From Formosa sediminum (GTDB lineage Bacteria > Bacteroidota > Bacteroidia > Flavobacteriales > Flavobacteriaceae), in NCBI RefSeq assembly GCF_007197735.1, contig NZ_CP041637.1, forward strand, positions 2,575,001 to 2,639,000: DNA of 64,000 bases. The letters run 5' to 3'. Below are positions 1-64,000 of the stretch, one piece after another. The notes under the pieces are model-generated. The model worked only from the letters and a program-made list of their open reading frames with translations. It was not told where the DNA came from and searched no databases. Each line of letters opens with the position of its first letter. The first letter of the stretch is position 1. Made by a program: the position numbers and the translations under genes.

Positions 1-537
1 TATTTCAGCATCAAGCTGAATAAATGGCGCTAAAAAATCAGATTTCTCTTTGGCTAATTGTTCGGCTATAAATTGATTTGGAATAAAATGATTTATAAAA
101 GCACCTGTATGCTCTTGAAACGTGATGTTTTTTAAATTGCTAACCGGTTGTGAGCTGAAACTGTTCTGTTTGAAAGAATACACAGAAGATGTTAGCGTTT
201 TTTCATCTGGGTCTTCATCTAAAATAGTGTCACACCATTCCTCAAAAAGTGGTGTTTTTTCTATTTCAAAGGCGTAAACAATTTTACCTTCAAGATAAGC
301 AATGCCATAAAATTTATGAATATGGATGTTATCTGGCGTAATAAATAAGAGTTTAAAGACGGCTTTTTCTGTATGTTTTTCAACAGCTTCTAAAAGAGCG
401 TCTCTAAATGTAAAACTGTTATTATAATGATACGGGTCTTCAAGAACGGGAAAGGTATTGATTTGAAGGCGTTCTACATTAAAATCGCTCCATTGTAAAT
501 CTTTAAAATTATCTGAATATGCGGTATAGTTAATCAT
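1..537 (-). CDS. Hypothetical protein, C-terminus outside the window
   Basis: The reading frame is open from an ATG at 537 to the window edge, giving 179 codons with no stop. The protein begins MINYTAYSDNFKDLQW and is rich in aromatic and acidic residues, with no signal peptide or membrane segment, so it is probably cytoplasmic. I do not recognise a family. A copy of the locus-wide 16-bp element lies 53 bp upstream of the ATG, at 591-606, so the gene probably has its own promoter although it follows the VWA/synthetase operon on the same strand. Confidence 0.8.
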   Translation of the reverse strand, partial: MINYTAYSDNFKDLQWSDFNVERLQINTFPVLEDPYHYNNSFTFRDALLEAVEKHTEKAVFKLLFITPDNIHIHKFYGIAYLEGKIVYAFEIEKTPLFEEWCDTILDEDPDEKTLTSSVYSFKQNSFSSQPVSNLKNITFQEHTGAFINHFIPNQFIAEQLAKEKSDFLAPFIQLDAEI

Positions 538-560
538 TTTACGCTTATAAATTTAGATAG

Positions 561-606
561 CTAAGGTAACTTGGATGCTTGAAGTTCTTATCACTGAAAT
601 TAGTGA
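561..606 (-). promoter_or_regulatory. Regulon promoter: 16-bp palindrome plus -7 box
   Basis: Read toward the gene, TCACTAATTTCAGTGA (591-606) is followed after exactly 22 bp by TACCTTAG (561-568), which matches five of the six defined bases of TANNTTTG. The ATG is at 537. The element differs from the palindrome TCACTGAATTCAGTGA at two positions. Confidence 0.6.
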
Positions 607-647
607 TTTTGAAAACTACAGCTCTATTTTGTAAAAATGAATACGGA

Positions 648-1784
648 TTATTGTAGAAAAAGTTTCTTAATATCCTGACGTTTTGGTCCGTAACTACCGT
701 ATACAGTTTTAAAATTTGTGTTTAATTTTTGAAACAAATTAGCATAAGAAAAACGAGGCAATTGGTCTAAACAAGTTATTACAAGATGTTTGTTACTCTG
801 CAAATTTTGATGATGAATAGCATCGCAGCTTAACGCATAATTCAGTAATTCGGTAGCTAAAGCTTGTGTTCTAAATACACCTTGAAACTCGTTAGTCACA
901 TTCGCTTCATTTTCATTATTCTGAAGATTTACAGGTTCGGTTTCTGCCATTGGGCCATTGCCGTGACGGGTTTGATAACAACGGGTTACATAATAGATGT
1001 CTATTTCAGATATGGTTTTTAAATGCGATGTTATCTGCTGAACTGCGTTTTTAGACGTCGTGTAACTCCACGTGGTATGCGGATGAAAACCGTGCTGCGT
1101 ATCGAGTAAAATACCTTGGCTGCCTTCAAAAATAAAATGCTCAAACTTAGAAGCTAGTTCAGAAAGAGCTGCCACATTATAAAACGGTTGCAGAGACTTG
1201 CAACTTTCTAAAAAATAGGCTTCGTTATAATCTTTTAGCTCGTTTTTATAATAATCTTGTACCGCTTTTGGTTGATGCTCTAACTTTGTTTTGTAATAGG
1301 TTTTTATACTTTGCAAGCGTTGTTGTAAAACCCATTGAAACTGTAAATCGTTAGCATACAGGTAAACTTCATCTTTATTTCTGGCAATTGTAGTTCCAAA
1401 TCCCAAACCACAAGAACCGTGCTGTTGTTGTTTTTCTATCGCTCTGTTATAAGCAATGTCGTAAAACGTGGTTATCATTGCTAACGGATGAACATATAAT
1501 TTTGGCTGATAGGGTTTTAAGAAATTACCTTCATCTACAATAGCAGGCGGAAATAATGTGGTATGTTCTGAATAATAGGTTGGTACGCCCAACAAGCTTC
1601 CTGAACCAAAATTACTAAAGGTATGCGTAAGCACCTCTGTAGTTACTGTATGCCCAATTTGGTGGCCACCAGAACACCTAACCACAAGACTATGTTTTGG
1701 ATGTTGTGATGCCAAAAAATCGGTAGTTAACCCTTTTCCAGCATCACCAAATCCTAAATCTATTACTAAGCTACACTTTGGCAT
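648..1784 (-). CDS. Adenylosuccinate-synthetase-like enzyme (shortened PurA paralogue)
   Basis: PurA joins IMP and aspartate using GTP. Several of its motifs are recognisable here. The N-terminal GTP loop reads GDAGKG, with D14 in the catalytic aspartate position. It is followed by GGHQIGHT with H45 in the catalytic histidine position, then GLGFGTT near residue 126, FEGSQGILLDTQHG near 220 and TRCYQTRHGNGP near 265. At 378 residues it is about 50 shorter than housekeeping PurA, and the usual C-terminal part is not recognisable. The ATG directly abuts the stop of the upstream VWA gene, so the two are co-translated. The location inside a VWA/DUF4132 locus argues against a role in purine synthesis. 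The true substrate is unknown; a nucleotide-modifying effector is my inference. Confidence 0.85.
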   Translation of the reverse strand: MPKCSLVIDLGFGDAGKGLTTDFLASQHPKHSLVVRCSGGHQIGHTVTTEVLTHTFSNFGSGSLLGVPTYYSEHTTLFPPAIVDEGNFLKPYQPKLYVHPLAMITTFYDIAYNRAIEKQQQHGSCGLGFGTTIARNKDEVYLYANDLQFQWVLQQRLQSIKTYYKTKLEHQPKAVQDYYKNELKDYNEAYFLESCKSLQPFYNVAALSELASKFEHFIFEGSQGILLDTQHGFHPHTTWSYTTSKNAVQQITSHLKTISEIDIYYVTRCYQTRHGNGPMAETEPVNLQNNENEANVTNEFQGVFRTQALATELLNYALSCDAIHHQNLQSNKHLVITCLDQLPRFSYANLFQKLNTNFKTVYGSYGPKRQDIKKLFLQ

Positions 1785-2648
1785 TTACAACATATTTTCT
1801 ACTTCAGAATTATCTGAAGATGTATTGGTATTGCTTGTAGCTGTATAAGGTTTATGGTTTTCTATCACCACATTTGCAATACGTTTAGCAACCGTTTTAT
1901 AATCAGGAATTTCAATAAAATTTTCTCCCAACAGTGTTTTCCAATTGCCTTTACGGCTTTCTTGTTTTGCCCATTCGTTATGTTCTAAATGCATATGAAA
2001 CACATTATATTTTTCTTGTGCTTCTGCAATAATAGCTTCTGTAGTAATGGTTTCTGCTTGATTAGTACAGGTATATCTTTTAATAATTTCTGCAGGAATG
2101 GTAGGAAAAACAGGTTCGTCTCCAATGGTAAATAAAAATCCTTTTTGTTGTCTTTTTTCCCAACAATCAATAGACGTATGGCGCGCCGCAAATAAATGTG
2201 CTAAATTATAACCTTCTTGATTGTTTCCTCCACCGCCTCCTTCAAGGTAAACACGCGTTAACCAACGGTCTAACAACTCGGCAGACGATTCAAACTGACC
2301 TACTTGTAAAGGTGCTCTGTCGTATATAAAATCTCCAATCCCTAAAAAGAGTACTTGTGGGTCTTCAATTCCCGCTTCCATTAATGAGCCTATAAGGTCT
2401 GGTAGCGCTTCTTTTACAATATGTTCTGGCACAAAACCCATACTACCGGTAACATCTAAAGCTACAATAATAGATACACTTTCTGGATGCTCTTCAGAAT
2501 CTCTAGATTCTCTAACTAGTGCTTTAATAGGGTCCATTTCTGGGTCTAGTGTTCTAGATGTAAATATTTCTTCTCTAGATTTATTGCTGTAATTTTTTGC
2601 TTTTCTTAAACGTGCGTAGGCATCGTTACTAAATCTTCCTCCTCCCAT
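1785..2648 (-). CDS. von Willebrand factor A (VWA) domain protein
   Basis: A 287-residue protein without a signal peptide. The VWA fold begins near residue 58 with VSIIVALDVTGSM, and D65, T67 and S69 form the DxTxS-type MIDAS metal site. A later glycine-rich loop (EGGGGGNNQEG) and a GDEPVF turn follow. The first 55 residues are basic and polar and start MGGGRFSNDAY. The tail is rich in Asn, Thr and Ser. Bacterial cytoplasmic VWA proteins often act with MoxR-type AAA+ ATPases as chaperone adaptors. No ATPase is visible here, but the locus continues beyond the left edge. It lies 2 bp after the coiled-coil gene and abuts the synthetase-like gene, forming a three-gene operon. Confidence 0.9.
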   Translation of the reverse strand: MGGGRFSNDAYARLRKAKNYSNKSREEIFTSRTLDPEMDPIKALVRESRDSEEHPESVSIIVALDVTGSMGFVPEHIVKEALPDLIGSLMEAGIEDPQVLFLGIGDFIYDRAPLQVGQFESSAELLDRWLTRVYLEGGGGGNNQEGYNLAHLFAARHTSIDCWEKRQQKGFLFTIGDEPVFPTIPAEIIKRYTCTNQAETITTEAIIAEAQEKYNVFHMHLEHNEWAKQESRKGNWKTLLGENFIEIPDYKTVAKRIANVVIENHKPYTATSNTNTSSDNSEVENML

Positions 2649-2650
2649 AA

Positions 2651-3001
2651 TTACAGTTCGTTTATTGTGGCACCAAATAAATGCGCATAACGCTTTTTGG
2701 CTAGTTCTAATTTAATTTCTAGGTTTCTAATTTTTACAGATAATTCTAAGTCTTTTGCTACATAATCTTTAGCATCAAAATCTGAAGCTAATACTAAACT
2801 GTTAGCATCTGTAGGACTCATATCTAACATATTATCTTGTTCGCGTTTTAAACGTTTTAATGCCAAGGCTAAATCTTCTGTTTCGCGTTTATACATTAAT
2901 TGAGCATCTTCTGCTATAGCGTGAGCACGGTCGTCTCTTATTTTTTCGTTGTTACGTTTTAGAGATTCTAAAAACGCAGCAGTTTTGGTGTTGTCTTCCA
3001 T
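2651..3001 (-). CDS. Small coiled-coil protein of the VWA operon
   Basis: This 116-residue, highly charged protein is predicted by eye to be mostly helical. Heptad-like runs of Leu/Ala with Lys/Glu extend from about residue 10 to 60 and again from 80 to 108. It has no signal peptide and no recognised family. It is the first gene of the operon with the VWA and synthetase-like genes, separated from the VWA start by 2 bp. A regulon promoter ends 46 bp upstream of its ATG. A structural or adaptor role for the VWA protein is inferred from position only. Confidence 0.8.
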   Translation of the reverse strand: MEDNTKTAAFLESLKRNNEKIRDDRAHAIAEDAQLMYKRETEDLALALKRLKREQDNMLDMSPTDANSLVLASDFDAKDYVAKDLELSVKIRNLEIKLELAKKRYAHLFGATINEL

Positions 3002-3017
3002 AAAAAAAGGTTTTTTA

Positions 3018-3063
3018 CAAAGTTAGCGGCTGTGGTCTTTATTTTTATCCCTGATAACAGTGA
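3018..3063 (-). promoter_or_regulatory. Regulon promoter of the coiled-coil/VWA/synthetase operon
   Basis: In the minus direction, TCACTGTTATCAGGGA (3048-3063) is followed after 22 bp by TAACTTTG (3018-3025), a full TANNTTTG match. The ATG is at 3001. Its partner element for the divergent gene lies 50 bp away, at 3098. Confidence 0.7.
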
Positions 3064-3097
3064 TATTGTGTAGCGTTAAATTCTTCCGAAGAAAAAA

Positions 3098-3143
3098 TCA
3101 CGGAATACAGGCATCAGTTATTTCTGGAAGCAACTTACTTTTG
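3098..3143 (+). promoter_or_regulatory. Regulon promoter of the 3165 gene
   Basis: TCACGGAATACAGGCA (3098-3113) is followed after 22 bp by TACTTTTG (3136-3143), a full TANNTTTG match. The ATG at 3165 is 51 bp beyond the element. The position of the -7 box rules out the longer GTG-initiated frame starting at 3060. Confidence 0.7.
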
Positions 3144-3164
3144 AAAACTTATAAAACCAAAATT

Positions 3165-4070
3165 ATGATTGCATTACACTTATCTTCTAAAGGATTTCAA
3201 ATTAATTCAGAAACCATCACTTTTCCAGTATCTATAGATACTTTAAAACAATGCTTAAATGATGATGTTAAAATATTTAAAAGAAAATTTAACACCATTT
3301 TTACTTGGTCTGATTTAGGAATTATGGCGTATTCTAAAGATGGGAATGTTGCAGAGTCTATCACGATATCATTATGTCTTGATACCCATAATTTTAGTCC
3401 GAAGCAGGTATTTAGTGGTATATTTTATTATAACAATCAAGATATTGTACGGTATTATAAGTCGCATAAACAGCAACACGTTAAGTTATTTAAAGGTGAT
3501 GATAGTGGTGCATTAGTAGAAAATGGCATTAGTGCTTGTTTTAGTAAAGAGGACGATTGCATTTGTGCGATTCAAATAAATAATTATATCCCATATGAGC
3601 GAGGCGCGGGGTTACCAGAAGACAAATACATAATTAAACCGCTTAATGAAGATATTTTGATTTTTGAAGACTTTGGTTTTAAATTATCTGTGATTGAAGA
3701 GTTAATGTATATAAAAGGGTTGATGGAGCCAGTTTTTGATTTGTTTGAATTTGCTGATTGGTATAAAGCTCGAGACATTGATATTGATGAAGAAGGCTAC
3801 GAACCGATAGCTGAAGTCACGCAATATTTTAAAGATCTACCAATACCAAAACGTTTAGCTTCCGAAATTACCGATTTTTATCAAGACGGCGGAAACGATA
3901 TTTATATGAATTTATGTCCGTTTTCTGGTGGTGCTGTTGAATATTGGGATATAGAAACTGCCATAGATGCCAAACAATTTCCTAATCTTAAAAAAGTAAC
4001 ATTATGCTATGCTACAGATGCAGCGTATAAGGAGTTTGAACAATTAGGAATAGAGACAGAATGGTTATAA
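3165..4070 (+). CDS. Hypothetical protein, DUF6892/DUF7738-like
   Basis: This 301-residue cytoplasmic protein starts at the ATG at 3165, because the promoter lies between 3098 and 3143. The N-terminal part (MIALHLSSKGFQINSETITF, then a strand-rich region with a D/W-L-G segment) and the C-terminal part (NDIYMNLCPFSGGAVEYWDI, then QFPNLKKVTLCYATD) resemble domains I recall as DUF7738 and DUF6892. Those names are from memory and unverified. The C-terminal half contains one strand-turn unit reminiscent of a leucine-rich repeat. The gene is monocistronic, with a terminator directly downstream. Function unknown. Confidence 0.8.
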   Translation: MIALHLSSKGFQINSETITFPVSIDTLKQCLNDDVKIFKRKFNTIFTWSDLGIMAYSKDGNVAESITISLCLDTHNFSPKQVFSGIFYYNNQDIVRYYKSHKQQHVKLFKGDDSGALVENGISACFSKEDDCICAIQINNYIPYERGAGLPEDKYIIKPLNEDILIFEDFGFKLSVIEELMYIKGLMEPVFDLFEFADWYKARDIDIDEEGYEPIAEVTQYFKDLPIPKRLASEITDFYQDGGNDIYMNLCPFSGGAVEYWDIETAIDAKQFPNLKKVTLCYATDAAYKEFEQLGIETEWL

Positions 4071-4094
4071 TTTAGTTGTAAATACTTAAAAAAG

Positions 4095-4120
4095 CACGCT
4101 CTAATTGGCGTGTTTTTTTT
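4095..4120 (+). terminator. Rho-independent terminator
   Basis: A hairpin CACGC / GCGTG (4095-4099 and 4108-4112) with an 8-nt loop is flanked by an A-run on the left and eight T residues at 4113-4120. It lies 24 bp after the stop of the 3165 gene. Confidence 0.8.
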
Positions 4121-4171
4121 GCCATTTATTTGTCTAAAATTAGATAAAATTGAAAACAGTATTTATAATTA

Positions 4172-4217
4172 TCATTGGTTTCAGGGATAAGAACAAACTG
4201 CATTAGCTCTAATTTTG
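4172..4217 (+). promoter_or_regulatory. Regulon promoter of the 4244 gene
   Basis: TCATTGGTTTCAGGGA (4172-4187) is followed after 22 bp by TAATTTTG (4210-4217). The ATG at 4244 is 56 bp beyond the element. The flank TTTCAG-GATAAGAAC is shared with the copy at 591-606 read in its own direction. Confidence 0.65.
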
Positions 4218-4243
4218 TCTTATAACAATAAAGCAAAAAGATT

Positions 4244-4891
4244 ATGGGATTAACAATTTCAAGTGGGATATTAGTAGATTTTAAAGACAATGAACCTGAA
4301 GCTTTTGAAGCTTACAAGGCGATTTTTGAAAATATAAATACTATTCTTGCAAAAAATGGTGTAGCGCCGTACAAAGAACCTATAGAGATGAATAAAGAGC
4401 CATTACAATTTGGCGGCTTTCCTTATAGTTTTTTACACCATTTAAGACGATTTGCAGCACACGTTTGGGAACAGAAAGACAATGAAAATTGGGACTGGAC
4501 CCCAACACCATTTTCTATTGATGATGAACCTGGTGCAGATGCAATTTTAGAGGAGCATTATACGTATATGTCTAGCCATTTATTAACCCATTCTGATTCA
4601 GAAGGTTTTTATGTTCCTGTAGAATTACCAGAAGTTCTTTTTGATACGGAAGAAGCACCGGTACCTGGAGCTATGATTGGTTCGTCTTATGATTTGTTAA
4701 GTGAATTAAAAAGTCTTACCGCACATTTAGGCATTGGTTTAGATGATAATGACAACCTTACTAATGTAGATGAATTGAATGCAATTATAACTAATGAAGA
4801 CGATTTTTGGATCGAAATTTTAGTGTGTGTGACTCTTATAGATGCAGCAAAATTTAGTATTCAAAACAAAACAGCAATTCTTTTTAATTAA
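4244..4891 (+). CDS. Hypothetical acidic cytoplasmic protein
   Basis: A 215-residue, strongly acidic protein beginning MGLTISSGILVDFKDNEPEAFE. Visible features are an aromatic motif HLRRFAAHVWEQKDNENWDW near residues 66-85 and a helix-rich C-terminal half. There is no signal peptide and no catalytic motif I recognise. It has its own regulon promoter, which makes it a member of the same system as the VWA and DUF4132 operons. The size and acidity resemble small accessory or immunity-type proteins, but I would not assign a function. Confidence 0.8.
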   Translation: MGLTISSGILVDFKDNEPEAFEAYKAIFENINTILAKNGVAPYKEPIEMNKEPLQFGGFPYSFLHHLRRFAAHVWEQKDNENWDWTPTPFSIDDEPGADAILEEHYTYMSSHLLTHSDSEGFYVPVELPEVLFDTEEAPVPGAMIGSSYDLLSELKSLTAHLGIGLDDNDNLTNVDELNAIITNEDDFWIEILVCVTLIDAAKFSIQNKTAILFN

Positions 4892-4977
4892 TTTTCCAGT
4901 TGAATTTTTCTTGAAATAAAACCCATCAAAATACCTGCAATATTATTTGTAGGTGTATTTAAAAACAAGGAGTTGCA

Positions 4978-5073
4978 ATGATTTTAACAGATAATCATTC
5001 TATAAATACCAGAAACCATTATGAAGATTTCCGTATGGTTTTCTGGAAAGACGAACCTGTAAAACGATGGTAA
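4978..5073 (+). CDS. Possible 31-residue peptide in the 4892-5234 gap
   Basis: Within the 343-bp gap, an ATG at 4978 opens a 31-codon frame that begins MILTDNHSINTRNHYEDF and ends VKRW. It is preceded at 7-8 bp by AAGGAG, an unusually good Shine-Dalgarno sequence for this genome. It could be a real small peptide, a gene remnant or chance. Nothing else is recognisable in the gap. Confidence 0.25.
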   Translation: MILTDNHSINTRNHYEDFRMVFWKDEPVKRW

Positions 5074-5234
5074 ATTTTAAACACATCGTAGTGTAACGGG
5101 TTTAAAAATACTCACCAATTAGATTTATATAGTATCATTTCGCTTGCTTAATTATAGGTAGGTTAGGGAGTTATGTCTTTATTTTTCTAATTAATATCCT
5201 ATTAAAGCAATTACAATCATTAAATTTTATCACC

Positions 5235-6350
5235 TTGAAAAATCTACAGTTATATTTCGTTTTATTATTAGTAATACTGTCTTCTTGTAGTCGAAAAACA
5301 TATACCGCTTTATATCAGGACAATCACCTAGATTCTTCTAAAGTAACTTCTTATTTTTTACCAAAGCATGTATTGAAATTAGAAATTGTTTATACTATAA
5401 ACGAACCTAGAGTTGTATACAAAGGAATAGACCAGGCTTTAACCTCTAGTCCTACAAAGGTGACAATTGAAGATCCTATTTTAATTACTAAACATATAGT
5501 TGCAGATCAGTCTCAGGCTTATATTTTAAGCGGAAAACAAGTCGCAGACAAATATTTTAAGACAGAACAAAATTACGAGGCAAAAGATGTAGATACAATT
5601 ACAGTTTTTCCTATCGATAAAGATACTCATACAGCAGCATCTTCTGTGTCTTTAACAGATTCTAGTAGGGAAGAAGACGCTTATGCTGCGGTGTTAGAGA
5701 TGTTGAACAATATCTCTAAAATACAAACGAAACAAGATGCAGTGTTTACGTTAGATTTAGTTTCATTTTACAAAATGCAGTTTACTCAAATTAATGAAGA
5801 TTATAAGCCTTATGTTAAAAAAAATAAAGTCAAATATACGGTTATAGTAGATCCATTAATTCAAAATCATGAGGATTATACTATTTATCCGTCTCATATT
5901 TTTAGTGACGCTATGGTGTTAATGGATACTGTTACCATAGTGTTTCCCAAAGTTAAGGCTATAAAAGCTAATGTATTTAATGCTCAAGATGTTGTTGAAG
6001 GGGTAGCGTATCGAAGTTTAGATACTAAACCTATACATGTTAAAATGAATACAGATCATCTTCAAACTACGGCATCATCATACCATCAGTTTGAAACTAT
6101 AAAACTAATATCAGCATCAGATTTAAAAACTAAAAAAAATCAGGATGTCATATTATTCGATACACATATTGCACCTTTAGAATTTCAAGAGGTACTTTTT
6201 AATCTGCACGATACTGTAGAGGATTTAAATTTCAACAAACCACAATCTATTACAGAATCTCAAATATCTATTAAAAAAGCATATAAAGAAAAGTTACAAA
6301 AAATCGATTTACTTATTAAAAAACTTGAAGAACGAAAAGCGGCATTGTAA
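5235..6350 (+). CDS. Uncharacterised lipoprotein
   Basis: A 371-residue protein with a signal peptide MKNLQLYFVLLLVILSSC whose lipobox ends at C18, so it should be a lipoprotein in the envelope. The start used is TTG at 5235; I see no in-frame ATG that keeps the signal peptide. The segment SYFLPKHVLKLEIVYT near residues 40-55 recalls the DUF4831 family of Bacteroidota, but this is unverified. A lysine-rich coiled-coil tail closes the protein. It lacks the regulon promoter and probably does not belong to the surrounding system. Confidence 0.8.
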   Translation: MKNLQLYFVLLLVILSSCSRKTYTALYQDNHLDSSKVTSYFLPKHVLKLEIVYTINEPRVVYKGIDQALTSSPTKVTIEDPILITKHIVADQSQAYILSGKQVADKYFKTEQNYEAKDVDTITVFPIDKDTHTAASSVSLTDSSREEDAYAAVLEMLNNISKIQTKQDAVFTLDLVSFYKMQFTQINEDYKPYVKKNKVKYTVIVDPLIQNHEDYTIYPSHIFSDAMVLMDTVTIVFPKVKAIKANVFNAQDVVEGVAYRSLDTKPIHVKMNTDHLQTTASSYHQFETIKLISASDLKTKKNQDVILFDTHIAPLEFQEVLFNLHDTVEDLNFNKPQSITESQISIKKAYKEKLQKIDLLIKKLEERKAAL

Positions 6351-6368
6351 ACCGTTGAATATATAATA

Positions 6369-6414
6369 TCACTGAAAACCGTTACCTAAAAACCTAAGCA
6401 AAACAGCATATTTG
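6369..6414 (+). promoter_or_regulatory. Regulon promoter of the DUF1963/DUF2262/endonuclease V operon
   Basis: TCACTGAAAACCGTTA (6369-6384) is followed after 22 bp by CATATTTG (6407-6414), five of six defined bases of TANNTTTG. The likely original ATG at 6442 is 57 bp beyond the element. Confidence 0.55.
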
Positions 6415-6475
6415 TAATGTATCAAAATTAAAAAACAACTTATGGACAAAGCTAAATTTGAAGAGATAGTTAAAA

Positions 6476-7192
6476 TTGGAAAAATACGATTTATATAAAA
6501 AAGAAGCGTATTTAAGATCCGTAATGTTACCCTCTATTAAAATAGTAGGAGAAAATCGCAGTAAAGAAAATGTAGGTTTAAGTAAACAAGGAGGCTATCC
6601 AGAAGTGCCTGAAGATTTTGAATGGCCTAAACACGAGTTTGGCGATTATCGTTTTGCATTACAAATTAATTTAAGTGAAATTAAATTTGAAATGCCACTA
6701 CCAAAAACAGGAATGTTAAGCTTTTTTATAGCTAATGATGATGATAAAAATGTATTTTTTGGAGCAAAAGATTATGCAAAAGTCTATCATTTTGAAGAAG
6801 GTACTCCCTTAAAAACCTATATAAATCCTAATTTAGATTACTTCTATGTAGATCATTGTATACGAATTGATTTGCAAGAGAATGTAGATATACCTTACAG
6901 AGAAGAGTTACATAAAGACAAAGGATTAAATAAAAGACAACTAGATTACGTATGCAGTAAAGTACCAGATATGGTAAGCAAAAAAACATTTAGTTATTTA
7001 TTTGGATACCCATATTACAACACCTTAGCTTATGATCCGCGTAAAACAGATGAGTGGACGTCGTTACTTACGTTACGATGGAATAATGTTTTTTCTTGGG
7101 ACTGGGATATGGATGAGTTTTTAATGTTTTTTATTGAAAAAGATAAACTTGCCAAAGGTGACTTCTCTAACATAAGAACCGATTTAGGATAA
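6476..7192 (+). CDS. DUF1963 (YwqG-like) protein with a shifted N-terminus
   Basis: The 238-residue body is YwqG-like: GGYPEVPEDFEWP near residues 40-52, then FALQINLSEI, SFFIAND and a late GYPYYN motif. The frame opens at a TTG at 6476. A better start, ATG at 6442, gives MDKAKFEEIVKIGK and then runs off frame at the five A residues 6480-6484, meeting a stop shortly after. Removing one A joins it into this frame as KIGKYDLYKKEA. So either the gene carries a one-base insertion or translation restarts at the TTG. DUF1963 proteins have no settled function. It is the first gene of a tight operon running to 9364. Confidence 0.75.
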   Translation: MEKYDLYKKEAYLRSVMLPSIKIVGENRSKENVGLSKQGGYPEVPEDFEWPKHEFGDYRFALQINLSEIKFEMPLPKTGMLSFFIANDDDKNVFFGAKDYAKVYHFEEGTPLKTYINPNLDYFYVDHCIRIDLQENVDIPYREELHKDKGLNKRQLDYVCSKVPDMVSKKTFSYLFGYPYYNTLAYDPRKTDEWTSLLTLRWNNVFSWDWDMDEFLMFFIEKDKLAKGDFSNIRTDLG

Positions 7193-7201
7193 CATATACA
7201 A

Positions 7202-7627
7202 ATGAAAATAACAAAAGATACGCTCAAAAAAGATTCACGGAGTGAAGATTGTTATAGGACAACAATTGAATCAGATCAGAAAAAAATTGATGTCAGTCTA
7301 AATTTAGAAGACATTAGTTTAGAGGAAATGATTGCTTTAGGAAATTCATTTTTTGAAGATTTTGAAGATAAAAAGAACAAAGCCACAGATGAAATCGTAA
7401 GTGCGTTTTACGAAAATTATAATGAAAACTGGGCCGATGAAGATAATGGATATCCAGAGTTAAGCAAGCAAGAATTCAGAGAGAAGTTAACGATAACAGC
7501 TATTCATTTTTACGCCAAAGATTTAATAGACGTTGTTTATAATGAAGATGGTATGTTCGGGAATCATTATTTAATTGCACAATCTTATGACGGTGAAAAC
7601 TTTGACGATACCACAATGTTTGGATAA
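7202..7627 (+). CDS. DUF2262-like protein
   Basis: A 141-residue acidic protein whose C-terminal part ends GNHYLIAQSYDGENFDDTTM, the pattern I associate with the DUF2262 family. The N-terminal half is helical and charged. No signal peptide or catalytic motif is seen. It starts 9 bp after the YwqG-like gene and ends 12 bp before the second one, so it is translated from the same message. Function unknown. Confidence 0.8.
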   Translation: MKITKDTLKKDSRSEDCYRTTIESDQKKIDVSLNLEDISLEEMIALGNSFFEDFEDKKNKATDEIVSAFYENYNENWADEDNGYPELSKQEFREKLTITAIHFYAKDLIDVVYNEDGMFGNHYLIAQSYDGENFDDTTMFG

Positions 7628-7639
7628 AAAATTAAAAAA

Positions 7640-8347
7640 ATGACTGTAGAAGACCTAAAAAATAAAATATCTAAACCCGTTACTAAATTTACGACCGGTG
7701 GTTTTAGACCAAAAAACACTATTGAAGAAAGTTGGATAGGTAAAGTCTTTGCGTATCACGACGACGAAGACATTCCGTTAGATAAAAACGGCAATCCAAT
7801 GTTTCCGTTGGCGCAATTTTACCTACCTAATTTGCCATACGTTCATCCAAGTCTTAAGCATAAAAAACTCATCACTGTTTTTGTTTCCGCAGAATGGCCA
7901 GAGTGTTTTGAAGACATGGGAGACCATTGGCTTCTTAGAGAATATGACAGTCTAGACCGTATCAAAATTAAAAACTTAGAAACTCCTAATGCGGTTGTAA
8001 AACCTTTTCCGCTACAAGCAGAATTAGATAACAATGATTTTCCGTTATGGGATGGCGGCGGTTTATCTCTAGAAGATGAAGATGAAGTTTTAAAACTAGA
8101 AAATGAAGGCATTATTGATGATTATTTTGATATCACCGACCACATCTACAATCATAAAATAGGTGGTTACCCTTCTTTTTGTCAATCTGGAATTGGTGAT
8201 GCAGAGGGCTTTGGTGAAGGTTTTCAGTTTGTGTTTCAAATTGTATCAGATTATAAAGCAAATTTAAACGTGGTAGATGGTGGTAGCTTAATGTTCGCCA
8301 AAAACAACAATACCAACCAATGGAGTTTGTATTACGATTTTTATTAA
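7640..8347 (+). CDS. Second DUF1963 (YwqG-like) protein
   Basis: 235 residues. Typical YwqG features are LPLAQF-type text (MFPLAQFYLPNLPYVHP near residues 54-70), a central acidic linker and a late KIGGYPSFCQSGIGDAEGF followed by FVFQIVSD. It is only distantly similar to the YwqG-like gene at 6476, so the pair is probably an old duplication or two recruits. It is the third gene of the operon. Two YwqG-like proteins beside DUF2262, within the same regulon as DUF4132, suggest a shared interaction role, not an enzymatic one (inference). Confidence 0.85.
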   Translation: MTVEDLKNKISKPVTKFTTGGFRPKNTIEESWIGKVFAYHDDEDIPLDKNGNPMFPLAQFYLPNLPYVHPSLKHKKLITVFVSAEWPECFEDMGDHWLLREYDSLDRIKIKNLETPNAVVKPFPLQAELDNNDFPLWDGGGLSLEDEDEVLKLENEGIIDDYFDITDHIYNHKIGGYPSFCQSGIGDAEGFGEGFQFVFQIVSDYKANLNVVDGGSLMFAKNNNTNQWSLYYDFY

Positions 8348-8403
8348 TTGAAAGTCTGACAAAAACAAGCACTAATTAAATTTTTAAAATCTAAACAAGA
8401 ATT

Positions 8404-8913
8404 ATGATACTCGCTTTTGATACGTATTATTACGACGGAAAAGCCAAAACCATTGCGGTAAGCTTTAACGAATGGGAAGATGAAGTTCCAACGCAAATTT
8501 ACACGGATATTATTGAAGATGTAGCACCATACGAATCAGGTTCTTTTTATAAACGCGAATTGCCGTGTATTTTAAGTCTACTTAAACAAGTGAATTTAGA
8601 TGAGGTAGAATTAATTATTGTAGATGGGTATGTGATTCTAGAAGAAAAACACTTGGGTTTAGGTGGCTATTTGTACCAAGCTTTAGACCATAAAATTCCG
8701 ATTGTTGGTATTGCAAAATCTGAGTTTGTGTCTAAAACGTCTGTATTTAAGGAAGTATGTCGTGGCGAAAGTAAAAAACCATTGTATGTCACGGCTATTG
8801 GTACAGATAGAGATGAGGTTTGTAACGCCATAGAACGTATGCACGGTAAACACCGAATGCCAACATTACTACAGATTGTAGATACTAAAACAAAAGAAAA
8901 TACGAAGAACTAA
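8404..8913 (+). CDS. Minimal endonuclease V family protein
   Basis: Endonuclease V (Nfi) cuts DNA or RNA near deaminated adenine (inosine). Its landmarks are present: D6 in the first strand (AFDTYY), YESGSFYKRELP with E52, VDGYVILEEKHLGLGGYL with D74, VGIAKS with K105 and GKHRMPTLLQIVD near the end. D6, E52 and D74 fit the metal-binding triad. At 169 residues it is clearly shorter than the roughly 220 of E. coli Nfi, and the DNA-wedge and other loops appear trimmed. It is the fourth gene of the operon. Placement beside a purine-nucleotide enzyme homologue in the same regulon is suggestive. Confidence 0.85.
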   Translation: MILAFDTYYYDGKAKTIAVSFNEWEDEVPTQIYTDIIEDVAPYESGSFYKRELPCILSLLKQVNLDEVELIIVDGYVILEEKHLGLGGYLYQALDHKIPIVGIAKSEFVSKTSVFKEVCRGESKKPLYVTAIGTDRDEVCNAIERMHGKHRMPTLLQIVDTKTKENTKN

Positions 8914-8932
8914 TACATTAAAAAATATAACT

Positions 8933-9364
8933 ATGAATGAAGACTTAATCGTAAGTTCTGAAGACGAATTAAAACCACTATTTAGAAAAAATTATAGGGA
9001 GTTTATAGCCGAAAAACCACGGACTGTTACTTTTGAAGCCGAAGAATTTACCTTATATAATTTTGAAAAGATGATGGAACCGACCAATATAGATGGGATG
9101 AAAGTAAGTCGAATTCACGCATTAAAACCATACGTAAAGACGTTAAGTGAATTTATGAATCCCATATTTAAAGATTTAAATGGATACAAATGGAGTTTAG
9201 AAAAGTTGGCTTTAGGTAAAGCTATAGGTGCTAATTCTGAAGGTGATTTATTGTTTTTTGGTTGTTATGATAATACTAATGTACATCTATTTCGTCACGA
9301 TGACGGAACAATACAAAGAACTTATTTAACGTTCTTTAAAATTGTTAAACAATTTTCAGAATAA
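8933..9364 (+). CDS. Hypothetical protein, possibly SUKH/SMI1-like
   Basis: 143 residues, cytoplasmic. The segment GANSEGDLLFFGCYDNTNVHLFRHDDG near residues 100-125 resembles the strand-turn-strand core of SUKH (SMI1/KNR4) proteins, which bind partner proteins and often serve as immunity factors. The match is by eye and weak. It is the last gene of the operon from 6442, 19 bp after the endonuclease V gene. Confidence 0.75.
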   Translation: MNEDLIVSSEDELKPLFRKNYREFIAEKPRTVTFEAEEFTLYNFEKMMEPTNIDGMKVSRIHALKPYVKTLSEFMNPIFKDLNGYKWSLEKLALGKAIGANSEGDLLFFGCYDNTNVHLFRHDDGTIQRTYLTFFKIVKQFSE

Positions 9365-9539
9365 CAAAAAGAAGACTGTGGATTATACTTTATTGCGTTG
9401 TCTCTAATAGACTGTATAACCTAAAATAAAAACTTAAAGAGTTCTTAATAAGTTATAAAATAACGTTAAGTCTATCTTTTTAATTGGTAATGCATAATAT
9501 TACTTATAGGTTTGAAAAAACTACATAAAAAAAATCGTT

Positions 9540-9998
9540 ATGATCAAATCATTAAAAACTAGTGTTTTATTATTATTTGTCTGTGTGTCAACCACGCTAA
9601 TGGCCCAAGAACAAGACGTTTCTGATAAGGAATTGGGGCAATTTGCTGATGCCTTTACAGAGGTTCAAATTCAAAATCAGAAATCTCAACAGAAAATGAT
9701 AGCCGTAATTAAAGAAGAAGGTCTAGAGGTAGAGCGCTTTAATGAAATTCAACAGGCAGTTATGGATCCAAATAAAGAATCGGATGCTACGGAAGCTGAA
9801 AAAGAAAAGCATGAAAATGCAACAATTAAATTGGAAAAAATGCAACCTGAAATTGAAAAAGAGGTTATTGCGAGTATAGAATCTACAGGAATTTCTATAA
9901 ATGATTACGAGTCTCTTGCTGCAAAAATTCAACAAGATCAAGGCCTTCAACAACGATTACAAGCTATTATTGTAAAGCGTCAAGGAGATAAGTCTTAA
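9540..9998 (+). CDS. Secreted DUF4168 domain protein
   Basis: 152 residues. A signal peptide (MIKSLKTSVLLLFVCVSTTLMAQ) with likely cleavage after residue 22 is followed by a helical DUF4168 domain starting DVSDKELGQFADAFTEVQ and ending with a paired-helix LAAKIQQDQGLQQRLQAI. Such proteins are periplasmic or outer-membrane associated and have no known function. It has no regulon element, stands alone, and is followed by a strong bidirectional terminator. Confidence 0.85.
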   Translation: MIKSLKTSVLLLFVCVSTTLMAQEQDVSDKELGQFADAFTEVQIQNQKSQQKMIAVIKEEGLEVERFNEIQQAVMDPNKESDATEAEKEKHENATIKLEKMQPEIEKEVIASIESTGISINDYESLAAKIQQDQGLQQRLQAIIVKRQGDKS

Positions 9999-10042
9999 GA
10001 TTATGAGATATAACAGAAATTATTTGTAATTTTTGTTATAAT

Positions 10043-10085
10043 ATAAATGCCAAGTTTTTTTCTTTTGAAGAAACTTGGCATTTAT
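10043..10085. terminator. Bidirectional terminator
   Basis: A long stem ATAAATGCCAAGTTT / AAACTTGGCATTTAT encloses a T-rich loop, with T/A runs on both sides. It separates the convergent genes ending at 9998 and 10190. Confidence 0.85.
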
Positions 10086-10189
10086 ATTTTTAGGTAAGGC
10101 AATATTAACTTCTCATAAGTTTATATGAATCCTTTATAGAGAATATCATATTTTATGAAGTTTTTAATTTGCTTTTCTCAGTCCTGAAA

Positions 10190-10960
10190 TTACTCCGTAT
10201 ATCTTAAAAATAAATGGTTTTTATTTTTAATGATGTCTGCTAATTTTTTAAATTCTGATTCGGTGGTGTTATACAATTTTGCCAAGTCAGTTACCAATGC
10301 TTTTAATTCATTGTCTGTTAAAGGCTCATTTTTAATAAATCCTAAAAAGGAAGCCCCTATGCCAAAAAGTTCAAGATTATAGGTGTCAAATAAGTATTTT
10401 GATAGCGCATAATTTTCAAAAGGACTAAAGTCGACATCAAAATATCCATTCGGAAACCCAGTAAGTCCTTCGTATGGTTTTTCAACAGGAAGAATTTTAA
10501 GAATCACCTGTTGGTCTAAAAAAGCTAATGGAGATTCGTTGATGTTTTCTAAATATAGAACATCGTCTTCAGCATTGCTTATGCCTTTTTCACAAACGGT
10601 TTTAAAATCAATGTTTTTTGTTTGTTTCAAAAAGTTTTCTCTGATAATGAAGTATTCAGAAGGTGTAGAAAGATGCCCCAAATGCTCGTTATCTTCATCA
10701 TAACAGGCTTTGTCAAGTCCAGATAAATCATAACCTTCTGTATCTAGCAGAGAATTGTAATCACAAGCGTGACCACTGGTATATTCGGCTTGACCTAAAT
10801 CATCAAGCGTTAAAATTATAGTCTTGTCGGGATGATTTTGTTTATAGGTTTGGTAAACGTCCATAAGTTCCTCGTACGACTTTATATTTTCGATTAAGAA
10901 ACTCTCAAATAATCTTTCTTGATAAGGCTCCCGAGTTTTAATTAATTTTTCTATGTTCAT
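10190..10960 (-). CDS. Hypothetical protein of the LRR operon
   Basis: 256 residues, acidic, cytoplasmic. Recognisable traits are LDDLGQAEYTSGHACDYNSL near residues 50-70, an EYF-IIRENF helix and the stretch GFPNGYFDVDFSPFENYALSKYL near 175-197, but I cannot name a family. It is the last gene of a four-gene minus-strand operon (14458 down to 10190), 33 bp after the LRR gene. The final helical region (LTDNELKALVTDLAKLYNT) could mediate protein contact. Function unknown. Confidence 0.8.
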   Translation of the reverse strand: MNIEKLIKTREPYQERLFESFLIENIKSYEELMDVYQTYKQNHPDKTIILTLDDLGQAEYTSGHACDYNSLLDTEGYDLSGLDKACYDEDNEHLGHLSTPSEYFIIRENFLKQTKNIDFKTVCEKGISNAEDDVLYLENINESPLAFLDQQVILKILPVEKPYEGLTGFPNGYFDVDFSPFENYALSKYLFDTYNLELFGIGASFLGFIKNEPLTDNELKALVTDLAKLYNTTESEFKKLADIIKNKNHLFLRYTE

Positions 10961-10993
10961 AGTTTTGCTTTAAATATTAGATAACCTCAAAAG

Positions 10994-13369
10994 TTAGACA
11001 TTGGCTTCTTTACTAAACTCTTTTTTCAATTCGGTATAACCTGGCGTTATTAAGTTGTTGTATTTTTTTGGATTCATATTATAGCCATCAAAACCAGAGA
11101 TATAATATTTTAGTTCTTTCAGTTTTAGTTTCTGAAAGTATTCTGGTACGGCATTTTCAAACTTACAACCATCAATATCTAAGCGTTCTAAATGGGGTAA
11201 ATCGGCTATCCAAGTAGGTAAATCTATAAAGTCATTTCCGCCTAAGGATAAGGTTTTTAAAGTTTTAATTTGCTGAATGTATTCTGGTAAAACCTCGTAT
11301 TTGTGACCTATTAAAAATTCGGTAAGCTTTAGTTCCGTAATACTTTCAGGAATGCTATTTACATCATCACCAATGCCCAAAAGGGTTAGTTTTTGTAAAG
11401 CTTTAAACTGATTTAATTTCGCATACCCTTGCATTCCAAATTGGTAACTTAAAGCGATGTATAAAGATTCTAAAGCCGGAGCTTCTAAGGTTTCCAGTGT
11501 TTCAAAAGAGGTATAACTTAAATCTAAAGCTTTTAAATTCGGCAACGTTACTTTAGGAAACGTAGTTGAAACGTCATAATGTGCCATATTTAAGCCCTCT
11601 AAATTGGGCATGTTTTTAATAATAGATTCTAAGTTGTCGCCTTTATAAAAATCTAATTTAAAATATTTTAATTGAGGCGCAGGTTTAGACGTTAAAGGCA
11701 CAAGACTAGCTTCATTATTATCTAAATGTAAATGCTCTAAGTTTATACAATAGAGAAGTATATCTTTAAAATGACCGGTATTTGTATAAGCTTTTAGTGT
11801 GGTTAATAGTTTTGGTTTTGGTAAGTATTGCGTTAAATCTTCTTGCGTATTTTCGCATTCATTAATACCTGAAAAATGTAGCGATTTAGTTATTAAGTTG
11901 CTAAATAAAACCTTAGGTTCTTCAATCGCTAAATTCCCAAAATAAGCCTGTTCTGTTTCTAATAATTTTTCTGAAGCAACATATTCTTGTATGTCGAATA
12001 CGTGCAATTCTTTAATTTTAGAAGGTAAATTAGCAGCATTCAATACTAATTCACGACAGCTATTGAAACTTACATAGTCTAAATGTTTCAGGTCTTTTAA
12101 ACCTTCCGAAATACTTTCTATACTGGCGCCGTACAATTTTAAATAATTGAGTTGCTTACATTTTTCAATATCTTGAAACAAGGTTTCCATTTGACTTCCT
12201 TGATGAATATCGATAGCTTTAAGTGTGTTTAATTGCCCAAAGCCGAGCGTTACAGCAGAAAAATCTGTGATGTATTGAATTATTATTTTTTCTAGATGCG
12301 TAAAACGTTCTGGATGCGATAATACGTAGTTTAAGATTTTTACATCTCTAACTAATAATTCTGTATTTAAAATTGGCGTATTTCCTGGTACAATTTCTAA
12401 ACTATCATCTAAAGTGATGTATTCGCAGCTCTTGGTAAATATTTGATGGTCTGCGATGGTTTTAATTAAAGGGATGGCTTTAAACTTAAGAACAAAAAGT
12501 TTATCTAATTGATTGAATCCGTTAGGAATTTCAATAAGATTTGGACATTTAAATAAGTTGAATTTTTCAAGGTTTACAAGTGTAGAAATACTAGCAGGCA
12601 GTTTTGTGAGGTGCTCTAGTCTTATAAAATCTAATTCTTTTAAACTAGCAGGCAGTTTAAGTTGAGACGTGTCTTTTAAATTGACTTCGTAGAAACCTAA
12701 TTCTTCTAATTTGGTGAGTTTTTCTAGTTGAAGTGATTCTTGAAAATCTGTTGTAATATCACTTAATTCTAGTTCTTTTATATTTTTTAAAGACCAAAAC
12801 GATTCTGGAAATGAAGCCAATTGTGGTAACTCCAAACTAAGCTTTTCTAAACGGTTTAAATTTCCAATATGGCTGGGTAAATACTGGTAGTTGCCTTCAA
12901 TTTCTAAAGCTGTTAAAGAGGTAATATCACAAATTTCTTTTGGCAAACCGTTGGAAAACACATCTTCTATTGTTAGATGGGTAATACCGTTTAAACGTGA
13001 AATAAGATCAGGTTGCTTTTCAAGTAGTTCTGCAATCGCCTCATCTCTAATAGAAAGTCTTGAAAACTCTAGCATAGTGTAAAGTTTCCCAACAGGAAAC
13101 AATGGGTCTTTTAGTCCGAACTTAAGTAAGGTGTTTAAAACCTTCCCTGAATTTTCACCATCTTCAGGCAGCTTATTTCGGGTATTAAAAGCAGCATTAA
13201 GTTCTGGTGTACCAAAACGCTTTAAGGTTTCTGTAATTTCTGTAACTATAATTTCGTCTCTAGAGATTTTTCCTACTAAAAAAAGCTCGTATAAAAAGGC
13301 TTCTGGGTATTTGGGTGCAGTCTTTACATTTTTATAATAACTACTAAGATATTCTATTTTAAAATCCAT
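10994..13369 (-). CDS. Large leucine-rich repeat protein, paralogue A
   Basis: 791 residues. An N-terminal helical domain (about 1-135) with YPEAFLYELFLVGK is followed by some 25 irregular LRR units, for example LTALEIEGNYQYLPSHIGNL and IKTLKTLSLGGNDFIDLPTW, to about residue 765. There is no signal peptide, so it is a cytoplasmic recognition scaffold by family logic. Its N-terminal domain and layout match the LRR protein at 22281 (YPEAFYYEIFVIAK at the same place), making them paralogues on either side of the DUF4132 gene. It is the third gene in its operon, 47 bp after the preceding stop. Confidence 0.9.
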   Translation of the reverse strand: MDFKIEYLSSYYKNVKTAPKYPEAFLYELFLVGKISRDEIIVTEITETLKRFGTPELNAAFNTRNKLPEDGENSGKVLNTLLKFGLKDPLFPVGKLYTMLEFSRLSIRDEAIAELLEKQPDLISRLNGITHLTIEDVFSNGLPKEICDITSLTALEIEGNYQYLPSHIGNLNRLEKLSLELPQLASFPESFWSLKNIKELELSDITTDFQESLQLEKLTKLEELGFYEVNLKDTSQLKLPASLKELDFIRLEHLTKLPASISTLVNLEKFNLFKCPNLIEIPNGFNQLDKLFVLKFKAIPLIKTIADHQIFTKSCEYITLDDSLEIVPGNTPILNTELLVRDVKILNYVLSHPERFTHLEKIIIQYITDFSAVTLGFGQLNTLKAIDIHQGSQMETLFQDIEKCKQLNYLKLYGASIESISEGLKDLKHLDYVSFNSCRELVLNAANLPSKIKELHVFDIQEYVASEKLLETEQAYFGNLAIEEPKVLFSNLITKSLHFSGINECENTQEDLTQYLPKPKLLTTLKAYTNTGHFKDILLYCINLEHLHLDNNEASLVPLTSKPAPQLKYFKLDFYKGDNLESIIKNMPNLEGLNMAHYDVSTTFPKVTLPNLKALDLSYTSFETLETLEAPALESLYIALSYQFGMQGYAKLNQFKALQKLTLLGIGDDVNSIPESITELKLTEFLIGHKYEVLPEYIQQIKTLKTLSLGGNDFIDLPTWIADLPHLERLDIDGCKFENAVPEYFQKLKLKELKYYISGFDGYNMNPKKYNNLITPGYTELKKEFSKEANV

Positions 13370-13416
13370 TAAATTTTTTTTAAATGATCTGCATGTTTAA
13401 CGATAAAAGAGTATTA

Positions 13417-13851
13417 TTAAATAGCTACACGGTTTATTAACTCCATGCGTTTTAAAATAATAGGTACAAATAATGCAAATTTGGCATTAAACTCTTCTTG
13501 TGTTTTGGCGGTGTTTAAATTATCTCCCATGGTAATCCAAGTGGAGTATAAATCTTCTTCCAAACTTTCTTCTGTAGTATCAATATTTAAAGCTCTAATT
13601 AACTTGAAATTTTCATCCTGATTATAAAATCCACTGTCTTTTACAATTTCGAAAACGAGTTCAAAAATACTTTGAGTCGATAAAAGTTCACTAATTTTTA
13701 GTTCGGTCTCTTTAGAAGCACTAATAGATTCAAAGACATCAACCATTAAATTTTGTACTCTACCATTTATGTTAAAATCTAGATATTTCAAATCCTTTAA
13801 TTTTAAAATGTTATTATTTATAGGTGTTTTTTGATTATGATAAGGCTGCAT
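13417..13851 (-). CDS. Hypothetical helical protein
   Basis: 144 residues, mostly helical and acidic, beginning MQPYHNQKTPINNNILKLK and containing MVDVFESISASKETELKI. No domain recognised. Its start overlaps the end of the DUF1444-like gene by 17 bp, so translation is coupled. Position two in the LRR operon. It may be a small partner of the LRR or DUF1444-like protein (inference). Confidence 0.75.
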   Translation of the reverse strand: MQPYHNQKTPINNNILKLKDLKYLDFNINGRVQNLMVDVFESISASKETELKISELLSTQSIFELVFEIVKDSGFYNQDENFKLIRALNIDTTEESLEEDLYSTWITMGDNLNTAKTQEEFNAKFALFVPIILKRMELINRVAI

Positions 13852-14458
13852 GTCCGGTTATTTCACCGTCTTTAACAACAAAAAAGATGTTTGCAATTGG
13901 AGCGTTACCATAACTATCATCTTCCCAAGCATTTTTGTGTAAGTATAAAAATGTGTTTAATAATTCATTATCTGCATCTTTAGAGATTACCATCATACAA
14001 GAACGTCTTGGAATTGAAACTAATAATTCATCAGCCTCTAGCATCTTATGAGCTTTTAACATGTGCGATTTAGATAGAATTCTTTCACTCGAAAAATCAT
14101 GTCCGCTAGCGGTAAGGACTTTGTTTTGTAAAGCTTTAGAATATTCAAATTCTGTATTGTAATTGTCTATGTTTTCGAAAGCTTCATTCATTATGAATTG
14201 TCCATCCATAGTTTTTAAATGGTCGTGAGTTAAGAACACAAAATTATCGGGTGTATCCATACCATAGGCAATAACAACTTCTAAATCGCCATCTTCTTCG
14301 GTACCAATTAAATTAGAACTTATTGCACCAGCTCTAAGCCCAACCCAATTTCCTGGTTTTAAAATTGGATAGATTTTTTTATCGCTATTTTCAGTTTGTT
14401 CTACTATTTTAGCTATTTCTTCAGGTGTTTTTTCTGGGCCGTAAATTGTACTACTCAT
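13835..14458 (-). CDS. DUF1444-like protein, first gene of the LRR operon
   Basis: 207 residues. After an acidic N-terminus come a strand-rich half with a glycine-rich turn and then FVFLTHDHLKTMDG, a helical stretch, LLVSIPRRSCMMVISKDAD and IANIFFVVKDGEITGH. This order (a 'threshold helix', then a hydrophobic strand with two Met/Val rows, then a final strand pair) resembles DUF1444/YtpQ, a family of unknown function. A regulon promoter lies 54 bp upstream of the ATG. It overlaps the next gene by 17 bp. Confidence 0.75.
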   Translation of the reverse strand: MSSTIYGPEKTPEEIAKIVEQTENSDKKIYPILKPGNWVGLRAGAISSNLIGTEEDGDLEVVIAYGMDTPDNFVFLTHDHLKTMDGQFIMNEAFENIDNYNTEFEYSKALQNKVLTASGHDFSSERILSKSHMLKAHKMLEADELLVSIPRRSCMMVISKDADNELLNTFLYLHKNAWEDDSYGNAPIANIFFVVKDGEITGHAALS

Positions 14459-14482
14459 AAGATTGTATTTTATTGTGTATTA

Positions 14483-14528
14483 CAAAACTAGAGAAGCTTT
14501 TCAATCTATTTCTCACGGTATTCAGCCA
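14483..14528 (-). promoter_or_regulatory. Regulon promoter of the LRR operon
   Basis: In the minus direction, TGGCTGAATACCGTGA (14513-14528) is followed after 22 bp by TAGTTTTG (14483-14490), a full -7 match; the ATG is at 14458. The rest of the 14459-14798 gap holds only the palindrome at its far end and AT-rich sequence in which I see no gene. Confidence 0.7.
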
Positions 14529-14774
14529 TTTAAAGATTTAATGGATTATTTAAACAAGTTTTTTAAATGATAATCTTATAGAAAAAGTTCTGACAGATAA
14601 ATAGTACGTTTTAGTTATATAAGAGAATTAGCGGATGAAAAATTGGAGTTATTTATGGACAATCTAATGACGATATTAAATACTGTTGGTCTTTATTTTT
14701 AATAATTGAGATACTACGAGTAATACCTGTACCCTTAAAATCGTATTCTAGTTTCAGAACATGCTTTTTTCATG

Positions 14775-14812
14775 ATTTAAAGTACTAATACATGTGTATT
14801 AGTACTTTAAAT
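14775..14812. repeat. Perfect 18-bp inverted repeat overlapping a stop codon
   Basis: The arms 14775-14792 and 14795-14812 are perfectly complementary around the 2-nt spacer TG. The right arm contains the last codons and the TAA of the acetyltransferase gene. There is no T-run on either side, so it is not a standard Rho-independent terminator. It would form a very stable hairpin at the 3' end of the message. Confidence 0.85.
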
Positions 14813-15314
14813 ACATAATATGATTGGGATTACTATGTGTTTCTGATATTTTAAAATCAAAAGCGCCGGCAATCTCAAATTTCATTTTTTTGTAAAAATG
14901 TAAAGCTTTTTTGTTCTCGGTCCAGACAGCAAGCCAAATGCCGTTTTGATTATTTTTTTTAGATAATTCGATGTTGAAATGAAACAATTTAGACCCTAAT
15001 TGTTTGCCGTGAAAAGCTTCTAGAAGATAGATTCTATCTAACTTGGTAATTACTGAATCTTCTATGTTTTTGTTGGTCGTATTTAATACGATTTTTGAAA
15101 ATCCCGCAATAACACCATCACAATACACAAGATGATAATACACATCCGTATTGTTAAATTCCTTTTGTATCGTTTCTTTATGATACGTTTTAGAAATATA
15201 ACTTTCTATGTCGGTTTTTGAAGCACTATGTCCGTGAGACTCCGTAAATGCTTGTGTTCCGATTTCTACAATGAGATCCGCATGAGTGGCGTTTGCTTTT
15301 ATAATTTCAACCAT
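14799..15314 (-). CDS. GNAT family N-acetyltransferase
   Basis: 171 residues with the GNAT core: IIKANATHADLIVEIG at the start, GVIAGFSKIVL in the central strands, LDRIYLLEAFHGKQLGSKLF as the acetyl-CoA-binding motif A (Q/RxxGxG/A type, residues about 92-112) and WTENKKALHFYKKMKFEIAG as motif B. It transfers an acetyl group from acetyl-CoA to an unknown amine. It is probably a separate unit from the SIMPL gene (108 bp upstream) and has no regulon element. The stop lies inside a perfect palindrome. Confidence 0.9.
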   Translation of the reverse strand: MVEIIKANATHADLIVEIGTQAFTESHGHSASKTDIESYISKTYHKETIQKEFNNTDVYYHLVYCDGVIAGFSKIVLNTTNKNIEDSVITKLDRIYLLEAFHGKQLGSKLFHFNIELSKKNNQNGIWLAVWTENKKALHFYKKMKFEIAGAFDFKISETHSNPNHIMYLKY

Positions 15315-15422
15315 TATCTTTTACTTCTCTGTGTTGACGTTTTTTAATAGTCAGTTTCAGGTATAAAGAAAGCTATTCTAACAGATACAAATGCCTTTTT
15401 TAACACATAATCGAGTAGGGGG

Positions 15423-16154
15423 TTAGTCTACTTTATATACCAATTTCATGGTTATTGAAGCTGTTTTTTCTCTGGAGCTGGTGTTGAATGTTCCTCCCCA
15501 AGAGTAATCTTCGCCAGAATTCTGACCAGTAATTTGAAAGATTCCCATTTTAGCAGATTCTAAATCACTTAAGTTTCCGCCAGAAAATTTAGCAATATTT
15601 TCTGCACGTAACCGTGCATCTTCGGTTGCTTTAGAAATCATTTCAATTTTAAGATCGGCAAGTTTAGTATAATAATATCTAGGCGCTTGCGAATAAAACT
15701 GAACCCCTTGATTTAATAATTCTGTGATTTCTCTAGATACTTTCTCAATTTTATCTACGTCTTTAGATTCTATTTCTAAAGATTGTATTAATTCGTAGCC
15801 TACAAATTCTTCGCCAGCATAATCGCCATTAACGGTATATATCTGTTTTGTTTTTTGGGATGTAGATACGGCACTGTAAATTAATTCTTCAGGTTTAATT
15901 CCTTTTTTAGTAAGGTAATCGTTTATGGTTGATTTTTTTTCTTCAAGACTGATATAAGCTTCTTTTAAATTGGTGTTTTCTGAACCAAAACTGCCTTCCC
16001 AAACAATAAGATCTGATGAGAAATCTGTTTTTCCTAGTCCAGTAACTTCAATTTTACCATCTACTTTATTTCTATCGGTATATGCTTTTCCTAAAAATAT
16101 AGAAGCTGCCACGATTGCAATTCCAAAAATAATAGCACTGCTGTAATTTTTCAT
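15423..16154 (-). CDS. SIMPL (DUF541) domain protein, membrane anchored
   Basis: 243 residues. One N-terminal membrane segment (YSSAIIFGIAIVAASIFLG) is followed by a SIMPL domain: IEVTGLGKTDFSSDLIVWEG at the start, a central GYELIQSLEIESKDVD strand and KATEDARLRAENIAKFSGG near residue 180. SIMPL proteins form periplasmic oligomers; their function is poorly known. It lies 35 bp after the small gene at 16190 and probably ends the transcript that carries the two small genes upstream. Confidence 0.85.
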   Translation of the reverse strand: MKNYSSAIIFGIAIVAASIFLGKAYTDRNKVDGKIEVTGLGKTDFSSDLIVWEGSFGSENTNLKEAYISLEEKKSTINDYLTKKGIKPEELIYSAVSTSQKTKQIYTVNGDYAGEEFVGYELIQSLEIESKDVDKIEKVSREITELLNQGVQFYSQAPRYYYTKLADLKIEMISKATEDARLRAENIAKFSGGNLSDLESAKMGIFQITGQNSGEDYSWGGTFNTSSREKTASITMKLVYKVD

Positions 16155-16189
16155 AATTTAGTATTTAAGTGTTTGTTTTTTATAAGGAT

Positions 16190-16516
16190 TTAATTTTCAT
16201 CTAGAATTAAAGTTTCTAGCATTATAGTTTTAGTATGTAAAATTTGAAAGCTTCCAGCTCCCGAAATTTGTTTTGTAAATAACTGATGATTGTCGCCATA
16301 AGAAACGCCAGTGTTAACATCGAACGTGAAGGTTACATTTTTAAATTTGAAGTTCTTTTTTGTGCTGTTTACTAAGATATTGTTAGAATTTAACTTCACA
16401 TCCCAATAGCTAGATGCAGTGTTTCCTAATTCTAATTTGGCAAGTAAATTTCCCCACGTTTTATTAGAATTTGAAATTTGATTTGCCAATTGGTCTTGTA
16501 TCATTTTGGTAGTCAT
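16190..16516 (-). CDS. Hypothetical small protein downstream of the DUF4132 gene
   Basis: 108 residues from the ATG at 16516; a TTG 18 bp upstream is the alternative but would overlap the preceding gene. The sequence is polar with a strand-rich C-terminal half (FKFKNVTFTFDVNTGVSYGDNHQLF) and no signal peptide. The segment KNVTFTFDVNTG could be part of a small beta-sandwich. It starts 11 bp after the preceding stop, so it is co-translated with the 137-residue protein upstream. Function unknown. Confidence 0.7.
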   Translation of the reverse strand: MTTKMIQDQLANQISNSNKTWGNLLAKLELGNTASSYWDVKLNSNNILVNSTKKNFKFKNVTFTFDVNTGVSYGDNHQLFTKQISGAGSFQILHTKTIMLETLILDEN

Positions 16517-16527
16517 TATTTTAAAGT

Positions 16528-16941
16528 TTACCAATAAGTGCCGACTAAAAATGTCATTCTGATAAAAGCAATAACACTTTCTGATGTTAATTCTAGTGGT
16601 GCTTTTAAATCTGTAATTTCATCATCGTCTACAAAAACCACGAATAAACCATCTTTAAAAGCAAGTAAAACATTCTCTATGGCTTTGTCTAAATTTGCTA
16701 AATCTGTGTTATTAATTTCTCCAAAGTCTACTTTACCGCTTTGGGCTTGTTCTTGTATTTCGGTTGGTGTTAAAAATCCAATCACATTAACTTCTAAACG
16801 TTTTTTATTAAAAGTTTCAACTTGGTTTTTTACACAACCAATTAATAAGTCTTCCAAGTTTTTTGGTGTTTTTTCTAATGTAAAAGGCACTTGTTTTACC
16901 TTTTTTTTACCTAATCTTTTAAGTTGTAACGTAAGTTCCAT
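16528..16941 (-). CDS. Hypothetical small protein downstream of the DUF4132 gene
   Basis: 137 residues from the ATG at 16941; a GTG 45 bp upstream would extend the frame into a GC-rich repeat and is unlikely. It begins MELTLQLKRLGKKKVKQVPF, which looks like a beta-grasp-type strand pair, then a helix (LEDLLIGCVKNQVETFNKKR) and an acidic end FVDDDEITDLKAPLELT. I cannot name a family. It lies 120 bp after the DUF4132 stop on the same strand and is probably part of its operon. Confidence 0.75.
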   Translation of the reverse strand: MELTLQLKRLGKKKVKQVPFTLEKTPKNLEDLLIGCVKNQVETFNKKRLEVNVIGFLTPTEIQEQAQSGKVDFGEINNTDLANLDKAIENVLLAFKDGLFVVFVDDDEITDLKAPLELTSESVIAFIRMTFLVGTYW

Positions 16942-16964
16942 TGGTGTTCGTGTGTTTTGCGTTA

Positions 16965-17052
16965 GGGATTGCCGTGGAAAGCCCACAGTGCGACAGTACG
17001 AGGACTTGCAACAGAAAGCCCGCCCTCACCTAAGTGAGGGAACGCCCTAATG
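16965..17052. repeat. GC-rich intergenic element with a 7-bp hairpin
   Basis: This stretch of about 85 bp between the DUF4132 gene and the next gene is much richer in G and C than its surroundings. It contains the stem CCCTCAC / GTGAGGG (17023-17029 and 17034-17040) with loop CTAA, preceded by GACTTGCAACAGAAAGCCCG. It resembles the interspersed palindromic elements I recall from flavobacterial intergenic regions, but only one copy is seen in this window. Confidence 0.55.
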
Positions 17053-17061
17053 CTGTTAAAG

Positions 17062-20000
17062 TTAGCTATTTATTTGTGCTAAAATGGTTGGGTCTTGAAT
17101 TTTATTATCTTCGGAAAGTAATTTCATTTTAGAAATAATTTCTGCCGATTTTGGGTCGTCGTCTACGAAAGGCAAGAACATACGTCCGCGATGCTGACTG
17201 TGCACCGGAATGATGGATAATGCTAATCCGTTTTTACTCACCATACCGCTCCCTAAATGAATGCTGTATTCGCCAAGTTTTCCTTTAATAAATACGTGAC
17301 GCTCTTTAACCGTAATGTTAGCCAGCTTGAATAGTTTTGCAGATTCTTCGGCTAATGCTGCACGCATTTGCATTGTGCTATGACTAGCTTCTGGGTCTAC
17401 ACCACCCACGTGAGCCACGCTAACTACTAAGTCGATATCTCGCATAATTTCGCTAAACACAACTTCTGGAATTTCGGTTAACGGAATTCGCTGATAGGTG
17501 TCTATTGCGTGGAAACAGATATCTTCTAAGGTTGGTGCTTCTGCCTCAGACGGCGAATACCAATCTGCCATTGCATACATTGTGGCAATGAAACCACGTT
17601 TGTGATATACTTTTTGCAATCCATCTTCCATACTTACCGTCCAACCACGACCACGTAAAAGTGCTACAGTTTTTTTAGGTTGAATCTGGTAACCTTGGTA
17701 ACGTTCTGAGCGGTTGCTGTGTTCGCGCTCATCGTCTGTAATTAGGTACAATTCTCTAAATACTTGTTTAAATGGTTGCACTAAACGTTCTGCAAATAGG
17801 TGTTTTTGATATATATCCCATTCTACAGTTTTGTATAAATGTGAAGCGTGAGCTATACGTAACACATCGGTTTCTGCCAATACGTGGGTTTTTCCTGTTG
17901 GATTGGTTAAGACACCTTCTTTGTAAAATCCTGTAATTTCTTTTTCTGAAACATACATTACCAACTTGCTAAGCATAGCTTTAACGATAGGATGCTGCAT
18001 CATTTTTTGAATTTCTGATGCTGTAAATTCATCTTCGTTTACCATTGCATTTTCTAGAGATAAACGCGTTCTACTATATTGTCTTGACAGGTAGGTTTTA
18101 TGGTCTTTTAAAGTAATAACTTGCTTGTCTTTGCGCAATTTAGCAGGAATATTTTTAAGAGATTTACCCGCTTTAGTCACTTTTATTTCTGCTTTACCAA
18201 GTTCGTTTATTATAAGTTCTATTTCTGTTTCTTCTATGGTGATTTTAGCATTCTGCATAATGGTTTGTGTGGCTTTAGCCTCCATAGCCCAACTAAAACG
18301 TACACGGTCTGTATAGCCTGCCGTACGCGATAAATTGTCTAGTGCAATTTCTACAGCAATAGCTTCACTTTCTTGACGTTGTGCCCCAAATTGTTTGCTT
18401 TCTTTTAAGAAATCTTGTAGTAAATTGTAACGCTTTAAAAGGTCTTTTTCTGGTACGGTTTTACTTAACGGAATTAAACCTAAAGCACGCACATAATCTT
18501 TATCGCGCTTGTCTTTAATTTTTTTAAGGGTTTCGGTAATTTTAACTTCACCAAGCATAACACTAGAGTATAGTTTTACTTGACGGTGTCCGTTACCATC
18601 AGAAATATATTTGGCCGCATCGTGAAGCAATTTCCAATTAGATTTACCAATGGCTGTATACACTTTGTTAAACCAATCTACATCTATTGCACCAAGAGCA
18701 AAATCACTTTTAGGGATGTTAGAATAGCGTGAAATAATGGTTTCTTTCTCCGAATTCATATAATCTGAAGCGTGAGCCTGGAACCACCAAACGGCACTTT
18801 CTAAATTTTCTAGACCTAGATATTCGCCAACAACACCTGTCCATTGTGTTGCATAACACGCCAACTCTACCAAGCGTTTTTTAGTGATTTTAGAGGTATC
18901 TGCAAGTTGAGCAAAATCGGCATAACTTTCGGTATCTTTAAAGGCTGTTTTCTTTAAAATGTTGCTAAAAATTGTTTTCCTGCTATCGCCATAATAACTG
19001 TAACCGCGTTCAAAATTATCTTTACCTAAACGTTCTAATATTCTAAATACATAATTTACACCTTCTACACGATGAATACCTGACATATATCCTGTAGCCG
19101 TAGTTGTTATATCGCCACGTTCTAATTCGGTCTCTAATAAATTAGCTTTTAATGGCTCAATGACGTGTTTAGGAATAGAGCCACGTTCTATTAATTTATA
19201 ATTCATTCTATAATTAAACCCACCATCCATAATCACCATTAACTCGTGTGAGTTTAAAGCCTGAAAACGTAAATCGTCATCATTAATTAAACCTGCTTTA
19301 TAAAGTTTTAAAGTGACTTCTAAGTTAGGAAAAGGCACAACACCAGGTCTTTTCTCCTGTTCTGTAATCACTTTAACGTCTGTAGTAGCTGTAGGATGAT
19401 TAATATCTTGCGCCACTAAATACATATAAAGCCCCCAATACCTTTGTAATTGTTCTGAAGATAAATAGTCTAAATTTGTATTGCTTAATCCTGGTGCTAG
19501 TGGTAACACCACATTGGCCCAATTGTAAGTCTTGGTATTGTAACGATAATTAGAAGACTGAAACTGTACGAGTTTTAGATTATTAGGGAAATTGGCAATC
19601 ATATCTTCCATCACATCTAATTTAAAAGAAATGATGGTTTTCATATCTGTATACACTTTAGCCAAACGTCTTAAAATGGTTTCGTACGAATCTGAAGTGG
19701 TATAATATTGCCTAGCATCACCTAAATTTAAACCGTTTAAATCTGGATAATATTGTCTTGCAAAAGGCTCTAAATCTTTATAGTCTCCAAACGGATTATT
19801 ACGATTAGCGATATAGCGAATGGCAGCATACATTTCAAAATCGTTAAGTTTACTTTGCTCGTACCAAGCAATCCAAACCTCTGCCAATGGGATATTGTGT
19901 AAGCGTTCTTCTGCAGTTGCATTGTCCCCTAAATTTTTAATATCTCTAATCCCTTTTGCTATATAGGTAGTTGCTATTTCGCCTTGGTAAACTTCGGTTT

Positions 20001-22065
20001 GATATTCGTGATTTTTATTTTGGGTTACTAAATCTATAAGTCCATTTACTTCTTTTATAATTTTATTCGTATCTATAAATTCTTTGAACTTGAATTTAGA
20101 AGATTCAGATAGTGAAATGCCCAACTTATCAAAGAAACTCGTCTTCGTTTCAAAACGAGATACGGGCTGATATAGTGGCGTTAAATTATCGTAATCTATG
20201 GCGCCAAAACCATTACTATAGTTAAATTCTTCTGCATTTTCTGAAAATTTATCTAAGTAAACTTGTTCGTTTTTAGTAATTTTTGGACGCGCGTTATATG
20301 TTTTAATCTGCTCTTCAACAAAATTAGATTGCCTATTACTGTCGTGTAAAAGGGTTAACAATTCTAAGCCTGCTAAACGTTGGTCTATACTTTTTGAAGT
20401 TACTAGATTAATAGTAGTATTTCTTAAATCATCTACCGTAAACTTTAGTATTATTTGTAGTAATGTAGTACGTAAATTTTTATGTTTTCGTTTTAACAAA
20501 TCTTCTACAATTTGTAAATCTTCATCATACAAATGCATTCTACTAAATAAATTGAGTCCGGTAGCCATTAATATTTCATTTCTATTACAAATGATAGTTC
20601 TGGCTAAAGCACGTTTCCAATTATATTTGTCTAAGTTTAAACGTTCTCTTTTTTCTGCATTTAGATTTAAATTATAAAACGAATAGCTATATTGTTTAGG
20701 GAACACTTTACGTATATATTCTTCTCTAAACTCTGTAGGGAAAACCTCTACATCTTTAGCCATTAACTCTAATTGTGCTTCTGTAGCGCTATAAATTAAA
20801 AAGCGAAAGAAGTAATAAGAAGAAGGTGTAAAACTCCACCACGAGAATATTTTACTCTCAAAGGTTTTACCTTTTTCTTCTGCTGTTTTGGCAACCTCCA
20901 GTAATTTTTGAAGGGTAGTATCATCTAATGGAGTTTCTGGTAAGTTTACCGCCAACCAATGGTCTACAGCGTAATCTTCGCCTAAGTGTTCTGTAAAATA
21001 AGGCACTAAAGCATCATTAGTTCTATCTGTTTTACTAATAAAGTATAAGGCTAGAATTTTTTTGTGACGGTCTTTAGACTCCAACACAATATCTATTGCT
21101 TTTCTATTAGCCGTGTCTACATCTAAAATTGCAATAGACCACAACCCAATCAAGACTTCTAAATTATCTTTGCTTTTTAAGTAAGTATCTACGTCTTTTA
21201 CATTTAAAATTAACGTGTGTGCTAATTCTAACACACGATTAATCACCGATTTTTTAGGTGTATCCCAATTTAATCCAAACCACGCGCTTACTGCTTTGGT
21301 AACACTTGTAAAACGTGTAAGGTCGTTATCTAAAACGACCTTAATCATATATTTTAAAGCACCAAGTCCCGCTTCGTCTAAAGACTCTAAAATGGTTTGT
21401 CTTAAGCCTTCTTGGCGTTGTGCTGCCAATAATAACTTGGCTACCATTTCCCAGTGTTTTTCTTCTTCAGAAAACAACAAGGCTTTAATAATGTCTGAAC
21501 TTATTCCTCCAACTTCATCTTCTCCCTGAATAATATCGTCTAACAGTTCATCAAACATTCCATTACCGTTATGGAGTAAAGTAGCTAGAAAATAACTATT
21601 TCCGTTAGGGAAATAGGTGCTGTATTGAAAATGTTCTTGTAAAGATAATCCGCCAAAACCTTTTCTACTTAAACTTAAGAAATGTGTAAAAACTTGAAGT
21701 TTATTACGCAATGTATCTTCCGTTTTTACAGACCTAAACGCTTTTCTATTATAACCTTTTTGGTAAGGTAAAGTATCTATAAAGTCCCACATATCTGCTA
21801 AGTATGGTGCTTGTATAATACCAAATAATTGCATCCCTAAACGCATTCCTTCTTCGTTACGCCAAGGGTTATTATTAATGGCATCTTCAGAAACCGCAAT
21901 GTAATCTGTAGTGGTATAATAATCTCTTCTTTCGCCTTTATCAATGCGACCTAAAATTTTAGCTAGTACTCTATAAGGCTCAGAAAATGCACGAAATTCA
22001 AAACGGTCTACTTCTGGTTTTCTATGGATGTGAATATGCTTTTCAGCTTCTTCTATTGGAATCAT
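17062..22065 (-). CDS. Giant DUF4132 domain protein (DUF5724-type N-terminus likely)
   Basis: 1667 residues, no signal peptide. The first 1300 or so are a long helical array (ARM/HEAT-like by eye; many LLAxAxE and LEDLLKRKHKNLRTTLLQII-type helices). The C-terminal part carries DUF4132: HLYKTVEWDIYQKHLF, PFKQVFRELYLITDDE near residue 1440, RGRGWTV near 1480 and AMADWYSPSEAEAPTLED near 1505, ending FLPFVDDDPKSAEIISKM. The E. coli relative MolR/YehI joins a WGR domain to DUF4132 and is encoded near a MoxR ATPase and a VWA protein; no WGR is seen here. The gene has a regulon element and is divergent from LRR paralogue B. It is probably the core scaffold of the system. Confidence 0.9.
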   Translation of the reverse strand: MIPIEEAEKHIHIHRKPEVDRFEFRAFSEPYRVLAKILGRIDKGERRDYYTTTDYIAVSEDAINNNPWRNEEGMRLGMQLFGIIQAPYLADMWDFIDTLPYQKGYNRKAFRSVKTEDTLRNKLQVFTHFLSLSRKGFGGLSLQEHFQYSTYFPNGNSYFLATLLHNGNGMFDELLDDIIQGEDEVGGISSDIIKALLFSEEEKHWEMVAKLLLAAQRQEGLRQTILESLDEAGLGALKYMIKVVLDNDLTRFTSVTKAVSAWFGLNWDTPKKSVINRVLELAHTLILNVKDVDTYLKSKDNLEVLIGLWSIAILDVDTANRKAIDIVLESKDRHKKILALYFISKTDRTNDALVPYFTEHLGEDYAVDHWLAVNLPETPLDDTTLQKLLEVAKTAEEKGKTFESKIFSWWSFTPSSYYFFRFLIYSATEAQLELMAKDVEVFPTEFREEYIRKVFPKQYSYSFYNLNLNAEKRERLNLDKYNWKRALARTIICNRNEILMATGLNLFSRMHLYDEDLQIVEDLLKRKHKNLRTTLLQIILKFTVDDLRNTTINLVTSKSIDQRLAGLELLTLLHDSNRQSNFVEEQIKTYNARPKITKNEQVYLDKFSENAEEFNYSNGFGAIDYDNLTPLYQPVSRFETKTSFFDKLGISLSESSKFKFKEFIDTNKIIKEVNGLIDLVTQNKNHEYQTEVYQGEIATTYIAKGIRDIKNLGDNATAEERLHNIPLAEVWIAWYEQSKLNDFEMYAAIRYIANRNNPFGDYKDLEPFARQYYPDLNGLNLGDARQYYTTSDSYETILRRLAKVYTDMKTIISFKLDVMEDMIANFPNNLKLVQFQSSNYRYNTKTYNWANVVLPLAPGLSNTNLDYLSSEQLQRYWGLYMYLVAQDINHPTATTDVKVITEQEKRPGVVPFPNLEVTLKLYKAGLINDDDLRFQALNSHELMVIMDGGFNYRMNYKLIERGSIPKHVIEPLKANLLETELERGDITTTATGYMSGIHRVEGVNYVFRILERLGKDNFERGYSYYGDSRKTIFSNILKKTAFKDTESYADFAQLADTSKITKKRLVELACYATQWTGVVGEYLGLENLESAVWWFQAHASDYMNSEKETIISRYSNIPKSDFALGAIDVDWFNKVYTAIGKSNWKLLHDAAKYISDGNGHRQVKLYSSVMLGEVKITETLKKIKDKRDKDYVRALGLIPLSKTVPEKDLLKRYNLLQDFLKESKQFGAQRQESEAIAVEIALDNLSRTAGYTDRVRFSWAMEAKATQTIMQNAKITIEETEIELIINELGKAEIKVTKAGKSLKNIPAKLRKDKQVITLKDHKTYLSRQYSRTRLSLENAMVNEDEFTASEIQKMMQHPIVKAMLSKLVMYVSEKEITGFYKEGVLTNPTGKTHVLAETDVLRIAHASHLYKTVEWDIYQKHLFAERLVQPFKQVFRELYLITDDEREHSNRSERYQGYQIQPKKTVALLRGRGWTVSMEDGLQKVYHKRGFIATMYAMADWYSPSEAEAPTLEDICFHAIDTYQRIPLTEIPEVVFSEIMRDIDLVVSVAHVGGVDPEASHSTMQMRAALAEESAKLFKLANITVKERHVFIKGKLGEYSIHLGSGMVSKNGLALSIIPVHSQHRGRMFLPFVDDDPKSAEIISKMKLLSEDNKIQDPTILAQINS

Positions 22066-22133
22066 ATCTTATTATGCTTAATCTCTTATTTAAATGTAAA
22101 ATATTAGCCTATATAAACAGGCAATAATGGTTT

Positions 22134-22179
22134 GCAAGATAAATGTAATCTTAAATTTTGAACTCACGGTATTTAGTGA
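22134..22179 (-). promoter_or_regulatory. Regulon element of the DUF4132 gene
   Basis: In the minus direction, TCACTAAATACCGTGA (22164-22179) is followed after 22 bp by TATCTTGC (22134-22141), a weak -7 match (four of six). The ATG is unusually far, 98 bp beyond the element, giving a leader of about 60-70 nt. A degenerate third copy (22181-22196, ending TATTTAGTGA) sits between this and the element at 22215. Confidence 0.55.
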
Positions 22180-22214
22180 TTTTTTCTATTTAGTGATTTT
22201 TTCTGCTTGTAATA

Positions 22215-22260
22215 TCACAGAATACAGTGACAAAATACAGCTGCTTTTAAAATAGATTTG
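22215..22260 (+). promoter_or_regulatory. Regulon promoter of LRR paralogue B
   Basis: TCACAGAATACAGTGA (22215-22230) is followed after 22 bp by TAGATTTG (22253-22260), a full -7 match. The ATG at 22281 is 50 bp beyond the element. This is one of the two copies closest to the palindrome. Confidence 0.75.
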
Positions 22261-22280
22261 TAAAACCAAAGAACATTACT

Positions 22281-24794
22281 ATGCCAAAACCGACAGAAAC
22301 TCCTGGTTTTAATTTTTTTGAAATTGAAACTTCTTTTGAAGCCATTAAAGCGAGTACAAACTATCCGGAAGCTTTTTATTATGAAATTTTTGTGATTGCA
22401 AAATCTACAGCAAACAAAGAAATTAGAACCGAGTGTACACAACTGATAAAAAAGCAAGCTCCAGAAGCTTTGCAGTTAGCCTTTAAAAGCCGAAAGAAAT
22501 TAACCCAAAATGGAGGAACCAAATCTGTAAACGCCAGACTCATTTCTATTTTAGAATATGGTTTGCTATCGGAAGATTTAGACCTTTTTAAGCTCTACAC
22601 ACTGATTTATAAAAAACCAGAGCTAGGGTTATATAGTTTCTCTAAAGCATTTATAGATAAATTACTAGAACATCCGCAACTTTTGGGGCGTTTTAACGGT
22701 ATTGAAACATTGAAAATTGGTTTAAAAAATGAAGGCACTATTTACGATGCAGTTCTTAACGAGATACCCAAACTTACAACCTTAAAAAAAATAGAAATTG
22801 AAGGAGAATTTGAGCAGTTGCCAGAAAATTTAGGCGAACTTATTCAGCTTAAAAAAATGTTGCTTACCCTGCCAAATTTAAAGCAAATACCAGCTTCTAT
22901 AATACATTTAAAATCTCTAAAAAAGCTTACTATTAAAGGTGCTTATCGCTTTGGTAATCGTAATTTAAATACACATTTAAACGATTTTTGTTGGCTTGCA
23001 GGTCTAGACCAATTAAAGGTTTTAAAGTTACATTATGTAGGTGTTCAAGATTTATCTCAAGTTACATTTCCATCTGCTTTAAAAGAAATAGAATTTTTTG
23101 GTTTAGACGAGCTCACTACGTTACCTAAAAATTTGAGTTATTTAACCAAATTAAAACGGTTTAGACTAATGTCGGAAAGCATCACTACTTTGCCAAATGG
23201 TTTTGAAGATTTACCCAAATTAGAAATGTTTGAACTTATTGCTCCTAAAATAGATACCATATCTGCGGCTTTATTTTTTGGAGATGCTTCTAAACCTAAA
23301 TTAGTTACAAAAATTGGCAATAGTAATATTAACATTGCTCCAATGACTGCCGAATCTCAACAAGAAGCGATAGACATAAACACCCCTAAACTATTTAACT
23401 ACGTACTAGATAACGCAGCGTTTTTCCCTCATATAAAAACCATTACAGTTAATTGCAAAGCACCTGAAACGAAACACCAACCCACTTTAGCTGCATTTAC
23501 AAGTTTACAACACATTAATTATAAGCTAGAACCTAATTTTGAATGGATTTTTGATGGTCTTAACGCTTCTAAAACTTTAGAGACCATTACCATCTTTAAA
23601 AATACCTCTTATGCAATACCTGTTAATGAACAACCGAATTTAGCGGTGATTCCGAAAGGACTTTCAGAACTAGAAAACTTAAAACACTTAACCATTCAAT
23701 TTGATAATCATTTGGTACTACATACCGATGTTTTACCCAAACAAATGGAACAACTTACCCTGAAAGGCCTAAAAGAAATCACTGCAGGACACACTGCTTT
23801 TACTGCAAAAAATGTGTATGTAGAACATACGCCAATTACAAATTTAAAGTCGTTTTATAACCTTATAAATGCAGAAAATTTAGACTTAGGTAAACTAAAT
23901 TCTTTTGTAGAAGACGATTCCGATTTTACATTCTTAAAAAAGCCTGAAACAATAAAAACCTATCACTACAGTGGTCCGGCTAAATATGTAGAAGGCTTAT
24001 TAAAAGCTTGTTCGAATTTAGAAAGTTTGACACTAGATTTTCCTGAAGATAAGCCAGCGTATTACAAAGCACTTTCGGCATATAAAAATTTGAATTTAAA
24101 AAAATTAGAAATTCAAAATTATAAAGGAGATAGCTTGGCTTTAAAAGCACTATTAAAGCAAGTTCCTAATTTAGAATATTTAGAGTTAAGAAGCTGTGAA
24201 GGACTTACTGAGTTTCCGAATGTAAACTTAGAGCACTTAAAAATTATGGTGTGCTTTGAATGTGATATACAACGTATTTCGGGTTTAAATGCACCACAAA
24301 TTGAAGCCTTGAAAGTGAGTTTTTGTAAAGATTTTGATTATGATGCAACATCCTCCGTAGCACAGTGGAAAACCTTAAAATATCTTTGGTTAGAACACAT
24401 TAGTGATACAATGAAGTCCTACCCAAAAGCCATTTCAAAATTAAATTTAGAATCTTTTTTAATCACTGGAAAATATAGCGAAAGACAAATTCCGGAGTGG
24501 ATTGGTACGATGACAAGTTTGCGGGTTTTAGGTATAGAAGGTTTTAAGCAACCGGCGTTACCGGAAGCATTAGCCGCTTTAACCCAACTTAAAGTTTTAA
24601 GTATTTCTGGTTGTGTGTTTTCTGAGCCCGTTTCTGAAGCTTTTAGAACACTTCATTTAGATACTTTTATTTACTGGACATCGAAGTTTTCAGGAAGTAA
24701 TATGAAATTTGAAATTTACGAACCCTTGGTGGGAAAATTGGTGCCACAAAGATATTTTGAAGATAAAGACCGTTATGGTCCTTTTAAAGTCTAG
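22281..24794 (+). CDS. Large leucine-rich repeat protein, paralogue B
   Basis: 837 residues. A helical N-terminal domain (about 1-145, with YPEAFYYEIFVIAK and a later HPQLLGRFNGIETLKIG) is followed by about 26 LRR units such as LIQLKKMLLTLPNLKQIPAS and LPEALAALTQLKVLSISGC, and a C-terminal cap ending KDRYGPFKV. The organisation and N-terminal motifs match paralogue A at 10994. Cytoplasmic, so recognition of an intracellular partner is the likely role. It is divergent from the DUF4132 gene under paired regulon elements and ends at a strong terminator. Confidence 0.9.
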   Translation: MPKPTETPGFNFFEIETSFEAIKASTNYPEAFYYEIFVIAKSTANKEIRTECTQLIKKQAPEALQLAFKSRKKLTQNGGTKSVNARLISILEYGLLSEDLDLFKLYTLIYKKPELGLYSFSKAFIDKLLEHPQLLGRFNGIETLKIGLKNEGTIYDAVLNEIPKLTTLKKIEIEGEFEQLPENLGELIQLKKMLLTLPNLKQIPASIIHLKSLKKLTIKGAYRFGNRNLNTHLNDFCWLAGLDQLKVLKLHYVGVQDLSQVTFPSALKEIEFFGLDELTTLPKNLSYLTKLKRFRLMSESITTLPNGFEDLPKLEMFELIAPKIDTISAALFFGDASKPKLVTKIGNSNINIAPMTAESQQEAIDINTPKLFNYVLDNAAFFPHIKTITVNCKAPETKHQPTLAAFTSLQHINYKLEPNFEWIFDGLNASKTLETITIFKNTSYAIPVNEQPNLAVIPKGLSELENLKHLTIQFDNHLVLHTDVLPKQMEQLTLKGLKEITAGHTAFTAKNVYVEHTPITNLKSFYNLINAENLDLGKLNSFVEDDSDFTFLKKPETIKTYHYSGPAKYVEGLLKACSNLESLTLDFPEDKPAYYKALSAYKNLNLKKLEIQNYKGDSLALKALLKQVPNLEYLELRSCEGLTEFPNVNLEHLKIMVCFECDIQRISGLNAPQIEALKVSFCKDFDYDATSSVAQWKTLKYLWLEHISDTMKSYPKAISKLNLESFLITGKYSERQIPEWIGTMTSLRVLGIEGFKQPALPEALAALTQLKVLSISGCVFSEPVSEAFRTLHLDTFIYWTSKFSGSNMKFEIYEPLVGKLVPQRYFEDKDRYGPFKV

Positions 24795-24809
24795 TGCATA
24801 TTGAAAATA

Positions 24810-24839
24810 AAAAAGTCATTTCCGGAGAAATGACTTTTT
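24810..24839. terminator. Bidirectional terminator
   Basis: The perfect stem AAAAAGTCATTTC / GAAATGACTTTTT with loop CGGA separates the convergent genes ending at 24794 and 24867. It marks the right edge of the VWA/DUF4132/LRR locus. Confidence 0.9.
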
Positions 24840-24866
24840 GGATTAATTAAAATGTGTACTAAAAAA

Positions 24867-26195
24867 TTACATAAATAGTAATTGTGTAAGAATATAAATA
24901 GGTAATAAGATAATTAATGAGAATTTAAGCATATACCCAAAGAAACTAGGCATTTTTATACCGTGATCTTCAGCAATAGATTTCACCATAAAGTTAGGGC
25001 CGTTACCAATATAAGTTAAAGCACCAAAGAATACGGCACTCGTTGCAATTGCACTAAGTATTTTTTCTGCCACATTTGCCACTATAGGAATGCCTTCTGC
25101 AACAGGAATGCTAGATGCAACACTATGAAAGGCTACAGCAGTAGGCGTGTTATCTAAAAAGGCACTTAATATACCTGTAGCATAATAAAATTGCCAGGCT
25201 TCTGTTAATCCCATATCTGGAGCATGCTGTCTTAGATAAATAAGTGTAGGTGTCATGGTAATGAATATACCAATGAAAACTACGGCAACTTCAACAATTG
25301 GTCCCCAAGAGAATTTGTTTTTTGATCGTGTTTTTTCAGGCGTTGTAAAGTAGGCTAAAGCCGTAAACAAGATTAGTACAAATTCACGTAAATGTGCGAG
25401 CCAAAACGGTGCGTGTTCTTTACCCATTTCAGGAATCATATCATGATTTATAAAGGCTACAGATAAAATAACACCTAATAAATACACAAAGTTTAGTGTT
25501 CCAACAATTCGAATAGGTTCAATTTCTCGAGCATCGGCAGATAGGTTTTCAGCAGGTTCTTTTTTATAGTAATATGTATCCATTATAAAATAAATCACAA
25601 GTAATAATATACCTGTAAATGCCCACTCTGGTATTAAGCTAAAAAACCAAGTAAAACTTGCGCCTCTTAAGTAAAGCATAAGTAATGGTGGGTCTCCAAG
25701 CGGAGTTAGTAGTCCACCACAATTGGCAACTGCTGCAATAAAAAATAAGATGGTATGTACATTATATTTTCTTTGGTGATTAACAGATATTACGGGACGT
25801 ATTAATAGCATGGCTGCTCCAGTGGTCCCCATAAATGACGCTAATAGATAGCCAATACCCAGAAACATAGTATTAATCCATGGTTTAGCTTTGATGTCAC
25901 CGCTAAGATGAATGCCCCCAGTAATGACAAAGAGTGAAGTTAGTAGGACAATAAAAGGGAAATAATCTCCTAAAATTTGATGTTTTAAGGGCTCTAATAG
26001 CCCCATGTGTATTAAATAATAAATGGTTGGTATACTTAAAATGATAGATACCAAAAATTTGTTACGGTTGTTTTCCCACCATTCCTCTGCTATAAGAGGT
26101 CCTACCGCAATTGCTAATAATATAATAAAGAAAGGGATAGAAGGCCACAAGGGGATTTGTTGCACTAATTCAGTACTAGTATGTAGTAGTAACAT
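24867..26195 (-). CDS. nhaD: NhaD-type sodium:proton antiporter
   Basis: 442 residues with about 12 hydrophobic segments. The family signatures are ITGGIHLSGDIKAKPWIN near residue 92, FMGTTGAAMLLIRP near 120, the re-entrant NCGGLLTPLGDPPLLMLYLRG near 160 and AFLDNTPTAVAFHS near 345, which fit the NhaD branch of the ion transporter superfamily. It exchanges Na+ (or Li+) for protons across the inner membrane. It stands alone. The N-terminus (MLLLHTSTELVQQIPLW) is short, so the ATG at 26195 is probably correct. Confidence 0.85.
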   Translation of the reverse strand: MLLLHTSTELVQQIPLWPSIPFFIILLAIAVGPLIAEEWWENNRNKFLVSIILSIPTIYYLIHMGLLEPLKHQILGDYFPFIVLLTSLFVITGGIHLSGDIKAKPWINTMFLGIGYLLASFMGTTGAAMLLIRPVISVNHQRKYNVHTILFFIAAVANCGGLLTPLGDPPLLMLYLRGASFTWFFSLIPEWAFTGILLLVIYFIMDTYYYKKEPAENLSADAREIEPIRIVGTLNFVYLLGVILSVAFINHDMIPEMGKEHAPFWLAHLREFVLILFTALAYFTTPEKTRSKNKFSWGPIVEVAVVFIGIFITMTPTLIYLRQHAPDMGLTEAWQFYYATGILSAFLDNTPTAVAFHSVASSIPVAEGIPIVANVAEKILSAIATSAVFFGALTYIGNGPNFMVKSIAEDHGIKMPSFFGYMLKFSLIILLPIYILTQLLFM

Positions 26196-26519
26196 GAGTT
26201 GAATGTTTGTAGAATGGTTTAGTTATTCTAATTTAGTTAATTTTTGTTTATAAGATTTTCTCATTTTTAGGTTTAAATGTTAATTTTTACGTGATTGTTG
26301 CCATAATTGTTTGAGTATTTGTTATTATATTTAACAAAATAAGTCATAAAATAAGTATATTTTTATGACAAAAATCAGTAGGATAAATACTATTATTTAT
26401 TATAGTATAAACCTAAAACAATGTACTAAATTAATAAAATGAGTGTTAAAAAAACTAAGAAGGTCTTCAAATATTAACAAAACTTAACATGTCTGCACGT
26501 TTAGTATTGTAGTCTTGGT
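26196..26519. other. Intergenic region upstream of nhaD
   Basis: 324 bp of AT-rich sequence between the MATE gene stop and the antiporter start, both minus strand. I see no ORF, no strong hairpin and no clear TANNTTTG box. It presumably holds the nhaD promoter. Confidence 0.6.
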
Positions 26520-27863
26520 TTATATTTTAGGTTTCGTGGTATAGACGTTTTTTATAAAAAGTATAGATATAAAAGCCGCGACACTATCTGTTAAAACAAA
26601 GGTAATCCAAATCCCATTTAAATTGTAAAGTGTATTTAAAACATATATAAATGGTATAAATAATATAACGGGTCTGAGTAAAGCTAAAAAAATGGCAATT
26701 TTGTTTTTGTGTAGGGCTTGAAAATAACGTGTAGCAATAATCTGAACCATATAAAAAGGAATACAGATTGAAAAAATGCGCAGCGCAGTTTCAGCTAAAT
26801 TAATAATATTCATGTTGTTCTCTATAAATACAGAAATAATGGTATTTGGGAAGGTCTGAATAATTACTACCCCTATAAGGCCTATGGAGACTACCATAGT
26901 CATGGTATATATTAGAATTTTATAATTTTTAAGATGCTTTTTTGCTCCCAAATTATAACTAATTAAAGGTTGGATTCCGTCTCCGATACCAAGAGCAGTC
27001 ATTAAAAAAAAGGTATTTATACCAAATATAATTCCCATTACAGCCACAGCATCAGATCCTCCAGTTTTTAATAATAAGTTGTTGGCAATCATGTTTTGGA
27101 AACTAGTAGCACAATCCATTATAAACGGAGAAAAACCTAATAAAAGCATAGGGTAAATAGTGTTTTTTTGAAGTTTTATTTTTTTAATTGTAAGTTTAAT
27201 TAAACTTTGACCGCCAAAATAATAATAGATTAAACACAAGCTATTTACACCTTGGGCAATAATTGTAGCTAAGGCAGCACCTTTTATTCCCATATTAAAC
27301 CCTTTCATAAAAACAATATCTAATAGAATGTTTATTACAGAAGAAATTAACACAAGTATTGCAGGTAAACGAGGATTACCTTCTGCTCTACAGGTAAACT
27401 CTAGGGCAATAAAAAAGGAGAGGGGAAACCCATAAATAATAACCTGCAAATAGTCTCCAGACATGTTCAAAAGCGAGCCTTCTGCACCAAAAGCTATTAA
27501 TAATTCCTTATAAAACAGTAGGCCTGTAGTTGTAAAAAGGAATATAATTATTAATAAACCAGCAATCATATTACCTAATACAAGTTCTGCTTTATCTGTT
27601 CGAGATTCACCTAAATATTTAGCAATTAATACTCCGGCACCACTCCCAAATAATAGTATAAACCCAAATTGTAATAAATTCACAGGGAATACCATGGTAA
27701 CTGCAGAGAGTCCTTCTGCGCCAACAAATCTACCCACGAGTATACGATCTACTATATTATAAAAAGCATTAACTAAAAGGCCTAGTACTGCTGGCCCCAC
27801 ATAGGTTAAAAGTTGTTTTAGTAAGGCATTTTGTTTGAGCGACATGAGTGTTGTTTTTATCAT
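26520..27863 (-). CDS. MATE family efflux transporter
   Basis: 447 residues, 12 membrane segments. The N-terminal half shows the MATE start LLTYVGPAVLGLLVNAFYNIVD and then VGRFVGAEGLSAVTMVFPV. The central GFSPFIMDCATSFQNMIANN and GDGIQPLISYNLGAK match the second half of the duplicated fold. It exports cationic drugs or metabolites in exchange for Na+ or H+. The start is uncertain: the first Met at 27863, or the Met seven residues later (MSLKQNALL). It is divergent from an AraC-type regulator 121 bp away, which may control it. Confidence 0.9.
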   Translation of the reverse strand: MIKTTLMSLKQNALLKQLLTYVGPAVLGLLVNAFYNIVDRILVGRFVGAEGLSAVTMVFPVNLLQFGFILLFGSGAGVLIAKYLGESRTDKAELVLGNMIAGLLIIIFLFTTTGLLFYKELLIAFGAEGSLLNMSGDYLQVIIYGFPLSFFIALEFTCRAEGNPRLPAILVLISSVINILLDIVFMKGFNMGIKGAALATIIAQGVNSLCLIYYYFGGQSLIKLTIKKIKLQKNTIYPMLLLGFSPFIMDCATSFQNMIANNLLLKTGGSDAVAVMGIIFGINTFFLMTALGIGDGIQPLISYNLGAKKHLKNYKILIYTMTMVVSIGLIGVVIIQTFPNTIISVFIENNMNIINLAETALRIFSICIPFYMVQIIATRYFQALHKNKIAIFLALLRPVILFIPFIYVLNTLYNLNGIWITFVLTDSVAAFISILFIKNVYTTKPKI

Positions 27864-27984
27864 TACAAGGTCTAAGTCTATATTGCAAAATTACAAGATG
27901 GTAATATTGTGTTAGCTATTGTTATTTAGGTAAAATGTATTATAATTTATGTTTATTTTTGATGGATAGAAATTAAGGATAAGT

Positions 27985-28893
27985 ATGGAAGTTTATAGTG
28001 ACATTAAGACGTATTTTTTAAATGCATTTGATGATATTACAGATTATGATAATCAATTTTATATCATGCCTTTTGGAAAAGACTGGATAGCGCATCCAGA
28101 TCCGGATACAAAGTATTATGAACCTCATAAAAGAGATTTTTTCGAAATAGGTATTATTGCTCAGCATAATAAAAATATGGAAATAGGGGAACAAGTTTTT
28201 GATTCAATGCAAAATGGTTTAGCTATAGTGTCTCCATTTCAAACTATTAAATATGGTGAAAGAGCCTCGAAGTTAGAGGATAAAGATGAAGGGTATGTAA
28301 TTTATTTTAAATCGACACTCTTAGATCGGTTTAATCAGCCTTACGAAGTGCAAAATGAATTCCCATTTTTTAAAATGCATACATTGCCTTTGTATTACTT
28401 AACAGAATTAGATTTTAAAGAGCTTACTGTTTTAGCGGAAACCTTATATCAAGAAGCTAAAGCAAACAAAGTGCATAGTTTAGATATCATTAAAGCCTTA
28501 CTTTTAATTTTATTATATAAAGTAAAACGTATTACAAGTAACAATGAGGGGATTGTTACCGTAAATCGTTATGCTACAATTATGTCTAAGTTTGAAAATG
28601 CGATTCAGTCTAGTCAGAATAATTTTCGCTCTGTAAATGAATATGCATCACAACTAAATATTAGTCCAATATATTTAACCGAATGCGTAAAGAAAACTAC
28701 AGGTAAAAGTGCTCAGAAGATAATTATTGATTATAAAGTGTTACATGCTAAAACCTTACTTAATAAACAAAACCTAACTAATGCTGAAATTGCTGAAGTA
28801 TTAGGATTTAATGAAGTGGCTAACTTTAATCAATTTTTCAAGCGTAATGTTGGTATTACTGCAACGCAGTTTAGAAAACAAACCAATATTTAA
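27985..28893 (+). CDS. AraC family transcriptional regulator
   Basis: 302 residues. The N-terminal two thirds form a cupin-like sensor region (FYIMPFGKDWIAHPDPDTKYYEPH). The C-terminal 100 residues are the double helix-turn-helix: FRSVNEYASQLNISPIYLTECV and then NAEIAEVLGFNEVANFNQFFKRNVGITATQFR. It likely senses a small ligand and regulates the divergent MATE exporter, a common arrangement. No cysteine-based or other special sensor feature is visible. Confidence 0.9.
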   Translation: MEVYSDIKTYFLNAFDDITDYDNQFYIMPFGKDWIAHPDPDTKYYEPHKRDFFEIGIIAQHNKNMEIGEQVFDSMQNGLAIVSPFQTIKYGERASKLEDKDEGYVIYFKSTLLDRFNQPYEVQNEFPFFKMHTLPLYYLTELDFKELTVLAETLYQEAKANKVHSLDIIKALLLILLYKVKRITSNNEGIVTVNRYATIMSKFENAIQSSQNNFRSVNEYASQLNISPIYLTECVKKTTGKSAQKIIIDYKVLHAKTLLNKQNLTNAEIAEVLGFNEVANFNQFFKRNVGITATQFRKQTNI

Positions 28894-29049
28894 CTGTTAG
28901 AATAGCGAATAAGCCTTAATCTAAATAGTTTTTTATCCTACTTTGTTAATGTTATGTTATAAAAAAGCATGTCAGGTATAGAAGTCCCTAAAAACGCGAA
29001 ACAGTTCAATAATATTTCTTTAATTTGCGGCCTATTCATTAATAGGTTT

Positions 29050-29379
29050 ATGGATTACAGAAAACAGATCGGTAAATATCTCGTATCATTATTGCTTTTA
29101 ATGGCATTAATGCTACCTAGTGTCGTTCAGTTTTTTCATGTTTTTGAAAATCATGGACATGTTGTATGTGCCGAAAAAAAGGTGCATATTCATAACAAAG
29201 TGACTAAATGCGAGATTTGTAGTTTTCATTTGGCTTCTTTTAAATATGATATTTTAGATTATCCAGACTTATTAGTAGAAGGTATATCCGTAATATTAGT
29301 GTCTAATTTTACTGATATAGAGTGTAATGCATTGCCGGTTACCAATACTCAACTTCGGGCACCACCCACCTTATCTTAA
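29050..29379 (+). CDS. Small His/Cys-rich membrane-anchored protein
   Basis: 109 residues from the ATG at 29050; an upstream ATG at 28969 would add 27 residues with no obvious role. One membrane segment or signal (YLVSLLLLMALMLPSVVQFF) is followed by a compact metal-ligand cluster: H30, H35, H37, C40, H46, H48, C54, C57 and H60, including C-x2-C followed by SFH. This recalls DUF2946-like proteins found beside metal-linked TonB receptors. It is followed by a TonB receptor and a lipoprotein. A role in capturing or sensing a transition metal is inferred. Confidence 0.75.
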   Translation: MDYRKQIGKYLVSLLLLMALMLPSVVQFFHVFENHGHVVCAEKKVHIHNKVTKCEICSFHLASFKYDILDYPDLLVEGISVILVSNFTDIECNALPVTNTQLRAPPTLS

Positions 29380-29599
29380 CTTAAGATCTATACATACGAT
29401 TAATTTTTTTGCATCTATTTAATTATTTTTGAGCATATTTTATGGGTTCAATGTGTTTTAAAGGTTTGCTATTTATTAATCTATAACCTAAAGTTTTAGC
29501 TACCTAAAAATTATTATACATACTTCATACGTGGTATAATACTATTTGTTGTTTTTAGTAGCCAGTTATCAATACTTTAATTTAATCAAACAATTTTAT

Positions 29600-31999
29600 A
29601 TGCGAATTTATGTTCTATTCTTACTGCTATTTTGTAGTATGAATGCTGTCTCACAGCAGTGTGATTTAACACTTTCTGGAACAGTAAAAGATCTTCATGA
29701 CGGTTCTGTGCTCGTGGGCGCAACCTTAATTATTGCAGGAACAGATCAGGCCGTTCAAACAAATCTTGATGGAGCGTTTGAATTTAAAAATTTATGTAAA
29801 GGCACGTACGATATACAGGTGTCTCATCCGTTTTGTCTTACTCAAGGGTTTACAGTAAAACTCGATGCAAATACATCTAAAATTTTTAAATTAGAACATC
29901 ATTTAGAAGAACTAAACGAGGTATTAGTAGAAGGTCATACCAATAAAAATAAATCTAAAACTCTGGTTGAAGCTAAAGTGTCTAATTTAGAATTAGAACG
30001 TAACACCAGTGGCACATTAGGAGATGCATTAAATAGTTTAAGTGGAGTATCGTCTTTAAATTCAGGGAATGCCATAGTTAAGCCCATTGTAAATGGGTTG
30101 CACAGTAGCCGGGTTGTAATTATAAATAATGGTGTACGTATGGAAGATCAGGAATGGGGATCTGAACATGCTCCAAATATGGATGTAAATGCAATAGGAA
30201 ATCTTAGTCTTATTAAAGGAGCAGGCGCACTTCAATATAGTGGAGATGCTGTTGGAGGTGTTATCGTTGCAGATGCTCCAAAAGTACCCGTAAAAGATTC
30301 ATTATATGGTAAAACAATACTTAGTGGAGCATCTAATGGAAGAGGTGGTGCAGTAACCTCACAGCTTACCAAAAGTTATAAAAATGGATGGTTTGGAACT
30401 TTACAAGGTACCTGGAAACGTTTTGGCGATTTTGAAGCTCCAGATTATGTACTTAGTAATACAGGAACCGCAGAACGTAATGCATCAATTAATATCGGAC
30501 TTAATAAATTTAATTACGGGATAGAAGGTTACTATTCTTATTTTAAAAATGAAATCGGAATTTTAAGTGCTTCGCATATAGGTGGTGCTTCAGATTTAGT
30601 TAGTGCTATAAATAGTGATGTTCCGTTAATAATAGATGATTTTACTTACGATATTTCTGAACCTAAGCAAGATATTACTCACCACTTAGCGCGTATTAAA
30701 GGATTCAAAAAGTTTGAACATTTAGGAACACTAACTTTGCAGTATGATTTTCAGAAAAATAATAGGTTAGAATACGATATTAGAACGGGTTCAGACAAAG
30801 GTAAACCCTCGGTAGATTTGGAACTTACAACACATACGTTGCATCTGGATTTAGAGTCGCATTTAATTAATGGCATAAAATTTAAAAGCGGAATTAAAGC
30901 CAGTTATCAAGATAATTTTGCAGATCCCAATACAGGAGTTAGACGCTTAATCCCGGATTATGATAAATATGATTTAGGGGCTTATGCTGTATTGGATTAT
31001 TCTATTAATAGTAAGTGGTTGGTAGAAGCTGGAGGACGTTTTGATTACACTTATATTGATGCGTATAAATACTACAAAACATCTTTTTGGGAATCCCGAA
31101 ATTATGACGAGTTGTATCCAGAGATAGTTGTTGAAGAGTTTGATAATCAGATTTTAACACATCCGGAATTGTATTTTTATAATCCATCTGTAACCATAGG
31201 TGCAACTTACACCTTTGGTAAAGATTACGAATTGTTTTTTAATTATGCCTTAGCATCAAGAGCCCCAAACCCTTCAGAATTATTTAGTGAAGGCTTGCAC
31301 CATTCTGCATCTAGAATAGAATATGGTGATCTTAGTTTCAATTCGGAAATTGGACATAAAATCATGTTAACCTTACAGCGCAATAATGATGTTTTTAGCT
31401 TTTCTGTTAGTCCGTTTGTAAATACGATTAAGGATTTTATTGTAATTGAACCTACTTCTATAGAGACTACTGTTAGAGGAAGTTTTCAGGTATGGGAATA
31501 CAGACAAACAAATGCACAGTTACTAGGTGTAGATTTAGATGCTTCTTATGCTTTTACAGATAAATTTAGATATAATTATCAGTTTTCATTCGTTAAAGGG
31601 TACGATCGTTCTCAGGACGAACCCTTAATAAGTATGCCTCCTGTAAATATGAAAAATGAAATCGTATATCTAAATCCTGAAGTCCATAATCTTAGATTAG
31701 CATTACAAAGCGAGTACGTCTTTCGTCAGAATGAATATCCAGATAATAACTTTGAAGTATACATTCCAGAAACAGAAAGTACCGAAGTTGTAGATATTAG
31801 TACACCCCCAGATGCTTATCATTTATTGAATTTTAACTCAAGTATAGACTTTAATATCAATACCAAATCAAAATTAACTTTAGGGTTTGCTGTTACAAAC
31901 CTATTAAATACATCTTATAGAGATTACCTAAATAGTATGCGTTACTATGCAGACGATTTAGGACGAAATTTTATATTAAATCTTAAACTCAATTATTAA
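29600..31999 (+). CDS. TonB-dependent outer-membrane receptor
   Basis: 799 residues from the ATG at 29600, which gives a clean signal peptide (MRIYVLFLLLFCSMNAVSQQ). Domains in order: a carboxypeptidase-regulatory-like beta sandwich (residues about 22-100: GTVKDLHDGSVLVGATLIIAG), a plug (GTLGDALNSLSGVSSLNSGNA to about 230) and a 22-strand beta barrel ending RDYLNSMRYYADDLGRNF and an aromatic last strand. Such receptors use TonB energy to import metals or cofactors. The neighbouring His/Cys-rich protein and lipoprotein suggest a metal substrate; zinc or copper would be my guess. Confidence 0.9.
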   Translation: MRIYVLFLLLFCSMNAVSQQCDLTLSGTVKDLHDGSVLVGATLIIAGTDQAVQTNLDGAFEFKNLCKGTYDIQVSHPFCLTQGFTVKLDANTSKIFKLEHHLEELNEVLVEGHTNKNKSKTLVEAKVSNLELERNTSGTLGDALNSLSGVSSLNSGNAIVKPIVNGLHSSRVVIINNGVRMEDQEWGSEHAPNMDVNAIGNLSLIKGAGALQYSGDAVGGVIVADAPKVPVKDSLYGKTILSGASNGRGGAVTSQLTKSYKNGWFGTLQGTWKRFGDFEAPDYVLSNTGTAERNASINIGLNKFNYGIEGYYSYFKNEIGILSASHIGGASDLVSAINSDVPLIIDDFTYDISEPKQDITHHLARIKGFKKFEHLGTLTLQYDFQKNNRLEYDIRTGSDKGKPSVDLELTTHTLHLDLESHLINGIKFKSGIKASYQDNFADPNTGVRRLIPDYDKYDLGAYAVLDYSINSKWLVEAGGRFDYTYIDAYKYYKTSFWESRNYDELYPEIVVEEFDNQILTHPELYFYNPSVTIGATYTFGKDYELFFNYALASRAPNPSELFSEGLHHSASRIEYGDLSFNSEIGHKIMLTLQRNNDVFSFSVSPFVNTIKDFIVIEPTSIETTVRGSFQVWEYRQTNAQLLGVDLDASYAFTDKFRYNYQFSFVKGYDRSQDEPLISMPPVNMKNEIVYLNPEVHNLRLALQSEYVFRQNEYPDNNFEVYIPETESTEVVDISTPPDAYHLLNFNSSIDFNINTKSKLTLGFAVTNLLNTSYRDYLNSMRYYADDLGRNFILNLKLNY

Positions 32000-32042
32000 A
32001 ACAATACCAATGAAAAAAGAAAAATTTTTAAACATTAGCCAG

Positions 32043-32597
32043 ATGAAAACAACAAAATTATTTACAGCAGCTTTAATTGCTACAGTATTATTTACATCAT
32101 GTTCAAGTGACGATGATACCCCTGAAATCGTAAATGAAGAAGAGGTTATAACCACTTTAACAGTAACTTTAACTGCAACGGGTACAGGTGATATAATAAC
32201 CTTGCAAACTCAAGATTTAGATGGTGATGGTCCAGACGATCCTGTAGTTACAGTATCAGGAAATTTAGCTGCAGGAGAAACGTATAACGGAAGCATAGTG
32301 CTTTTAAACGAAACTGTAAGTCCAGCAGAAGATATTACTGAAGAAGTAGAAGATGAAAGTGATGAACACCAGTTTTTCTATACTGCAAGTAGTAGCTTAG
32401 ATGTTACAACAGCCTATGCAAATTACGATGAAGATGGAAACCCATTAGGTACCGAGTTTACACTTACAGCAGGCGAAGCAAGTTCTGGAAGCTTAACCTT
32501 TACTTTAATACACGAGCCTGTAAAACCAAATACTGGATTAACAGATGCAGGTGGGGAGACAGATGCAGAAGCGACATTTAGTGTTACTGTAGAATAA
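32043..32597 (+). CDS. Lipoprotein of the TonB receptor unit
   Basis: 184 residues from the ATG at 32043, which gives a normal lipoprotein signal (MKTTKLFTAALIATVLFTSC); an ATG 33 bp upstream is possible. After the lipidated cysteine comes an acidic linker and a Thr-rich beta domain (LTVTLTATGTGDIITLQTQD) with repeated hydrophobic strands and several Asp-rich turns. Similar flavobacterial proteins are annotated 'type 1 periplasmic binding fold'. It lies 43 bp after the receptor gene and is followed by a terminator. A surface partner of the receptor is likely. Confidence 0.8.
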   Translation: MKTTKLFTAALIATVLFTSCSSDDDTPEIVNEEEVITTLTVTLTATGTGDIITLQTQDLDGDGPDDPVVTVSGNLAAGETYNGSIVLLNETVSPAEDITEEVEDESDEHQFFYTASSSLDVTTAYANYDEDGNPLGTEFTLTAGEASSGSLTFTLIHEPVKPNTGLTDAGGETDAEATFSVTVE

Positions 32598-32616
32598 ATT
32601 AATATTAATAGATTAA

Positions 32617-32656
32617 AAACAAGCCTTTAACATAACTGTTAAAGGCTTGTTTGTTT
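32617..32656 (+). terminator. Rho-independent terminator
   Basis: A perfect 16-bp stem centred on AAGCCTTTAACA / TGTTAAAGGCTT with loop TAAC, followed by TTGTTTT. It ends the receptor/lipoprotein unit. Confidence 0.9.
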
Positions 32657-32890
32657 TAAATATGTCCTGAAAGTCTTTTCAACTCAAAATACATAATTCA
32701 GAACAGTTTATATCTCTAATTTCAATAAAACGTCAAAAAACACTTAAGTAGAAAAAAATAAACAGTCTGTAAATGAGTGGTTTAAAGATGTGTTTTTGGC
32801 TGTTAATAGATAGGGGCGATTCGCTCAAATGTTCGATAGATAAAGGGTTTAGTCAATATTTTTAATTGAAAATAAAATGGAATAATTTCA

Positions 32891-32978
32891 ATTCGTCTAC
32901 ACTAAATTACCATTCATCTATAGTTAACTTCGTAATAACGATTAAGCTGTGAAATCCTAGGAATAGGGGCTATTTTTG
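32891..32978 (+). promoter_or_regulatory. LytTR-type direct repeats and promoter of the H-NOX operon
   Basis: The direct repeats ATTCGTCTA (32891-32899) and ATTCATCTA (32912-32920) start 21 bp apart, the geometry of LytTR-domain binding sites. A -7 box TATTTTTG (32971-32978) follows the second repeat after 50 bp. The operon's own last gene encodes a LytTR protein, so autoregulation is likely. Nothing else is recognised in the 32598-33002 gap apart from the terminator at its left end. Confidence 0.65.
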
Positions 32979-33002
32979 TAATTCACTTAAACTTGAGTTC
33001 TG

Positions 33003-33416
33003 ATGACAAATGTTTTAAAAATTTTACTAATAGAAGACGATATGATTGAAGTTATGAAACTTAAAAGAGCAGTTTCTAAACTTCAAATTAATTGTAAAAT
33101 TATTGAAGCTAATAATGGCGAAGAGGCTTTAAGTATATTAGAGAAAAAGGAAGATTTACCAGATATAATTTTATTAGATTTAAATATGCCAAAAATTAAC
33201 GGAATTGAATTTTTAGGTATTCTTAAAAAAGATAGTGTATTAAAATATTTACCTACCATTATATTAACGACCTCAAGTAATCAAAAAGATTTATTAGAAT
33301 GTTACAAAATAGGCGTTGCAGGCTATATTTTAAAACCTCTTAAGTACGAAGAGTACGTGTCTAAAATAGAAACTCTAATTGCATACTGGAGTATTAATGA
33401 ATTAAAGAAAATATAA
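33003..33416 (+). CDS. Single-domain response regulator (receiver)
   Basis: 137 residues, one receiver domain. An acidic pair near residue 11-12 (IEDDM), phospho-acceptor D59 in LLDLNMPK, a Thr-rich switch strand (TIILTTSS) and K in the LKPL loop are all in place. There is no output domain; it resembles Rcp1-type shuttles. It is the first gene of a seven-gene operon, overlapping the H-NOX start by 1 bp. It may accept phosphate from either of the two kinases downstream. Confidence 0.9.
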   Translation: MTNVLKILLIEDDMIEVMKLKRAVSKLQINCKIIEANNGEEALSILEKKEDLPDIILLDLNMPKINGIEFLGILKKDSVLKYLPTIILTTSSNQKDLLECYKIGVAGYILKPLKYEEYVSKIETLIAYWSINELKKI

Positions 33417-33958
33417 TGAAGGGTATTGTTTTTACAGAGTTTTTAGATTTAGTAGAGGAGAAATTTGGGTTAGAAATGGTAGATAAAATTATTTCTGAAT
33501 CGGAATTAGATTCAGGAGGGATATATACTTCTGTAGGAACCTATAAATTTTCAGAAATGCTTCAATTGCTTCAGCATTTAAGTGAACACACCGACATTTC
33601 CATAGACGATTTACTACTTGTATATGCCGAACATTTTTTTAGTGTTATAGAAAAAAGTTACCCTGGACTCCTAGCCACTTACCAAGATCCTATAGAAATG
33701 TTGTCTTCAATAGAAAATCATATTCATATAGAAGTCAGAAAAATATATCCAGATGCAGAATTACCATCGTTTGAAGTTATGGAGAAGACTAAAAATTCAC
33801 TAACTTTAATTTATAAATCTAGTAGAGCAATGCATCATTTTGGACTGGGGTTAATGAATAAAACCTTTGAACACTTTAATACCAAAGCAACCATACTATT
33901 AGATAAAATTAAAACAGACGGAACAGAAGTTAAGTTTACCATACATAAAACACCATGA
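33416..33958 (+). CDS. H-NOX (heme nitric oxide/oxygen binding) protein
   Basis: 180 residues, the standard H-NOX length. The proximal heme ligand fits H104 in NHIHIEVRKIYPDAELPSFE, and the heme-propionate motif YxSxR is Y133-S135-R137 in IYKSSRAMHHFGLG. The N-terminal helices begin MKGIVFTEFLDLVEEKFG. H-NOX proteins bind NO through heme and control a partner kinase. It overlaps the receiver by 1 bp and the PAS kinase by 4 bp, so the kinase is almost certainly its target. The distal pocket has no obvious tyrosine for O2 stabilisation, which favours NO (weak inference). Confidence 0.9.
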   Translation: MKGIVFTEFLDLVEEKFGLEMVDKIISESELDSGGIYTSVGTYKFSEMLQLLQHLSEHTDISIDDLLLVYAEHFFSVIEKSYPGLLATYQDPIEMLSSIENHIHIEVRKIYPDAELPSFEVMEKTKNSLTLIYKSSRAMHHFGLGLMNKTFEHFNTKATILLDKIKTDGTEVKFTIHKTP

Positions 33959-35931
33959 GTCAGGATAAGATAGATATTTTACAACGCGCACTAGCACGCG
34001 AAAAAGCAGCACGAAAAGCAGCAGAATCTATCTTAGAGCAAAAAGCAGCAGAGTTATACGAAACCAATCAAAAGCTTGAAAAATCGTATGCAGAGTTAGA
34101 AAATTTACTCACCAAAAAAGATTCACAACTACAAGGTGTTTTTGAAAACATAGTAGATGCCTACCTTATAATGGATCTCTCAGGTAATATTCTAAAAATG
34201 AATAATGCCGCCATAGATTTGTTAGGATTTGAAAATGAAAAGGTAGATTTTAATCTTATGAATATGGTATCTCCTCAAGATTTTGAGCGGGTATCTCAAT
34301 CGTTTCAAAACTTATTAAAACTTGGAACACTTACCGATTTTGAAATTAATATAACAACGTTTTTAAAAGAAGTTAAACTTGTACATGTTAATGCAAGTAT
34401 TATTTATCATGCCGGAAAACCCTTCGCAGCACAAGGTATTATTAGAGATATTACCAAAGACAGAGAAGCAGAAGACAAGCTAATAGAATCTGAAAATAGA
34501 TTAGCGACCCTAATTATAAATTTAGATAGCGGGGTAGTATTAGAAGACGAAAACCGTAAAATTGTACTCACCAATAAAAAATTTACCGAGCTTTTTAATA
34601 TTGAAGCAGAACCAACAGATCTTATAGGGTTGGACTGTTTAGAAGCGTCAAAAACCAACAGCTTACTGTTTAAAAATCCAGAGTACTTTTTAGATCGTAT
34701 GAAAGCAATTGATCTTAAAAAAGAAGCGGTACTAGGGGAGGAATTAGAAATGGTTGATGGTAAAATTTTAGAGAGAAATTATGTACCTATAATTTTAGAC
34801 GATACCTCTAAAGGATATTTATGGACCTTTAAAGATGTTACTCTTAATAGAATTTATGAAAAAAGTTTAGAAGCCGAAAAACAAAAATATTATAATATTA
34901 TTTCTAATATGAATTTGGGGCTAGTTGAATTGGATTTAAATGATAAAATTTTGATGGTAAATCAGTGTTTTATAGACATGACTGGTTATACTGAAGAAGA
35001 ATTAATAGGTATTAAAGGAAAAGATGTGTTTCCTGTTCTTGAAGATAAACCTATTATAGATAGCCAAATTAAAGGACGTAAAAAAGGGAAAACTAACTCT
35101 TACGAATTACGCATACGAAACAAAGAGGGCGAATTAAGACATTGGTTAATTAGTGGTGCGCCCAACTATAATTTAGATGGTGAAATTATTGGCTCAATAG
35201 GTCTGAATTTTGATATTACAGACATCAAAAATCTGGAAATTCAGAAAGAAAACTTAGTAAAAGAACTTGAAAAAAGCAATAACGAGTTGCAAGAATATGC
35301 ACATATTGTGTCTCACGATTTAAAATCGCCTTTACGAAGTATTAATGCCTTAATTAGTTGGATTAAAGAAGATAATGCTAATGTTTTAGATGAGACTAGT
35401 CTTCAAAATTTTGATTTAATTGAAGTTACATTAGAAAAAATGGAACAGTTAATTACAGATATTTTAGATTATTCTAGTATTGGCGCAGATAATGAAGATA
35501 AAATAGAAGTTAATCTAGATACTGTTGTTAAAGAACTAGTAGATATTTTATATATACCAGAGCATATAAAAGTAAGAATAACTACCAATTTACCTATGGT
35601 ATTGGGGCATAAAACTAAACTGCAACAAGTCTTTCAAAATTTAATTAGTAACGCCGTAAAATTTATAGATAAACCCGAAGGTGTTATAACTATTTCATGT
35701 ATAGAGTTAAACGATTGTTATCAATTTTCAATTCAAGATAACGGGATGGGAATAGATGAGAAATTTCACGATAAAATATTTAAAGTTTTTCATGCGCTTA
35801 AAAAAAGTAAAGATTCTTCTGGGATAGGGCTATCCATAGTTCAAAAAATAGTGTTTTTACATGGTGGAAAAATATGGTTAGAAAGTAAAATAAAAGAAGG
35901 GACTACTTTCTTTTTTACAATAAGCAAATAA
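33955..35931 (+). CDS. PAS-domain sensor histidine kinase paired with H-NOX
   Basis: 658 residues, soluble. An N-terminal coiled coil (about 1-60, Ala/Glu/Lys rich) is followed by three PAS regions (about 65-175, 180-295 and 305-430; AYLIMDLSGNILKMNNAA and LVELDLNDKILMVNQC). Next come HisKA with H454 in IVSHDLKSPLRS and an ATPase domain with NLISNAVKFID and DNGMGIDE, then SSGIGLSIVQKIV. No membrane segment, so it senses an intracellular signal, presumably through H-NOX. Start ATG overlaps the H-NOX stop (ATGA). Confidence 0.9.
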   Translation: MSQDKIDILQRALAREKAARKAAESILEQKAAELYETNQKLEKSYAELENLLTKKDSQLQGVFENIVDAYLIMDLSGNILKMNNAAIDLLGFENEKVDFNLMNMVSPQDFERVSQSFQNLLKLGTLTDFEINITTFLKEVKLVHVNASIIYHAGKPFAAQGIIRDITKDREAEDKLIESENRLATLIINLDSGVVLEDENRKIVLTNKKFTELFNIEAEPTDLIGLDCLEASKTNSLLFKNPEYFLDRMKAIDLKKEAVLGEELEMVDGKILERNYVPIILDDTSKGYLWTFKDVTLNRIYEKSLEAEKQKYYNIISNMNLGLVELDLNDKILMVNQCFIDMTGYTEEELIGIKGKDVFPVLEDKPIIDSQIKGRKKGKTNSYELRIRNKEGELRHWLISGAPNYNLDGEIIGSIGLNFDITDIKNLEIQKENLVKELEKSNNELQEYAHIVSHDLKSPLRSINALISWIKEDNANVLDETSLQNFDLIEVTLEKMEQLITDILDYSSIGADNEDKIEVNLDTVVKELVDILYIPEHIKVRITTNLPMVLGHKTKLQQVFQNLISNAVKFIDKPEGVITISCIELNDCYQFSIQDNGMGIDEKFHDKIFKVFHALKKSKDSSGIGLSIVQKIVFLHGGKIWLESKIKEGTTFFFTISK

Positions 35932-35932
35932 G

Positions 35933-37066
35933 ATGAAAATAGTACAATTAATAAAACATAAAGATCAAGACTGGAACTATTTAAGCGAAAACATAACGTT
36001 AATTAAACCATTAGTTTTAGTTTTTGGTAATAGGTATTTGCTTGAAACCCCAACCATATATACAGATATTAAAGCGTTGTTTCCAGACGGAGAGATTGTG
36101 TTTGGATCCTCTTGTGCAGATATTACTGCTAATACTGTAAATGAAGATGCTATTACAATAACGGCAATTGAGCTAGAGCGTAGTCGGTTTTTAATTAAAA
36201 CAAGTAACATTTTAAATTCAGATTTAAATAGCTATAAAACAGGAGATCATTTAATTAGTCAATTTCCCCAAGATGGTCTTAAATATGTTTTTGTCGTTTC
36301 TGAAGGGAGTTTTATAAACGGTAGCGAATTAACTAAAGGGATGAATAAAGCCACTCACGATAATTTGTTAATTACAGGAGCTTTATGTGGAGATTCAGAC
36401 AGATTCGAAAAAACGTTGTCTGCTTATAATGAAAATCCAAAACCAGGAGAGCTTGTTGCTGTAGGATTTTATGGAGATACTTTAGAGATCTCATTTTCTA
36501 TTTATGGCGGTTGGACCCCTTTTGGTCCAGAACGTATGGTTACTAAATCTGAAGGCAATATTTTATTTGAACTTGATGATATGCCTGCTTTAGATATTTA
36601 TAAAAAATATTTAGGCGATAAAGCTAAAGATCTTCCCGGTGCTGCATTATTATATCCGTTAAACGTGAAAAGTAAGACTGAAAAACAATCTATAGTTCGT
36701 TCTATTTTAAATATAGATGAGACTACAAACGCTGTAATATTAGCAGGAGATATTCCTGTAGATTCCAAAGTCCAACTCATGATGACAAATGTAGATAATA
36801 TAGCAAATGCATCAGAACGTGCAGCAAAACAAGCGTTAGACTTAAGAGCACACAAGCCAGAATTAGCTTTGTTAGTAAGTTGTATAGGGCGTAAATTAGT
36901 GTTAGATCAACGTGTTGAAGAAGAAATAGAAGAAGTCACTCAAGTTATAGGCCAAGGTATCGCAGTAACCGGATTATATTCTTATGGAGAAATAGCACCA
37001 TTTCATGGCGAAGTCTCTTGCCAATTGCATAACCAAACCATGACTGTAACATTATTAAGTGAATAA
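35933..37066 (+). CDS. FIST domain protein, candidate NosP-type NO sensor
   Basis: 377 residues with the two-part FIST layout: FIST_N (LVFGNRYLLETPTIYTDI, then GEIVFGSSCADI near residue 57 and VFVVSEGSFINGSELTKG near 120) and FIST_C (ALDLRAHKPELALLVSCIGRKLVLDQR and GLYSYGEIAPFHG near the end). The conserved GxxxFGEIxP-type end is present. FIST proteins called NosP bind heme and NO and modulate kinases. It sits between two kinases with 1-bp spacings. It could bind a different ligand; heme binding is not shown by sequence alone. Confidence 0.85.
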   Translation: MKIVQLIKHKDQDWNYLSENITLIKPLVLVFGNRYLLETPTIYTDIKALFPDGEIVFGSSCADITANTVNEDAITITAIELERSRFLIKTSNILNSDLNSYKTGDHLISQFPQDGLKYVFVVSEGSFINGSELTKGMNKATHDNLLITGALCGDSDRFEKTLSAYNENPKPGELVAVGFYGDTLEISFSIYGGWTPFGPERMVTKSEGNILFELDDMPALDIYKKYLGDKAKDLPGAALLYPLNVKSKTEKQSIVRSILNIDETTNAVILAGDIPVDSKVQLMMTNVDNIANASERAAKQALDLRAHKPELALLVSCIGRKLVLDQRVEEEIEEVTQVIGQGIAVTGLYSYGEIAPFHGEVSCQLHNQTMTVTLLSE

Positions 37067-38130
37067 TGAATTCATTATTAAAAAGACAATTACGTAAATA
37101 TTTAAAAGATCAGGAGCTTCCATCTCATATTGAGGACTTTATTGATGCCGTAAACAGGTCTTATAATAATTATGATGAACATTTTGCAATGTTACAACGT
37201 GCCATGCGTATTAGTTCAGATGAATTATTTTCAGCCAATCAAAAACTTCAAAAAGAAGCCGTCGCACAGCAAGAACTTATAGATAAACTCAAACATGTTA
37301 TAAATACTCTAAAAGTGTATGATCTATCTGATGAGGATACTACTAAGGGTGATGAATTAAGCGGACTTAGTTTGGTAAATTATTTAGATAGTCAGACTAA
37401 AGATATTATAGAGATTAATGCCCAACGGGAACAAGTTTTACAAAAACTAGCCCAACAAAATCAAGAGTTAAATGATTATGCCCATATGGTTTCGCACGAT
37501 TTAAAATCACCATTACGAAGTATAGATACTTTGACCGCATGGTTAAAAGAAGATTATCAAGATGAAATTGATGCAAATGGTAAAGAAAGTCTCAACTTAA
37601 TTAGAAATAATGTAGAAAAAATGGACCTGCTTATTAGTGGTATTTTAGACTATACTACCATAAGTAAAAACAAATCAGATTTTTATAATATAGATTTAGA
37701 TAAACTTGTAACTCATATTCTAGAAACGCTTACTATACCCGATCATATTACCATTACAAAGAGAGATACACTGCCTGTTATTAGAGGCGATAAATACAGA
37801 CTTCAGCAATTATTTCAACATTTAATAGACAATGCCATTAAGTATAACGATAAAGCTAAAGGCGAGATAGAAATAAGTTTAGAAGACCATGTAGAATATT
37901 GGAAATTTAAGATAAAAGATAATGGGAAAGGCATTAATCAGGCGTATTTCAAAAAAATATTTAAAACTTTTGAAAAATTAGAAAACAATACCAACTCTAC
38001 TGGAATAGGACTAGCAATAGCAAAAAAAATTGTAGATATTTATGGTGGTAAAATTTGGCTAGAATCTAAATTAGGTATAGGTTCTAGTTTTTATTTTACA
38101 TTGAAAAAAGATACACATGGAACAACCTAA
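37066..38130 (+). CDS. Soluble sensor histidine kinase paired with the FIST protein
   Basis: 354 residues. A coiled-coil N-terminus (about 1-125) without PAS domains is followed by HisKA with H144 in MVSHDLKSPLRSIDTL and a GHKL ATPase (LFQHLIDNAIKYND, DNGKGINQ, STGIGLAIAKKIVD). The catalytic half closely resembles that of the larger kinase at 33955, suggesting a duplication within the operon. It overlaps the FIST gene by 1 bp and the Hpt gene by 14 bp. The FIST protein is its probable sensor. Confidence 0.9.
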   Translation: MNSLLKRQLRKYLKDQELPSHIEDFIDAVNRSYNNYDEHFAMLQRAMRISSDELFSANQKLQKEAVAQQELIDKLKHVINTLKVYDLSDEDTTKGDELSGLSLVNYLDSQTKDIIEINAQREQVLQKLAQQNQELNDYAHMVSHDLKSPLRSIDTLTAWLKEDYQDEIDANGKESLNLIRNNVEKMDLLISGILDYTTISKNKSDFYNIDLDKLVTHILETLTIPDHITITKRDTLPVIRGDKYRLQQLFQHLIDNAIKYNDKAKGEIEISLEDHVEYWKFKIKDNGKGINQAYFKKIFKTFEKLENNTNSTGIGLAIAKKIVDIYGGKIWLESKLGIGSSFYFTLKKDTHGTT

Positions 38131-38434
38131 CATGTCCTATATACATAGTATGTCTGGAGGCGATAAAAGCTTCGAAACTCAGTTAATCAACATTATAAAA
38201 CAGGAGTTTCCAGACGAAAAAGCAATTTATTATAAGAACCTAAAAGCAGGAAATCTTAAAATGGCTGCAGAAAATGTACATAAACTTAAACATAAAATTA
38301 GTATTTTAGGTCTTGAAAAAAGTTATGATATTGCTGTAGCATTTGAAAACAATTTATTAGAAGGACATACCGAGCTTGATAATGCATTTGAATCTATTTT
38401 AAATAACATGACTAATTATATAAACACACTATAA
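38117..38434 (+). CDS. Hpt phosphotransfer protein
   Basis: 105 residues forming a single four-helix Hpt domain. The phosphorylated histidine fits H55 in ENVHKLKHKISILGL. It relays phosphate between a kinase and a response regulator. The start lies 14 bp inside the preceding kinase gene; the ATG at 38132 (MSYIHS) is an alternative. Its place between two kinases and a LytTR regulator implies a relay that merges both sensor arms. Confidence 0.85.
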   Translation: MEQPNMSYIHSMSGGDKSFETQLINIIKQEFPDEKAIYYKNLKAGNLKMAAENVHKLKHKISILGLEKSYDIAVAFENNLLEGHTELDNAFESILNNMTNYINTL

Positions 38435-38443
38435 TTAAAATAT

Positions 38444-39157
38444 ATGGACTGTATTATTATTGATGATGAAGCTACAGCTAGAGCTATAATTGTGCAATTA
38501 TGTTCTAATGTAAAAGATTTAAATATTGTAGCCGATTTCTCAAATGCAATAGAATCCATTAAGTTTTTAAATCAGCATGAAGTCGATTTAATTTTTCTAG
38601 ATATACACATGCCAGCCTTTACAGGATTTGATTTTATTCAGACTTTAAAAAATCCTCCAAAAATTATTTTAACCACATCAGATCCTAAATTTGCAATTGA
38701 AGCTTTTGAATATGATTGTATCGTAGATTATTTGGTAAAACCAATCTTACCCGAGCGATTTGAAAAAGCAATTATTAAAGCTCGAAAAAGTAATATTCAA
38801 AAGGAGCAAAAGCCTGTTAAGGTTACTTCTAAAAAAGATGATGCTGCAAATGTACTTTATGTAAATATAGACAGACGACTCATAAAAATTGTGATTTCAA
38901 ATATTTATTTAGTAGAGGCTAAAGGCGATTATATTCTTATTAAAACAGAAGATAAGAATTACACCGTACATTCTACCCTTAAAAAAATTAGTGATAAGTT
39001 ACCTGATTCTACATTTTTAAAAGTTCACCGTTCTTTTATTATTAATGTTCATAAAATTATTGATATAGAAGACAATAGTGTCTTAATTAAAAAAGATGTA
39101 ATTCCAGTAAGCCGTTCTAATAGACCAGAATTAATGAAACGCTTAAATTTGCTTTAA
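38444..39157 (+). CDS. LytTR family response regulator
   Basis: 237 residues: a receiver (acidic IIDDEAT at residues 4-10, D53 in FLDIHMPAF, K in YLVKPI) and a C-terminal LytTR DNA-binding domain (VEAKGDYILIKTEDKNYTVHSTLKKI to FLKVHRSFIINVHKI and IPVSRSNR). LytTR proteins bind two 9-bp direct repeats about 21 bp apart. Such repeats precede this operon and four other transcription starts up to 53,600, so this protein is the likely regulator of the polysaccharide genes. It is the last gene of the operon, 9 bp after the Hpt gene. Confidence 0.9.
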   Translation: MDCIIIDDEATARAIIVQLCSNVKDLNIVADFSNAIESIKFLNQHEVDLIFLDIHMPAFTGFDFIQTLKNPPKIILTTSDPKFAIEAFEYDCIVDYLVKPILPERFEKAIIKARKSNIQKEQKPVKVTSKKDDAANVLYVNIDRRLIKIVISNIYLVEAKGDYILIKTEDKNYTVHSTLKKISDKLPDSTFLKVHRSFIINVHKIIDIEDNSVLIKKDVIPVSRSNRPELMKRLNLL

Positions 39158-39239
39158 CTTGTAATTAGCTCCATTCGTCTATACTTAAATTTCATCTACC
39201 GAAAATTAAATTTTAAACGCTGTAAGACTAATAGATTTG
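39152..39239 (+). promoter_or_regulatory. LytTR-type site and promoter of the type IX cargo gene
   Basis: A strong box ATTCGTCTA (39173-39181) lies exactly 50 bp before TAGATTTG (39232-39239). A weak partner sits 21 bp upstream (39152) and a further TTTCATCTA at 39190-39198. The ATG is at 39260. Confidence 0.6.
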
Positions 39240-39259
39240 TGATATAAATTAACCATATC

Positions 39260-41848
39260 ATGAAAAAAACTTTACTCTTACTATGTTTGTTTTATCTTAA
39301 TATACAGGCTCAAGATCAGTCTTTTAACTGCGATTATAATGCGTATTTATTTCAGTATAATGATGTGTATGCTGTAGATTTAGCTTCAGGTAATTCTTAT
39401 ATCGTTGCTAAGGATATTACAGCAGGTAATATTAATGCTGCAGCTTATAACTCTGCAGATGGATACATTTGGGGCTCATTAAGTTCTCCAAGCAAAACGA
39501 TAGTACGTATCGGAAAAAACTTTGAAACTAAAACTTTTTATATAGACGAGTTACCAAGTAACAACCGTTATGTAGGAGACGTAAGTTTATCGGGTATTTA
39601 TTATTTAAAGGGTTCCGGAAAAACGTATTATACTATAGATTTAGATCCAAATTCTAATACTTATGGTACGCATTTAAAAACCTTACAACTCTCTCAAAAC
39701 ATTTCTGTACACGATTGGGCATTTAATGCTGTAGATAATAAATTATATACACTAGAAAAAAAGACTAATAATTTATACCGCATAGATCCTGAAACTGGTG
39801 TCGTTAGTAATTTAGGTGTTGTACCCATTTTAGCAGGTTTAACATATACTTATGGTGCCGTATACTTCGATGCTTCTGGACGTTTTTATGTATCGGCTAA
39901 TGAAACAGGAACAATATATGTTATACAAAGTGTTCAAAATATCAATAATGAAAAGGATATAGATTCAAATTTATTTGCGTTTGGACCATCAAGTTCTTCG
40001 AACGATGGGGCTCGTTGTCCTACAGCACCTGTTGCTCAAGAAATTTGTGATAACGGAATAGATGATGATGGAGATGGATTAATAGATTGTCAAGATCCGT
40101 CATGTTCTGGATATTCTGGTTGTCCGGTAATTGAGTTGGCAGCAGCTTCAAGTGCAAACGATGGTGGTTTAGAAAGTAATAACAGACTGTCTCAGCAAAT
40201 TAGTAAACGTAACTTTAAACGTACTAAACGCAGTTATAAATTTAATACAACAACTGCAAAACGTATTACAAAACCTTTAAATTATGGAACAGTTGCAACA
40301 TCTAGATCCACAGGATTTCAATTATCAGATTTTGTGCCTTTAGAGGTGATTAATGAAGATGAAACTATAATTTCTACTCCAGATGATTTGGTTGATATTA
40401 CCAATGCAACAGAAGTATATTCGGTAGATTATTTGTCTAAAGATGAAGCTATAGCGTCGCTATTAATATTAGAAACAGAAGATGGTGTTTACGAACATAC
40501 CAAATACATTTGTGACCGATTGTTAGGAGCCGAATTAATATCTGTGTCTACAATTGAAATTAATGAGCAAAAATTTATTAAATCGTTAATACGAAATATT
40601 GATGGCTCGATTGAATTTGTATTAAGTTTATCGGTAAAACAAGTGAATAATAATGCTGATTTTGCAGTAGAAAGTCATTGGAATTTAGATAAATATGAAA
40701 ACCATGTCGGGTTTTATAACTTTCAAATTTGGTCCAGTTCGTTAGACAACTTATTTATATTAGGTGAAGAATTATTACGCTTAATTGCAGTTCAGAAACC
40801 TATAGTAAGTTACAATAATTCCACACCTCCTACAGTATTTGTTAGATCTGGTACTTACTTGAACGGGAAATTGCAATTACAAATTGTAAATACCAATAAA
40901 AGTGAACGTGTTGTATTTGATGGAGGCTTAAGAAGTACAGAAACAGAGCAAGTCGAGTATGTTTCTACCAACATAGATTTGTCTGATGATTATATCTCTA
41001 ATATTGAAGTCAACGCTGGAAATTTATTTGATATCGGATTTAGAATTGGCGACGGTATAGAAACTCCAGACGATTTGTTTATGTCTGATGGTCCTTGGGG
41101 ATATGATGATGCAGCACCAACAACTACAGTCACTCGTTTTATAGTAGAACCTAACGAAACTAGTTTTGAAACCGATGAATATGGCGTAGAACGCAATATT
41201 AATTTAGAAGCCAAAACTAGTGAATATATAGCTGCATATAGAGCTTTAACACCCAAGTTTACACCAATAGATTTAACCAATTATAAAAGTGTTAAGTTGA
41301 ATGCAAAAGGGACTGGAACATTGATTGTGAGATTGGTAAAAGCACAAATAGATTCTTGGGATATGCAGTACAAAACTAGTATTGAGTTAACAGATCAATT
41401 AAATGAGTATACACTACTGTTTTCTGATTTTAAATCTGTTACTGGTGAAGCATTAGATGCTAGCGATATTACCTCTGTAGTGTTTACTATGTTGGCAGAT
41501 GGAGACGAAGCAAGTGTTAAACAGATGGATATACAACACTTAAGATTTTCTAAAGATTCTAAAACCTTAGGGGTGGATCATACCGTGTTTGATGAAAGTA
41601 CTCATCCGTTTGCTTACCCAAATCCTATGCAATCTCAAACCAAAATCCATTTTACAGCACAGCGTTCAGAAGCTGTAGAGCTATTGGTTTATAATCAAGT
41701 AGGAGCATTAGTAAAACAAATCGCTTTTAATGCTGTAAAAGGAGACAATTCAATAGAATTAAATAGAGCACAGTTAAGCTCTGGAATGTACATCTGTAAA
41801 ATTAATAGTGATACACCTTATAAAACGATTAAGCTACTCGTGAAATAA
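39260..41848 (+). CDS. Large secreted protein with type IX secretion signal
   Basis: 862 residues. A signal peptide (MKKTLLLLCLFYLNIQAQ) is followed by a beta-propeller-like region (about 22-255; repeated RIDPETGVVSNLG-type units, DUF6923-like). Next is a calcium-loop segment EICDNGIDDDGDGLIDCQDP, a large beta-sandwich middle and a type IX sorting domain from about 785 (HPFAYPNPMQSQTKIHF, then LSSGMYICKI). It should be exported across the outer membrane and attached to the cell surface. It carries the same upstream box as the polysaccharide genes and may be a matrix or adhesion protein. Confidence 0.85.
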   Translation: MKKTLLLLCLFYLNIQAQDQSFNCDYNAYLFQYNDVYAVDLASGNSYIVAKDITAGNINAAAYNSADGYIWGSLSSPSKTIVRIGKNFETKTFYIDELPSNNRYVGDVSLSGIYYLKGSGKTYYTIDLDPNSNTYGTHLKTLQLSQNISVHDWAFNAVDNKLYTLEKKTNNLYRIDPETGVVSNLGVVPILAGLTYTYGAVYFDASGRFYVSANETGTIYVIQSVQNINNEKDIDSNLFAFGPSSSSNDGARCPTAPVAQEICDNGIDDDGDGLIDCQDPSCSGYSGCPVIELAAASSANDGGLESNNRLSQQISKRNFKRTKRSYKFNTTTAKRITKPLNYGTVATSRSTGFQLSDFVPLEVINEDETIISTPDDLVDITNATEVYSVDYLSKDEAIASLLILETEDGVYEHTKYICDRLLGAELISVSTIEINEQKFIKSLIRNIDGSIEFVLSLSVKQVNNNADFAVESHWNLDKYENHVGFYNFQIWSSSLDNLFILGEELLRLIAVQKPIVSYNNSTPPTVFVRSGTYLNGKLQLQIVNTNKSERVVFDGGLRSTETEQVEYVSTNIDLSDDYISNIEVNAGNLFDIGFRIGDGIETPDDLFMSDGPWGYDDAAPTTTVTRFIVEPNETSFETDEYGVERNINLEAKTSEYIAAYRALTPKFTPIDLTNYKSVKLNAKGTGTLIVRLVKAQIDSWDMQYKTSIELTDQLNEYTLLFSDFKSVTGEALDASDITSVVFTMLADGDEASVKQMDIQHLRFSKDSKTLGVDHTVFDESTHPFAYPNPMQSQTKIHFTAQRSEAVELLVYNQVGALVKQIAFNAVKGDNSIELNRAQLSSGMYICKINSDTPYKTIKLLVK

Positions 41849-41872
41849 TTAATAGCAATTCTCCTGTAGTTT

Positions 41873-41907
41873 GGGCAAAAGACGTCAAGTTTTTTGCCCT
41901 TTTTTTT
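41873..41907 (+). terminator. Rho-independent terminator
   Basis: The stem GGGCAAAA / TTTTGCCC (41873-41880 and 41892-41899) is followed by eight T residues. It lies 24 bp after the type IX cargo gene. Confidence 0.9.
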
Positions 41908-42086
41908 ATGAGAAAATAGTAATGCGTTTAAATACAAATACAAGTAATACATAAATTACATATATGTAGTTATAAAACGTAATCTATTTCTATTGTGTTT
42001 TGTCTGTAATAGCATTCAATCGAAATAAACAAGCACTTTATTTAAGTATTATTATCTCTGAAACAATTAAAGCTAGAGTAAAACAA

Positions 42087-42530
42087 GCTGTTATTATTAC
42101 TCAATTGATGGTTTGTAATAATGTTTTTTGCTGTGATCAGTCGTCTTTAAATGTATTGTATTTAGATGAAGCAGAAGAGATCTTATACGGTAATACGAAT
42201 TTTAAGTTGTGAATATATCAGCATAAAGCTAATTAGGCATTGTATTTTGCAGTTAAATTTGTTTGATACAATATTCGTAAAGATGGATTGAGGTAAATTT
42301 GTAGTAAAGCGTAACATTATTTGTAAAACGATTTCAAAATTAAAATAATACGTTGCTGTTATTATTATTGCATTGATGGTTTGAAGTAATACTTTTACTC
42401 TAATCTATCGTTTCTACATGCATCTTTATCAAGATGAAGCAGATGACTCTGTAAATTACCATAAATTTGAAGTCACGGATGTACCAATATAAAGCTAATA
42501 AGTACTACGTTTTATTTGTGAATATATATA
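42087..42530. repeat. Degenerate tandem duplication, period about 267 bp
   Basis: Two imperfect copies occupy the 41908-42751 gap. Matching anchors are GCTGTTATTATTA (42087 and 42355), TTGATGGTTTG, AGATGAAGCAGA and ATAAAGCTAAT (about 42224 and 42490). A weaker third trace (GATGAAGTGGAGCAGA) follows near 42587. Copy 1 holds a 70-codon frame that copy 2 does not preserve, so I read the region as decayed repeats and not as genes. Confidence 0.65.
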
Positions 42531-42751
42531 TGAAGATAAGTAATTTTAATATGATAATTAAATCTGTTCGTGATAATATTTGTAATGATGAAGTGGAGCA
42601 GAATAGTTTAAAAATACTATAAAGCGTATAATTACACTTGTAATTTGTGGAGCATATTCGTAACACACAAATTAGTCCTGTAATTATAAATTTAAGTAAT
42701 AATACGTACGTAAAGAGGGAGTAATTTTATAGTGTTTTAATTGTAAGTGTA

Positions 42752-44809
42752 TTATCTAAATAAAGGTTTATCAAAAAGATACCATTTAAAACGTAACCCA
42801 ATTTCTGTATAATTAAAACCAGCAGCAGTTGCAGATGCAATATTACTCTGTGTACCATAGATATTTAATAAGGCACGTTCTGTAAATTTATATCCTAATT
42901 TTCCTTGTATACGGTAGGTTAGTTGGCTACCATCATCTTCTATAAATTGTAAACCAGAAGCCGCAGTTAGCTCATAGTACCAAGATTTAGCTTTCGTTAT
43001 ATCTTCATTTTTAATAATATTAGCAAAAATTTCTACAGCATTAAATTTTTCCGGACTAAAGTAAATGTCTGGTACTTGATTTTTAAAAGTTATGTATTGG
43101 TAATTCAATCCAACTTTTAAAGCTGGTTTACTCATAATGTTATAGTATAACGACGTAAATAATAAGTTTCTAGTGTTATCGTCGTTTTGCCAAGTATAAT
43201 AATACTGCGTAAACCATCCTATGTTAAAATTGGTACTTAAATTGTAGTTTGCATACAAGTTGTTCATGACTATTTCACGTTCTAATAATTCTGCATTAAA
43301 ACTTTGAATTTCACTTTTGTAACCAATATCTAAAACTTGTAATTTAAAAGGTTTAATATGTACACTTAAGTCTGTAACAAACTGGGTATAATCGTGTGTA
43401 TTGGCTTTGGCCGAGGTCACACCAGCTAAACCTTTAAAGGTTACGTTTGGTAACATTTGGTATGCTAAACCAAAAGATAAATCGTGAGATTTAGCATCGT
43501 TATCTGTTACTTTATTACTCGTAGATCTATGGCTGTATTGGGCTAACCATTTAAAAGTTGTAGAGGTTGGGAGTTCTATATTTGTTAATATGGCATAGGC
43601 GTTGTTATCACCATTGTCAAAAGAATAATACGCTTTTGTTTCCCAAAACGGCGTAAAATTGGTGTTTAACGTTTTTATAAAATGAGTTGCATCTTTCTGT
43701 TTATCGTAAAAAGTTAAAGTGTTTTCTGCAGCTTTATAAGCATCATTGTAATATCCTAAAGCTTTAAGTGCATTGGCTTTACCTAAATTGCCATCAAAAG
43801 AAGTACTGTCGTTTTCTAAAATTATATTATAATCATTTACACTTTTCTTAAAATCGCTTTTATAAATGTTTAATGTTGCACGTAAAGCTAATATCCAATT
43901 TTCATTAGGTTGCGATGTCATTAATTCAGAGATAAGTTTATCTGCTTCAGTATATTTTTTATTCCAAATTAAAGCTTGTATATAGCGCTCTGTAGTGGCT
44001 TGTATGAGTTCTGGTTGTGTTTCAGAAATTAAGCTGCTGTATGCTTGTTGGCTAATTGCTAAGGCTTTTTTTTCTTTGCCATTCAAATGAGCCACGAGTG
44101 CCAAACCATTTAAAGTCGTTAACCTGTATGTCGGTTGTTCAGCTAAAATATTATAAGTCGCTTCTGCTGCTTCTAAACGATTGGCTATAAGGTATAAGTT
44201 CGCTAAATTAATTAAAGTGTCTGCATCATTTTTAAACAAACTAAGATTTTCTTTTAGTAAACGCTCAGCTTCATCATAATTTTGTGCTTGTTGATTTTGG
44301 TACGCATAGCCTAAATAGATGTATTTTTTAGAGGTTAAGGCGTTAGCATTTCCAGGTAATACATCTAATGCTTTATTTACATAAATTAAAGCACTATCAT
44401 ATATTTTAAGATTAGATAGTGTATTTGCATATCCTAAAAGGGCAGGGAAACTTGTTGAATTTTCTTCAATTAAAATTTCATAAAAATCTTTGGCTTGTAA
44501 GTAGTTTTTATTCCATAATAAAGATTCAGCATAATTTAATTTAATTTCAAAATCATCAGGGTAAGTGTTTAGTAATTCTGTAAATAAGGCTACCGCGTGT
44601 TCAGACTCGCCTTGTAAACCCACAGCACGACCATAGCATAATTTAGCAGTTTTATTGTTGGGGTATGATTTTAAAACCGATTTAAAGAAGGATTCTGCTT
44701 GGGCATATTTACCTGTTTCTAAATATGTGAATCCCTCTTGCATATCTTGTGCATTTACAAAACTAGAGATACAAATAAGGCATATTACAATAATATATTT
44801 ATAGGTCAT
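42752..44809 (-). CDS. TPR protein with C-terminal outer-membrane beta barrel (polysaccharide export)
   Basis: 685 residues. A signal peptide (MTYKYIIVICLICISSFVNAQ) is followed by about ten tetratricopeptide-type helix pairs (residues 28-380; GKYAQAESFFKSVLKSYPNN). A barrel of alternating strands runs from about 395 to the end, finishing with an aromatic strand (LRFKWYLFDKPLFR). The TPR-plus-barrel layout is that of BcsC, PgaA and PelB, which guide polysaccharides across the outer membrane. It is divergent from the flippase gene, with the LytTR-type box between them. Confidence 0.85.
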   Translation of the reverse strand: MTYKYIIVICLICISSFVNAQDMQEGFTYLETGKYAQAESFFKSVLKSYPNNKTAKLCYGRAVGLQGESEHAVALFTELLNTYPDDFEIKLNYAESLLWNKNYLQAKDFYEILIEENSTSFPALLGYANTLSNLKIYDSALIYVNKALDVLPGNANALTSKKYIYLGYAYQNQQAQNYDEAERLLKENLSLFKNDADTLINLANLYLIANRLEAAEATYNILAEQPTYRLTTLNGLALVAHLNGKEKKALAISQQAYSSLISETQPELIQATTERYIQALIWNKKYTEADKLISELMTSQPNENWILALRATLNIYKSDFKKSVNDYNIILENDSTSFDGNLGKANALKALGYYNDAYKAAENTLTFYDKQKDATHFIKTLNTNFTPFWETKAYYSFDNGDNNAYAILTNIELPTSTTFKWLAQYSHRSTSNKVTDNDAKSHDLSFGLAYQMLPNVTFKGLAGVTSAKANTHDYTQFVTDLSVHIKPFKLQVLDIGYKSEIQSFNAELLEREIVMNNLYANYNLSTNFNIGWFTQYYYTWQNDDNTRNLLFTSLYYNIMSKPALKVGLNYQYITFKNQVPDIYFSPEKFNAVEIFANIIKNEDITKAKSWYYELTAASGLQFIEDDGSQLTYRIQGKLGYKFTERALLNIYGTQSNIASATAAGFNYTEIGLRFKWYLFDKPLFR

Positions 44810-44856
44810 TTTAATTGCTTTTTTACTTACTGCAAGTTAAACAAACCATTTCAATC

Positions 44857-44924
44857 ATTCATCTACAGCAAATTACCACTCGCCGAAATATAATGGTACT
44901 CTGTTGATTCTTAAAAGATATTTG
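44857..44924 (+). promoter_or_regulatory. LytTR-type site between exporter and flippase genes
   Basis: ATTCATCTA (44857-44865) is 51 bp before GATATTTG (44917-44924), a -7 box with five of six matches. A degenerate second copy ACTCGCCGA starts 21 bp later (44878). It could serve both the flippase and the divergent exporter gene. Confidence 0.55.
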
Positions 44925-45013
44925 CATGAGTAAAACAGCTATTTATACAACATAGTGTTTATGTTAGAAGTGCTTTTTTAGATATGTTTTACTTGAGGTT
45001 AAACTTTAAAGTT

Positions 45014-46264
45014 ATGTATAAGAATCCGATTATTTCAAAATTGAAAACAAATAAAATAACACCAGAACAATTATTTATGTTAAGTGTATTAATTGTAAAT
45101 GGTGGGAATTATTTATATAATTTAATATTAGGACGTTTATTAGGTCCGGAACACTTTGCAGATGCGGCTGTATTAATTACTTTTTTATTGGTATTATCTT
45201 TTGTTGCTATGACATTTCAGCTGGTTACTGCAAAATTTTCAGTAGTATTTGAAGGCATCGTATTTAAAAATTTTATAGGGAAAATCTATAAAAATGCACT
45301 TTTAGTGGGTGTGTGTTGTGGTTTTATAATTATATTGTGTTCTACACAATTACAGCAACTATTTAACACGTCGAGTGCAACTATGTTTGTGATTTTTGGT
45401 ATTGGAGTGCCTTTATACTTTTTAATGAGTGTTAATAGAGGTGTGTTTCAGGGAAAAAAAGATTTTAAACTATTATCTATAACCTATCAAGGGGAAATGT
45501 TAAGTAGACTTATTATAACATTAGGCTTGTTATTTTTATTAAAAATTCCATCATCAACAATAATTTCTATAGGTATTTTAATTTCATTTCTGTTTGGATT
45601 AATACCTTTTAAAATAGAGCATTTAACGCTTAAAAAAACAGTTTTAGCCGTATCAGACTCAAAAAATATTACGTCTTTTTTTATGTTAACTGCGTTTTAT
45701 GAATTGACTCAGATTATAATTAATAATAGCGATATTTTATTAGTTAAACATTATTTTGACTCTTATGAGGCAGGTTTGTATGCCTCTTTAGCTTTAATAG
45801 GCCGAATTGTATATTTTGTAGCATGGATGTTTGTAATGTTGTTATTACCAACCGTGATTACGCTTCAAAAAGAAGGAAAGGATACTGCTCCAATTTTATT
45901 TAAATATGTGGGGTATATTGCAACCATAGCCTTAGTTATTGTATTGGTTTGTGCGTTGCTTCCAAAACTTATGATTACCATTTTGTTTGGAGATAGCTAT
46001 TTGGCCATGGCTCCATTATTATGGAAATATGCGTGGGCTACAGGAATGTTTGCCGTGTCTAATATTTTTGCTTATTACTACTTGTCGTTAGATAAATATA
46101 TTCCTGTAATTATATCAGGTTTGTTTGGTATGTTACAAATGCTTTTGGTAGTTTTTTACCACAATACTTTAGAGCAAGTTGTACACATGCAAATTATTGC
46201 AATGGTATCTTTATTAGTGATTCAGATTTTGTTTTTTCTGTTAAGTCGTAAAACCTTAAACTAA
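45014..46264 (+). CDS. Polysaccharide flippase (Wzx/MATE-like)
   Basis: 416 residues from the ATG at 45014; an ATG 30 bp upstream is possible. About 12 membrane segments; LFMLSVLIVNGGNYLYNLILGRLLGPEHFADAAVL at the start is the typical flippase opening (quoted in parts: NGGNYLYNLILGRLLGPE). Later LLPKLMITILFGDSYLAMAPLL matches the second half. It moves lipid-linked or nascent glycans across the inner membrane. It is 103 bp before the glycosyltransferase, which has its own box. Confidence 0.85.
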   Translation: MYKNPIISKLKTNKITPEQLFMLSVLIVNGGNYLYNLILGRLLGPEHFADAAVLITFLLVLSFVAMTFQLVTAKFSVVFEGIVFKNFIGKIYKNALLVGVCCGFIIILCSTQLQQLFNTSSATMFVIFGIGVPLYFLMSVNRGVFQGKKDFKLLSITYQGEMLSRLIITLGLLFLLKIPSSTIISIGILISFLFGLIPFKIEHLTLKKTVLAVSDSKNITSFFMLTAFYELTQIIINNSDILLVKHYFDSYEAGLYASLALIGRIVYFVAWMFVMLLLPTVITLQKEGKDTAPILFKYVGYIATIALVIVLVCALLPKLMITILFGDSYLAMAPLLWKYAWATGMFAVSNIFAYYYLSLDKYIPVIISGLFGMLQMLLVVFYHNTLEQVVHMQIIAMVSLLVIQILFFLLSRKTLN

Positions 46265-46275
46265 AGTAATTTACC

Positions 46276-46343
46276 ATTCGTCTATACTAACAGGGCTTCT
46301 ATCTAAACTCCGCTTCTTAATCTAAATTTATACACCATATTTG
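46276..46343 (+). promoter_or_regulatory. LytTR-type site and promoter of the GT4 gene
   Basis: ATTCGTCTA (46276-46284) is 51 bp before CATATTTG (46336-46343). A partial second copy with ATCTA in register 21 bp later ends at 46305. The ATG is at 46368. Confidence 0.6.
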
Positions 46344-46367
46344 TATTATAATTAAACCATATTAATC

Positions 46368-47582
46368 ATGAAATTAGCTATTGTAACCGCATATCCTCCT
46401 AGTAAAGTGACTTTAAATGAATACGCTTACCATTTAGTAAAGCATTTTAGACAGAAGAAAGATGTTACCGAACTTGTTTTACTTACAGATAAAACAGAAG
46501 GAGTTAAAGATTTGGAGTTTCAAGAAGATGGTTGTAAAATATCTGTAAAAGAATGTTGGTCTTTCAATAGTTATACAAATTTATATTCGGTATCGCGAGC
46601 TATTCGTAAAGCAAAACCAGATGCCGTTTTATTTAATTTACAATTTATGAAGTTTGGTGATAAAAAAGTAGCTGCAGCATTGGGCCTAATGTTACCATTG
46701 GTTTGTAAACTAAAAAATATTCCAAACATTGTGCTTTTACATAATATACTTGAAGAAGTAGATTTAGGTAGTGCTGGGTTTACATCTAGTAAATTAATGC
46801 AAAAGTTATATGGATTTATAGGAACAAGCCTAACTAAACTCATTTTAAAAGCAGATACAGTTGCTGTAACTATTGAAAAATACGTTGAAGTTTTAGAATT
46901 AAAATATTTAGCAACAAATATTAAACTGATACCACATGGTACTTTCGATATCCCATTAGAATCTAATTATATAGTGCCTAAAGCGCCTATGCAAATTATG
47001 ACATTCGGGAAGTTTGGCACTTATAAAAAAGTGGAAGATATGATTGAGGCAGTAGTGCAGGTAAGAAGCAGAACTGGTTTAGACTTAGAAGTGGTTATAG
47101 CGGGAACCGATAACCCCAATGTCCCAGGGTATTTAGCAAGTGTAAAAGACCGTTATAAACATGTACCACAGATACGTTTTACTGGATATGTAGAAGAATA
47201 TGAAGTTCCAACATTATTTAATGAAAGTGCAGTAGTAGTTTTTCCTTATACATCTACAACAGGAAGTTCTGGAGTGTTACACCAAGCAGGAAGTTATGGA
47301 AAAGCTGTAGTAATGCCAAATTTAGGAGATTTAGCACATTTAGTAAAAGACGAAGGTTATGAAGGTGAATTTTTTGAGCCAACAAGTATAGAGAGTTTAG
47401 CCGTTGCTATTGAAAATATTGTAACTAATGATGCCTATAGAATTAAATTAGGCCAAGCAAACTATAAAGCAGCAACAGCCTTACCAATGAGTAAAATTAC
47501 TCAAATGTATGTAGATGAATTTAAGTCTATTATATTTAATAAAAAAACAATAAAATCTGAGAAACGAGAAGTTATGGCTTAG
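46368..47582 (+). CDS. Glycosyltransferase family 4
   Basis: 404 residues, GT-B fold. The start MKLAIVTAYPPSKVTLNEYAY is the sugar-acceptor half. The C-terminal half shows MQIMTFGKFGTYKKVEDMIEA near residue 205, IRFTGYVEEYEVPTLFNES near 265 and the E-x7-E-type donor motif in HQAGSYGKAVVMPNLG near 305. It adds a sugar to a growing glycan. Its end overlaps the convergent glycosidase gene by 11 bp with no terminator between them, so antisense read-through is possible. Confidence 0.88.
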   Translation: MKLAIVTAYPPSKVTLNEYAYHLVKHFRQKKDVTELVLLTDKTEGVKDLEFQEDGCKISVKECWSFNSYTNLYSVSRAIRKAKPDAVLFNLQFMKFGDKKVAAALGLMLPLVCKLKNIPNIVLLHNILEEVDLGSAGFTSSKLMQKLYGFIGTSLTKLILKADTVAVTIEKYVEVLELKYLATNIKLIPHGTFDIPLESNYIVPKAPMQIMTFGKFGTYKKVEDMIEAVVQVRSRTGLDLEVVIAGTDNPNVPGYLASVKDRYKHVPQIRFTGYVEEYEVPTLFNESAVVVFPYTSTTGSSGVLHQAGSYGKAVVMPNLGDLAHLVKDEGYEGEFFEPTSIESLAVAIENIVTNDAYRIKLGQANYKAATALPMSKITQMYVDEFKSIIFNKKTIKSEKREVMA

Positions 47583-49089
47583 AAATATATGTAAACGAAG
47601 GTTTTAATGTCCCGTTTTCATTAATAAAGCCAAAGTGTTTTTGTGTCTCTCTACGCCACGGTAATTTACCAACAACAGCAGTAGGGATTGCAGTAAAATC
47701 GTATAATGTCCAAGACATAAATTGTAACTGATGTGTTGCTATTTGTTCTTGGATTTTTTTGTGATAATCAGCTTGATTTGTTTTAGTTGAGCCAAAGGGA
47801 TTCCATAATCCAGAATATGAAGACAACCCAAATTCTTGTAAAACTAAGGGCTTATCGTGAATTTTGTCTTTTAAAGTTATTATGGCTTGGTCTAAGTGGC
47901 TTAAATCTTCATAATAATGAAAAGATACAATATCTACTTTATCTTTTAAAATCGTTGCGCTCTTGGTGTTAGACCAACCTATAGTTACAGGATGTATGCT
48001 GTCTGTTTTTTTTACTAAATCAATCATGTGGTTTAACCAAGCAACAACATTGGCCTTACCACGCGATTCAAAGTCTAAGTTTGGTTCATTTTTTATATCC
48101 CAAGCCACTAAAGCTTTGTGGTGTTTTAATGCAGACACAATTTGTTTAGCATGATGTTGGGTTAATGTCCAGTCCATAACAGTGTAATCGCCATAAAAAT
48201 CAAATAACGTAACCATTACTTTTAACTGTTGTGCCTCAGCTAGATCTAAAGTCAGTATTAGTTTCTCAAGCTTTTCAGGCTTAACATTGGCTTTTCCAAA
48301 ATCTTCATATTGTACAAAAATACGTACCGAATTTAATCCTGCATCTTTAATGATTTTAAAGTCTTTAGCAATAGTTTCTTTAGAAAAATCATCCCCAAAC
48401 ATGTCCCAAGGGTGTGCTTGAGGATAATAATTTATGCCTTTAATATTTAAACTATCATTGCGTACTGTTTTTGCTTTATTTTGATAGGGTTGGGTGGCTG
48501 TTTTTACTAAATGTCTAATACGCCAAAACCCATCTTCAAGTAAAAATACTATGTTATAGGTGGCAGTTTCTGTGGTTTCTAAAATTAATGTATTGGCTTT
48601 AAAAATACGTTTAAACTCTACCACATCGCGGTCTGTTATTACTGCCATTTGTCCGTCTTCACTAAAAAACTCTAACCTAGGATTGTGGGTTAAAGTCGTA
48701 GCTTCAATAGTTATCGCTTCAGCTTTGTTTAAGGCTATAAAATCATATAAATTTTTTCTAGCGCTATCTGTATAATAATCTTTTAAACCTGTTTTTGAGT
48801 TTGTTTTATATGCAATGTGTTTTACATACCAGGCATTAAGATAATCGTTTTGTAAGGCGTTTAAATTTTCGCTATCCATTGGTCGTCCTTCATTTTTTAA
48901 AGGCGCCCAATGTATTTGTGGTAAGTAATGTGTTTCTTTCTGAATTTCTGTGTGTAACATCGTGCTTCTATCTGCACCTGTATTTAAGTAACTAAAAACG
49001 GCGCTAACACCAGAAATGATTAAGGCAATAACCATAATATAAGATATAATTAATATGGTACGTAATATGTTTTTATTAAGACCTACCAT
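47572..49089 (-). CDS. Membrane-anchored glycoside hydrolase (GH5/GH-A clan like)
   Basis: 505 residues. One N-terminal membrane segment (ILRTILIISYIMVIALIISG), an NTF2-like beta domain at about 75-200, and a TIM barrel with acid/base E335 in AWDIKNEPNLDF and nucleophile E419 in LVLQEFGLSS. The barrel start GINYYPQAHPWDMFGDDF fits clan GH-A. It faces the periplasm, where it could trim the polymer or release chains during synthesis, as PslG does for Psl (family logic). It overlaps the Ig-like gene by 7 bp and is the last gene of its operon. Confidence 0.85.
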   Translation of the reverse strand: MVGLNKNILRTILIISYIMVIALIISGVSAVFSYLNTGADRSTMLHTEIQKETHYLPQIHWAPLKNEGRPMDSENLNALQNDYLNAWYVKHIAYKTNSKTGLKDYYTDSARKNLYDFIALNKAEAITIEATTLTHNPRLEFFSEDGQMAVITDRDVVEFKRIFKANTLILETTETATYNIVFLLEDGFWRIRHLVKTATQPYQNKAKTVRNDSLNIKGINYYPQAHPWDMFGDDFSKETIAKDFKIIKDAGLNSVRIFVQYEDFGKANVKPEKLEKLILTLDLAEAQQLKVMVTLFDFYGDYTVMDWTLTQHHAKQIVSALKHHKALVAWDIKNEPNLDFESRGKANVVAWLNHMIDLVKKTDSIHPVTIGWSNTKSATILKDKVDIVSFHYYEDLSHLDQAIITLKDKIHDKPLVLQEFGLSSYSGLWNPFGSTKTNQADYHKKIQEQIATHQLQFMSWTLYDFTAIPTAVVGKLPWRRETQKHFGFINENGTLKPSFTYISKP

Positions 49090-50303
49090 AATGATATTGT
49101 TTTAAATTGTTTTTTTATTCCTGCCGTTTCAAACGTAAAACTATATGTGCCATGAGTATAAATTGCAGGTTTAAGTTTAAAAGTGGCATAGCCATTAAAC
49201 GATGTTTTAGTGAGCGTTTCTACAAGGATATTATCTTTGTAAATCTTGAGTTGTACGTGTAATCCATCAGGAATCATTTGTTGCATAAAACTTTGTAAAG
49301 GACCAACCGTAATTGTGCGGTTATGGGCTTTAAATTTTACATCAAAATCATGGATAACTTGTAAGTAGTTTAGTGATATACTATTGCTTTCTGCCATACC
49401 ATTTATATAGGCTTTAATGCTCCAAGTGTCTGCATAATCAGGATGAATCATTTTAGCAGTAGCTATACCCTCAATAGTCGTTCCGGTGGTTTTTAAAATA
49501 TCTTGATTTTTATTCGTAATATAAAACGTTACAAATGTACCATCACTAACTCTATTATTGTGCTTGTCTTTTATTACTGAAGTTGTAAATGTTGTTATTT
49601 GGTTGCCATCTGCATAGTTATGGGGACGAGTCGCTTCAATTTTAAAATTTGTAGGAATTGCAGCCATAACATTAATTGTAAATTCTTTAGAATTTATTCC
49701 TAAACATTCTGAAGCGACCAACATGCGTCCGCTTTCTTTTTTAGAATAGATATTGCTATATGCAATTAAATTATTTGTGTATATGGATTGAGTTTCTTCA
49801 GACGTTAAAAATTGATGCTTAGCTGTAACTAAGGTATTTGTAGGTACGGGATTATCTAAACTATCGGTAGGAATAACCACTAACATACTGTAATCTGTAC
49901 CACCAGCTTCTATACTAGGTGGTCCAATATAGGTTTCCATAGAAGCGACTTCGTTTTTGGGAAGCATATTTATCTTGCCCATATGTGTATGGGTATTTGC
50001 AATTAATTTCCAATTTATTGTACCAATTTTATTGGTAATTGTTTTGGGAATAACATAGTCTAAACCATTATTATTTATGGTAGGTTTAATAATTGTAGAG
50101 CCATAACTGTTAGAACAATACAATAAAGGCTTTTCTGTATTATTGGATGTTGTAAAATGTAATAATACATGCGTCCCTACTGGATAGTCGGTTGCTGTAG
50201 TTTGTAATTTTATATCTACAGAAGCGTTTTTTAGGGGTATAATCGCAAATGAAGATAATACGATTACGCCAAGAAGAAACAAATATGTAAGTTTGGTTTG
50301 CAT
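49083..50303 (-). CDS. Secreted protein with Ig-like domains
   Basis: 406 residues with a signal peptide (MQTKLTYLFLLGVIVLSSFAI). At least two immunoglobulin-like or invasin-like sandwiches follow (ASVDIKLQTTATDYPVGTHVLLHF from 28 and FTTSVIKDKHNNRVSDGTFVTFYI from about 235). It ends in a beta-rich tail without a type IX signal. It is translationally linked on both sides (1-bp overlap upstream, 7-bp downstream). It may be a periplasmic scaffold for the glycan machinery. No catalytic motif is seen. Confidence 0.8.
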   Translation of the reverse strand: MQTKLTYLFLLGVIVLSSFAIIPLKNASVDIKLQTTATDYPVGTHVLLHFTTSNNTEKPLLYCSNSYGSTIIKPTINNNGLDYVIPKTITNKIGTINWKLIANTHTHMGKINMLPKNEVASMETYIGPPSIEAGGTDYSMLVVIPTDSLDNPVPTNTLVTAKHQFLTSEETQSIYTNNLIAYSNIYSKKESGRMLVASECLGINSKEFTINVMAAIPTNFKIEATRPHNYADGNQITTFTTSVIKDKHNNRVSDGTFVTFYITNKNQDILKTTGTTIEGIATAKMIHPDYADTWSIKAYINGMAESNSISLNYLQVIHDFDVKFKAHNRTITVGPLQSFMQQMIPDGLHVQLKIYKDNILVETLTKTSFNGYATFKLKPAIYTHGTYSFTFETAGIKKQFKTISLW

Positions 50304-53300
50304 TAATTAGGGTTTCCTATATAGGTGTTAATTTCTATTTTAATAAAACTAAAATCAGGATGTGTAATAGGTTGTAATTGAGTGTTTAAATGATTATAAA
50401 TTCTATTGGGTACTATTTTATCGGAAATGTTTTGATTTGGTAAGCCGTTTACAAAAATATTTTCCATGCTAGTATTAATAGATTTAACACGACCTGATTT
50501 TAAAATGTTATATTTAAAATCTTGCTTTCTCTGTTGTCTTATACCAGCTTTTACAAATACATGATCTACCCATACCATTGTTTTATTGGCATCGTAATAT
50601 GTAATTAAAAGCTGAGGTATGGTAATTTCTTGTATACCACTATTAAATATATGTCCTTTTATGGTTTCATTTTCAATGGTAACAGCACTTAAAACGACGT
50701 TTTTATATAAATCTGAACCAGAAACGTTTCCTGCTACTTGTAAATTAAATGTAGTAGGTTGTTCTTCAAATTCTACAGGTGTAAATTCGTCTGGATTAAA
50801 TGTGTCTGGAATAGAATCTTGTGTTTTAGACCAAGCAATACCTTCAAAATTTATTCGGAAACTGCTCGATTCTTTCGGCATCAACTTGTGCTTTATGTGG
50901 TATTTTGCATTGTATGTAGCCAATTGTTTGTTGTTGTCGTCATATAATGTGCCTTTTAACACCACATCTGCAGGGACATTATCAATATTCTGAACTTCTC
51001 CAATAATCGCATAACTACCATTGTATTGTACTAGTTTTGCAGAAATCACTTCTAAAACAGGTTGTTTTAAAATATCTTCATGATGTGTTGCTTCAGTCGT
51101 AATTCGGCGTCGACCTTGGTTAAAATAGGTTGTTGTGTTATCTGAGTATAATTGATCTGGAGGTAAATCGTTATTTAAATCGTCTGGCTCTAAAAACCAT
51201 TTTCCTTTAATTTTAGAGAGGGATTTATAATCTATTTTTTCAATTTTTTCTAATGGTGTAATCCATTGGCTCGTAATTTTTGCCGATACAGTACTATCGT
51301 TAAGTGTCGTAATTTCGGTTGTTATAGCGTCCATTTTTGCATAACTGCTTAACAGGCCATCTGTAACCGATATTTCTAACATATATTGCGCAATAGGAAT
51401 ACCGCTTTGCGGATTAATTAGAGCATGCGCTTTTTCAAAAGCTTTAAAATCTAACGCATCATAATATGCTATTATAGCATTTTCTGGACTGCGTTGCGAA
51501 TCGTTTTTTAAATAGAATATATATACGCCATAACACACCACGCTTGCTAAAAGTAATGCCCAAATGTGTGTGATTTTTAAAACATTCCGGTTAAATGTTG
51601 TGTATGCAGTTGGAAATTTTAAAAATTCGGGTTTCGGTTTTACTCGTGTTTTTAGAGCAAGAACAAATAACATTTGTATGTTTAAAACAAAAGCGATTAA
51701 AACTGTAATAAAGGGAACTATACCCCAATGAATTTTAAGCCATTTGGCAACATCTTCTTTAGGTAAAATAGAAGATACTGGCGGAATGTTTAGACGTTCC
51801 CAAACCATAATCCCGTTTTCTAATTGACGTAAACGCTGCCAACCACAAAAGTAAAGAATGGGATCGTAAAACTTATCGTTAGAAAAAATGTATTTCAGAT
51901 TGTATTTTTCGGGTGTAGTTAAAAATTGTTGTAAAGATCCAATACCAGCAACACCTTTAAATTTAGAATTTTCTAAACGTTCTATAGGTCTTGTGGTTAA
52001 TTCTGGTAATCGTCTGGCAGAATGATAATTTCCATCTACAGTCATGGCATTGGTTTGCGCACTAAGCCAAGCCATTTGGTCGCCAAATCCAAGTGTTAAA
52101 AATCGCCATTTGTCGTGATCGTCTTGATTTAAGAAATTCACTATAGGCAGCATCTTTATTTTTTGAGGTTGGGAGGGTCTAAAATAATTTAAACTCATCG
52201 TAAACACGACCATGAAAATAAATAATCCTGCTAAAATACCTCCAATAATTCTATGATATACTGCACCAAATTTTGTCTGTATTAAAGTCTTTAAATCTCC
52301 TTCAACAAAACGATACGCAAATTCGCCCATTAACGGAATAGATAGAATAGAAGCCCAGAGCGTAAACCGGTCTAGCGTTAAAATATTAAATGCCGTTTCA
52401 CCTAATAATTTTAGTGGGATAGGTGTTGTACCTCCAGTTCCTAAAATGGTACAAATGGTTACCGATAAACCAAAAAACAAATACCTTTTACTATAATACC
52501 TATAAAATATATAAGGCAGTAATACCAATAAGATGCCCCAAGGAATTAAAAAGAACACCAATCCCGACGATGTGATTTCTAGAAAATTATCTCGAGATCC
52601 ATGCGGAATAGGAACTTGTGTTATGGGATTTGCTTTTGAATTTAGCCAATACGGAAAAATACAACCAATAATTAAAATTAAAGACAACAAACCAAAACTT
52701 ACAATACGTTTAAAAAGTGTAAAGAAACTATTTAAAAATATTTTGAATGTAACCGCTTTCATGCTACCTGCTTGTTCTCTAGATACATCCATTATAACCA
52801 TGCCTATTAATGGAAAGATAAAAAATACCATCCCGAAAATAGGAGTAACGTGGTGTGAAGTAACCGTAACAGCAATAAGCGATAAACTTGTTGCCAAATA
52901 CCATTTTCTACCCGTTTTTAACCATAAGTAGATTTCTGGCAGCGCATGCATTAAAACAGAAACTCCAACGATACTGGGCAGTTGTCCAAATATGTGTAAT
53001 GTTTCTACAAAAGACGACGAAAATACAGCAAGTAAACATGCATATCCAGCCACTGTTTTGTTTGCAGTCATTAATAAGGAAAACCTGTAGGTTCCTGTAA
53101 TAAATAAGATTATGGCAATTAAAGCTACACTAAATAGCCCAAATTTAAGTCCGCCAATTAATGAGAGTAAAGCAATAGATTGGTGTACCAAAGGCGGATA
53201 ACTTTGTACCGTAAAACCTGTATACCATTTGTAATTCCAAGGCTCGAACCAACTGTTTGCATAATGATCTGCAAAGAATAAATGAATTAAAGCATCATAA

Positions 53301-53392
53301 GTAGTTTCCAATGTAAAGAAAATGGAACTACCATGAAAAATTATGCCTAAAATAAGGGCTGCAATTAAATATTTATTTGAGGTTTCTTTCAA
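50303..53392 (-). CDS. Large multi-pass membrane protein (PTPS_related-type glycosyltransferase-C like)
   Basis: 1029 residues. About 13 membrane segments lie in the first 600 residues. LETTYDALIHLFFADHYANSWF near residue 30 fits a GT-C-type first loop with the acidic pair D-x-H; the region matches the Pfam family I know as PTPS_related. The C-terminal 400 residues are soluble: an NTF2-like part near 640-740 and an FxLYD-like sandwich (VISAKLVQYNGSYAIIGEVQN) near 770-850. It may transfer sugars from a lipid donor in the periplasm. First gene of the operon with the Ig-like and glycosidase genes. Confidence 0.8.
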   Translation of the reverse strand: MKETSNKYLIAALILGIIFHGSSIFFTLETTYDALIHLFFADHYANSWFEPWNYKWYTGFTVQSYPPLVHQSIALLSLIGGLKFGLFSVALIAIILFITGTYRFSLLMTANKTVAGYACLLAVFSSSFVETLHIFGQLPSIVGVSVLMHALPEIYLWLKTGRKWYLATSLSLIAVTVTSHHVTPIFGMVFFIFPLIGMVIMDVSREQAGSMKAVTFKIFLNSFFTLFKRIVSFGLLSLILIIGCIFPYWLNSKANPITQVPIPHGSRDNFLEITSSGLVFFLIPWGILLVLLPYIFYRYYSKRYLFFGLSVTICTILGTGGTTPIPLKLLGETAFNILTLDRFTLWASILSIPLMGEFAYRFVEGDLKTLIQTKFGAVYHRIIGGILAGLFIFMVVFTMSLNYFRPSQPQKIKMLPIVNFLNQDDHDKWRFLTLGFGDQMAWLSAQTNAMTVDGNYHSARRLPELTTRPIERLENSKFKGVAGIGSLQQFLTTPEKYNLKYIFSNDKFYDPILYFCGWQRLRQLENGIMVWERLNIPPVSSILPKEDVAKWLKIHWGIVPFITVLIAFVLNIQMLFVLALKTRVKPKPEFLKFPTAYTTFNRNVLKITHIWALLLASVVCYGVYIFYLKNDSQRSPENAIIAYYDALDFKAFEKAHALINPQSGIPIAQYMLEISVTDGLLSSYAKMDAITTEITTLNDSTVSAKITSQWITPLEKIEKIDYKSLSKIKGKWFLEPDDLNNDLPPDQLYSDNTTTYFNQGRRRITTEATHHEDILKQPVLEVISAKLVQYNGSYAIIGEVQNIDNVPADVVLKGTLYDDNNKQLATYNAKYHIKHKLMPKESSSFRINFEGIAWSKTQDSIPDTFNPDEFTPVEFEEQPTTFNLQVAGNVSGSDLYKNVVLSAVTIENETIKGHIFNSGIQEITIPQLLITYYDANKTMVWVDHVFVKAGIRQQRKQDFKYNILKSGRVKSINTSMENIFVNGLPNQNISDKIVPNRIYNHLNTQLQPITHPDFSFIKIEINTYIGNPN

Positions 53393-53496
53393 TAGTAAGT
53401 GTGCATTAGACTTTTAAAGTCATAACTATTATTATGATGGTAAAGATAAATAATTAATGTAGGGGTTTAAATTTTAATTAACTATAGCAAGCTACC

Positions 53497-53564
53497 ATTC
53501 ATCGACACATACATAGTAGTTAAACTAAATTACAATTTTTCAAGCAATCACTATAGTAATTTTG
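53497..53564 (+). promoter_or_regulatory. LytTR-type site and promoter of the receiver-glycosyltransferase gene
   Basis: ATTCATCGA (53497-53505) is 51 bp before TAATTTTG (53557-53564). A weak partner AATTAACTA starts 21 bp upstream. The -7 box fixes the start codon at the ATG at 53595. Confidence 0.6.
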
Positions 53565-53594
53565 GATTATCAAAAATGTATAAATCAGATTATT

Positions 53595-54776
53595 ATGAAA
53601 ATTCTAGCTATAGATGACCAGCAATTAGTTTTATTGCCTTTACAAAAACGATTAGTAGACTTAGGTTATGTAGTACAAATAGAAACTAATGCAGAAAAAG
53701 GCTTAGAGATTTATAATAGTTTTCTACCAGATTTAGTTATTGTAGATATAAATATGCCTGGAATTTCTGGGTTAGATATTGTAAAGCATATTAGACATTC
53801 TGAAAATCCAGACACGCCAATTATGGTGCTTTCTGGAAATACTCAAGATAGTGTGATTACAGAAGGGTTTGATTTAGGTATTAATGATTATATGAAAAAG
53901 CCTTTAAGCTTAAACGAAATTAGTGCCCGCGTAAAACGATTAATAGGTGTTCCTGAGTTTCAAAATGACGTAGAAACCAGTAATGTCATGATTCAGCACC
54001 GTTGTGTAGGTGTGGTGATCCCTTGTTATAATGAAGAAGAGCGGTTGTTAAGTAATGCTTTTTTAAATTATATAGATAAGCATTCGGGGTATCATTTGTG
54101 TTTTGTAAACGATGGGAGTAAAGATAAAACGTTAGAAGTTTTACACAACATACAAAAAGGCAGAGAAGATTTTATTACTGTTTACGATTGCGAAAAAAAT
54201 GGAGGTAAAGCAGAAGCTGTACGTTTAGGGATGTTGCACATGTCTAAAAAAGCCGATTTAGATTATATCGGGTTTTTGGATGCCGATTTATCTACTGATT
54301 TAGCAGATTTTGATGATTTGGTTAAAACCATTGAAACCTCAGATTTTAAAATTGTAAGTGGATCTAGAATCTCTAGAATGGGTGCAAATATTACCAAAGA
54401 ATCTGCTAGAAAAATTATTAGTTTAACTATAAATTATATCATCAGAAAAATTTTAAAAATGGATTTTAAAGACACCCAATGTGGTGCCAAAATATTCAGT
54501 AAAGATGTTATTGATATTGCTTTTGGTGAAAAATTTGTTACCCAATGGATTTTTGATGTTGAAATTTTTAAAAGAATGAGTATTCACTTTGGATTAAAAA
54601 CAGCTAAATCGATGTTGTGCGAACAGCCTTTAAAACGTTGGATTCATGCCGATGGATCTAAATTATCTATGAAAGACTCTATAAAAATTGTTGGACAATT
54701 AGCACAAATAGCTTGGGTTTATCGTGGTAATAACGTAAAAAATAATAGTAAAAAATCACACTTAAGGGTAGCTTAA
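53595..54776 (+). CDS. Receiver domain fused to a family 2 glycosyltransferase
   Basis: 393 residues in two domains. Residues 1-120 are a complete receiver: acidic D7-D8, phospho-acceptor D51 (VIVDINMPGISG), switch serine in MVLSGNTQ and K in YMKKPLS. Residues about 137-380 are a GT2 domain of the dolichyl-phosphate mannose synthase type: VVIPCYNEEERLLS, FVNDGSKDKTL, the donor-metal motif D229-A-D231 and later DTQCGAKIF. No membrane segment. The fusion suggests glycosyl transfer switched by phosphorylation. A LytTR-type box is upstream, and it is divergent from the membrane-protein operon. Confidence 0.88.
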   Translation: MKILAIDDQQLVLLPLQKRLVDLGYVVQIETNAEKGLEIYNSFLPDLVIVDINMPGISGLDIVKHIRHSENPDTPIMVLSGNTQDSVITEGFDLGINDYMKKPLSLNEISARVKRLIGVPEFQNDVETSNVMIQHRCVGVVIPCYNEEERLLSNAFLNYIDKHSGYHLCFVNDGSKDKTLEVLHNIQKGREDFITVYDCEKNGGKAEAVRLGMLHMSKKADLDYIGFLDADLSTDLADFDDLVKTIETSDFKIVSGSRISRMGANITKESARKIISLTINYIIRKILKMDFKDTQCGAKIFSKDVIDIAFGEKFVTQWIFDVEIFKRMSIHFGLKTAKSMLCEQPLKRWIHADGSKLSMKDSIKIVGQLAQIAWVYRGNNVKNNSKKSHLRVA

Positions 54777-54791
54777 ATTTATTATAATAAT

Positions 54792-55268
54792 ATGAAGGTT
54801 GGATTAATTCTTATATTCCATAATAACGAAGATACCATTAACAAACAGTTTTTTAATAGCATTTTTGAGCTTTCAAAACAGATACATTTAAGTCTTATTA
54901 ATAATGGAAGTACAGATAATACATTGCAAAAACTTAGAGATATTGAGCAAATGTATTCTTCAAATTTATCGTTAATAGATATTAAAAAATATAAAGGAAC
55001 TACTGCAGCCATAAAAGCAGGAGTCAGGTATTTATCTAAACACGGTGAATTTAAATATATCGGATTTTTAACCATACAATCTATTTCTAATATGAAACAC
55101 GTTAGTAAAATAATTCAACTTATTAAAACACGTTATGATTTAATTGTAATGTACAATGCTAAAGTTGCAGCAACTAAACCTTTTGAGCGCAAACTGTTTA
55201 AGAATACATTTTCTATGCATGATTTTAGTACATATTTTAAGTCTTATTTTGATGTTACTGGGGTTTAA
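54792..55268 (+). CDS. Truncated, probably inactive GT2-like protein
   Basis: 158 residues aligned to the first two thirds of the GT2 domain just upstream: VGLILIFHNNEDTINKQFFN for the first strand, INNGSTDNTLQKL for the nucleotide loop and YIGFLTIQSISNMKH where the partner has a D-A-D metal site. The acidic residues are replaced by T-I-Q, so transferase activity is unlikely. It lies 15 bp after the fusion gene. It could be a decaying duplicate or a regulatory pseudoenzyme. Confidence 0.75.
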   Translation: MKVGLILIFHNNEDTINKQFFNSIFELSKQIHLSLINNGSTDNTLQKLRDIEQMYSSNLSLIDIKKYKGTTAAIKAGVRYLSKHGEFKYIGFLTIQSISNMKHVSKIIQLIKTRYDLIVMYNAKVAATKPFERKLFKNTFSMHDFSTYFKSYFDVTGV

Positions 55269-55378
55269 ATTTAGATTAAAGTACGATTTAGTAGTGGTAT
55301 ATAGCGTTTCTAAAAAATCCTTATTTTAGAGCTGTAATCAAATATTTTGATTATTTATAACACTGCAATTTTATTATA

Positions 55379-56036
55379 TTGACTGCCATTCCAAACATTT
55401 CTTTTAAGAGTAGTGAAGGCGCTACAGATATAGAGTTTTTATGTTTAGACGAATTGTTTACTAGAATCGAGGCAGATCCCAATCACAATCCTCAAGAACC
55501 TCACAGAATTACTTTTTTTGCCTTATTAATTGTTACAGCTGGTGAAGGGCAACATCAAGTAGATTTAATAGATTACAATATATATATAAACGGGCGATGT
55601 AGTTAAAATAGCAAAAGGGCAAGTCCATGCATTTACAGATTATATCAATTACGAAGGGTATCTAGTGGTTTTTACTGAAAATTTTGTGTTGAAATATTTT
55701 TCTAAATCTTCAGTAAATTTTATTTCACACCTCTACAATTATCACATCTCTAAACCGTTGGTGCAAGCCGTTAATCTAAATCGCTTTTTTATATACCATG
55801 TTACTGAAGAACTTCAGAATACAAATACTTATGCGCAAAAAGCATTTACGTTAAATACCGCAAAGCATTTTATAGACTAATTTGTAATTTTAGAGATTAA
55901 AAGAGCCATGTCGACTTCAAATTATAGCTTAAAAGAAATAGGGCATGCAGCCGGCTTTAATAAAATTACAAATTTTACCAAATTCTTTAAAAAACATACT
56001 TCAGAAACTCCAAAGCAATTTCTAGCCAAGTTGTAA
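55379..56036 (+). pseudogene. Broken AraC family regulator
   Basis: Three fragments together make one AraC protein. The first 75 codons (from a TTG at 55379) end after a TA dinucleotide run at about 55577-55588. The second runs GDVVKIAKGQVHAFTDYIN in another frame to KHFID and a TAA at 55878-55880. The third continues in that frame (SLKEIGHAAGFNKITNFTKFFKK) to 56036 as the helix-turn-helix. So there is one frameshift at a microsatellite and one nonsense codon. Confidence 0.75.
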
Positions 56037-56211
56037 TCATACATTTCTGGATCCTGTTTTTAAACTTGATTACAACTATTATTTACTACATCACATTCAG
56101 CTATTAGTAGAAAAATAGTTTATGCTTTAGGTTTTAGATTTACCATTATTTGCCAACTATTCACCTTTTGTTTAATCTATTAGAATTAGATCTTTGAATA
56201 AAACTTAACTT

Positions 56212-56409
56212 ATGAGTTAAGTAACTATCTGTCCAACATATAGAGGGACATCAAAATTTAAAGCCTCAAACGGAATAACCATTTATGAAGCTATTCAGGA
56301 CGACGATTTATTAAAGAAAGTCGGTCAATTAAAAAAAGCGATGGAAAAATTTAAATCAAAAGCAGACGCGTTAGAAAAAGAATTGATTGCGTTAAAAGAA
56401 ACTTTATAG
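56212..56409 (+). pseudogene. Small gene with a stop at codon 3
   Basis: Starting from the ATG at 56212, codons read M-S-stop-V-T-I-C-P-T-Y-R-G-T-S-K-F-K and continue open to a TAG at 56407-56409, ending in a charged coiled coil (KKAMEKFKSKADALEKELIA). The frame looks coding apart from the TAA at 56218. The rest of the 56037-56554 gap shows no other gene. Confidence 0.5.
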
Positions 56410-56554
56410 GCTATTAATTTTACATAAATTTTAATTCACTTAGTGTTAGTTGTTAATTAATTGAAGTATTTATTTGGTTTTTGACAATAATTTAACATAT
56501 AAAAGAGGTTAAAATCGTAGGTTTATAATTTACATCATAATAATTTTAGATTAA

Positions 56555-57703
56555 ATGCATTTAAGTTTAAAATATAAAGAGATTAGAGAACAGTCTGTTG
56601 CGTTTTGTAGTCATTTACATATTGAAGATTATGCTATACAGGTGGTTCAATTTGCAAGTCCGCCCAAATGGCATTTAGCACACACCACTTGGTTTTTTGA
56701 AACCTTTATTTTAAAACCATACCTTAAAGATTATACAGTTTTTAACCCAGACTATAACTTTCTTTTTAATAGTTATTATAACAATGCTGGAGATAGAATT
56801 TTACAAGCCAATAGAGGGAATATGTCGCGGCCTACTACAGCCGAAATTTTAGAATATCGTACCTATGTCGATACTAAAATGCTGAATTTTTTAGAGCATC
56901 AAACCGATAAAACTATTATTGATTTGGTAATTCTTGGGTTAAATCATGAACAGCAACACCAAGAATTATTAGTGACAGACGTAAAATATATGTTTGGCCA
57001 TAATCCTATATTTCCTGTCTATCATTCCGATTATAATTTGGTTAAAGACCATAATTCTACTACAGGAAGTATTCATGTAAAAGCAGGAATATACACTGTG
57101 GGATATCAAGGTAATGGCTTTTGTTATGATAATGAATTGGGAGTACACCAAGTATATTTAAACGATTTTGAAATTTTAAATACCCTTGTCACCAATGGCG
57201 ACTATATAGATTTTATAGAATCTGGTGGATATACCGATTTTAATTTGTGGTTAGACGATGGTTGGTCTTGGGTTAATGCCAATAAAATAGCTGCTCCATT
57301 GTATTGGCATAACATCGATAAAGAATGGCATTATTACACTTTATCTGGACTTCAAAAAGTAGATCACGATGCCATATTAACTCATATTAACTATTACGAG
57401 GCTAATGCCTTCGCAGAGTGGAAAGATATGCGTTTACCTACCGAGTTTGAATGGGAAGTGGCTGCTCAACACTTTAGATGGGGAAAACGTTGGGAATGGA
57501 CTAATAGTGCCTATTTACCTTATCCCAATTTTGTGAAAGAACATGGTGCATTAGGCGAGTATAACGGTAAGTTTATGAGTAATAAAATGGTGTTAAGAGG
57601 GGCTTCTGTTGCAACATCTAACCACCATAGTAGATCTACATATCGTAATTTTTTTAACCCTTCGGAAAGCTGGCAATTTACCGGATTAAGATTAGTAAAA
57701 TAA
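56555..57703 (+). CDS. egtB: Ergothioneine biosynthesis protein EgtB
   Basis: 382 residues. EgtB is an iron enzyme joining trimethylhistidine (hercynine) to a sulfur donor with oxygen. The N-terminal DinB_2-like domain has metal ligands H43 (in KWHLAHTTWFFE) and H131-x3-H135 in NHEQQHQE. The C-terminal FGE-sulfatase-like domain (about 180-382) has NTLVTNGDYIDFIESGGY, RLPTEFEWEVAAQ and RGASVATSNHHSRSTYRNFF. The length is normal. It is immediately followed by egtD. Confidence 0.92.
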   Translation: MHLSLKYKEIREQSVAFCSHLHIEDYAIQVVQFASPPKWHLAHTTWFFETFILKPYLKDYTVFNPDYNFLFNSYYNNAGDRILQANRGNMSRPTTAEILEYRTYVDTKMLNFLEHQTDKTIIDLVILGLNHEQQHQELLVTDVKYMFGHNPIFPVYHSDYNLVKDHNSTTGSIHVKAGIYTVGYQGNGFCYDNELGVHQVYLNDFEILNTLVTNGDYIDFIESGGYTDFNLWLDDGWSWVNANKIAAPLYWHNIDKEWHYYTLSGLQKVDHDAILTHINYYEANAFAEWKDMRLPTEFEWEVAAQHFRWGKRWEWTNSAYLPYPNFVKEHGALGEYNGKFMSNKMVLRGASVATSNHHSRSTYRNFFNPSESWQFTGLRLVK

Positions 57704-58708
57704 ATGATTGAATTAGTAAAACAAAGCAAAAGTCAAAAGGTAAATACAGCTGAAACATTATATAATGTGTTTAGTGAGGAAGTCAATTCTGGACTAGAAC
57801 GTAATCCAAAATGTTTACCGTCTAAATATTTCTATGACCAAAAAGGAGATGCATTATTTGTAAAAATCATGAATCTTCCGGAGTACTATTTAACACGTAG
57901 TGAATTAGAAATTTTCCAACATAAAACCAATCAATTAATAAACGCTTTAGAATTACATCCTGAACGCTATTTTGAACTTGTAGAGTTGGGTGCCGGAGAT
58001 GGATTAAAAACTAAAGAATTACTTAAAGTTTTGGAGCATCAAAATTATAAATTCGATTATCTTCCTATAGACATATCTTCAAATGCTTTAAATCTTTTAG
58101 AAGATAACTTAAAGCAAGAACTCCCGAAGGTGTCTGTTAAAACTAAGCAAGGCGATTATTTTAAGGTGCTTGATGCTTTAAAAGAGAGTAAACATCCTAA
58201 AATTATTTTGTTTTTGGGATCTAATATTGGAAACATGTCTGATAGCGCTGCTACTAAATTTATGACTAAGCTAAGTGCTAATCTAAACCCAGAAGACAAG
58301 CTGTTGTTAGGTGTAGATTTAATCAAATCAAAATCGGTTGTCTTACCTGCATATAACGATAGTCAGGGAGTAACAGCTGCATTTAATTTAAATTTGTTAG
58401 CGCGTATAAATGCAGAATTGGGAGCTGATTTTAATTTAAATCAGTTTAAACATAAACCAGAGTATGATGAGAATGAAGGAATCGCAAAAAGTTTTATAGA
58501 GAGTTGTGTAAATCAAATAGTAACTATAAAGGCCCTTGGTAAATCTTTCAAATTTTTAAAAGGAGAAAAAATACACACTGAAATTTCTAGAAAATATAAT
58601 GATACACTTATTACGGAAATTATAGCCAATGCCAATTTTAGTTTAGATACCAAAATTTTAGATAGTAAGGCTTATTTTGCAGATTATATACTAACACGAA
58701 ACGCATAA
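57704..58708 (+). CDS. egtD: L-histidine N-alpha-methyltransferase EgtD
   Basis: 334 residues. EgtD uses three S-adenosylmethionine molecules to make hercynine from histidine, the step before EgtB. Its motifs are PSKYFYDQKGDALFVKIMNLPEYYLTR, LVELGAGDGLKTKELL (SAM site, near residue 105) and LFLGSNIGNMS near 170. The ATG directly follows the egtB stop and the gene overlaps the racemase-like gene by 1 bp, so the three are one operon. With egtB it should suffice for ergothioneine if a sulfur lyase (EgtE-like) exists elsewhere. Confidence 0.92.
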   Translation: MIELVKQSKSQKVNTAETLYNVFSEEVNSGLERNPKCLPSKYFYDQKGDALFVKIMNLPEYYLTRSELEIFQHKTNQLINALELHPERYFELVELGAGDGLKTKELLKVLEHQNYKFDYLPIDISSNALNLLEDNLKQELPKVSVKTKQGDYFKVLDALKESKHPKIILFLGSNIGNMSDSAATKFMTKLSANLNPEDKLLLGVDLIKSKSVVLPAYNDSQGVTAAFNLNLLARINAELGADFNLNQFKHKPEYDENEGIAKSFIESCVNQIVTIKALGKSFKFLKGEKIHTEISRKYNDTLITEIIANANFSLDTKILDSKAYFADYILTRNA

Positions 58709-59373
58709 TGACACATATAAAACTTGCTGTATTGGGGCTAGGAAGCCGAACTACAGCATATTATTTAAGTACATTAAATTTATTATATAATAATAAATTT
58801 GGTGCTTATGGTACGTGTCCATTATTTTTGTTAAATGTAGATTTTAATACTATAAATCCATTACTTCCCAATACATCTAAAGCATTATCTGCTATTGTTG
58901 GAGGTTATCTTAATTCACTAGATGCATTTGGAGCTCAGCATATTATAATTCCTAATATTACGCTTCATGAAACTGTAGATCAATTAAACGTGAATACCAC
59001 TGTTTTACACCCTATACATTTAACAATTTCTAAAATAAAAGCACAACACTGTTCAACTATTGTCCTTTTTGCTTCTATGTATTCCATGCAATCAGATTAT
59101 ATTAGATCTCACTTTAGGGCGCATGGCATCGACGTTTTATTACCTTCAAAAACAAATATGGAATTTATTGATAAGGTTAGGACAACGGTATATAATGGAA
59201 CAGAAACTCCAAATTTAATAGCTGCTTTTCATACCCTTTTAGATGATTATTCAAGAACTTATCCAGTGGTGTTAGGGTGTACAGAATTATCGGTATTAAA
59301 TCTTAAAACTAATCCAAATCTTATAGATATGGCGCAATTGCAAATGGAAACTGCGGTTAATCACATGCCATAA
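58708..59373 (+). CDS. Aspartate/glutamate racemase family protein lacking one catalytic cysteine
   Basis: 221 residues with the two-lobed racemase fold: LAVLGLGSRTTAYYL at the start, IIIPNITLHETVDQL near residue 80 and VVLGCTELSVLN near 188. Active members use two cysteines. C191 is present, but the first site reads IPN instead of IPCN, with N83 in place of cysteine. It is therefore probably not a racemase and may be a lyase or a decarboxylase-like relative. It is coupled to egtD by a 1-bp overlap, so a role around ergothioneine is plausible. Confidence 0.8.
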   Translation: MTHIKLAVLGLGSRTTAYYLSTLNLLYNNKFGAYGTCPLFLLNVDFNTINPLLPNTSKALSAIVGGYLNSLDAFGAQHIIIPNITLHETVDQLNVNTTVLHPIHLTISKIKAQHCSTIVLFASMYSMQSDYIRSHFRAHGIDVLLPSKTNMEFIDKVRTTVYNGTETPNLIAAFHTLLDDYSRTYPVVLGCTELSVLNLKTNPNLIDMAQLQMETAVNHMP

Positions 59374-59470
59374 ACATACCCGAAGTCTCACATTTACCAG
59401 TATTTGTTAAAGATGTATCAATATGTTTAAAGGTATACTGTGCACCTTTGTAATTATTAAACCTGTATTT

Positions 59471-60332
59471 ATGAAAATAGCAATCACATCTGCAAGCGGC
59501 AAGCTAGGTGCAGCCATTGTTCAAGCACTTGTAAAGGTAATAGGACAAGATCAGGTTGTAGCTATAGCACGAACACCTGAACACGCACAACATTTAGGAG
59601 TAAGAAGTTAGAGTAGGAGATTATAACAATCGCAAACAGTTTTATGCTGCATTACAAGGCATAGATCGTGTACTGCTAATTTCCGGAATGGATGCGCCCG
59701 AAAAACGAATTATTCAGCATAGATATGTTATTGAGGCAGCTAAGCAAAATAATGTAAATGAAATAGTTTATACCAGTATAGTAGGGGCAGAAAAAGGCAA
59801 TGCATTTAGTCCTATTGTACAAACAAACAGACAAACAGAACAAGATATTATAAACTTCGGTTTAGAGTATGTGATTGGTAGAAATGGAATTTATATAGAG
59901 CCTGATTTGGAATATATAGATACGTATGTAAAAGACGGTGAAATTAGAAATTGTGCTGCAGAAGGTATATGCACCTATACAAGCAGAACAGAGTTAGGTT
60001 TTGCTTATACCAAAATGCTACTTGAAGATAAACACAATAGGAATATATATAATTTGGTAGGACATGGTATTACACAACATGAACTTACAGATTATATTAA
60101 TCAAGTATATCAAACAGAACTGATATATAATTCTGTCTCAATTGAAGCTTATAAAGCTGATAGAATTGGAGAGTTAGGAGAATTTTTAGGAACTATTATT
60201 GCTGGTATTTATGAGGGTATTAAGAGTGGTGCAAACAAAGTGATTTCAGATTATGAAAAAGCGGCAGGTAGACCTCATAAATCTACATTAGAGCTTATTG
60301 AACATTTTTATAGCACAAATTACACTAATTAA
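59471..60332 (+). pseudogene. Frameshifted NmrA-like NAD(P)-binding protein
   Basis: The first part (MKIAITSASGKLGAAIVQAL to HLGVR, with the Rossmann-type GKLGAA loop) stops at a TAG at 59609. Deleting one A in AAGAAG just before joins it to VRVGDYNNRKQFYAALQGID and on to the end at 60332. The full product would be about 286 residues, normal for NmrA-like/SDR reductases. The second part may still be translated from 59688. One base is inserted. Confidence 0.75.
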
Positions 60333-60497
60333 TTAAGATCTAAATATCGATTTATCAAATTTACCTGTTAAAAGTAATACAAATCCACTCCCAATTGCCA
60401 TTGCAGATATTATTCCGGTAATACCATCTTCCAGTGGACTGAATTGAATTATTACACCTGCTAGAAATAGTATGGCTCCAATAATCCTTTCTTTAAT
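60333..60497 (-). pseudogene. Small membrane protein with a broken start
   Basis: An open frame of 54 codons encodes two membrane-length segments (IIGAILFLAGVIIQF and IISAMAIGSGFVLLLTG). The nearest ATG (60501) is out of frame and meets TAA at its third codon, while the coding frame itself has a TGA right before codon one. The start looks damaged. Confidence 0.45.
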
Positions 60498-60545
60498 TCA
60501 TGATAATAATTATTTGATTTCTTTAGTTGTAACAATATAAGTATT

Positions 60546-61556
60546 TTAGTTTGAAAACGTTTTGTAATACGACTTAATTAATTGTTCTACAGGTTTGTTT
60601 TGTGGTGTAAATCTAGCATCGTGTTCTCCACCAGATTCATCATGGTTTATAAACCATTTCCAAACAAACCCACCAGCAAACCAGTCTTCTCCCCAAAAGG
60701 TTTCAAATAATGCTTTTGTACAATTAACTTGAGCTTCAAGATTTACTTGTGTCATCGCGCGGTCACTATTCCAAGGTGCTTTTCCGCTATAATCTACACT
60801 TCTATACCCAAACTCTGTAAAAATAACAGATTTGTTATGAGTTTTAGAAAATTCAGAAACTGTAGTTTTATAAGGTTTTAGTCCTTGCATGGCATCTTCA
60901 AAGCTAGGTGTTTTATTTGGGCTTACAGGGAAGTAGGCATTAATACCAATATAATCTAAACGGTCCCAAAATGGGGTGTTTTCATATTCATCCCAATTTG
61001 CAGCATACGTTAATTTACCAGAATACACTTTTTTTATTTCGAGAATTAAAGTGTTCCAAAATTTAGGTCTAGCGCTTATAAAACGTTCTAATTCTGTACC
61101 AATACAAAACATATCAACATTAGAGTCTTCTGCCAACTTCGCATATTCTAATATGAATTTAGAATATGACGTTTCTAAAGTTTTCCAATGCGCTTCAGAA
61201 TTCATGGTTATATGACCTGTAAATTCACCATGTCTTACCCAAATTTGTGGTTTTAACATTATTTGCATGTGTTGTTTTTGCAAAGTTTCAATATAATGTT
61301 TTGCACCGGTTTTAGTTTTGCCAAACCATTGTCTTTCTGTATTATATTTAACATGAGGATGATTTAAATCTTGAATAAATCCAAAAGGCATTATCGCAGC
61401 ATAGTTAGCATGAATATTAACTAATGGTTTTATATTGTTTTCATTTACAGTATCTCTAGAAGAAACAAAACTCACACCATTAATTTTTTGAGATTGATTT
61501 TGACAAGAAACTATACTAAAAAGGAATAAAAAAAATAGGCAGTTAATTAATTTCAT
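60546..61556 (-). CDS. Lipoprotein glycoside hydrolase, GH113-like
   Basis: 336 residues. A lipoprotein signal ends at C18 (LFSIVSC). The TIM barrel contains FGFIQDLNHP, LKPQIWVRHGEFTGH, FCIGTELERF with E155 as likely acid/base and SVIFTEFGYRS with E248 as likely nucleophile, then FVWKWF. The pattern is that of GH113 enzymes, known as beta-mannanases, though specificity cannot be told here. It is attached to the envelope and stands alone; the neighbours give no substrate hint. Confidence 0.85.
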   Translation of the reverse strand: MKLINCLFFLFLFSIVSCQNQSQKINGVSFVSSRDTVNENNIKPLVNIHANYAAIMPFGFIQDLNHPHVKYNTERQWFGKTKTGAKHYIETLQKQHMQIMLKPQIWVRHGEFTGHITMNSEAHWKTLETSYSKFILEYAKLAEDSNVDMFCIGTELERFISARPKFWNTLILEIKKVYSGKLTYAANWDEYENTPFWDRLDYIGINAYFPVSPNKTPSFEDAMQGLKPYKTTVSEFSKTHNKSVIFTEFGYRSVDYSGKAPWNSDRAMTQVNLEAQVNCTKALFETFWGEDWFAGGFVWKWFINHDESGGEHDARFTPQNKPVEQLIKSYYKTFSN

Positions 61557-61869
61557 AGTGTTTTTTATAAACTTACAATGTAGTATAAATCTTGCAACTA
61601 TAATTCTAAAGTTTTGCTAAAGTTTGTGTTCTTTTCTTGGAAAATTAGCTGCGTGTTATTGTAACTTTTATTAAATGAAATGTTTATCGCGTTATATGTT
61701 TAACAAGGTTAGCATACATACTTCTTGTAAATGATCTAAGTAGCTATTGTTAAAAGTAGAATATTACAAACCTTACACTTGTTGTCCTAATTTAAATACT
61801 TTCTAAATAACATTAACCCTATAAGTTATTACCTTTAAATACGACCTAAGGTTTGATAATAATTTATTT
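61557..61869. other. Divergent intergenic region
   Basis: 313 bp between the GH113-like gene and the oxidoreductase gene. It is AT-rich, with no ORF, hairpin or copy of either regulatory motif found in this window. It presumably carries both divergent promoters. Confidence 0.6.
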
Positions 61870-63174
61870 ATGGAACATATAGCCATTATTGGAAATGGAA
61901 TTTCTGGTGTTACTCTAGCAAGACATATTAGAAAAAATTCCGACAACAAGATTACTATAATATCTGGAGAGACCGATTATTTTTTCTCTCGTACTGCACT
62001 CATGTATATATATATGGGACACATGAAGTTTGAGCACACCAAACCATATGAAGATTGGTTCTGGGAAAAAAACAGAATTGGGCTTAAAAGAGGAGTGGTT
62101 ACACAGGTTAATACGCAAACGAAAACCCTTTATCTTTCTGATGGAGAAACTCTTACATACGATAAGCTTGTTGTCGCTACGGGAAGTAAACCTAATAAAT
62201 TTGGATGGCCAGGTCAAGATTTAAAAGGTGTTATGGGAATGTATCACAAGCAAGATTTAGATAATTTAGAGACCTATGCACCGAATAACAAGGTTTGCAA
62301 ACGTGCCGTTATTGTAGGGGGCGGATTAATAGGGATTGAGATGGCTGAAATGCTTAGCAGTCGTAGTATTCCAGTAACTTTTTTAGTTAGAGAACACAGT
62401 TTTTGGAATGGAGTTTTGCCAAGTGGTGAAAGTGAAATGATTAATCGTCATATTAAAAATCATCATATAGATTTGCGTTTAGCTACCAATTTAAAAGAAA
62501 TCAAATCGGATGAAAAGGGGCAAGTAAAATCTGTAATTATAGAAGAAACAGGAGAAGAAATTCCGTGTCAGGTGGTAGGGCTAACAGCAGGAGTAACGCC
62601 AAACATAGAGTTTTTAAAAGATTCTGGTATAGCTTTAGGTCGAGGTGTAAAAGTCAATCGCTTTTTAGAAACCAATATTCCTGATGTTTATGCTATTGGT
62701 GATTGTGCAGAACAACATGAAGCTATTGGTAACAGGCGTCCAATAGAGGCGGTTTGGTATACAGGCCGTATGATGGGAGAAGTTTTAGCACAAACTATAT
62801 GCGGAAATAGAATGGAATATAAACCTGGGCATTGGTTTAACTCTGCGAAATTTTTAGATATCGAATATCAAACTTATGGTTGGGTGTTTAGTGATAGAAA
62901 TAAAACAGAGTATGAGCAACATTTTCATTGGAAACATTCAGACGATACTAAATGTATTACGGTAGCCTATAATAAAGATACCCATCAGTTTTTAGGAATT
63001 AATACGTTTGGCATACGTATGCGTCATGAAGTATTTGACCGTTGGCTTACCGAAAATAAAACTTTAGATTATGTGATGAAACATCTTCCGGAAGCTAACT
63101 TTGATCCCGAATTTTATTCAAAATTTGAAAACGAAATTTTACAAGCATATACTAACCAATTTCAGACTGTATAA
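61870..63174 (+). CDS. FAD/NAD(P)-dependent oxidoreductase
   Basis: 434 residues of the pyridine nucleotide-disulfide oxidoreductase class without a CxxC centre. FAD site IIGNGISGVTLARHI (residues 5-19), NAD(P) site AVIVGGGLIGIEMAEML near 154 and second FAD motif IPDVYAIGDCAEQH near 274. The C-terminal 110 residues (GHWFNSAKFLDIEYQTYGWV) differ from rubredoxin reductases. It is followed after 2 bp by a membrane iron-sulfur protein gene, so it likely feeds or draws electrons from that partner. Confidence 0.88.
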   Translation: MEHIAIIGNGISGVTLARHIRKNSDNKITIISGETDYFFSRTALMYIYMGHMKFEHTKPYEDWFWEKNRIGLKRGVVTQVNTQTKTLYLSDGETLTYDKLVVATGSKPNKFGWPGQDLKGVMGMYHKQDLDNLETYAPNNKVCKRAVIVGGGLIGIEMAEMLSSRSIPVTFLVREHSFWNGVLPSGESEMINRHIKNHHIDLRLATNLKEIKSDEKGQVKSVIIEETGEEIPCQVVGLTAGVTPNIEFLKDSGIALGRGVKVNRFLETNIPDVYAIGDCAEQHEAIGNRRPIEAVWYTGRMMGEVLAQTICGNRMEYKPGHWFNSAKFLDIEYQTYGWVFSDRNKTEYEQHFHWKHSDDTKCITVAYNKDTHQFLGINTFGIRMRHEVFDRWLTENKTLDYVMKHLPEANFDPEFYSKFENEILQAYTNQFQTV

Positions 63175-63176
63175 AT

Positions 63177-64000
63177 ATGAGTAATAAAATAAATTATAGT
63201 ATGTCATTGGCTAAACCCGATGCATTAGGTATAAACAATACCCAGAAAATAGCCCTTGCAATAGGTGTAATAGGATTGTTTATTATGGCATTAGCGCTTT
63301 TTAATACCGATTTTCCTAATAAACCTTTGTTTTTAACCCTATCGTTAGCTTCTATTATAGGAGGCGTTGTATTGTATTCAAGAGAAGCCTATTTGACTAA
63401 AACGGAAGGTATAAAAAATGATGGCGTATGGTTTAAATCTATTTCTTCTCGAGGGATTCTAGGTTGGATTCTTGGAGTTGTATTGACTACATTTTACATT
63501 GTTTTATATTTTTTTCCAGAGTATTTGGGATTGGGTACAAATGGCGAACCCAACACAGGTTTAATAGCGCTTTTTGATCCTTTAAATCAGTTATTAAGTG
63601 GTAGAAACGCCAGTCAATGGTTTGTATATGGTGTTTTATATACCGTTGCTATTTTAGCTTTTGGTTATAAATACATTTTAAAATACAGACATAATCGATA
63701 TCAGCAACTACGTACAGGTTCGGTAATGTTTTTTCAATTGGGTTTTGCCTTTCTGATTCCCGAATTTATGTACGTTATGAATAACAAATTACCTTATTAC
63801 GACCTTAAAAGTATATGGCCTCTTAACTATTATATTTTTGATGAGTGGTCTGTAAAAGGCTTTCTTTCGGCAGGAAATATCGGCTTAGCGTTATTAATTT
63901 TTGGACTATTATCCATTTTTGTAATCACTCCAATTTTAACTTATAAATACGGTAAAAGATGGTATTGTTCGTGGGTTTGTGGCTGTGGCGGTTTAGCAGA
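63177..64000 (+). CDS. Membrane iron-sulfur (NapH/polyferredoxin-like) protein, truncated by the window
   Basis: The frame is open from the ATG at 63177 to the right edge (274 codons). At least six membrane segments are seen (AIGVIGLFIMALALF, GILGWILGVVLTTFYIVLYF, FGLLSIFVITPILTY and others). The last residues CSWVCGCGG look like the membrane-edge cysteine cluster that precedes 4Fe-4S ligands in NapH/CcoG-like proteins. It starts 2 bp after the oxidoreductase. Together they probably form a membrane redox pair. Confidence 0.8.
   Translation, partial: MSNKINYSMSLAKPDALGINNTQKIALAIGVIGLFIMALALFNTDFPNKPLFLTLSLASIIGGVVLYSREAYLTKTEGIKNDGVWFKSISSRGILGWILGVVLTTFYIVLYFFPEYLGLGTNGEPNTGLIALFDPLNQLLSGRNASQWFVYGVLYTVAILAFGYKYILKYRHNRYQQLRTGSVMFFQLGFAFLIPEFMYVMNNKLPYYDLKSIWPLNYYIFDEWSVKGFLSAGNIGLALLIFGLLSIFVITPILTYKYGKRWYCSWVCGCGGLA

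Follow-up and report, generated by a model that had tools for sequence, protein, structure and literature searches.

In this locus, a 16-bp palindrome recurs at the same distance from a -7 box, and the question is whether it defines a regulon and which protein would act on it. The window, i.e., the whole stretch of 64,000 nucleotides analysed here, holds all eight copies described in the first-pass annotation, and a direct count gives the mismatches to TCACTGAATTCAGTGA as claimed: two for the copies at 591 and 22215, three for 22164, and four for 3048, 3098, 4172, 6369 and 14513. The claimed orientations and spacing have also been reproduced. Exactly 22 bp downstream in the direction of the gene, the match to TANNTTTG is full in five of the eight cases (3048 and 14513 on the minus strand; 3098, 4172 and 22215 on the plus strand), while one defined base is missed in two (591, minus; 6369, plus) and two are missed before the DUF4132 gene (22164, minus). 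The distance from element to ATG is 46–57 bp in seven cases, in agreement with the annotation, and 98 bp for DUF4132. With the window's own frequencies, the probability of at least seven of eight boxes showing at least five of six matches is ~6e-13, a value that holds for one fixed offset and direction and is uncorrected for choosing them. Altogether, ten places in the window are within four mismatches of the palindrome, and two of them (17479 and 30053) have no box at 22 bp.

For the individual sites, operon structure and transcription starts are predicted. The leftmost promoter in the window (561–606, minus strand; element 591–606, box TACCTTAG at 561–568) would start a run that continues left of the window and encodes a 351-aa SUKH protein, an 828-aa protein, a DUF1266 protein, a 752-aa TPR protein, a kinase and a response regulator. 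At 3018–3063 (minus strand; element 3048–3063, box TAACTTTG at 3018–3025) lies the promoter of the run at 648–3001 (minus), with a 116-aa protein, a VWA-like protein of 287 aa and a PurA-like protein of 378 aa; the DVTGSMG motif that makes the 287-aa protein VWA-like was recognised by eye, and Pfam gives no match. The promoter at 3098–3143 (plus; element 3098–3113, box TACTTTTG at 3136–3143) precedes the DUF7738/DUF6892 gene (3165–4070, plus), whose ATG at 3165 is 51 bp past the element; the open reading frame was called from a GTG at 3060, and the Pfam scan took 3150–4070. The next two are on the plus strand, at 4172–4217 (element 4172–4187, box TAATTTTG at 4210–4217) before a 215-aa gene (4244–4891), and at 6369–6414 (element 6369–6384, box CATATTTG at 6407–6414) before a run at 6476–9364 (plus) of DUF1963, DUF2262, DUF1963, Endonuclease V-like and 143-aa proteins. 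The promoter at 14483–14528 (minus; element 14513–14528, box TAGTTTTG at 14483–14490) serves the run at 10190–14458 (minus), i.e., proteins of 207 aa and 144 aa, an LRR protein of 791 aa and a protein of 256 aa. Finally, a 1667-aa DUF5724-DUF4132-DUF7737 protein (17062–22065, minus) follows the promoter at 22134–22179 (minus; element 22164–22179, box TATCTTGC of the TAnnTTGY type at 22134–22141), and an 837-aa LRR protein (22281–24794, plus) follows that at 22215–22260 (plus; element 22215–22230, box TAGATTTG at 22253–22260).

Among 33 gene starts examined, sites precede the first genes of runs, and none stands in front of run-internal or unrelated genes. The genes at 5235, 9540 and 15314 indeed lack the element: their best upstream matrix scores are -5.9, -19.3 and -13.3, compared with 17.5 to 37.0 for ten cluster promoters, which are themselves among the training sites of the matrix.

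At the genome scale, the palindrome and the composite behave differently. The palindrome alone, with at most three mismatches, occurs at 15 places versus 16 for the reversed control, and has thus been discarded as evidence. That is, the proposal that it defines a regulon stands for the element with its box at 22 bp, which is enriched, and not for the palindrome by itself. A first composite pattern gives 14 genome matches (control 3), 12 of them within genome positions 2563562–2597260, two of these 12 being opposite-strand readings of the same palindromes. A refined pattern gives 11 matches, nine inside the 34-kb cluster (control 0). The matches are thus concentrated in one cluster rather than scattered at random. 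Two further copies are found a short way beyond the left edge of the window, where an element is located at genome position 2565298, and with these two the putative regulon counts at least ten promoters in one 34-kb cluster.

The annotation had placed the regulator nearby, outside the window, and a kinase and a response regulator are in fact found 8.6 to 6.0 kb to its left, as the last genes of the run beginning at the 591 element. The regulator (genome 2566408–2567043) is of the NarL/LuxR type, with a receiver domain (PF00072, 5.7e-28) carrying a DISMP phospho-acceptor region and a GerE/LuxR helix-turn-helix (PF00196, 1.5e-14), and VraR and NarL are among its best PDB matches. It is 82–93% identical across four named loci and forms a group of its own with its own recognition helix. 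The adjoining TPR histidine kinase gene (2567050–2569017) matches PF07730 (HisKA_3-type) and PF02518, and a kinase homologue is present in all 37 regulator loci searched, paralogue loci included, in two of them weakly.

Motif and regulator have been compared in 298 genomes belonging to the family. In 22 of them the composite gives a total of 57 matches, versus four with the reversed control (totals added up by hand). Relatives of the regulator occur in 21 of the 22 motif-positive genomes and in 14 of the 276 motif-negative ones (both, regulator only, motif only, neither: 21, 14, 1, 262; Fisher P 5.6e-22, for genomes related by descent, with a 145-bit cut chosen after the data were seen and the 10 best candidates scored per genome). 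An effect of genome size or regulator number was considered, and the association is present among large genomes (17, 7, 0, 54) as well as small ones (4, 7, 1, 208). A paralogous control regulator, cut at a stricter E-value (1e-70) than the test regulator, is found in 16 of the 298 genomes, among which only the window's own is motif-positive. The association includes genomes with scattered sites and differing genes. As for the exceptions, G042 has a motif match without the regulator, and of the 14 genomes with the regulator and no match at the scan threshold, one (G236) shows clear sites when scored with the matrix.

Seven other loci have the cluster as well, again with elements and, for the most part, with the spacing unchanged; Leeuwenhoekiella aestuarii and Winogradskyella wichelsiae are among the flavobacteria that carry it. 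Between orthologous promoters, the element, the spacing and the gene-specific box are largely conserved. Identity between ortholog pairs (36 promoter rows from eight loci, placed by a matrix that includes the spacing) is 0.85 for the element and 0.73 for the box, versus 0.37 for the spacer between them and 0.58 for the 14 bp before the element. When a 16-bp matrix blind to the box is used to locate the element, a distance of 22 bp scores highest, alone or in a tie, in 28 of the 36 rows, one of them spurious; for the 591-type promoter this holds in all six orthologous promoters examined, four with weak elements. There are exceptions to this spacing: in G100, the best fit is 21 bp for the promoter of the 329-aa gene and 23 bp for that of the 116-aa gene. 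In loci L144 to L147, the starts assumed for the 329-aa gene are not start codons, so that element-to-start distances are meaningless there, while elements and boxes are unaffected.

In other neighbourhoods, G249 has a site immediately before the kinase and regulator, and G011 and G001, with different genes around, have a site, then a same-strand run of two or one small genes, respectively, and then the pair. On the other hand, no site is found in stretches of ~20 kb around the regulator in G215, G019 (one of two regulators inspected) and G247, nor in 40 kb of G127, which has homologues of two target genes and a related regulator with a different recognition helix. G050 has DUF5724, with no site in the surrounding 40 kb and no close regulator. 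As to empty sites, a search at E 1e-60 for CitMHS, a gene flanking the cluster, gives no match in G014, G100, G236 and G256, and PfkB lacks a close orthologue in G014. Only the patchy distribution suggests transfer between species.

The box before DUF4132, called weak in the annotation, does miss two defined bases, but in cluster-type loci it is a conserved TAnnTTGY variant, being TATCTTGC or TACCTTGC in all four compared. Where DUF5724 lies outside the cluster, the nearby boxes are TATATTTG in G119 and AATTTTTG in G033, which are not TAnnTTGY. Another target, of 131 aa, has a predicted fold with mean pLDDT 81.7, for which a PDB comparison at a cut-off of E 0.001 gives no match; of 198 genomes from the class, 3 have its family, which is therefore of no help in tracing the regulon widely. 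At its divergent promoter, the strong palindrome and a TANNTTTG box are 48 bp apart in all eight loci. We have dropped the idea of a second geometry here, as a degenerate second element lies exactly 22 bp before the box; the mean matrix score peaks at this element, yet is low (-2.5).

In the Bacteroidota sigma-A promoter, a -33 TTTG, weak in general, is combined with a -7 TANNTTTG box at -12 to -5 (PMC6847099); with the box at that position, the element would lie at -50 to -35. The alignments have no TTTG at the -33 place, consistent with the claim that the element stands instead of a -33 box. Considering the nearby regulator, the conserved promoters and the motif tracking the regulator across 298 genomes, the element is probably an activator site, namely the operator of the cluster-encoded two-component system, with class II activation of about ten transcription units. 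The membrane sensor kinase with TPR repeats would phosphorylate the response regulator, whose dimer would bind the inverted repeat of 16 bp, with its centre near -42.5, directly upstream of the -7 box and replacing the -33 box, and would help sigma-A RNA polymerase start. A site abutting the -35/-33 region at a fixed distance, as expected for class II activation, is seen in the 28 of 36 rows, with the known exceptions. About ten units would be switched on, the kinase-regulator unit among them, so the circuit would be self-amplifying.

Other readings have to be weighed. A palindrome touching the promoter, with the direction of the effect deduced, is also compatible with repression, where the regulator or another protein near -42.5 would block polymerase and the cluster would be on when it is released. 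NarL/FixJ-family regulators act both ways, so family membership does not settle the matter; the nearly constant 22-bp spacing, however, exceeds what repression needs, and the missing TTTG is as expected for activator-dependent promoters, which makes repression rather unlikely. That a different regulator binds the element while the pair is merely carried along would fit the G042 match, binding by the pair being itself deduced. We regard this as unlikely in view of the 298-genome association, which includes genomes with dispersed sites and other genes, the sites found ahead of kinase-regulator runs in different gene contexts, and the negative paralogue control (one control regulator).

An alternative sigma factor might instead recognise the palindrome as its upstream box. 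The near-fixed spacing to the -7 region would suit this, and in cluster-type loci the TAnnTTGY box of DUF4132 is identical to SM5, a motif that in Flavobacterium psychrophilum has been attributed to an alternative sigma factor (PMC9723704). The inverted symmetry fits a dimeric regulator, though, most boxes are of the sigma-A type, the same element precedes two box types, and none of the 40 region proteins scanned is a separate sigma factor, the Sigma70_r4 hits being the regulator's own helix-turn-helix; this reading is therefore very improbable. Chance resemblance or an internal DNA repeat, which the palindrome's own frequency at control level might recall, has next to no probability: chance was ruled out by the composite enrichment, the 298-genome scan and the P value of ~6e-13, and the spacing and the conservation with diverged spacer contradict both.

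If class II activation by the cluster's two-component system is right, the families DUF4132, DUF5724, DUF6892, DUF1963, DUF1266, SUKH and LRR, so far unexplained, gain a candidate regulator, DNA target and promoter rule, and their co-regulation would be a first handle on a joint role. The sensor suggests that an outside or envelope signal calls up the targets, and the cluster offers a clean test case in Bacteroidota for an activator in place of the -33 box. More speculatively, the cluster could be a portable self-regulating island, in which the TPR kinase and response regulator travel among Flavobacteriaceae and bring along activator-dependent promoters of their own that lack a -33 box, together with a variable LRR, SUKH, DUF1963, DUF1266 and DUF4132 set resembling proteins of immunity or conflict. 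In some species, this regulator family would act over similar, scattered genes, and at DUF4132 the regulator would work together with an alternative sigma factor. A PADLOC scan of ten cluster proteins gave only a TPR hit, in the kinase, with no other defence-system model matched.

Our searches of the open-licence PubMed Central literature have brought up no earlier report of the motif or regulon. The closest known regulators, VraR and NarL, have in common with ours the receiver, the GerE-type helix-turn-helix, the DISMP region and a proposed inverted-repeat target, but their element, sensor type and target genes are unlike the cluster's element, TPR sensor and targets, and the cluster regulator is set apart as its own group with its own recognition helix. 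LuxR gives class II activation from the lux box, an inverted repeat that borders the polymerase site and has its centre at about -42.5. The predicted binding here would be alike in position, whereas the cluster regulator has a two-component receiver, not an autoinducer domain, and the promoters have a Bacteroidota -7 box, not a -10. As in the vWA-MoxR NTP-dependent conflict systems, a VWA-like protein and varied partners share one cluster; unlike them, no Pfam hit to the MoxR AAA+ ATPase is found beside the vWA gene among the 40 region proteins scanned, and DUF4132 is absent from the main text of that paper (PMC7159879). The SM5 promoters of F. psychrophilum have the same TAnnTTGY as the DUF4132 box in four cluster-type loci, while the printed selection of SM5 genes includes no DUF4132 gene and the section on them describes no activator element (PMC9723704). 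Finally, the cluster promoters have the -7 box in common with the Bacteroidota sigma-A promoter, and differ from it in that the element replaces the -33 box, mostly at a spacing of 22 bp (PMC6847099).

The eight elements of the 34-kb VWA/DUF4132/LRR cluster, 16-bp palindromes at window positions 591, 3048, 3098, 4172, 6369, 14513, 22164 and 22215, do stand where the first-pass annotation had placed them, with 2, 4, 4, 4, 4, 4, 3 and 2 mismatches, respectively. The box that it described 22 bp downstream in the direction of the gene is also recovered: five of the eight match TANNTTTG in full, two are one base off, and that of the DUF4132 gene (DUF5724/DUF4132/DUF7737, behind the 22164 element) is two bases off. 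The annotation had taken this arrangement to mark a regulon. In the genome-wide scan that view stands for element, spacing and box together, which are concentrated in the cluster, but not for the palindrome alone (15 places at no more than 3 mismatches versus 16 for the reversed control). With TCACNGNATNCNGTGA-N22-TANNTTTG at no more than 3 mismatches we have found 14 matches in 3.93 Mb, 12 of them within genome positions 2563562-2597260 (two of the twelve being the same palindromes read on the opposite strand), and 3 in the control; a refined composite pattern placed 9 of 11 matches in that interval, with 0 in the control. Over 164 kb, a matrix gave ten sites at least 26.1 bits and all others at most 16.0, a gap that means separation and not discovery, since the ten are its training set.

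Two of these ten lie left of the window (which covers genome 2575001-2639000), both on the plus strand. The site at genome 2563562-2563607 is followed by a 229-aa gene (238 aa as called from TTG) and then by a TssD/Hcp-like gene (L021:9333-9725), while the fully palindromic one at 2565298-2565343 lies between the 329-aa and 131-aa genes. All ten sites stand ahead of the first gene in their same-strand run. When 33 gene starts were scored by a matrix trained on sites including the ten, those ten reached 17.5 to 37.0, whereas the 131-aa gene had 2.3 and all 22 others fell below 0. In each of the 8 loci compared, the promoter of the 131-aa gene carries a full TANNTTTG at 48 bp from the palindrome, with a degenerate second element exactly 22 bp ahead of this box (mean matrix score -2.5, and -13 or lower at the other shifts tested). 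Downstream of the 6369 element (window 6442-6476), the ATG with the expected spacing is not in the reading frame of the long DUF1963 ORF, whose called start is a TTG at 6476; a small frameshift close to the start could explain this, as could a sequencing error.

Three genomes of other genera (G100, G256 and G236) carry related clusters, as do Flavobacterium frigidarium, Winogradskyella wichelsiae, Leeuwenhoekiella aestuarii and, in more diverged form, Mesonia hippocampi. These loci are distinct because their promoter sequences differ among all, though genera may coincide. In G014, a genome of the window's own genus, the best regulator match is a distant one (38%) and DUF5724 has no match. Conservation in relatives, which the annotation had proposed to look for, is apparent in seven gene families (36 promoter rows), where element and box are largely kept at orthologous promoters. 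Orthologue pairs agree at 0.85 of positions in the element and 0.73 in the box, versus 0.37 in the spacer, 0.58 in the 14 bp upstream and 0.47 downstream, the rows being positioned by a matrix that contains the 22-bp spacing (one, the 116-aa gene of G100, fitted poorly). In addition, A stands 4 and 3 bp ahead of the element in 1.00 and 0.97 of the rows. With the element positioned by the 16-bp matrix alone, 22 bp was the best distance, alone or tied, in 28 of 36 rows, one of them a neighbouring element whose box matches only 3 of 6 bases. Among the eight misses, four fall at the close divergent pair of the 116-aa gene and the opposite gene, where the neighbour's element outscored, and two are DUF4132 promoters with a box other than TANNTTTG. 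In G100, the 329-aa promoter is best at 21 bp and the 116-aa promoter at 23 bp. The run at window 648-3001 (remote PurA/PurZ-like, VWA-like, 116 aa) is among the best conserved of the cluster, with 70-90% identity to other loci. In W. wichelsiae a CitMHS transporter (L145:13777-15105) adjoins the cluster, 82% identical to one right of the window's cluster.

Box variants are gene-specific. The DUF4132 box had been called weak, and it is indeed two bases off TANNTTTG; in cluster-type loci, however, it is a conserved TAnnTTGY, being TATCTTGC or TACCTTGC in 4 of 4 loci compared. The box at window 22134-22141 and its orthologues in G100, G256 and G236 have this form at the same 22-bp spacing. It matches the SM5 motif of F. 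psychrophilum, which lies at -12 to -5 and which PMC9723704 assigns to an alternative sigma factor. Outside the cluster the TAnnTTGY rule does not hold: in G033 and G119 a site stands 0.3 to 0.7 kb ahead of the DUF5724 match, and its box reads AATTTTTG and TATATTTG, respectively.

A regulator had been predicted nearby but outside the window, and a histidine kinase (genome 2567050-2569017) and a response regulator (2566408-2567043) are found just there, left of the window. They close the leftward run from the 591 element: 351 aa (SUKH), 828 aa, DUF1266, TPR 752 aa, kinase and regulator, with gaps of 44, 3, -13, 24 and 6 bp. The kinase combines TPR repeats with HisKA_3/HATPase domains and is hydrophobic over residues 395-418. 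The regulator pairs a receiver with a GerE HTH; SVNTVETHRKN is the recognition helix of the cluster clade, and SKHTIESYRKN that of most other members of its group.

Across 298 genomes of the family, a motif pattern drawn from several species, with one mismatch allowed, is present in 22 (57 matches versus 4 in the reversed control, both hand sums). Regulator relatives of at least 145 bits, a cut fixed after the list was seen with the best ten candidates per genome scored, occur in 35 genomes, of which 21 are motif-positive, versus 1 of the 263 others. This link holds in both genome-size strata: at 3.9 Mb or more, 17 genomes have motif and regulator, 7 the regulator only, 0 the motif only and 54 neither; below 3.9 Mb the counts are 4, 7, 1 and 208. 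As a control, a paralogous regulator encoded by the window's genome was searched at a stricter cut, E 1e-70: 16 of 298 genomes have it, and the window's own is the only motif-positive one among them. A tree of 44 regulators includes the best matches of 19 of the 21 regulator-bearing motif-positive genomes. All 19 sit in a single group that contains the cluster regulator as well as eight further regulators from genomes motif-negative at the threshold used.

Sites also occur in different settings. Near the kinase-regulator genes of G011 and G001 stand sites such as TCCCTGTTTTCAGGGA, with other genes around them, among these LRR and a SUKH match that falls short of the family cut-off. Here a site is followed by a same-strand run of two small genes in G011, or one in G001, and then by the kinase and regulator genes. 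In G249 a site directly precedes the pair. G019 has 16 scattered matches ahead of varied genes (L098-L112); a regulon of this type can therefore be dispersed as well as clustered. Ten of its 16 extracted target proteins were scanned, giving two DUF1963, two YARHG (one with LRR) and one CpeT, while five had no match above the cut-off, one of these being a homologue of the 131-aa protein. No site was found in the roughly 20-kb stretches around the regulator in G215, G247 and, for one of its two regulators, G019. G117 has only one weak and one stronger site, about 16 and 26 kb from the regulator, and G127 none within 40 kb. In G127 (L227-L228), 131-aa and 229-aa homologues share a stretch with a kinase, a 3176-aa ORF and a regulator whose recognition helix differs, with no detectable elements. 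A 260-kb Markov control sequence gave zero matches at the same threshold.

As to function, SUKH, DUF1963 and DUF1266 are immunity-like families, the VWA-like protein is assigned solely by its DVTGSMG motif, and the 378-aa protein is distantly related to PurA/PurZ. PADLOC on ten cluster proteins returned nothing beyond a TPR repeat, and MoxR had no match among 40 region proteins scanned with Pfam.

Overall, this is a real, conserved and regulator-linked promoter class. PMC6847099 places the box at -12 to -5; the element therefore spans -50 to -35, with its centre at -42.5, abutting the -33 region. We infer a class II activator site at promoters without a -33 box. The TPR kinase would phosphorylate the response regulator, which would then bind the element as a dimer and help sigma-A polymerase at these promoters, its own genes included, which would give positive feedback. 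No report of the motif or regulon was found in the open-licence literature searched. We regard it as a regulon that is new but of a familiar kind, with binding, phosphorylation and direction of control as predictions, and its response regulator resembles VraR and NarL.
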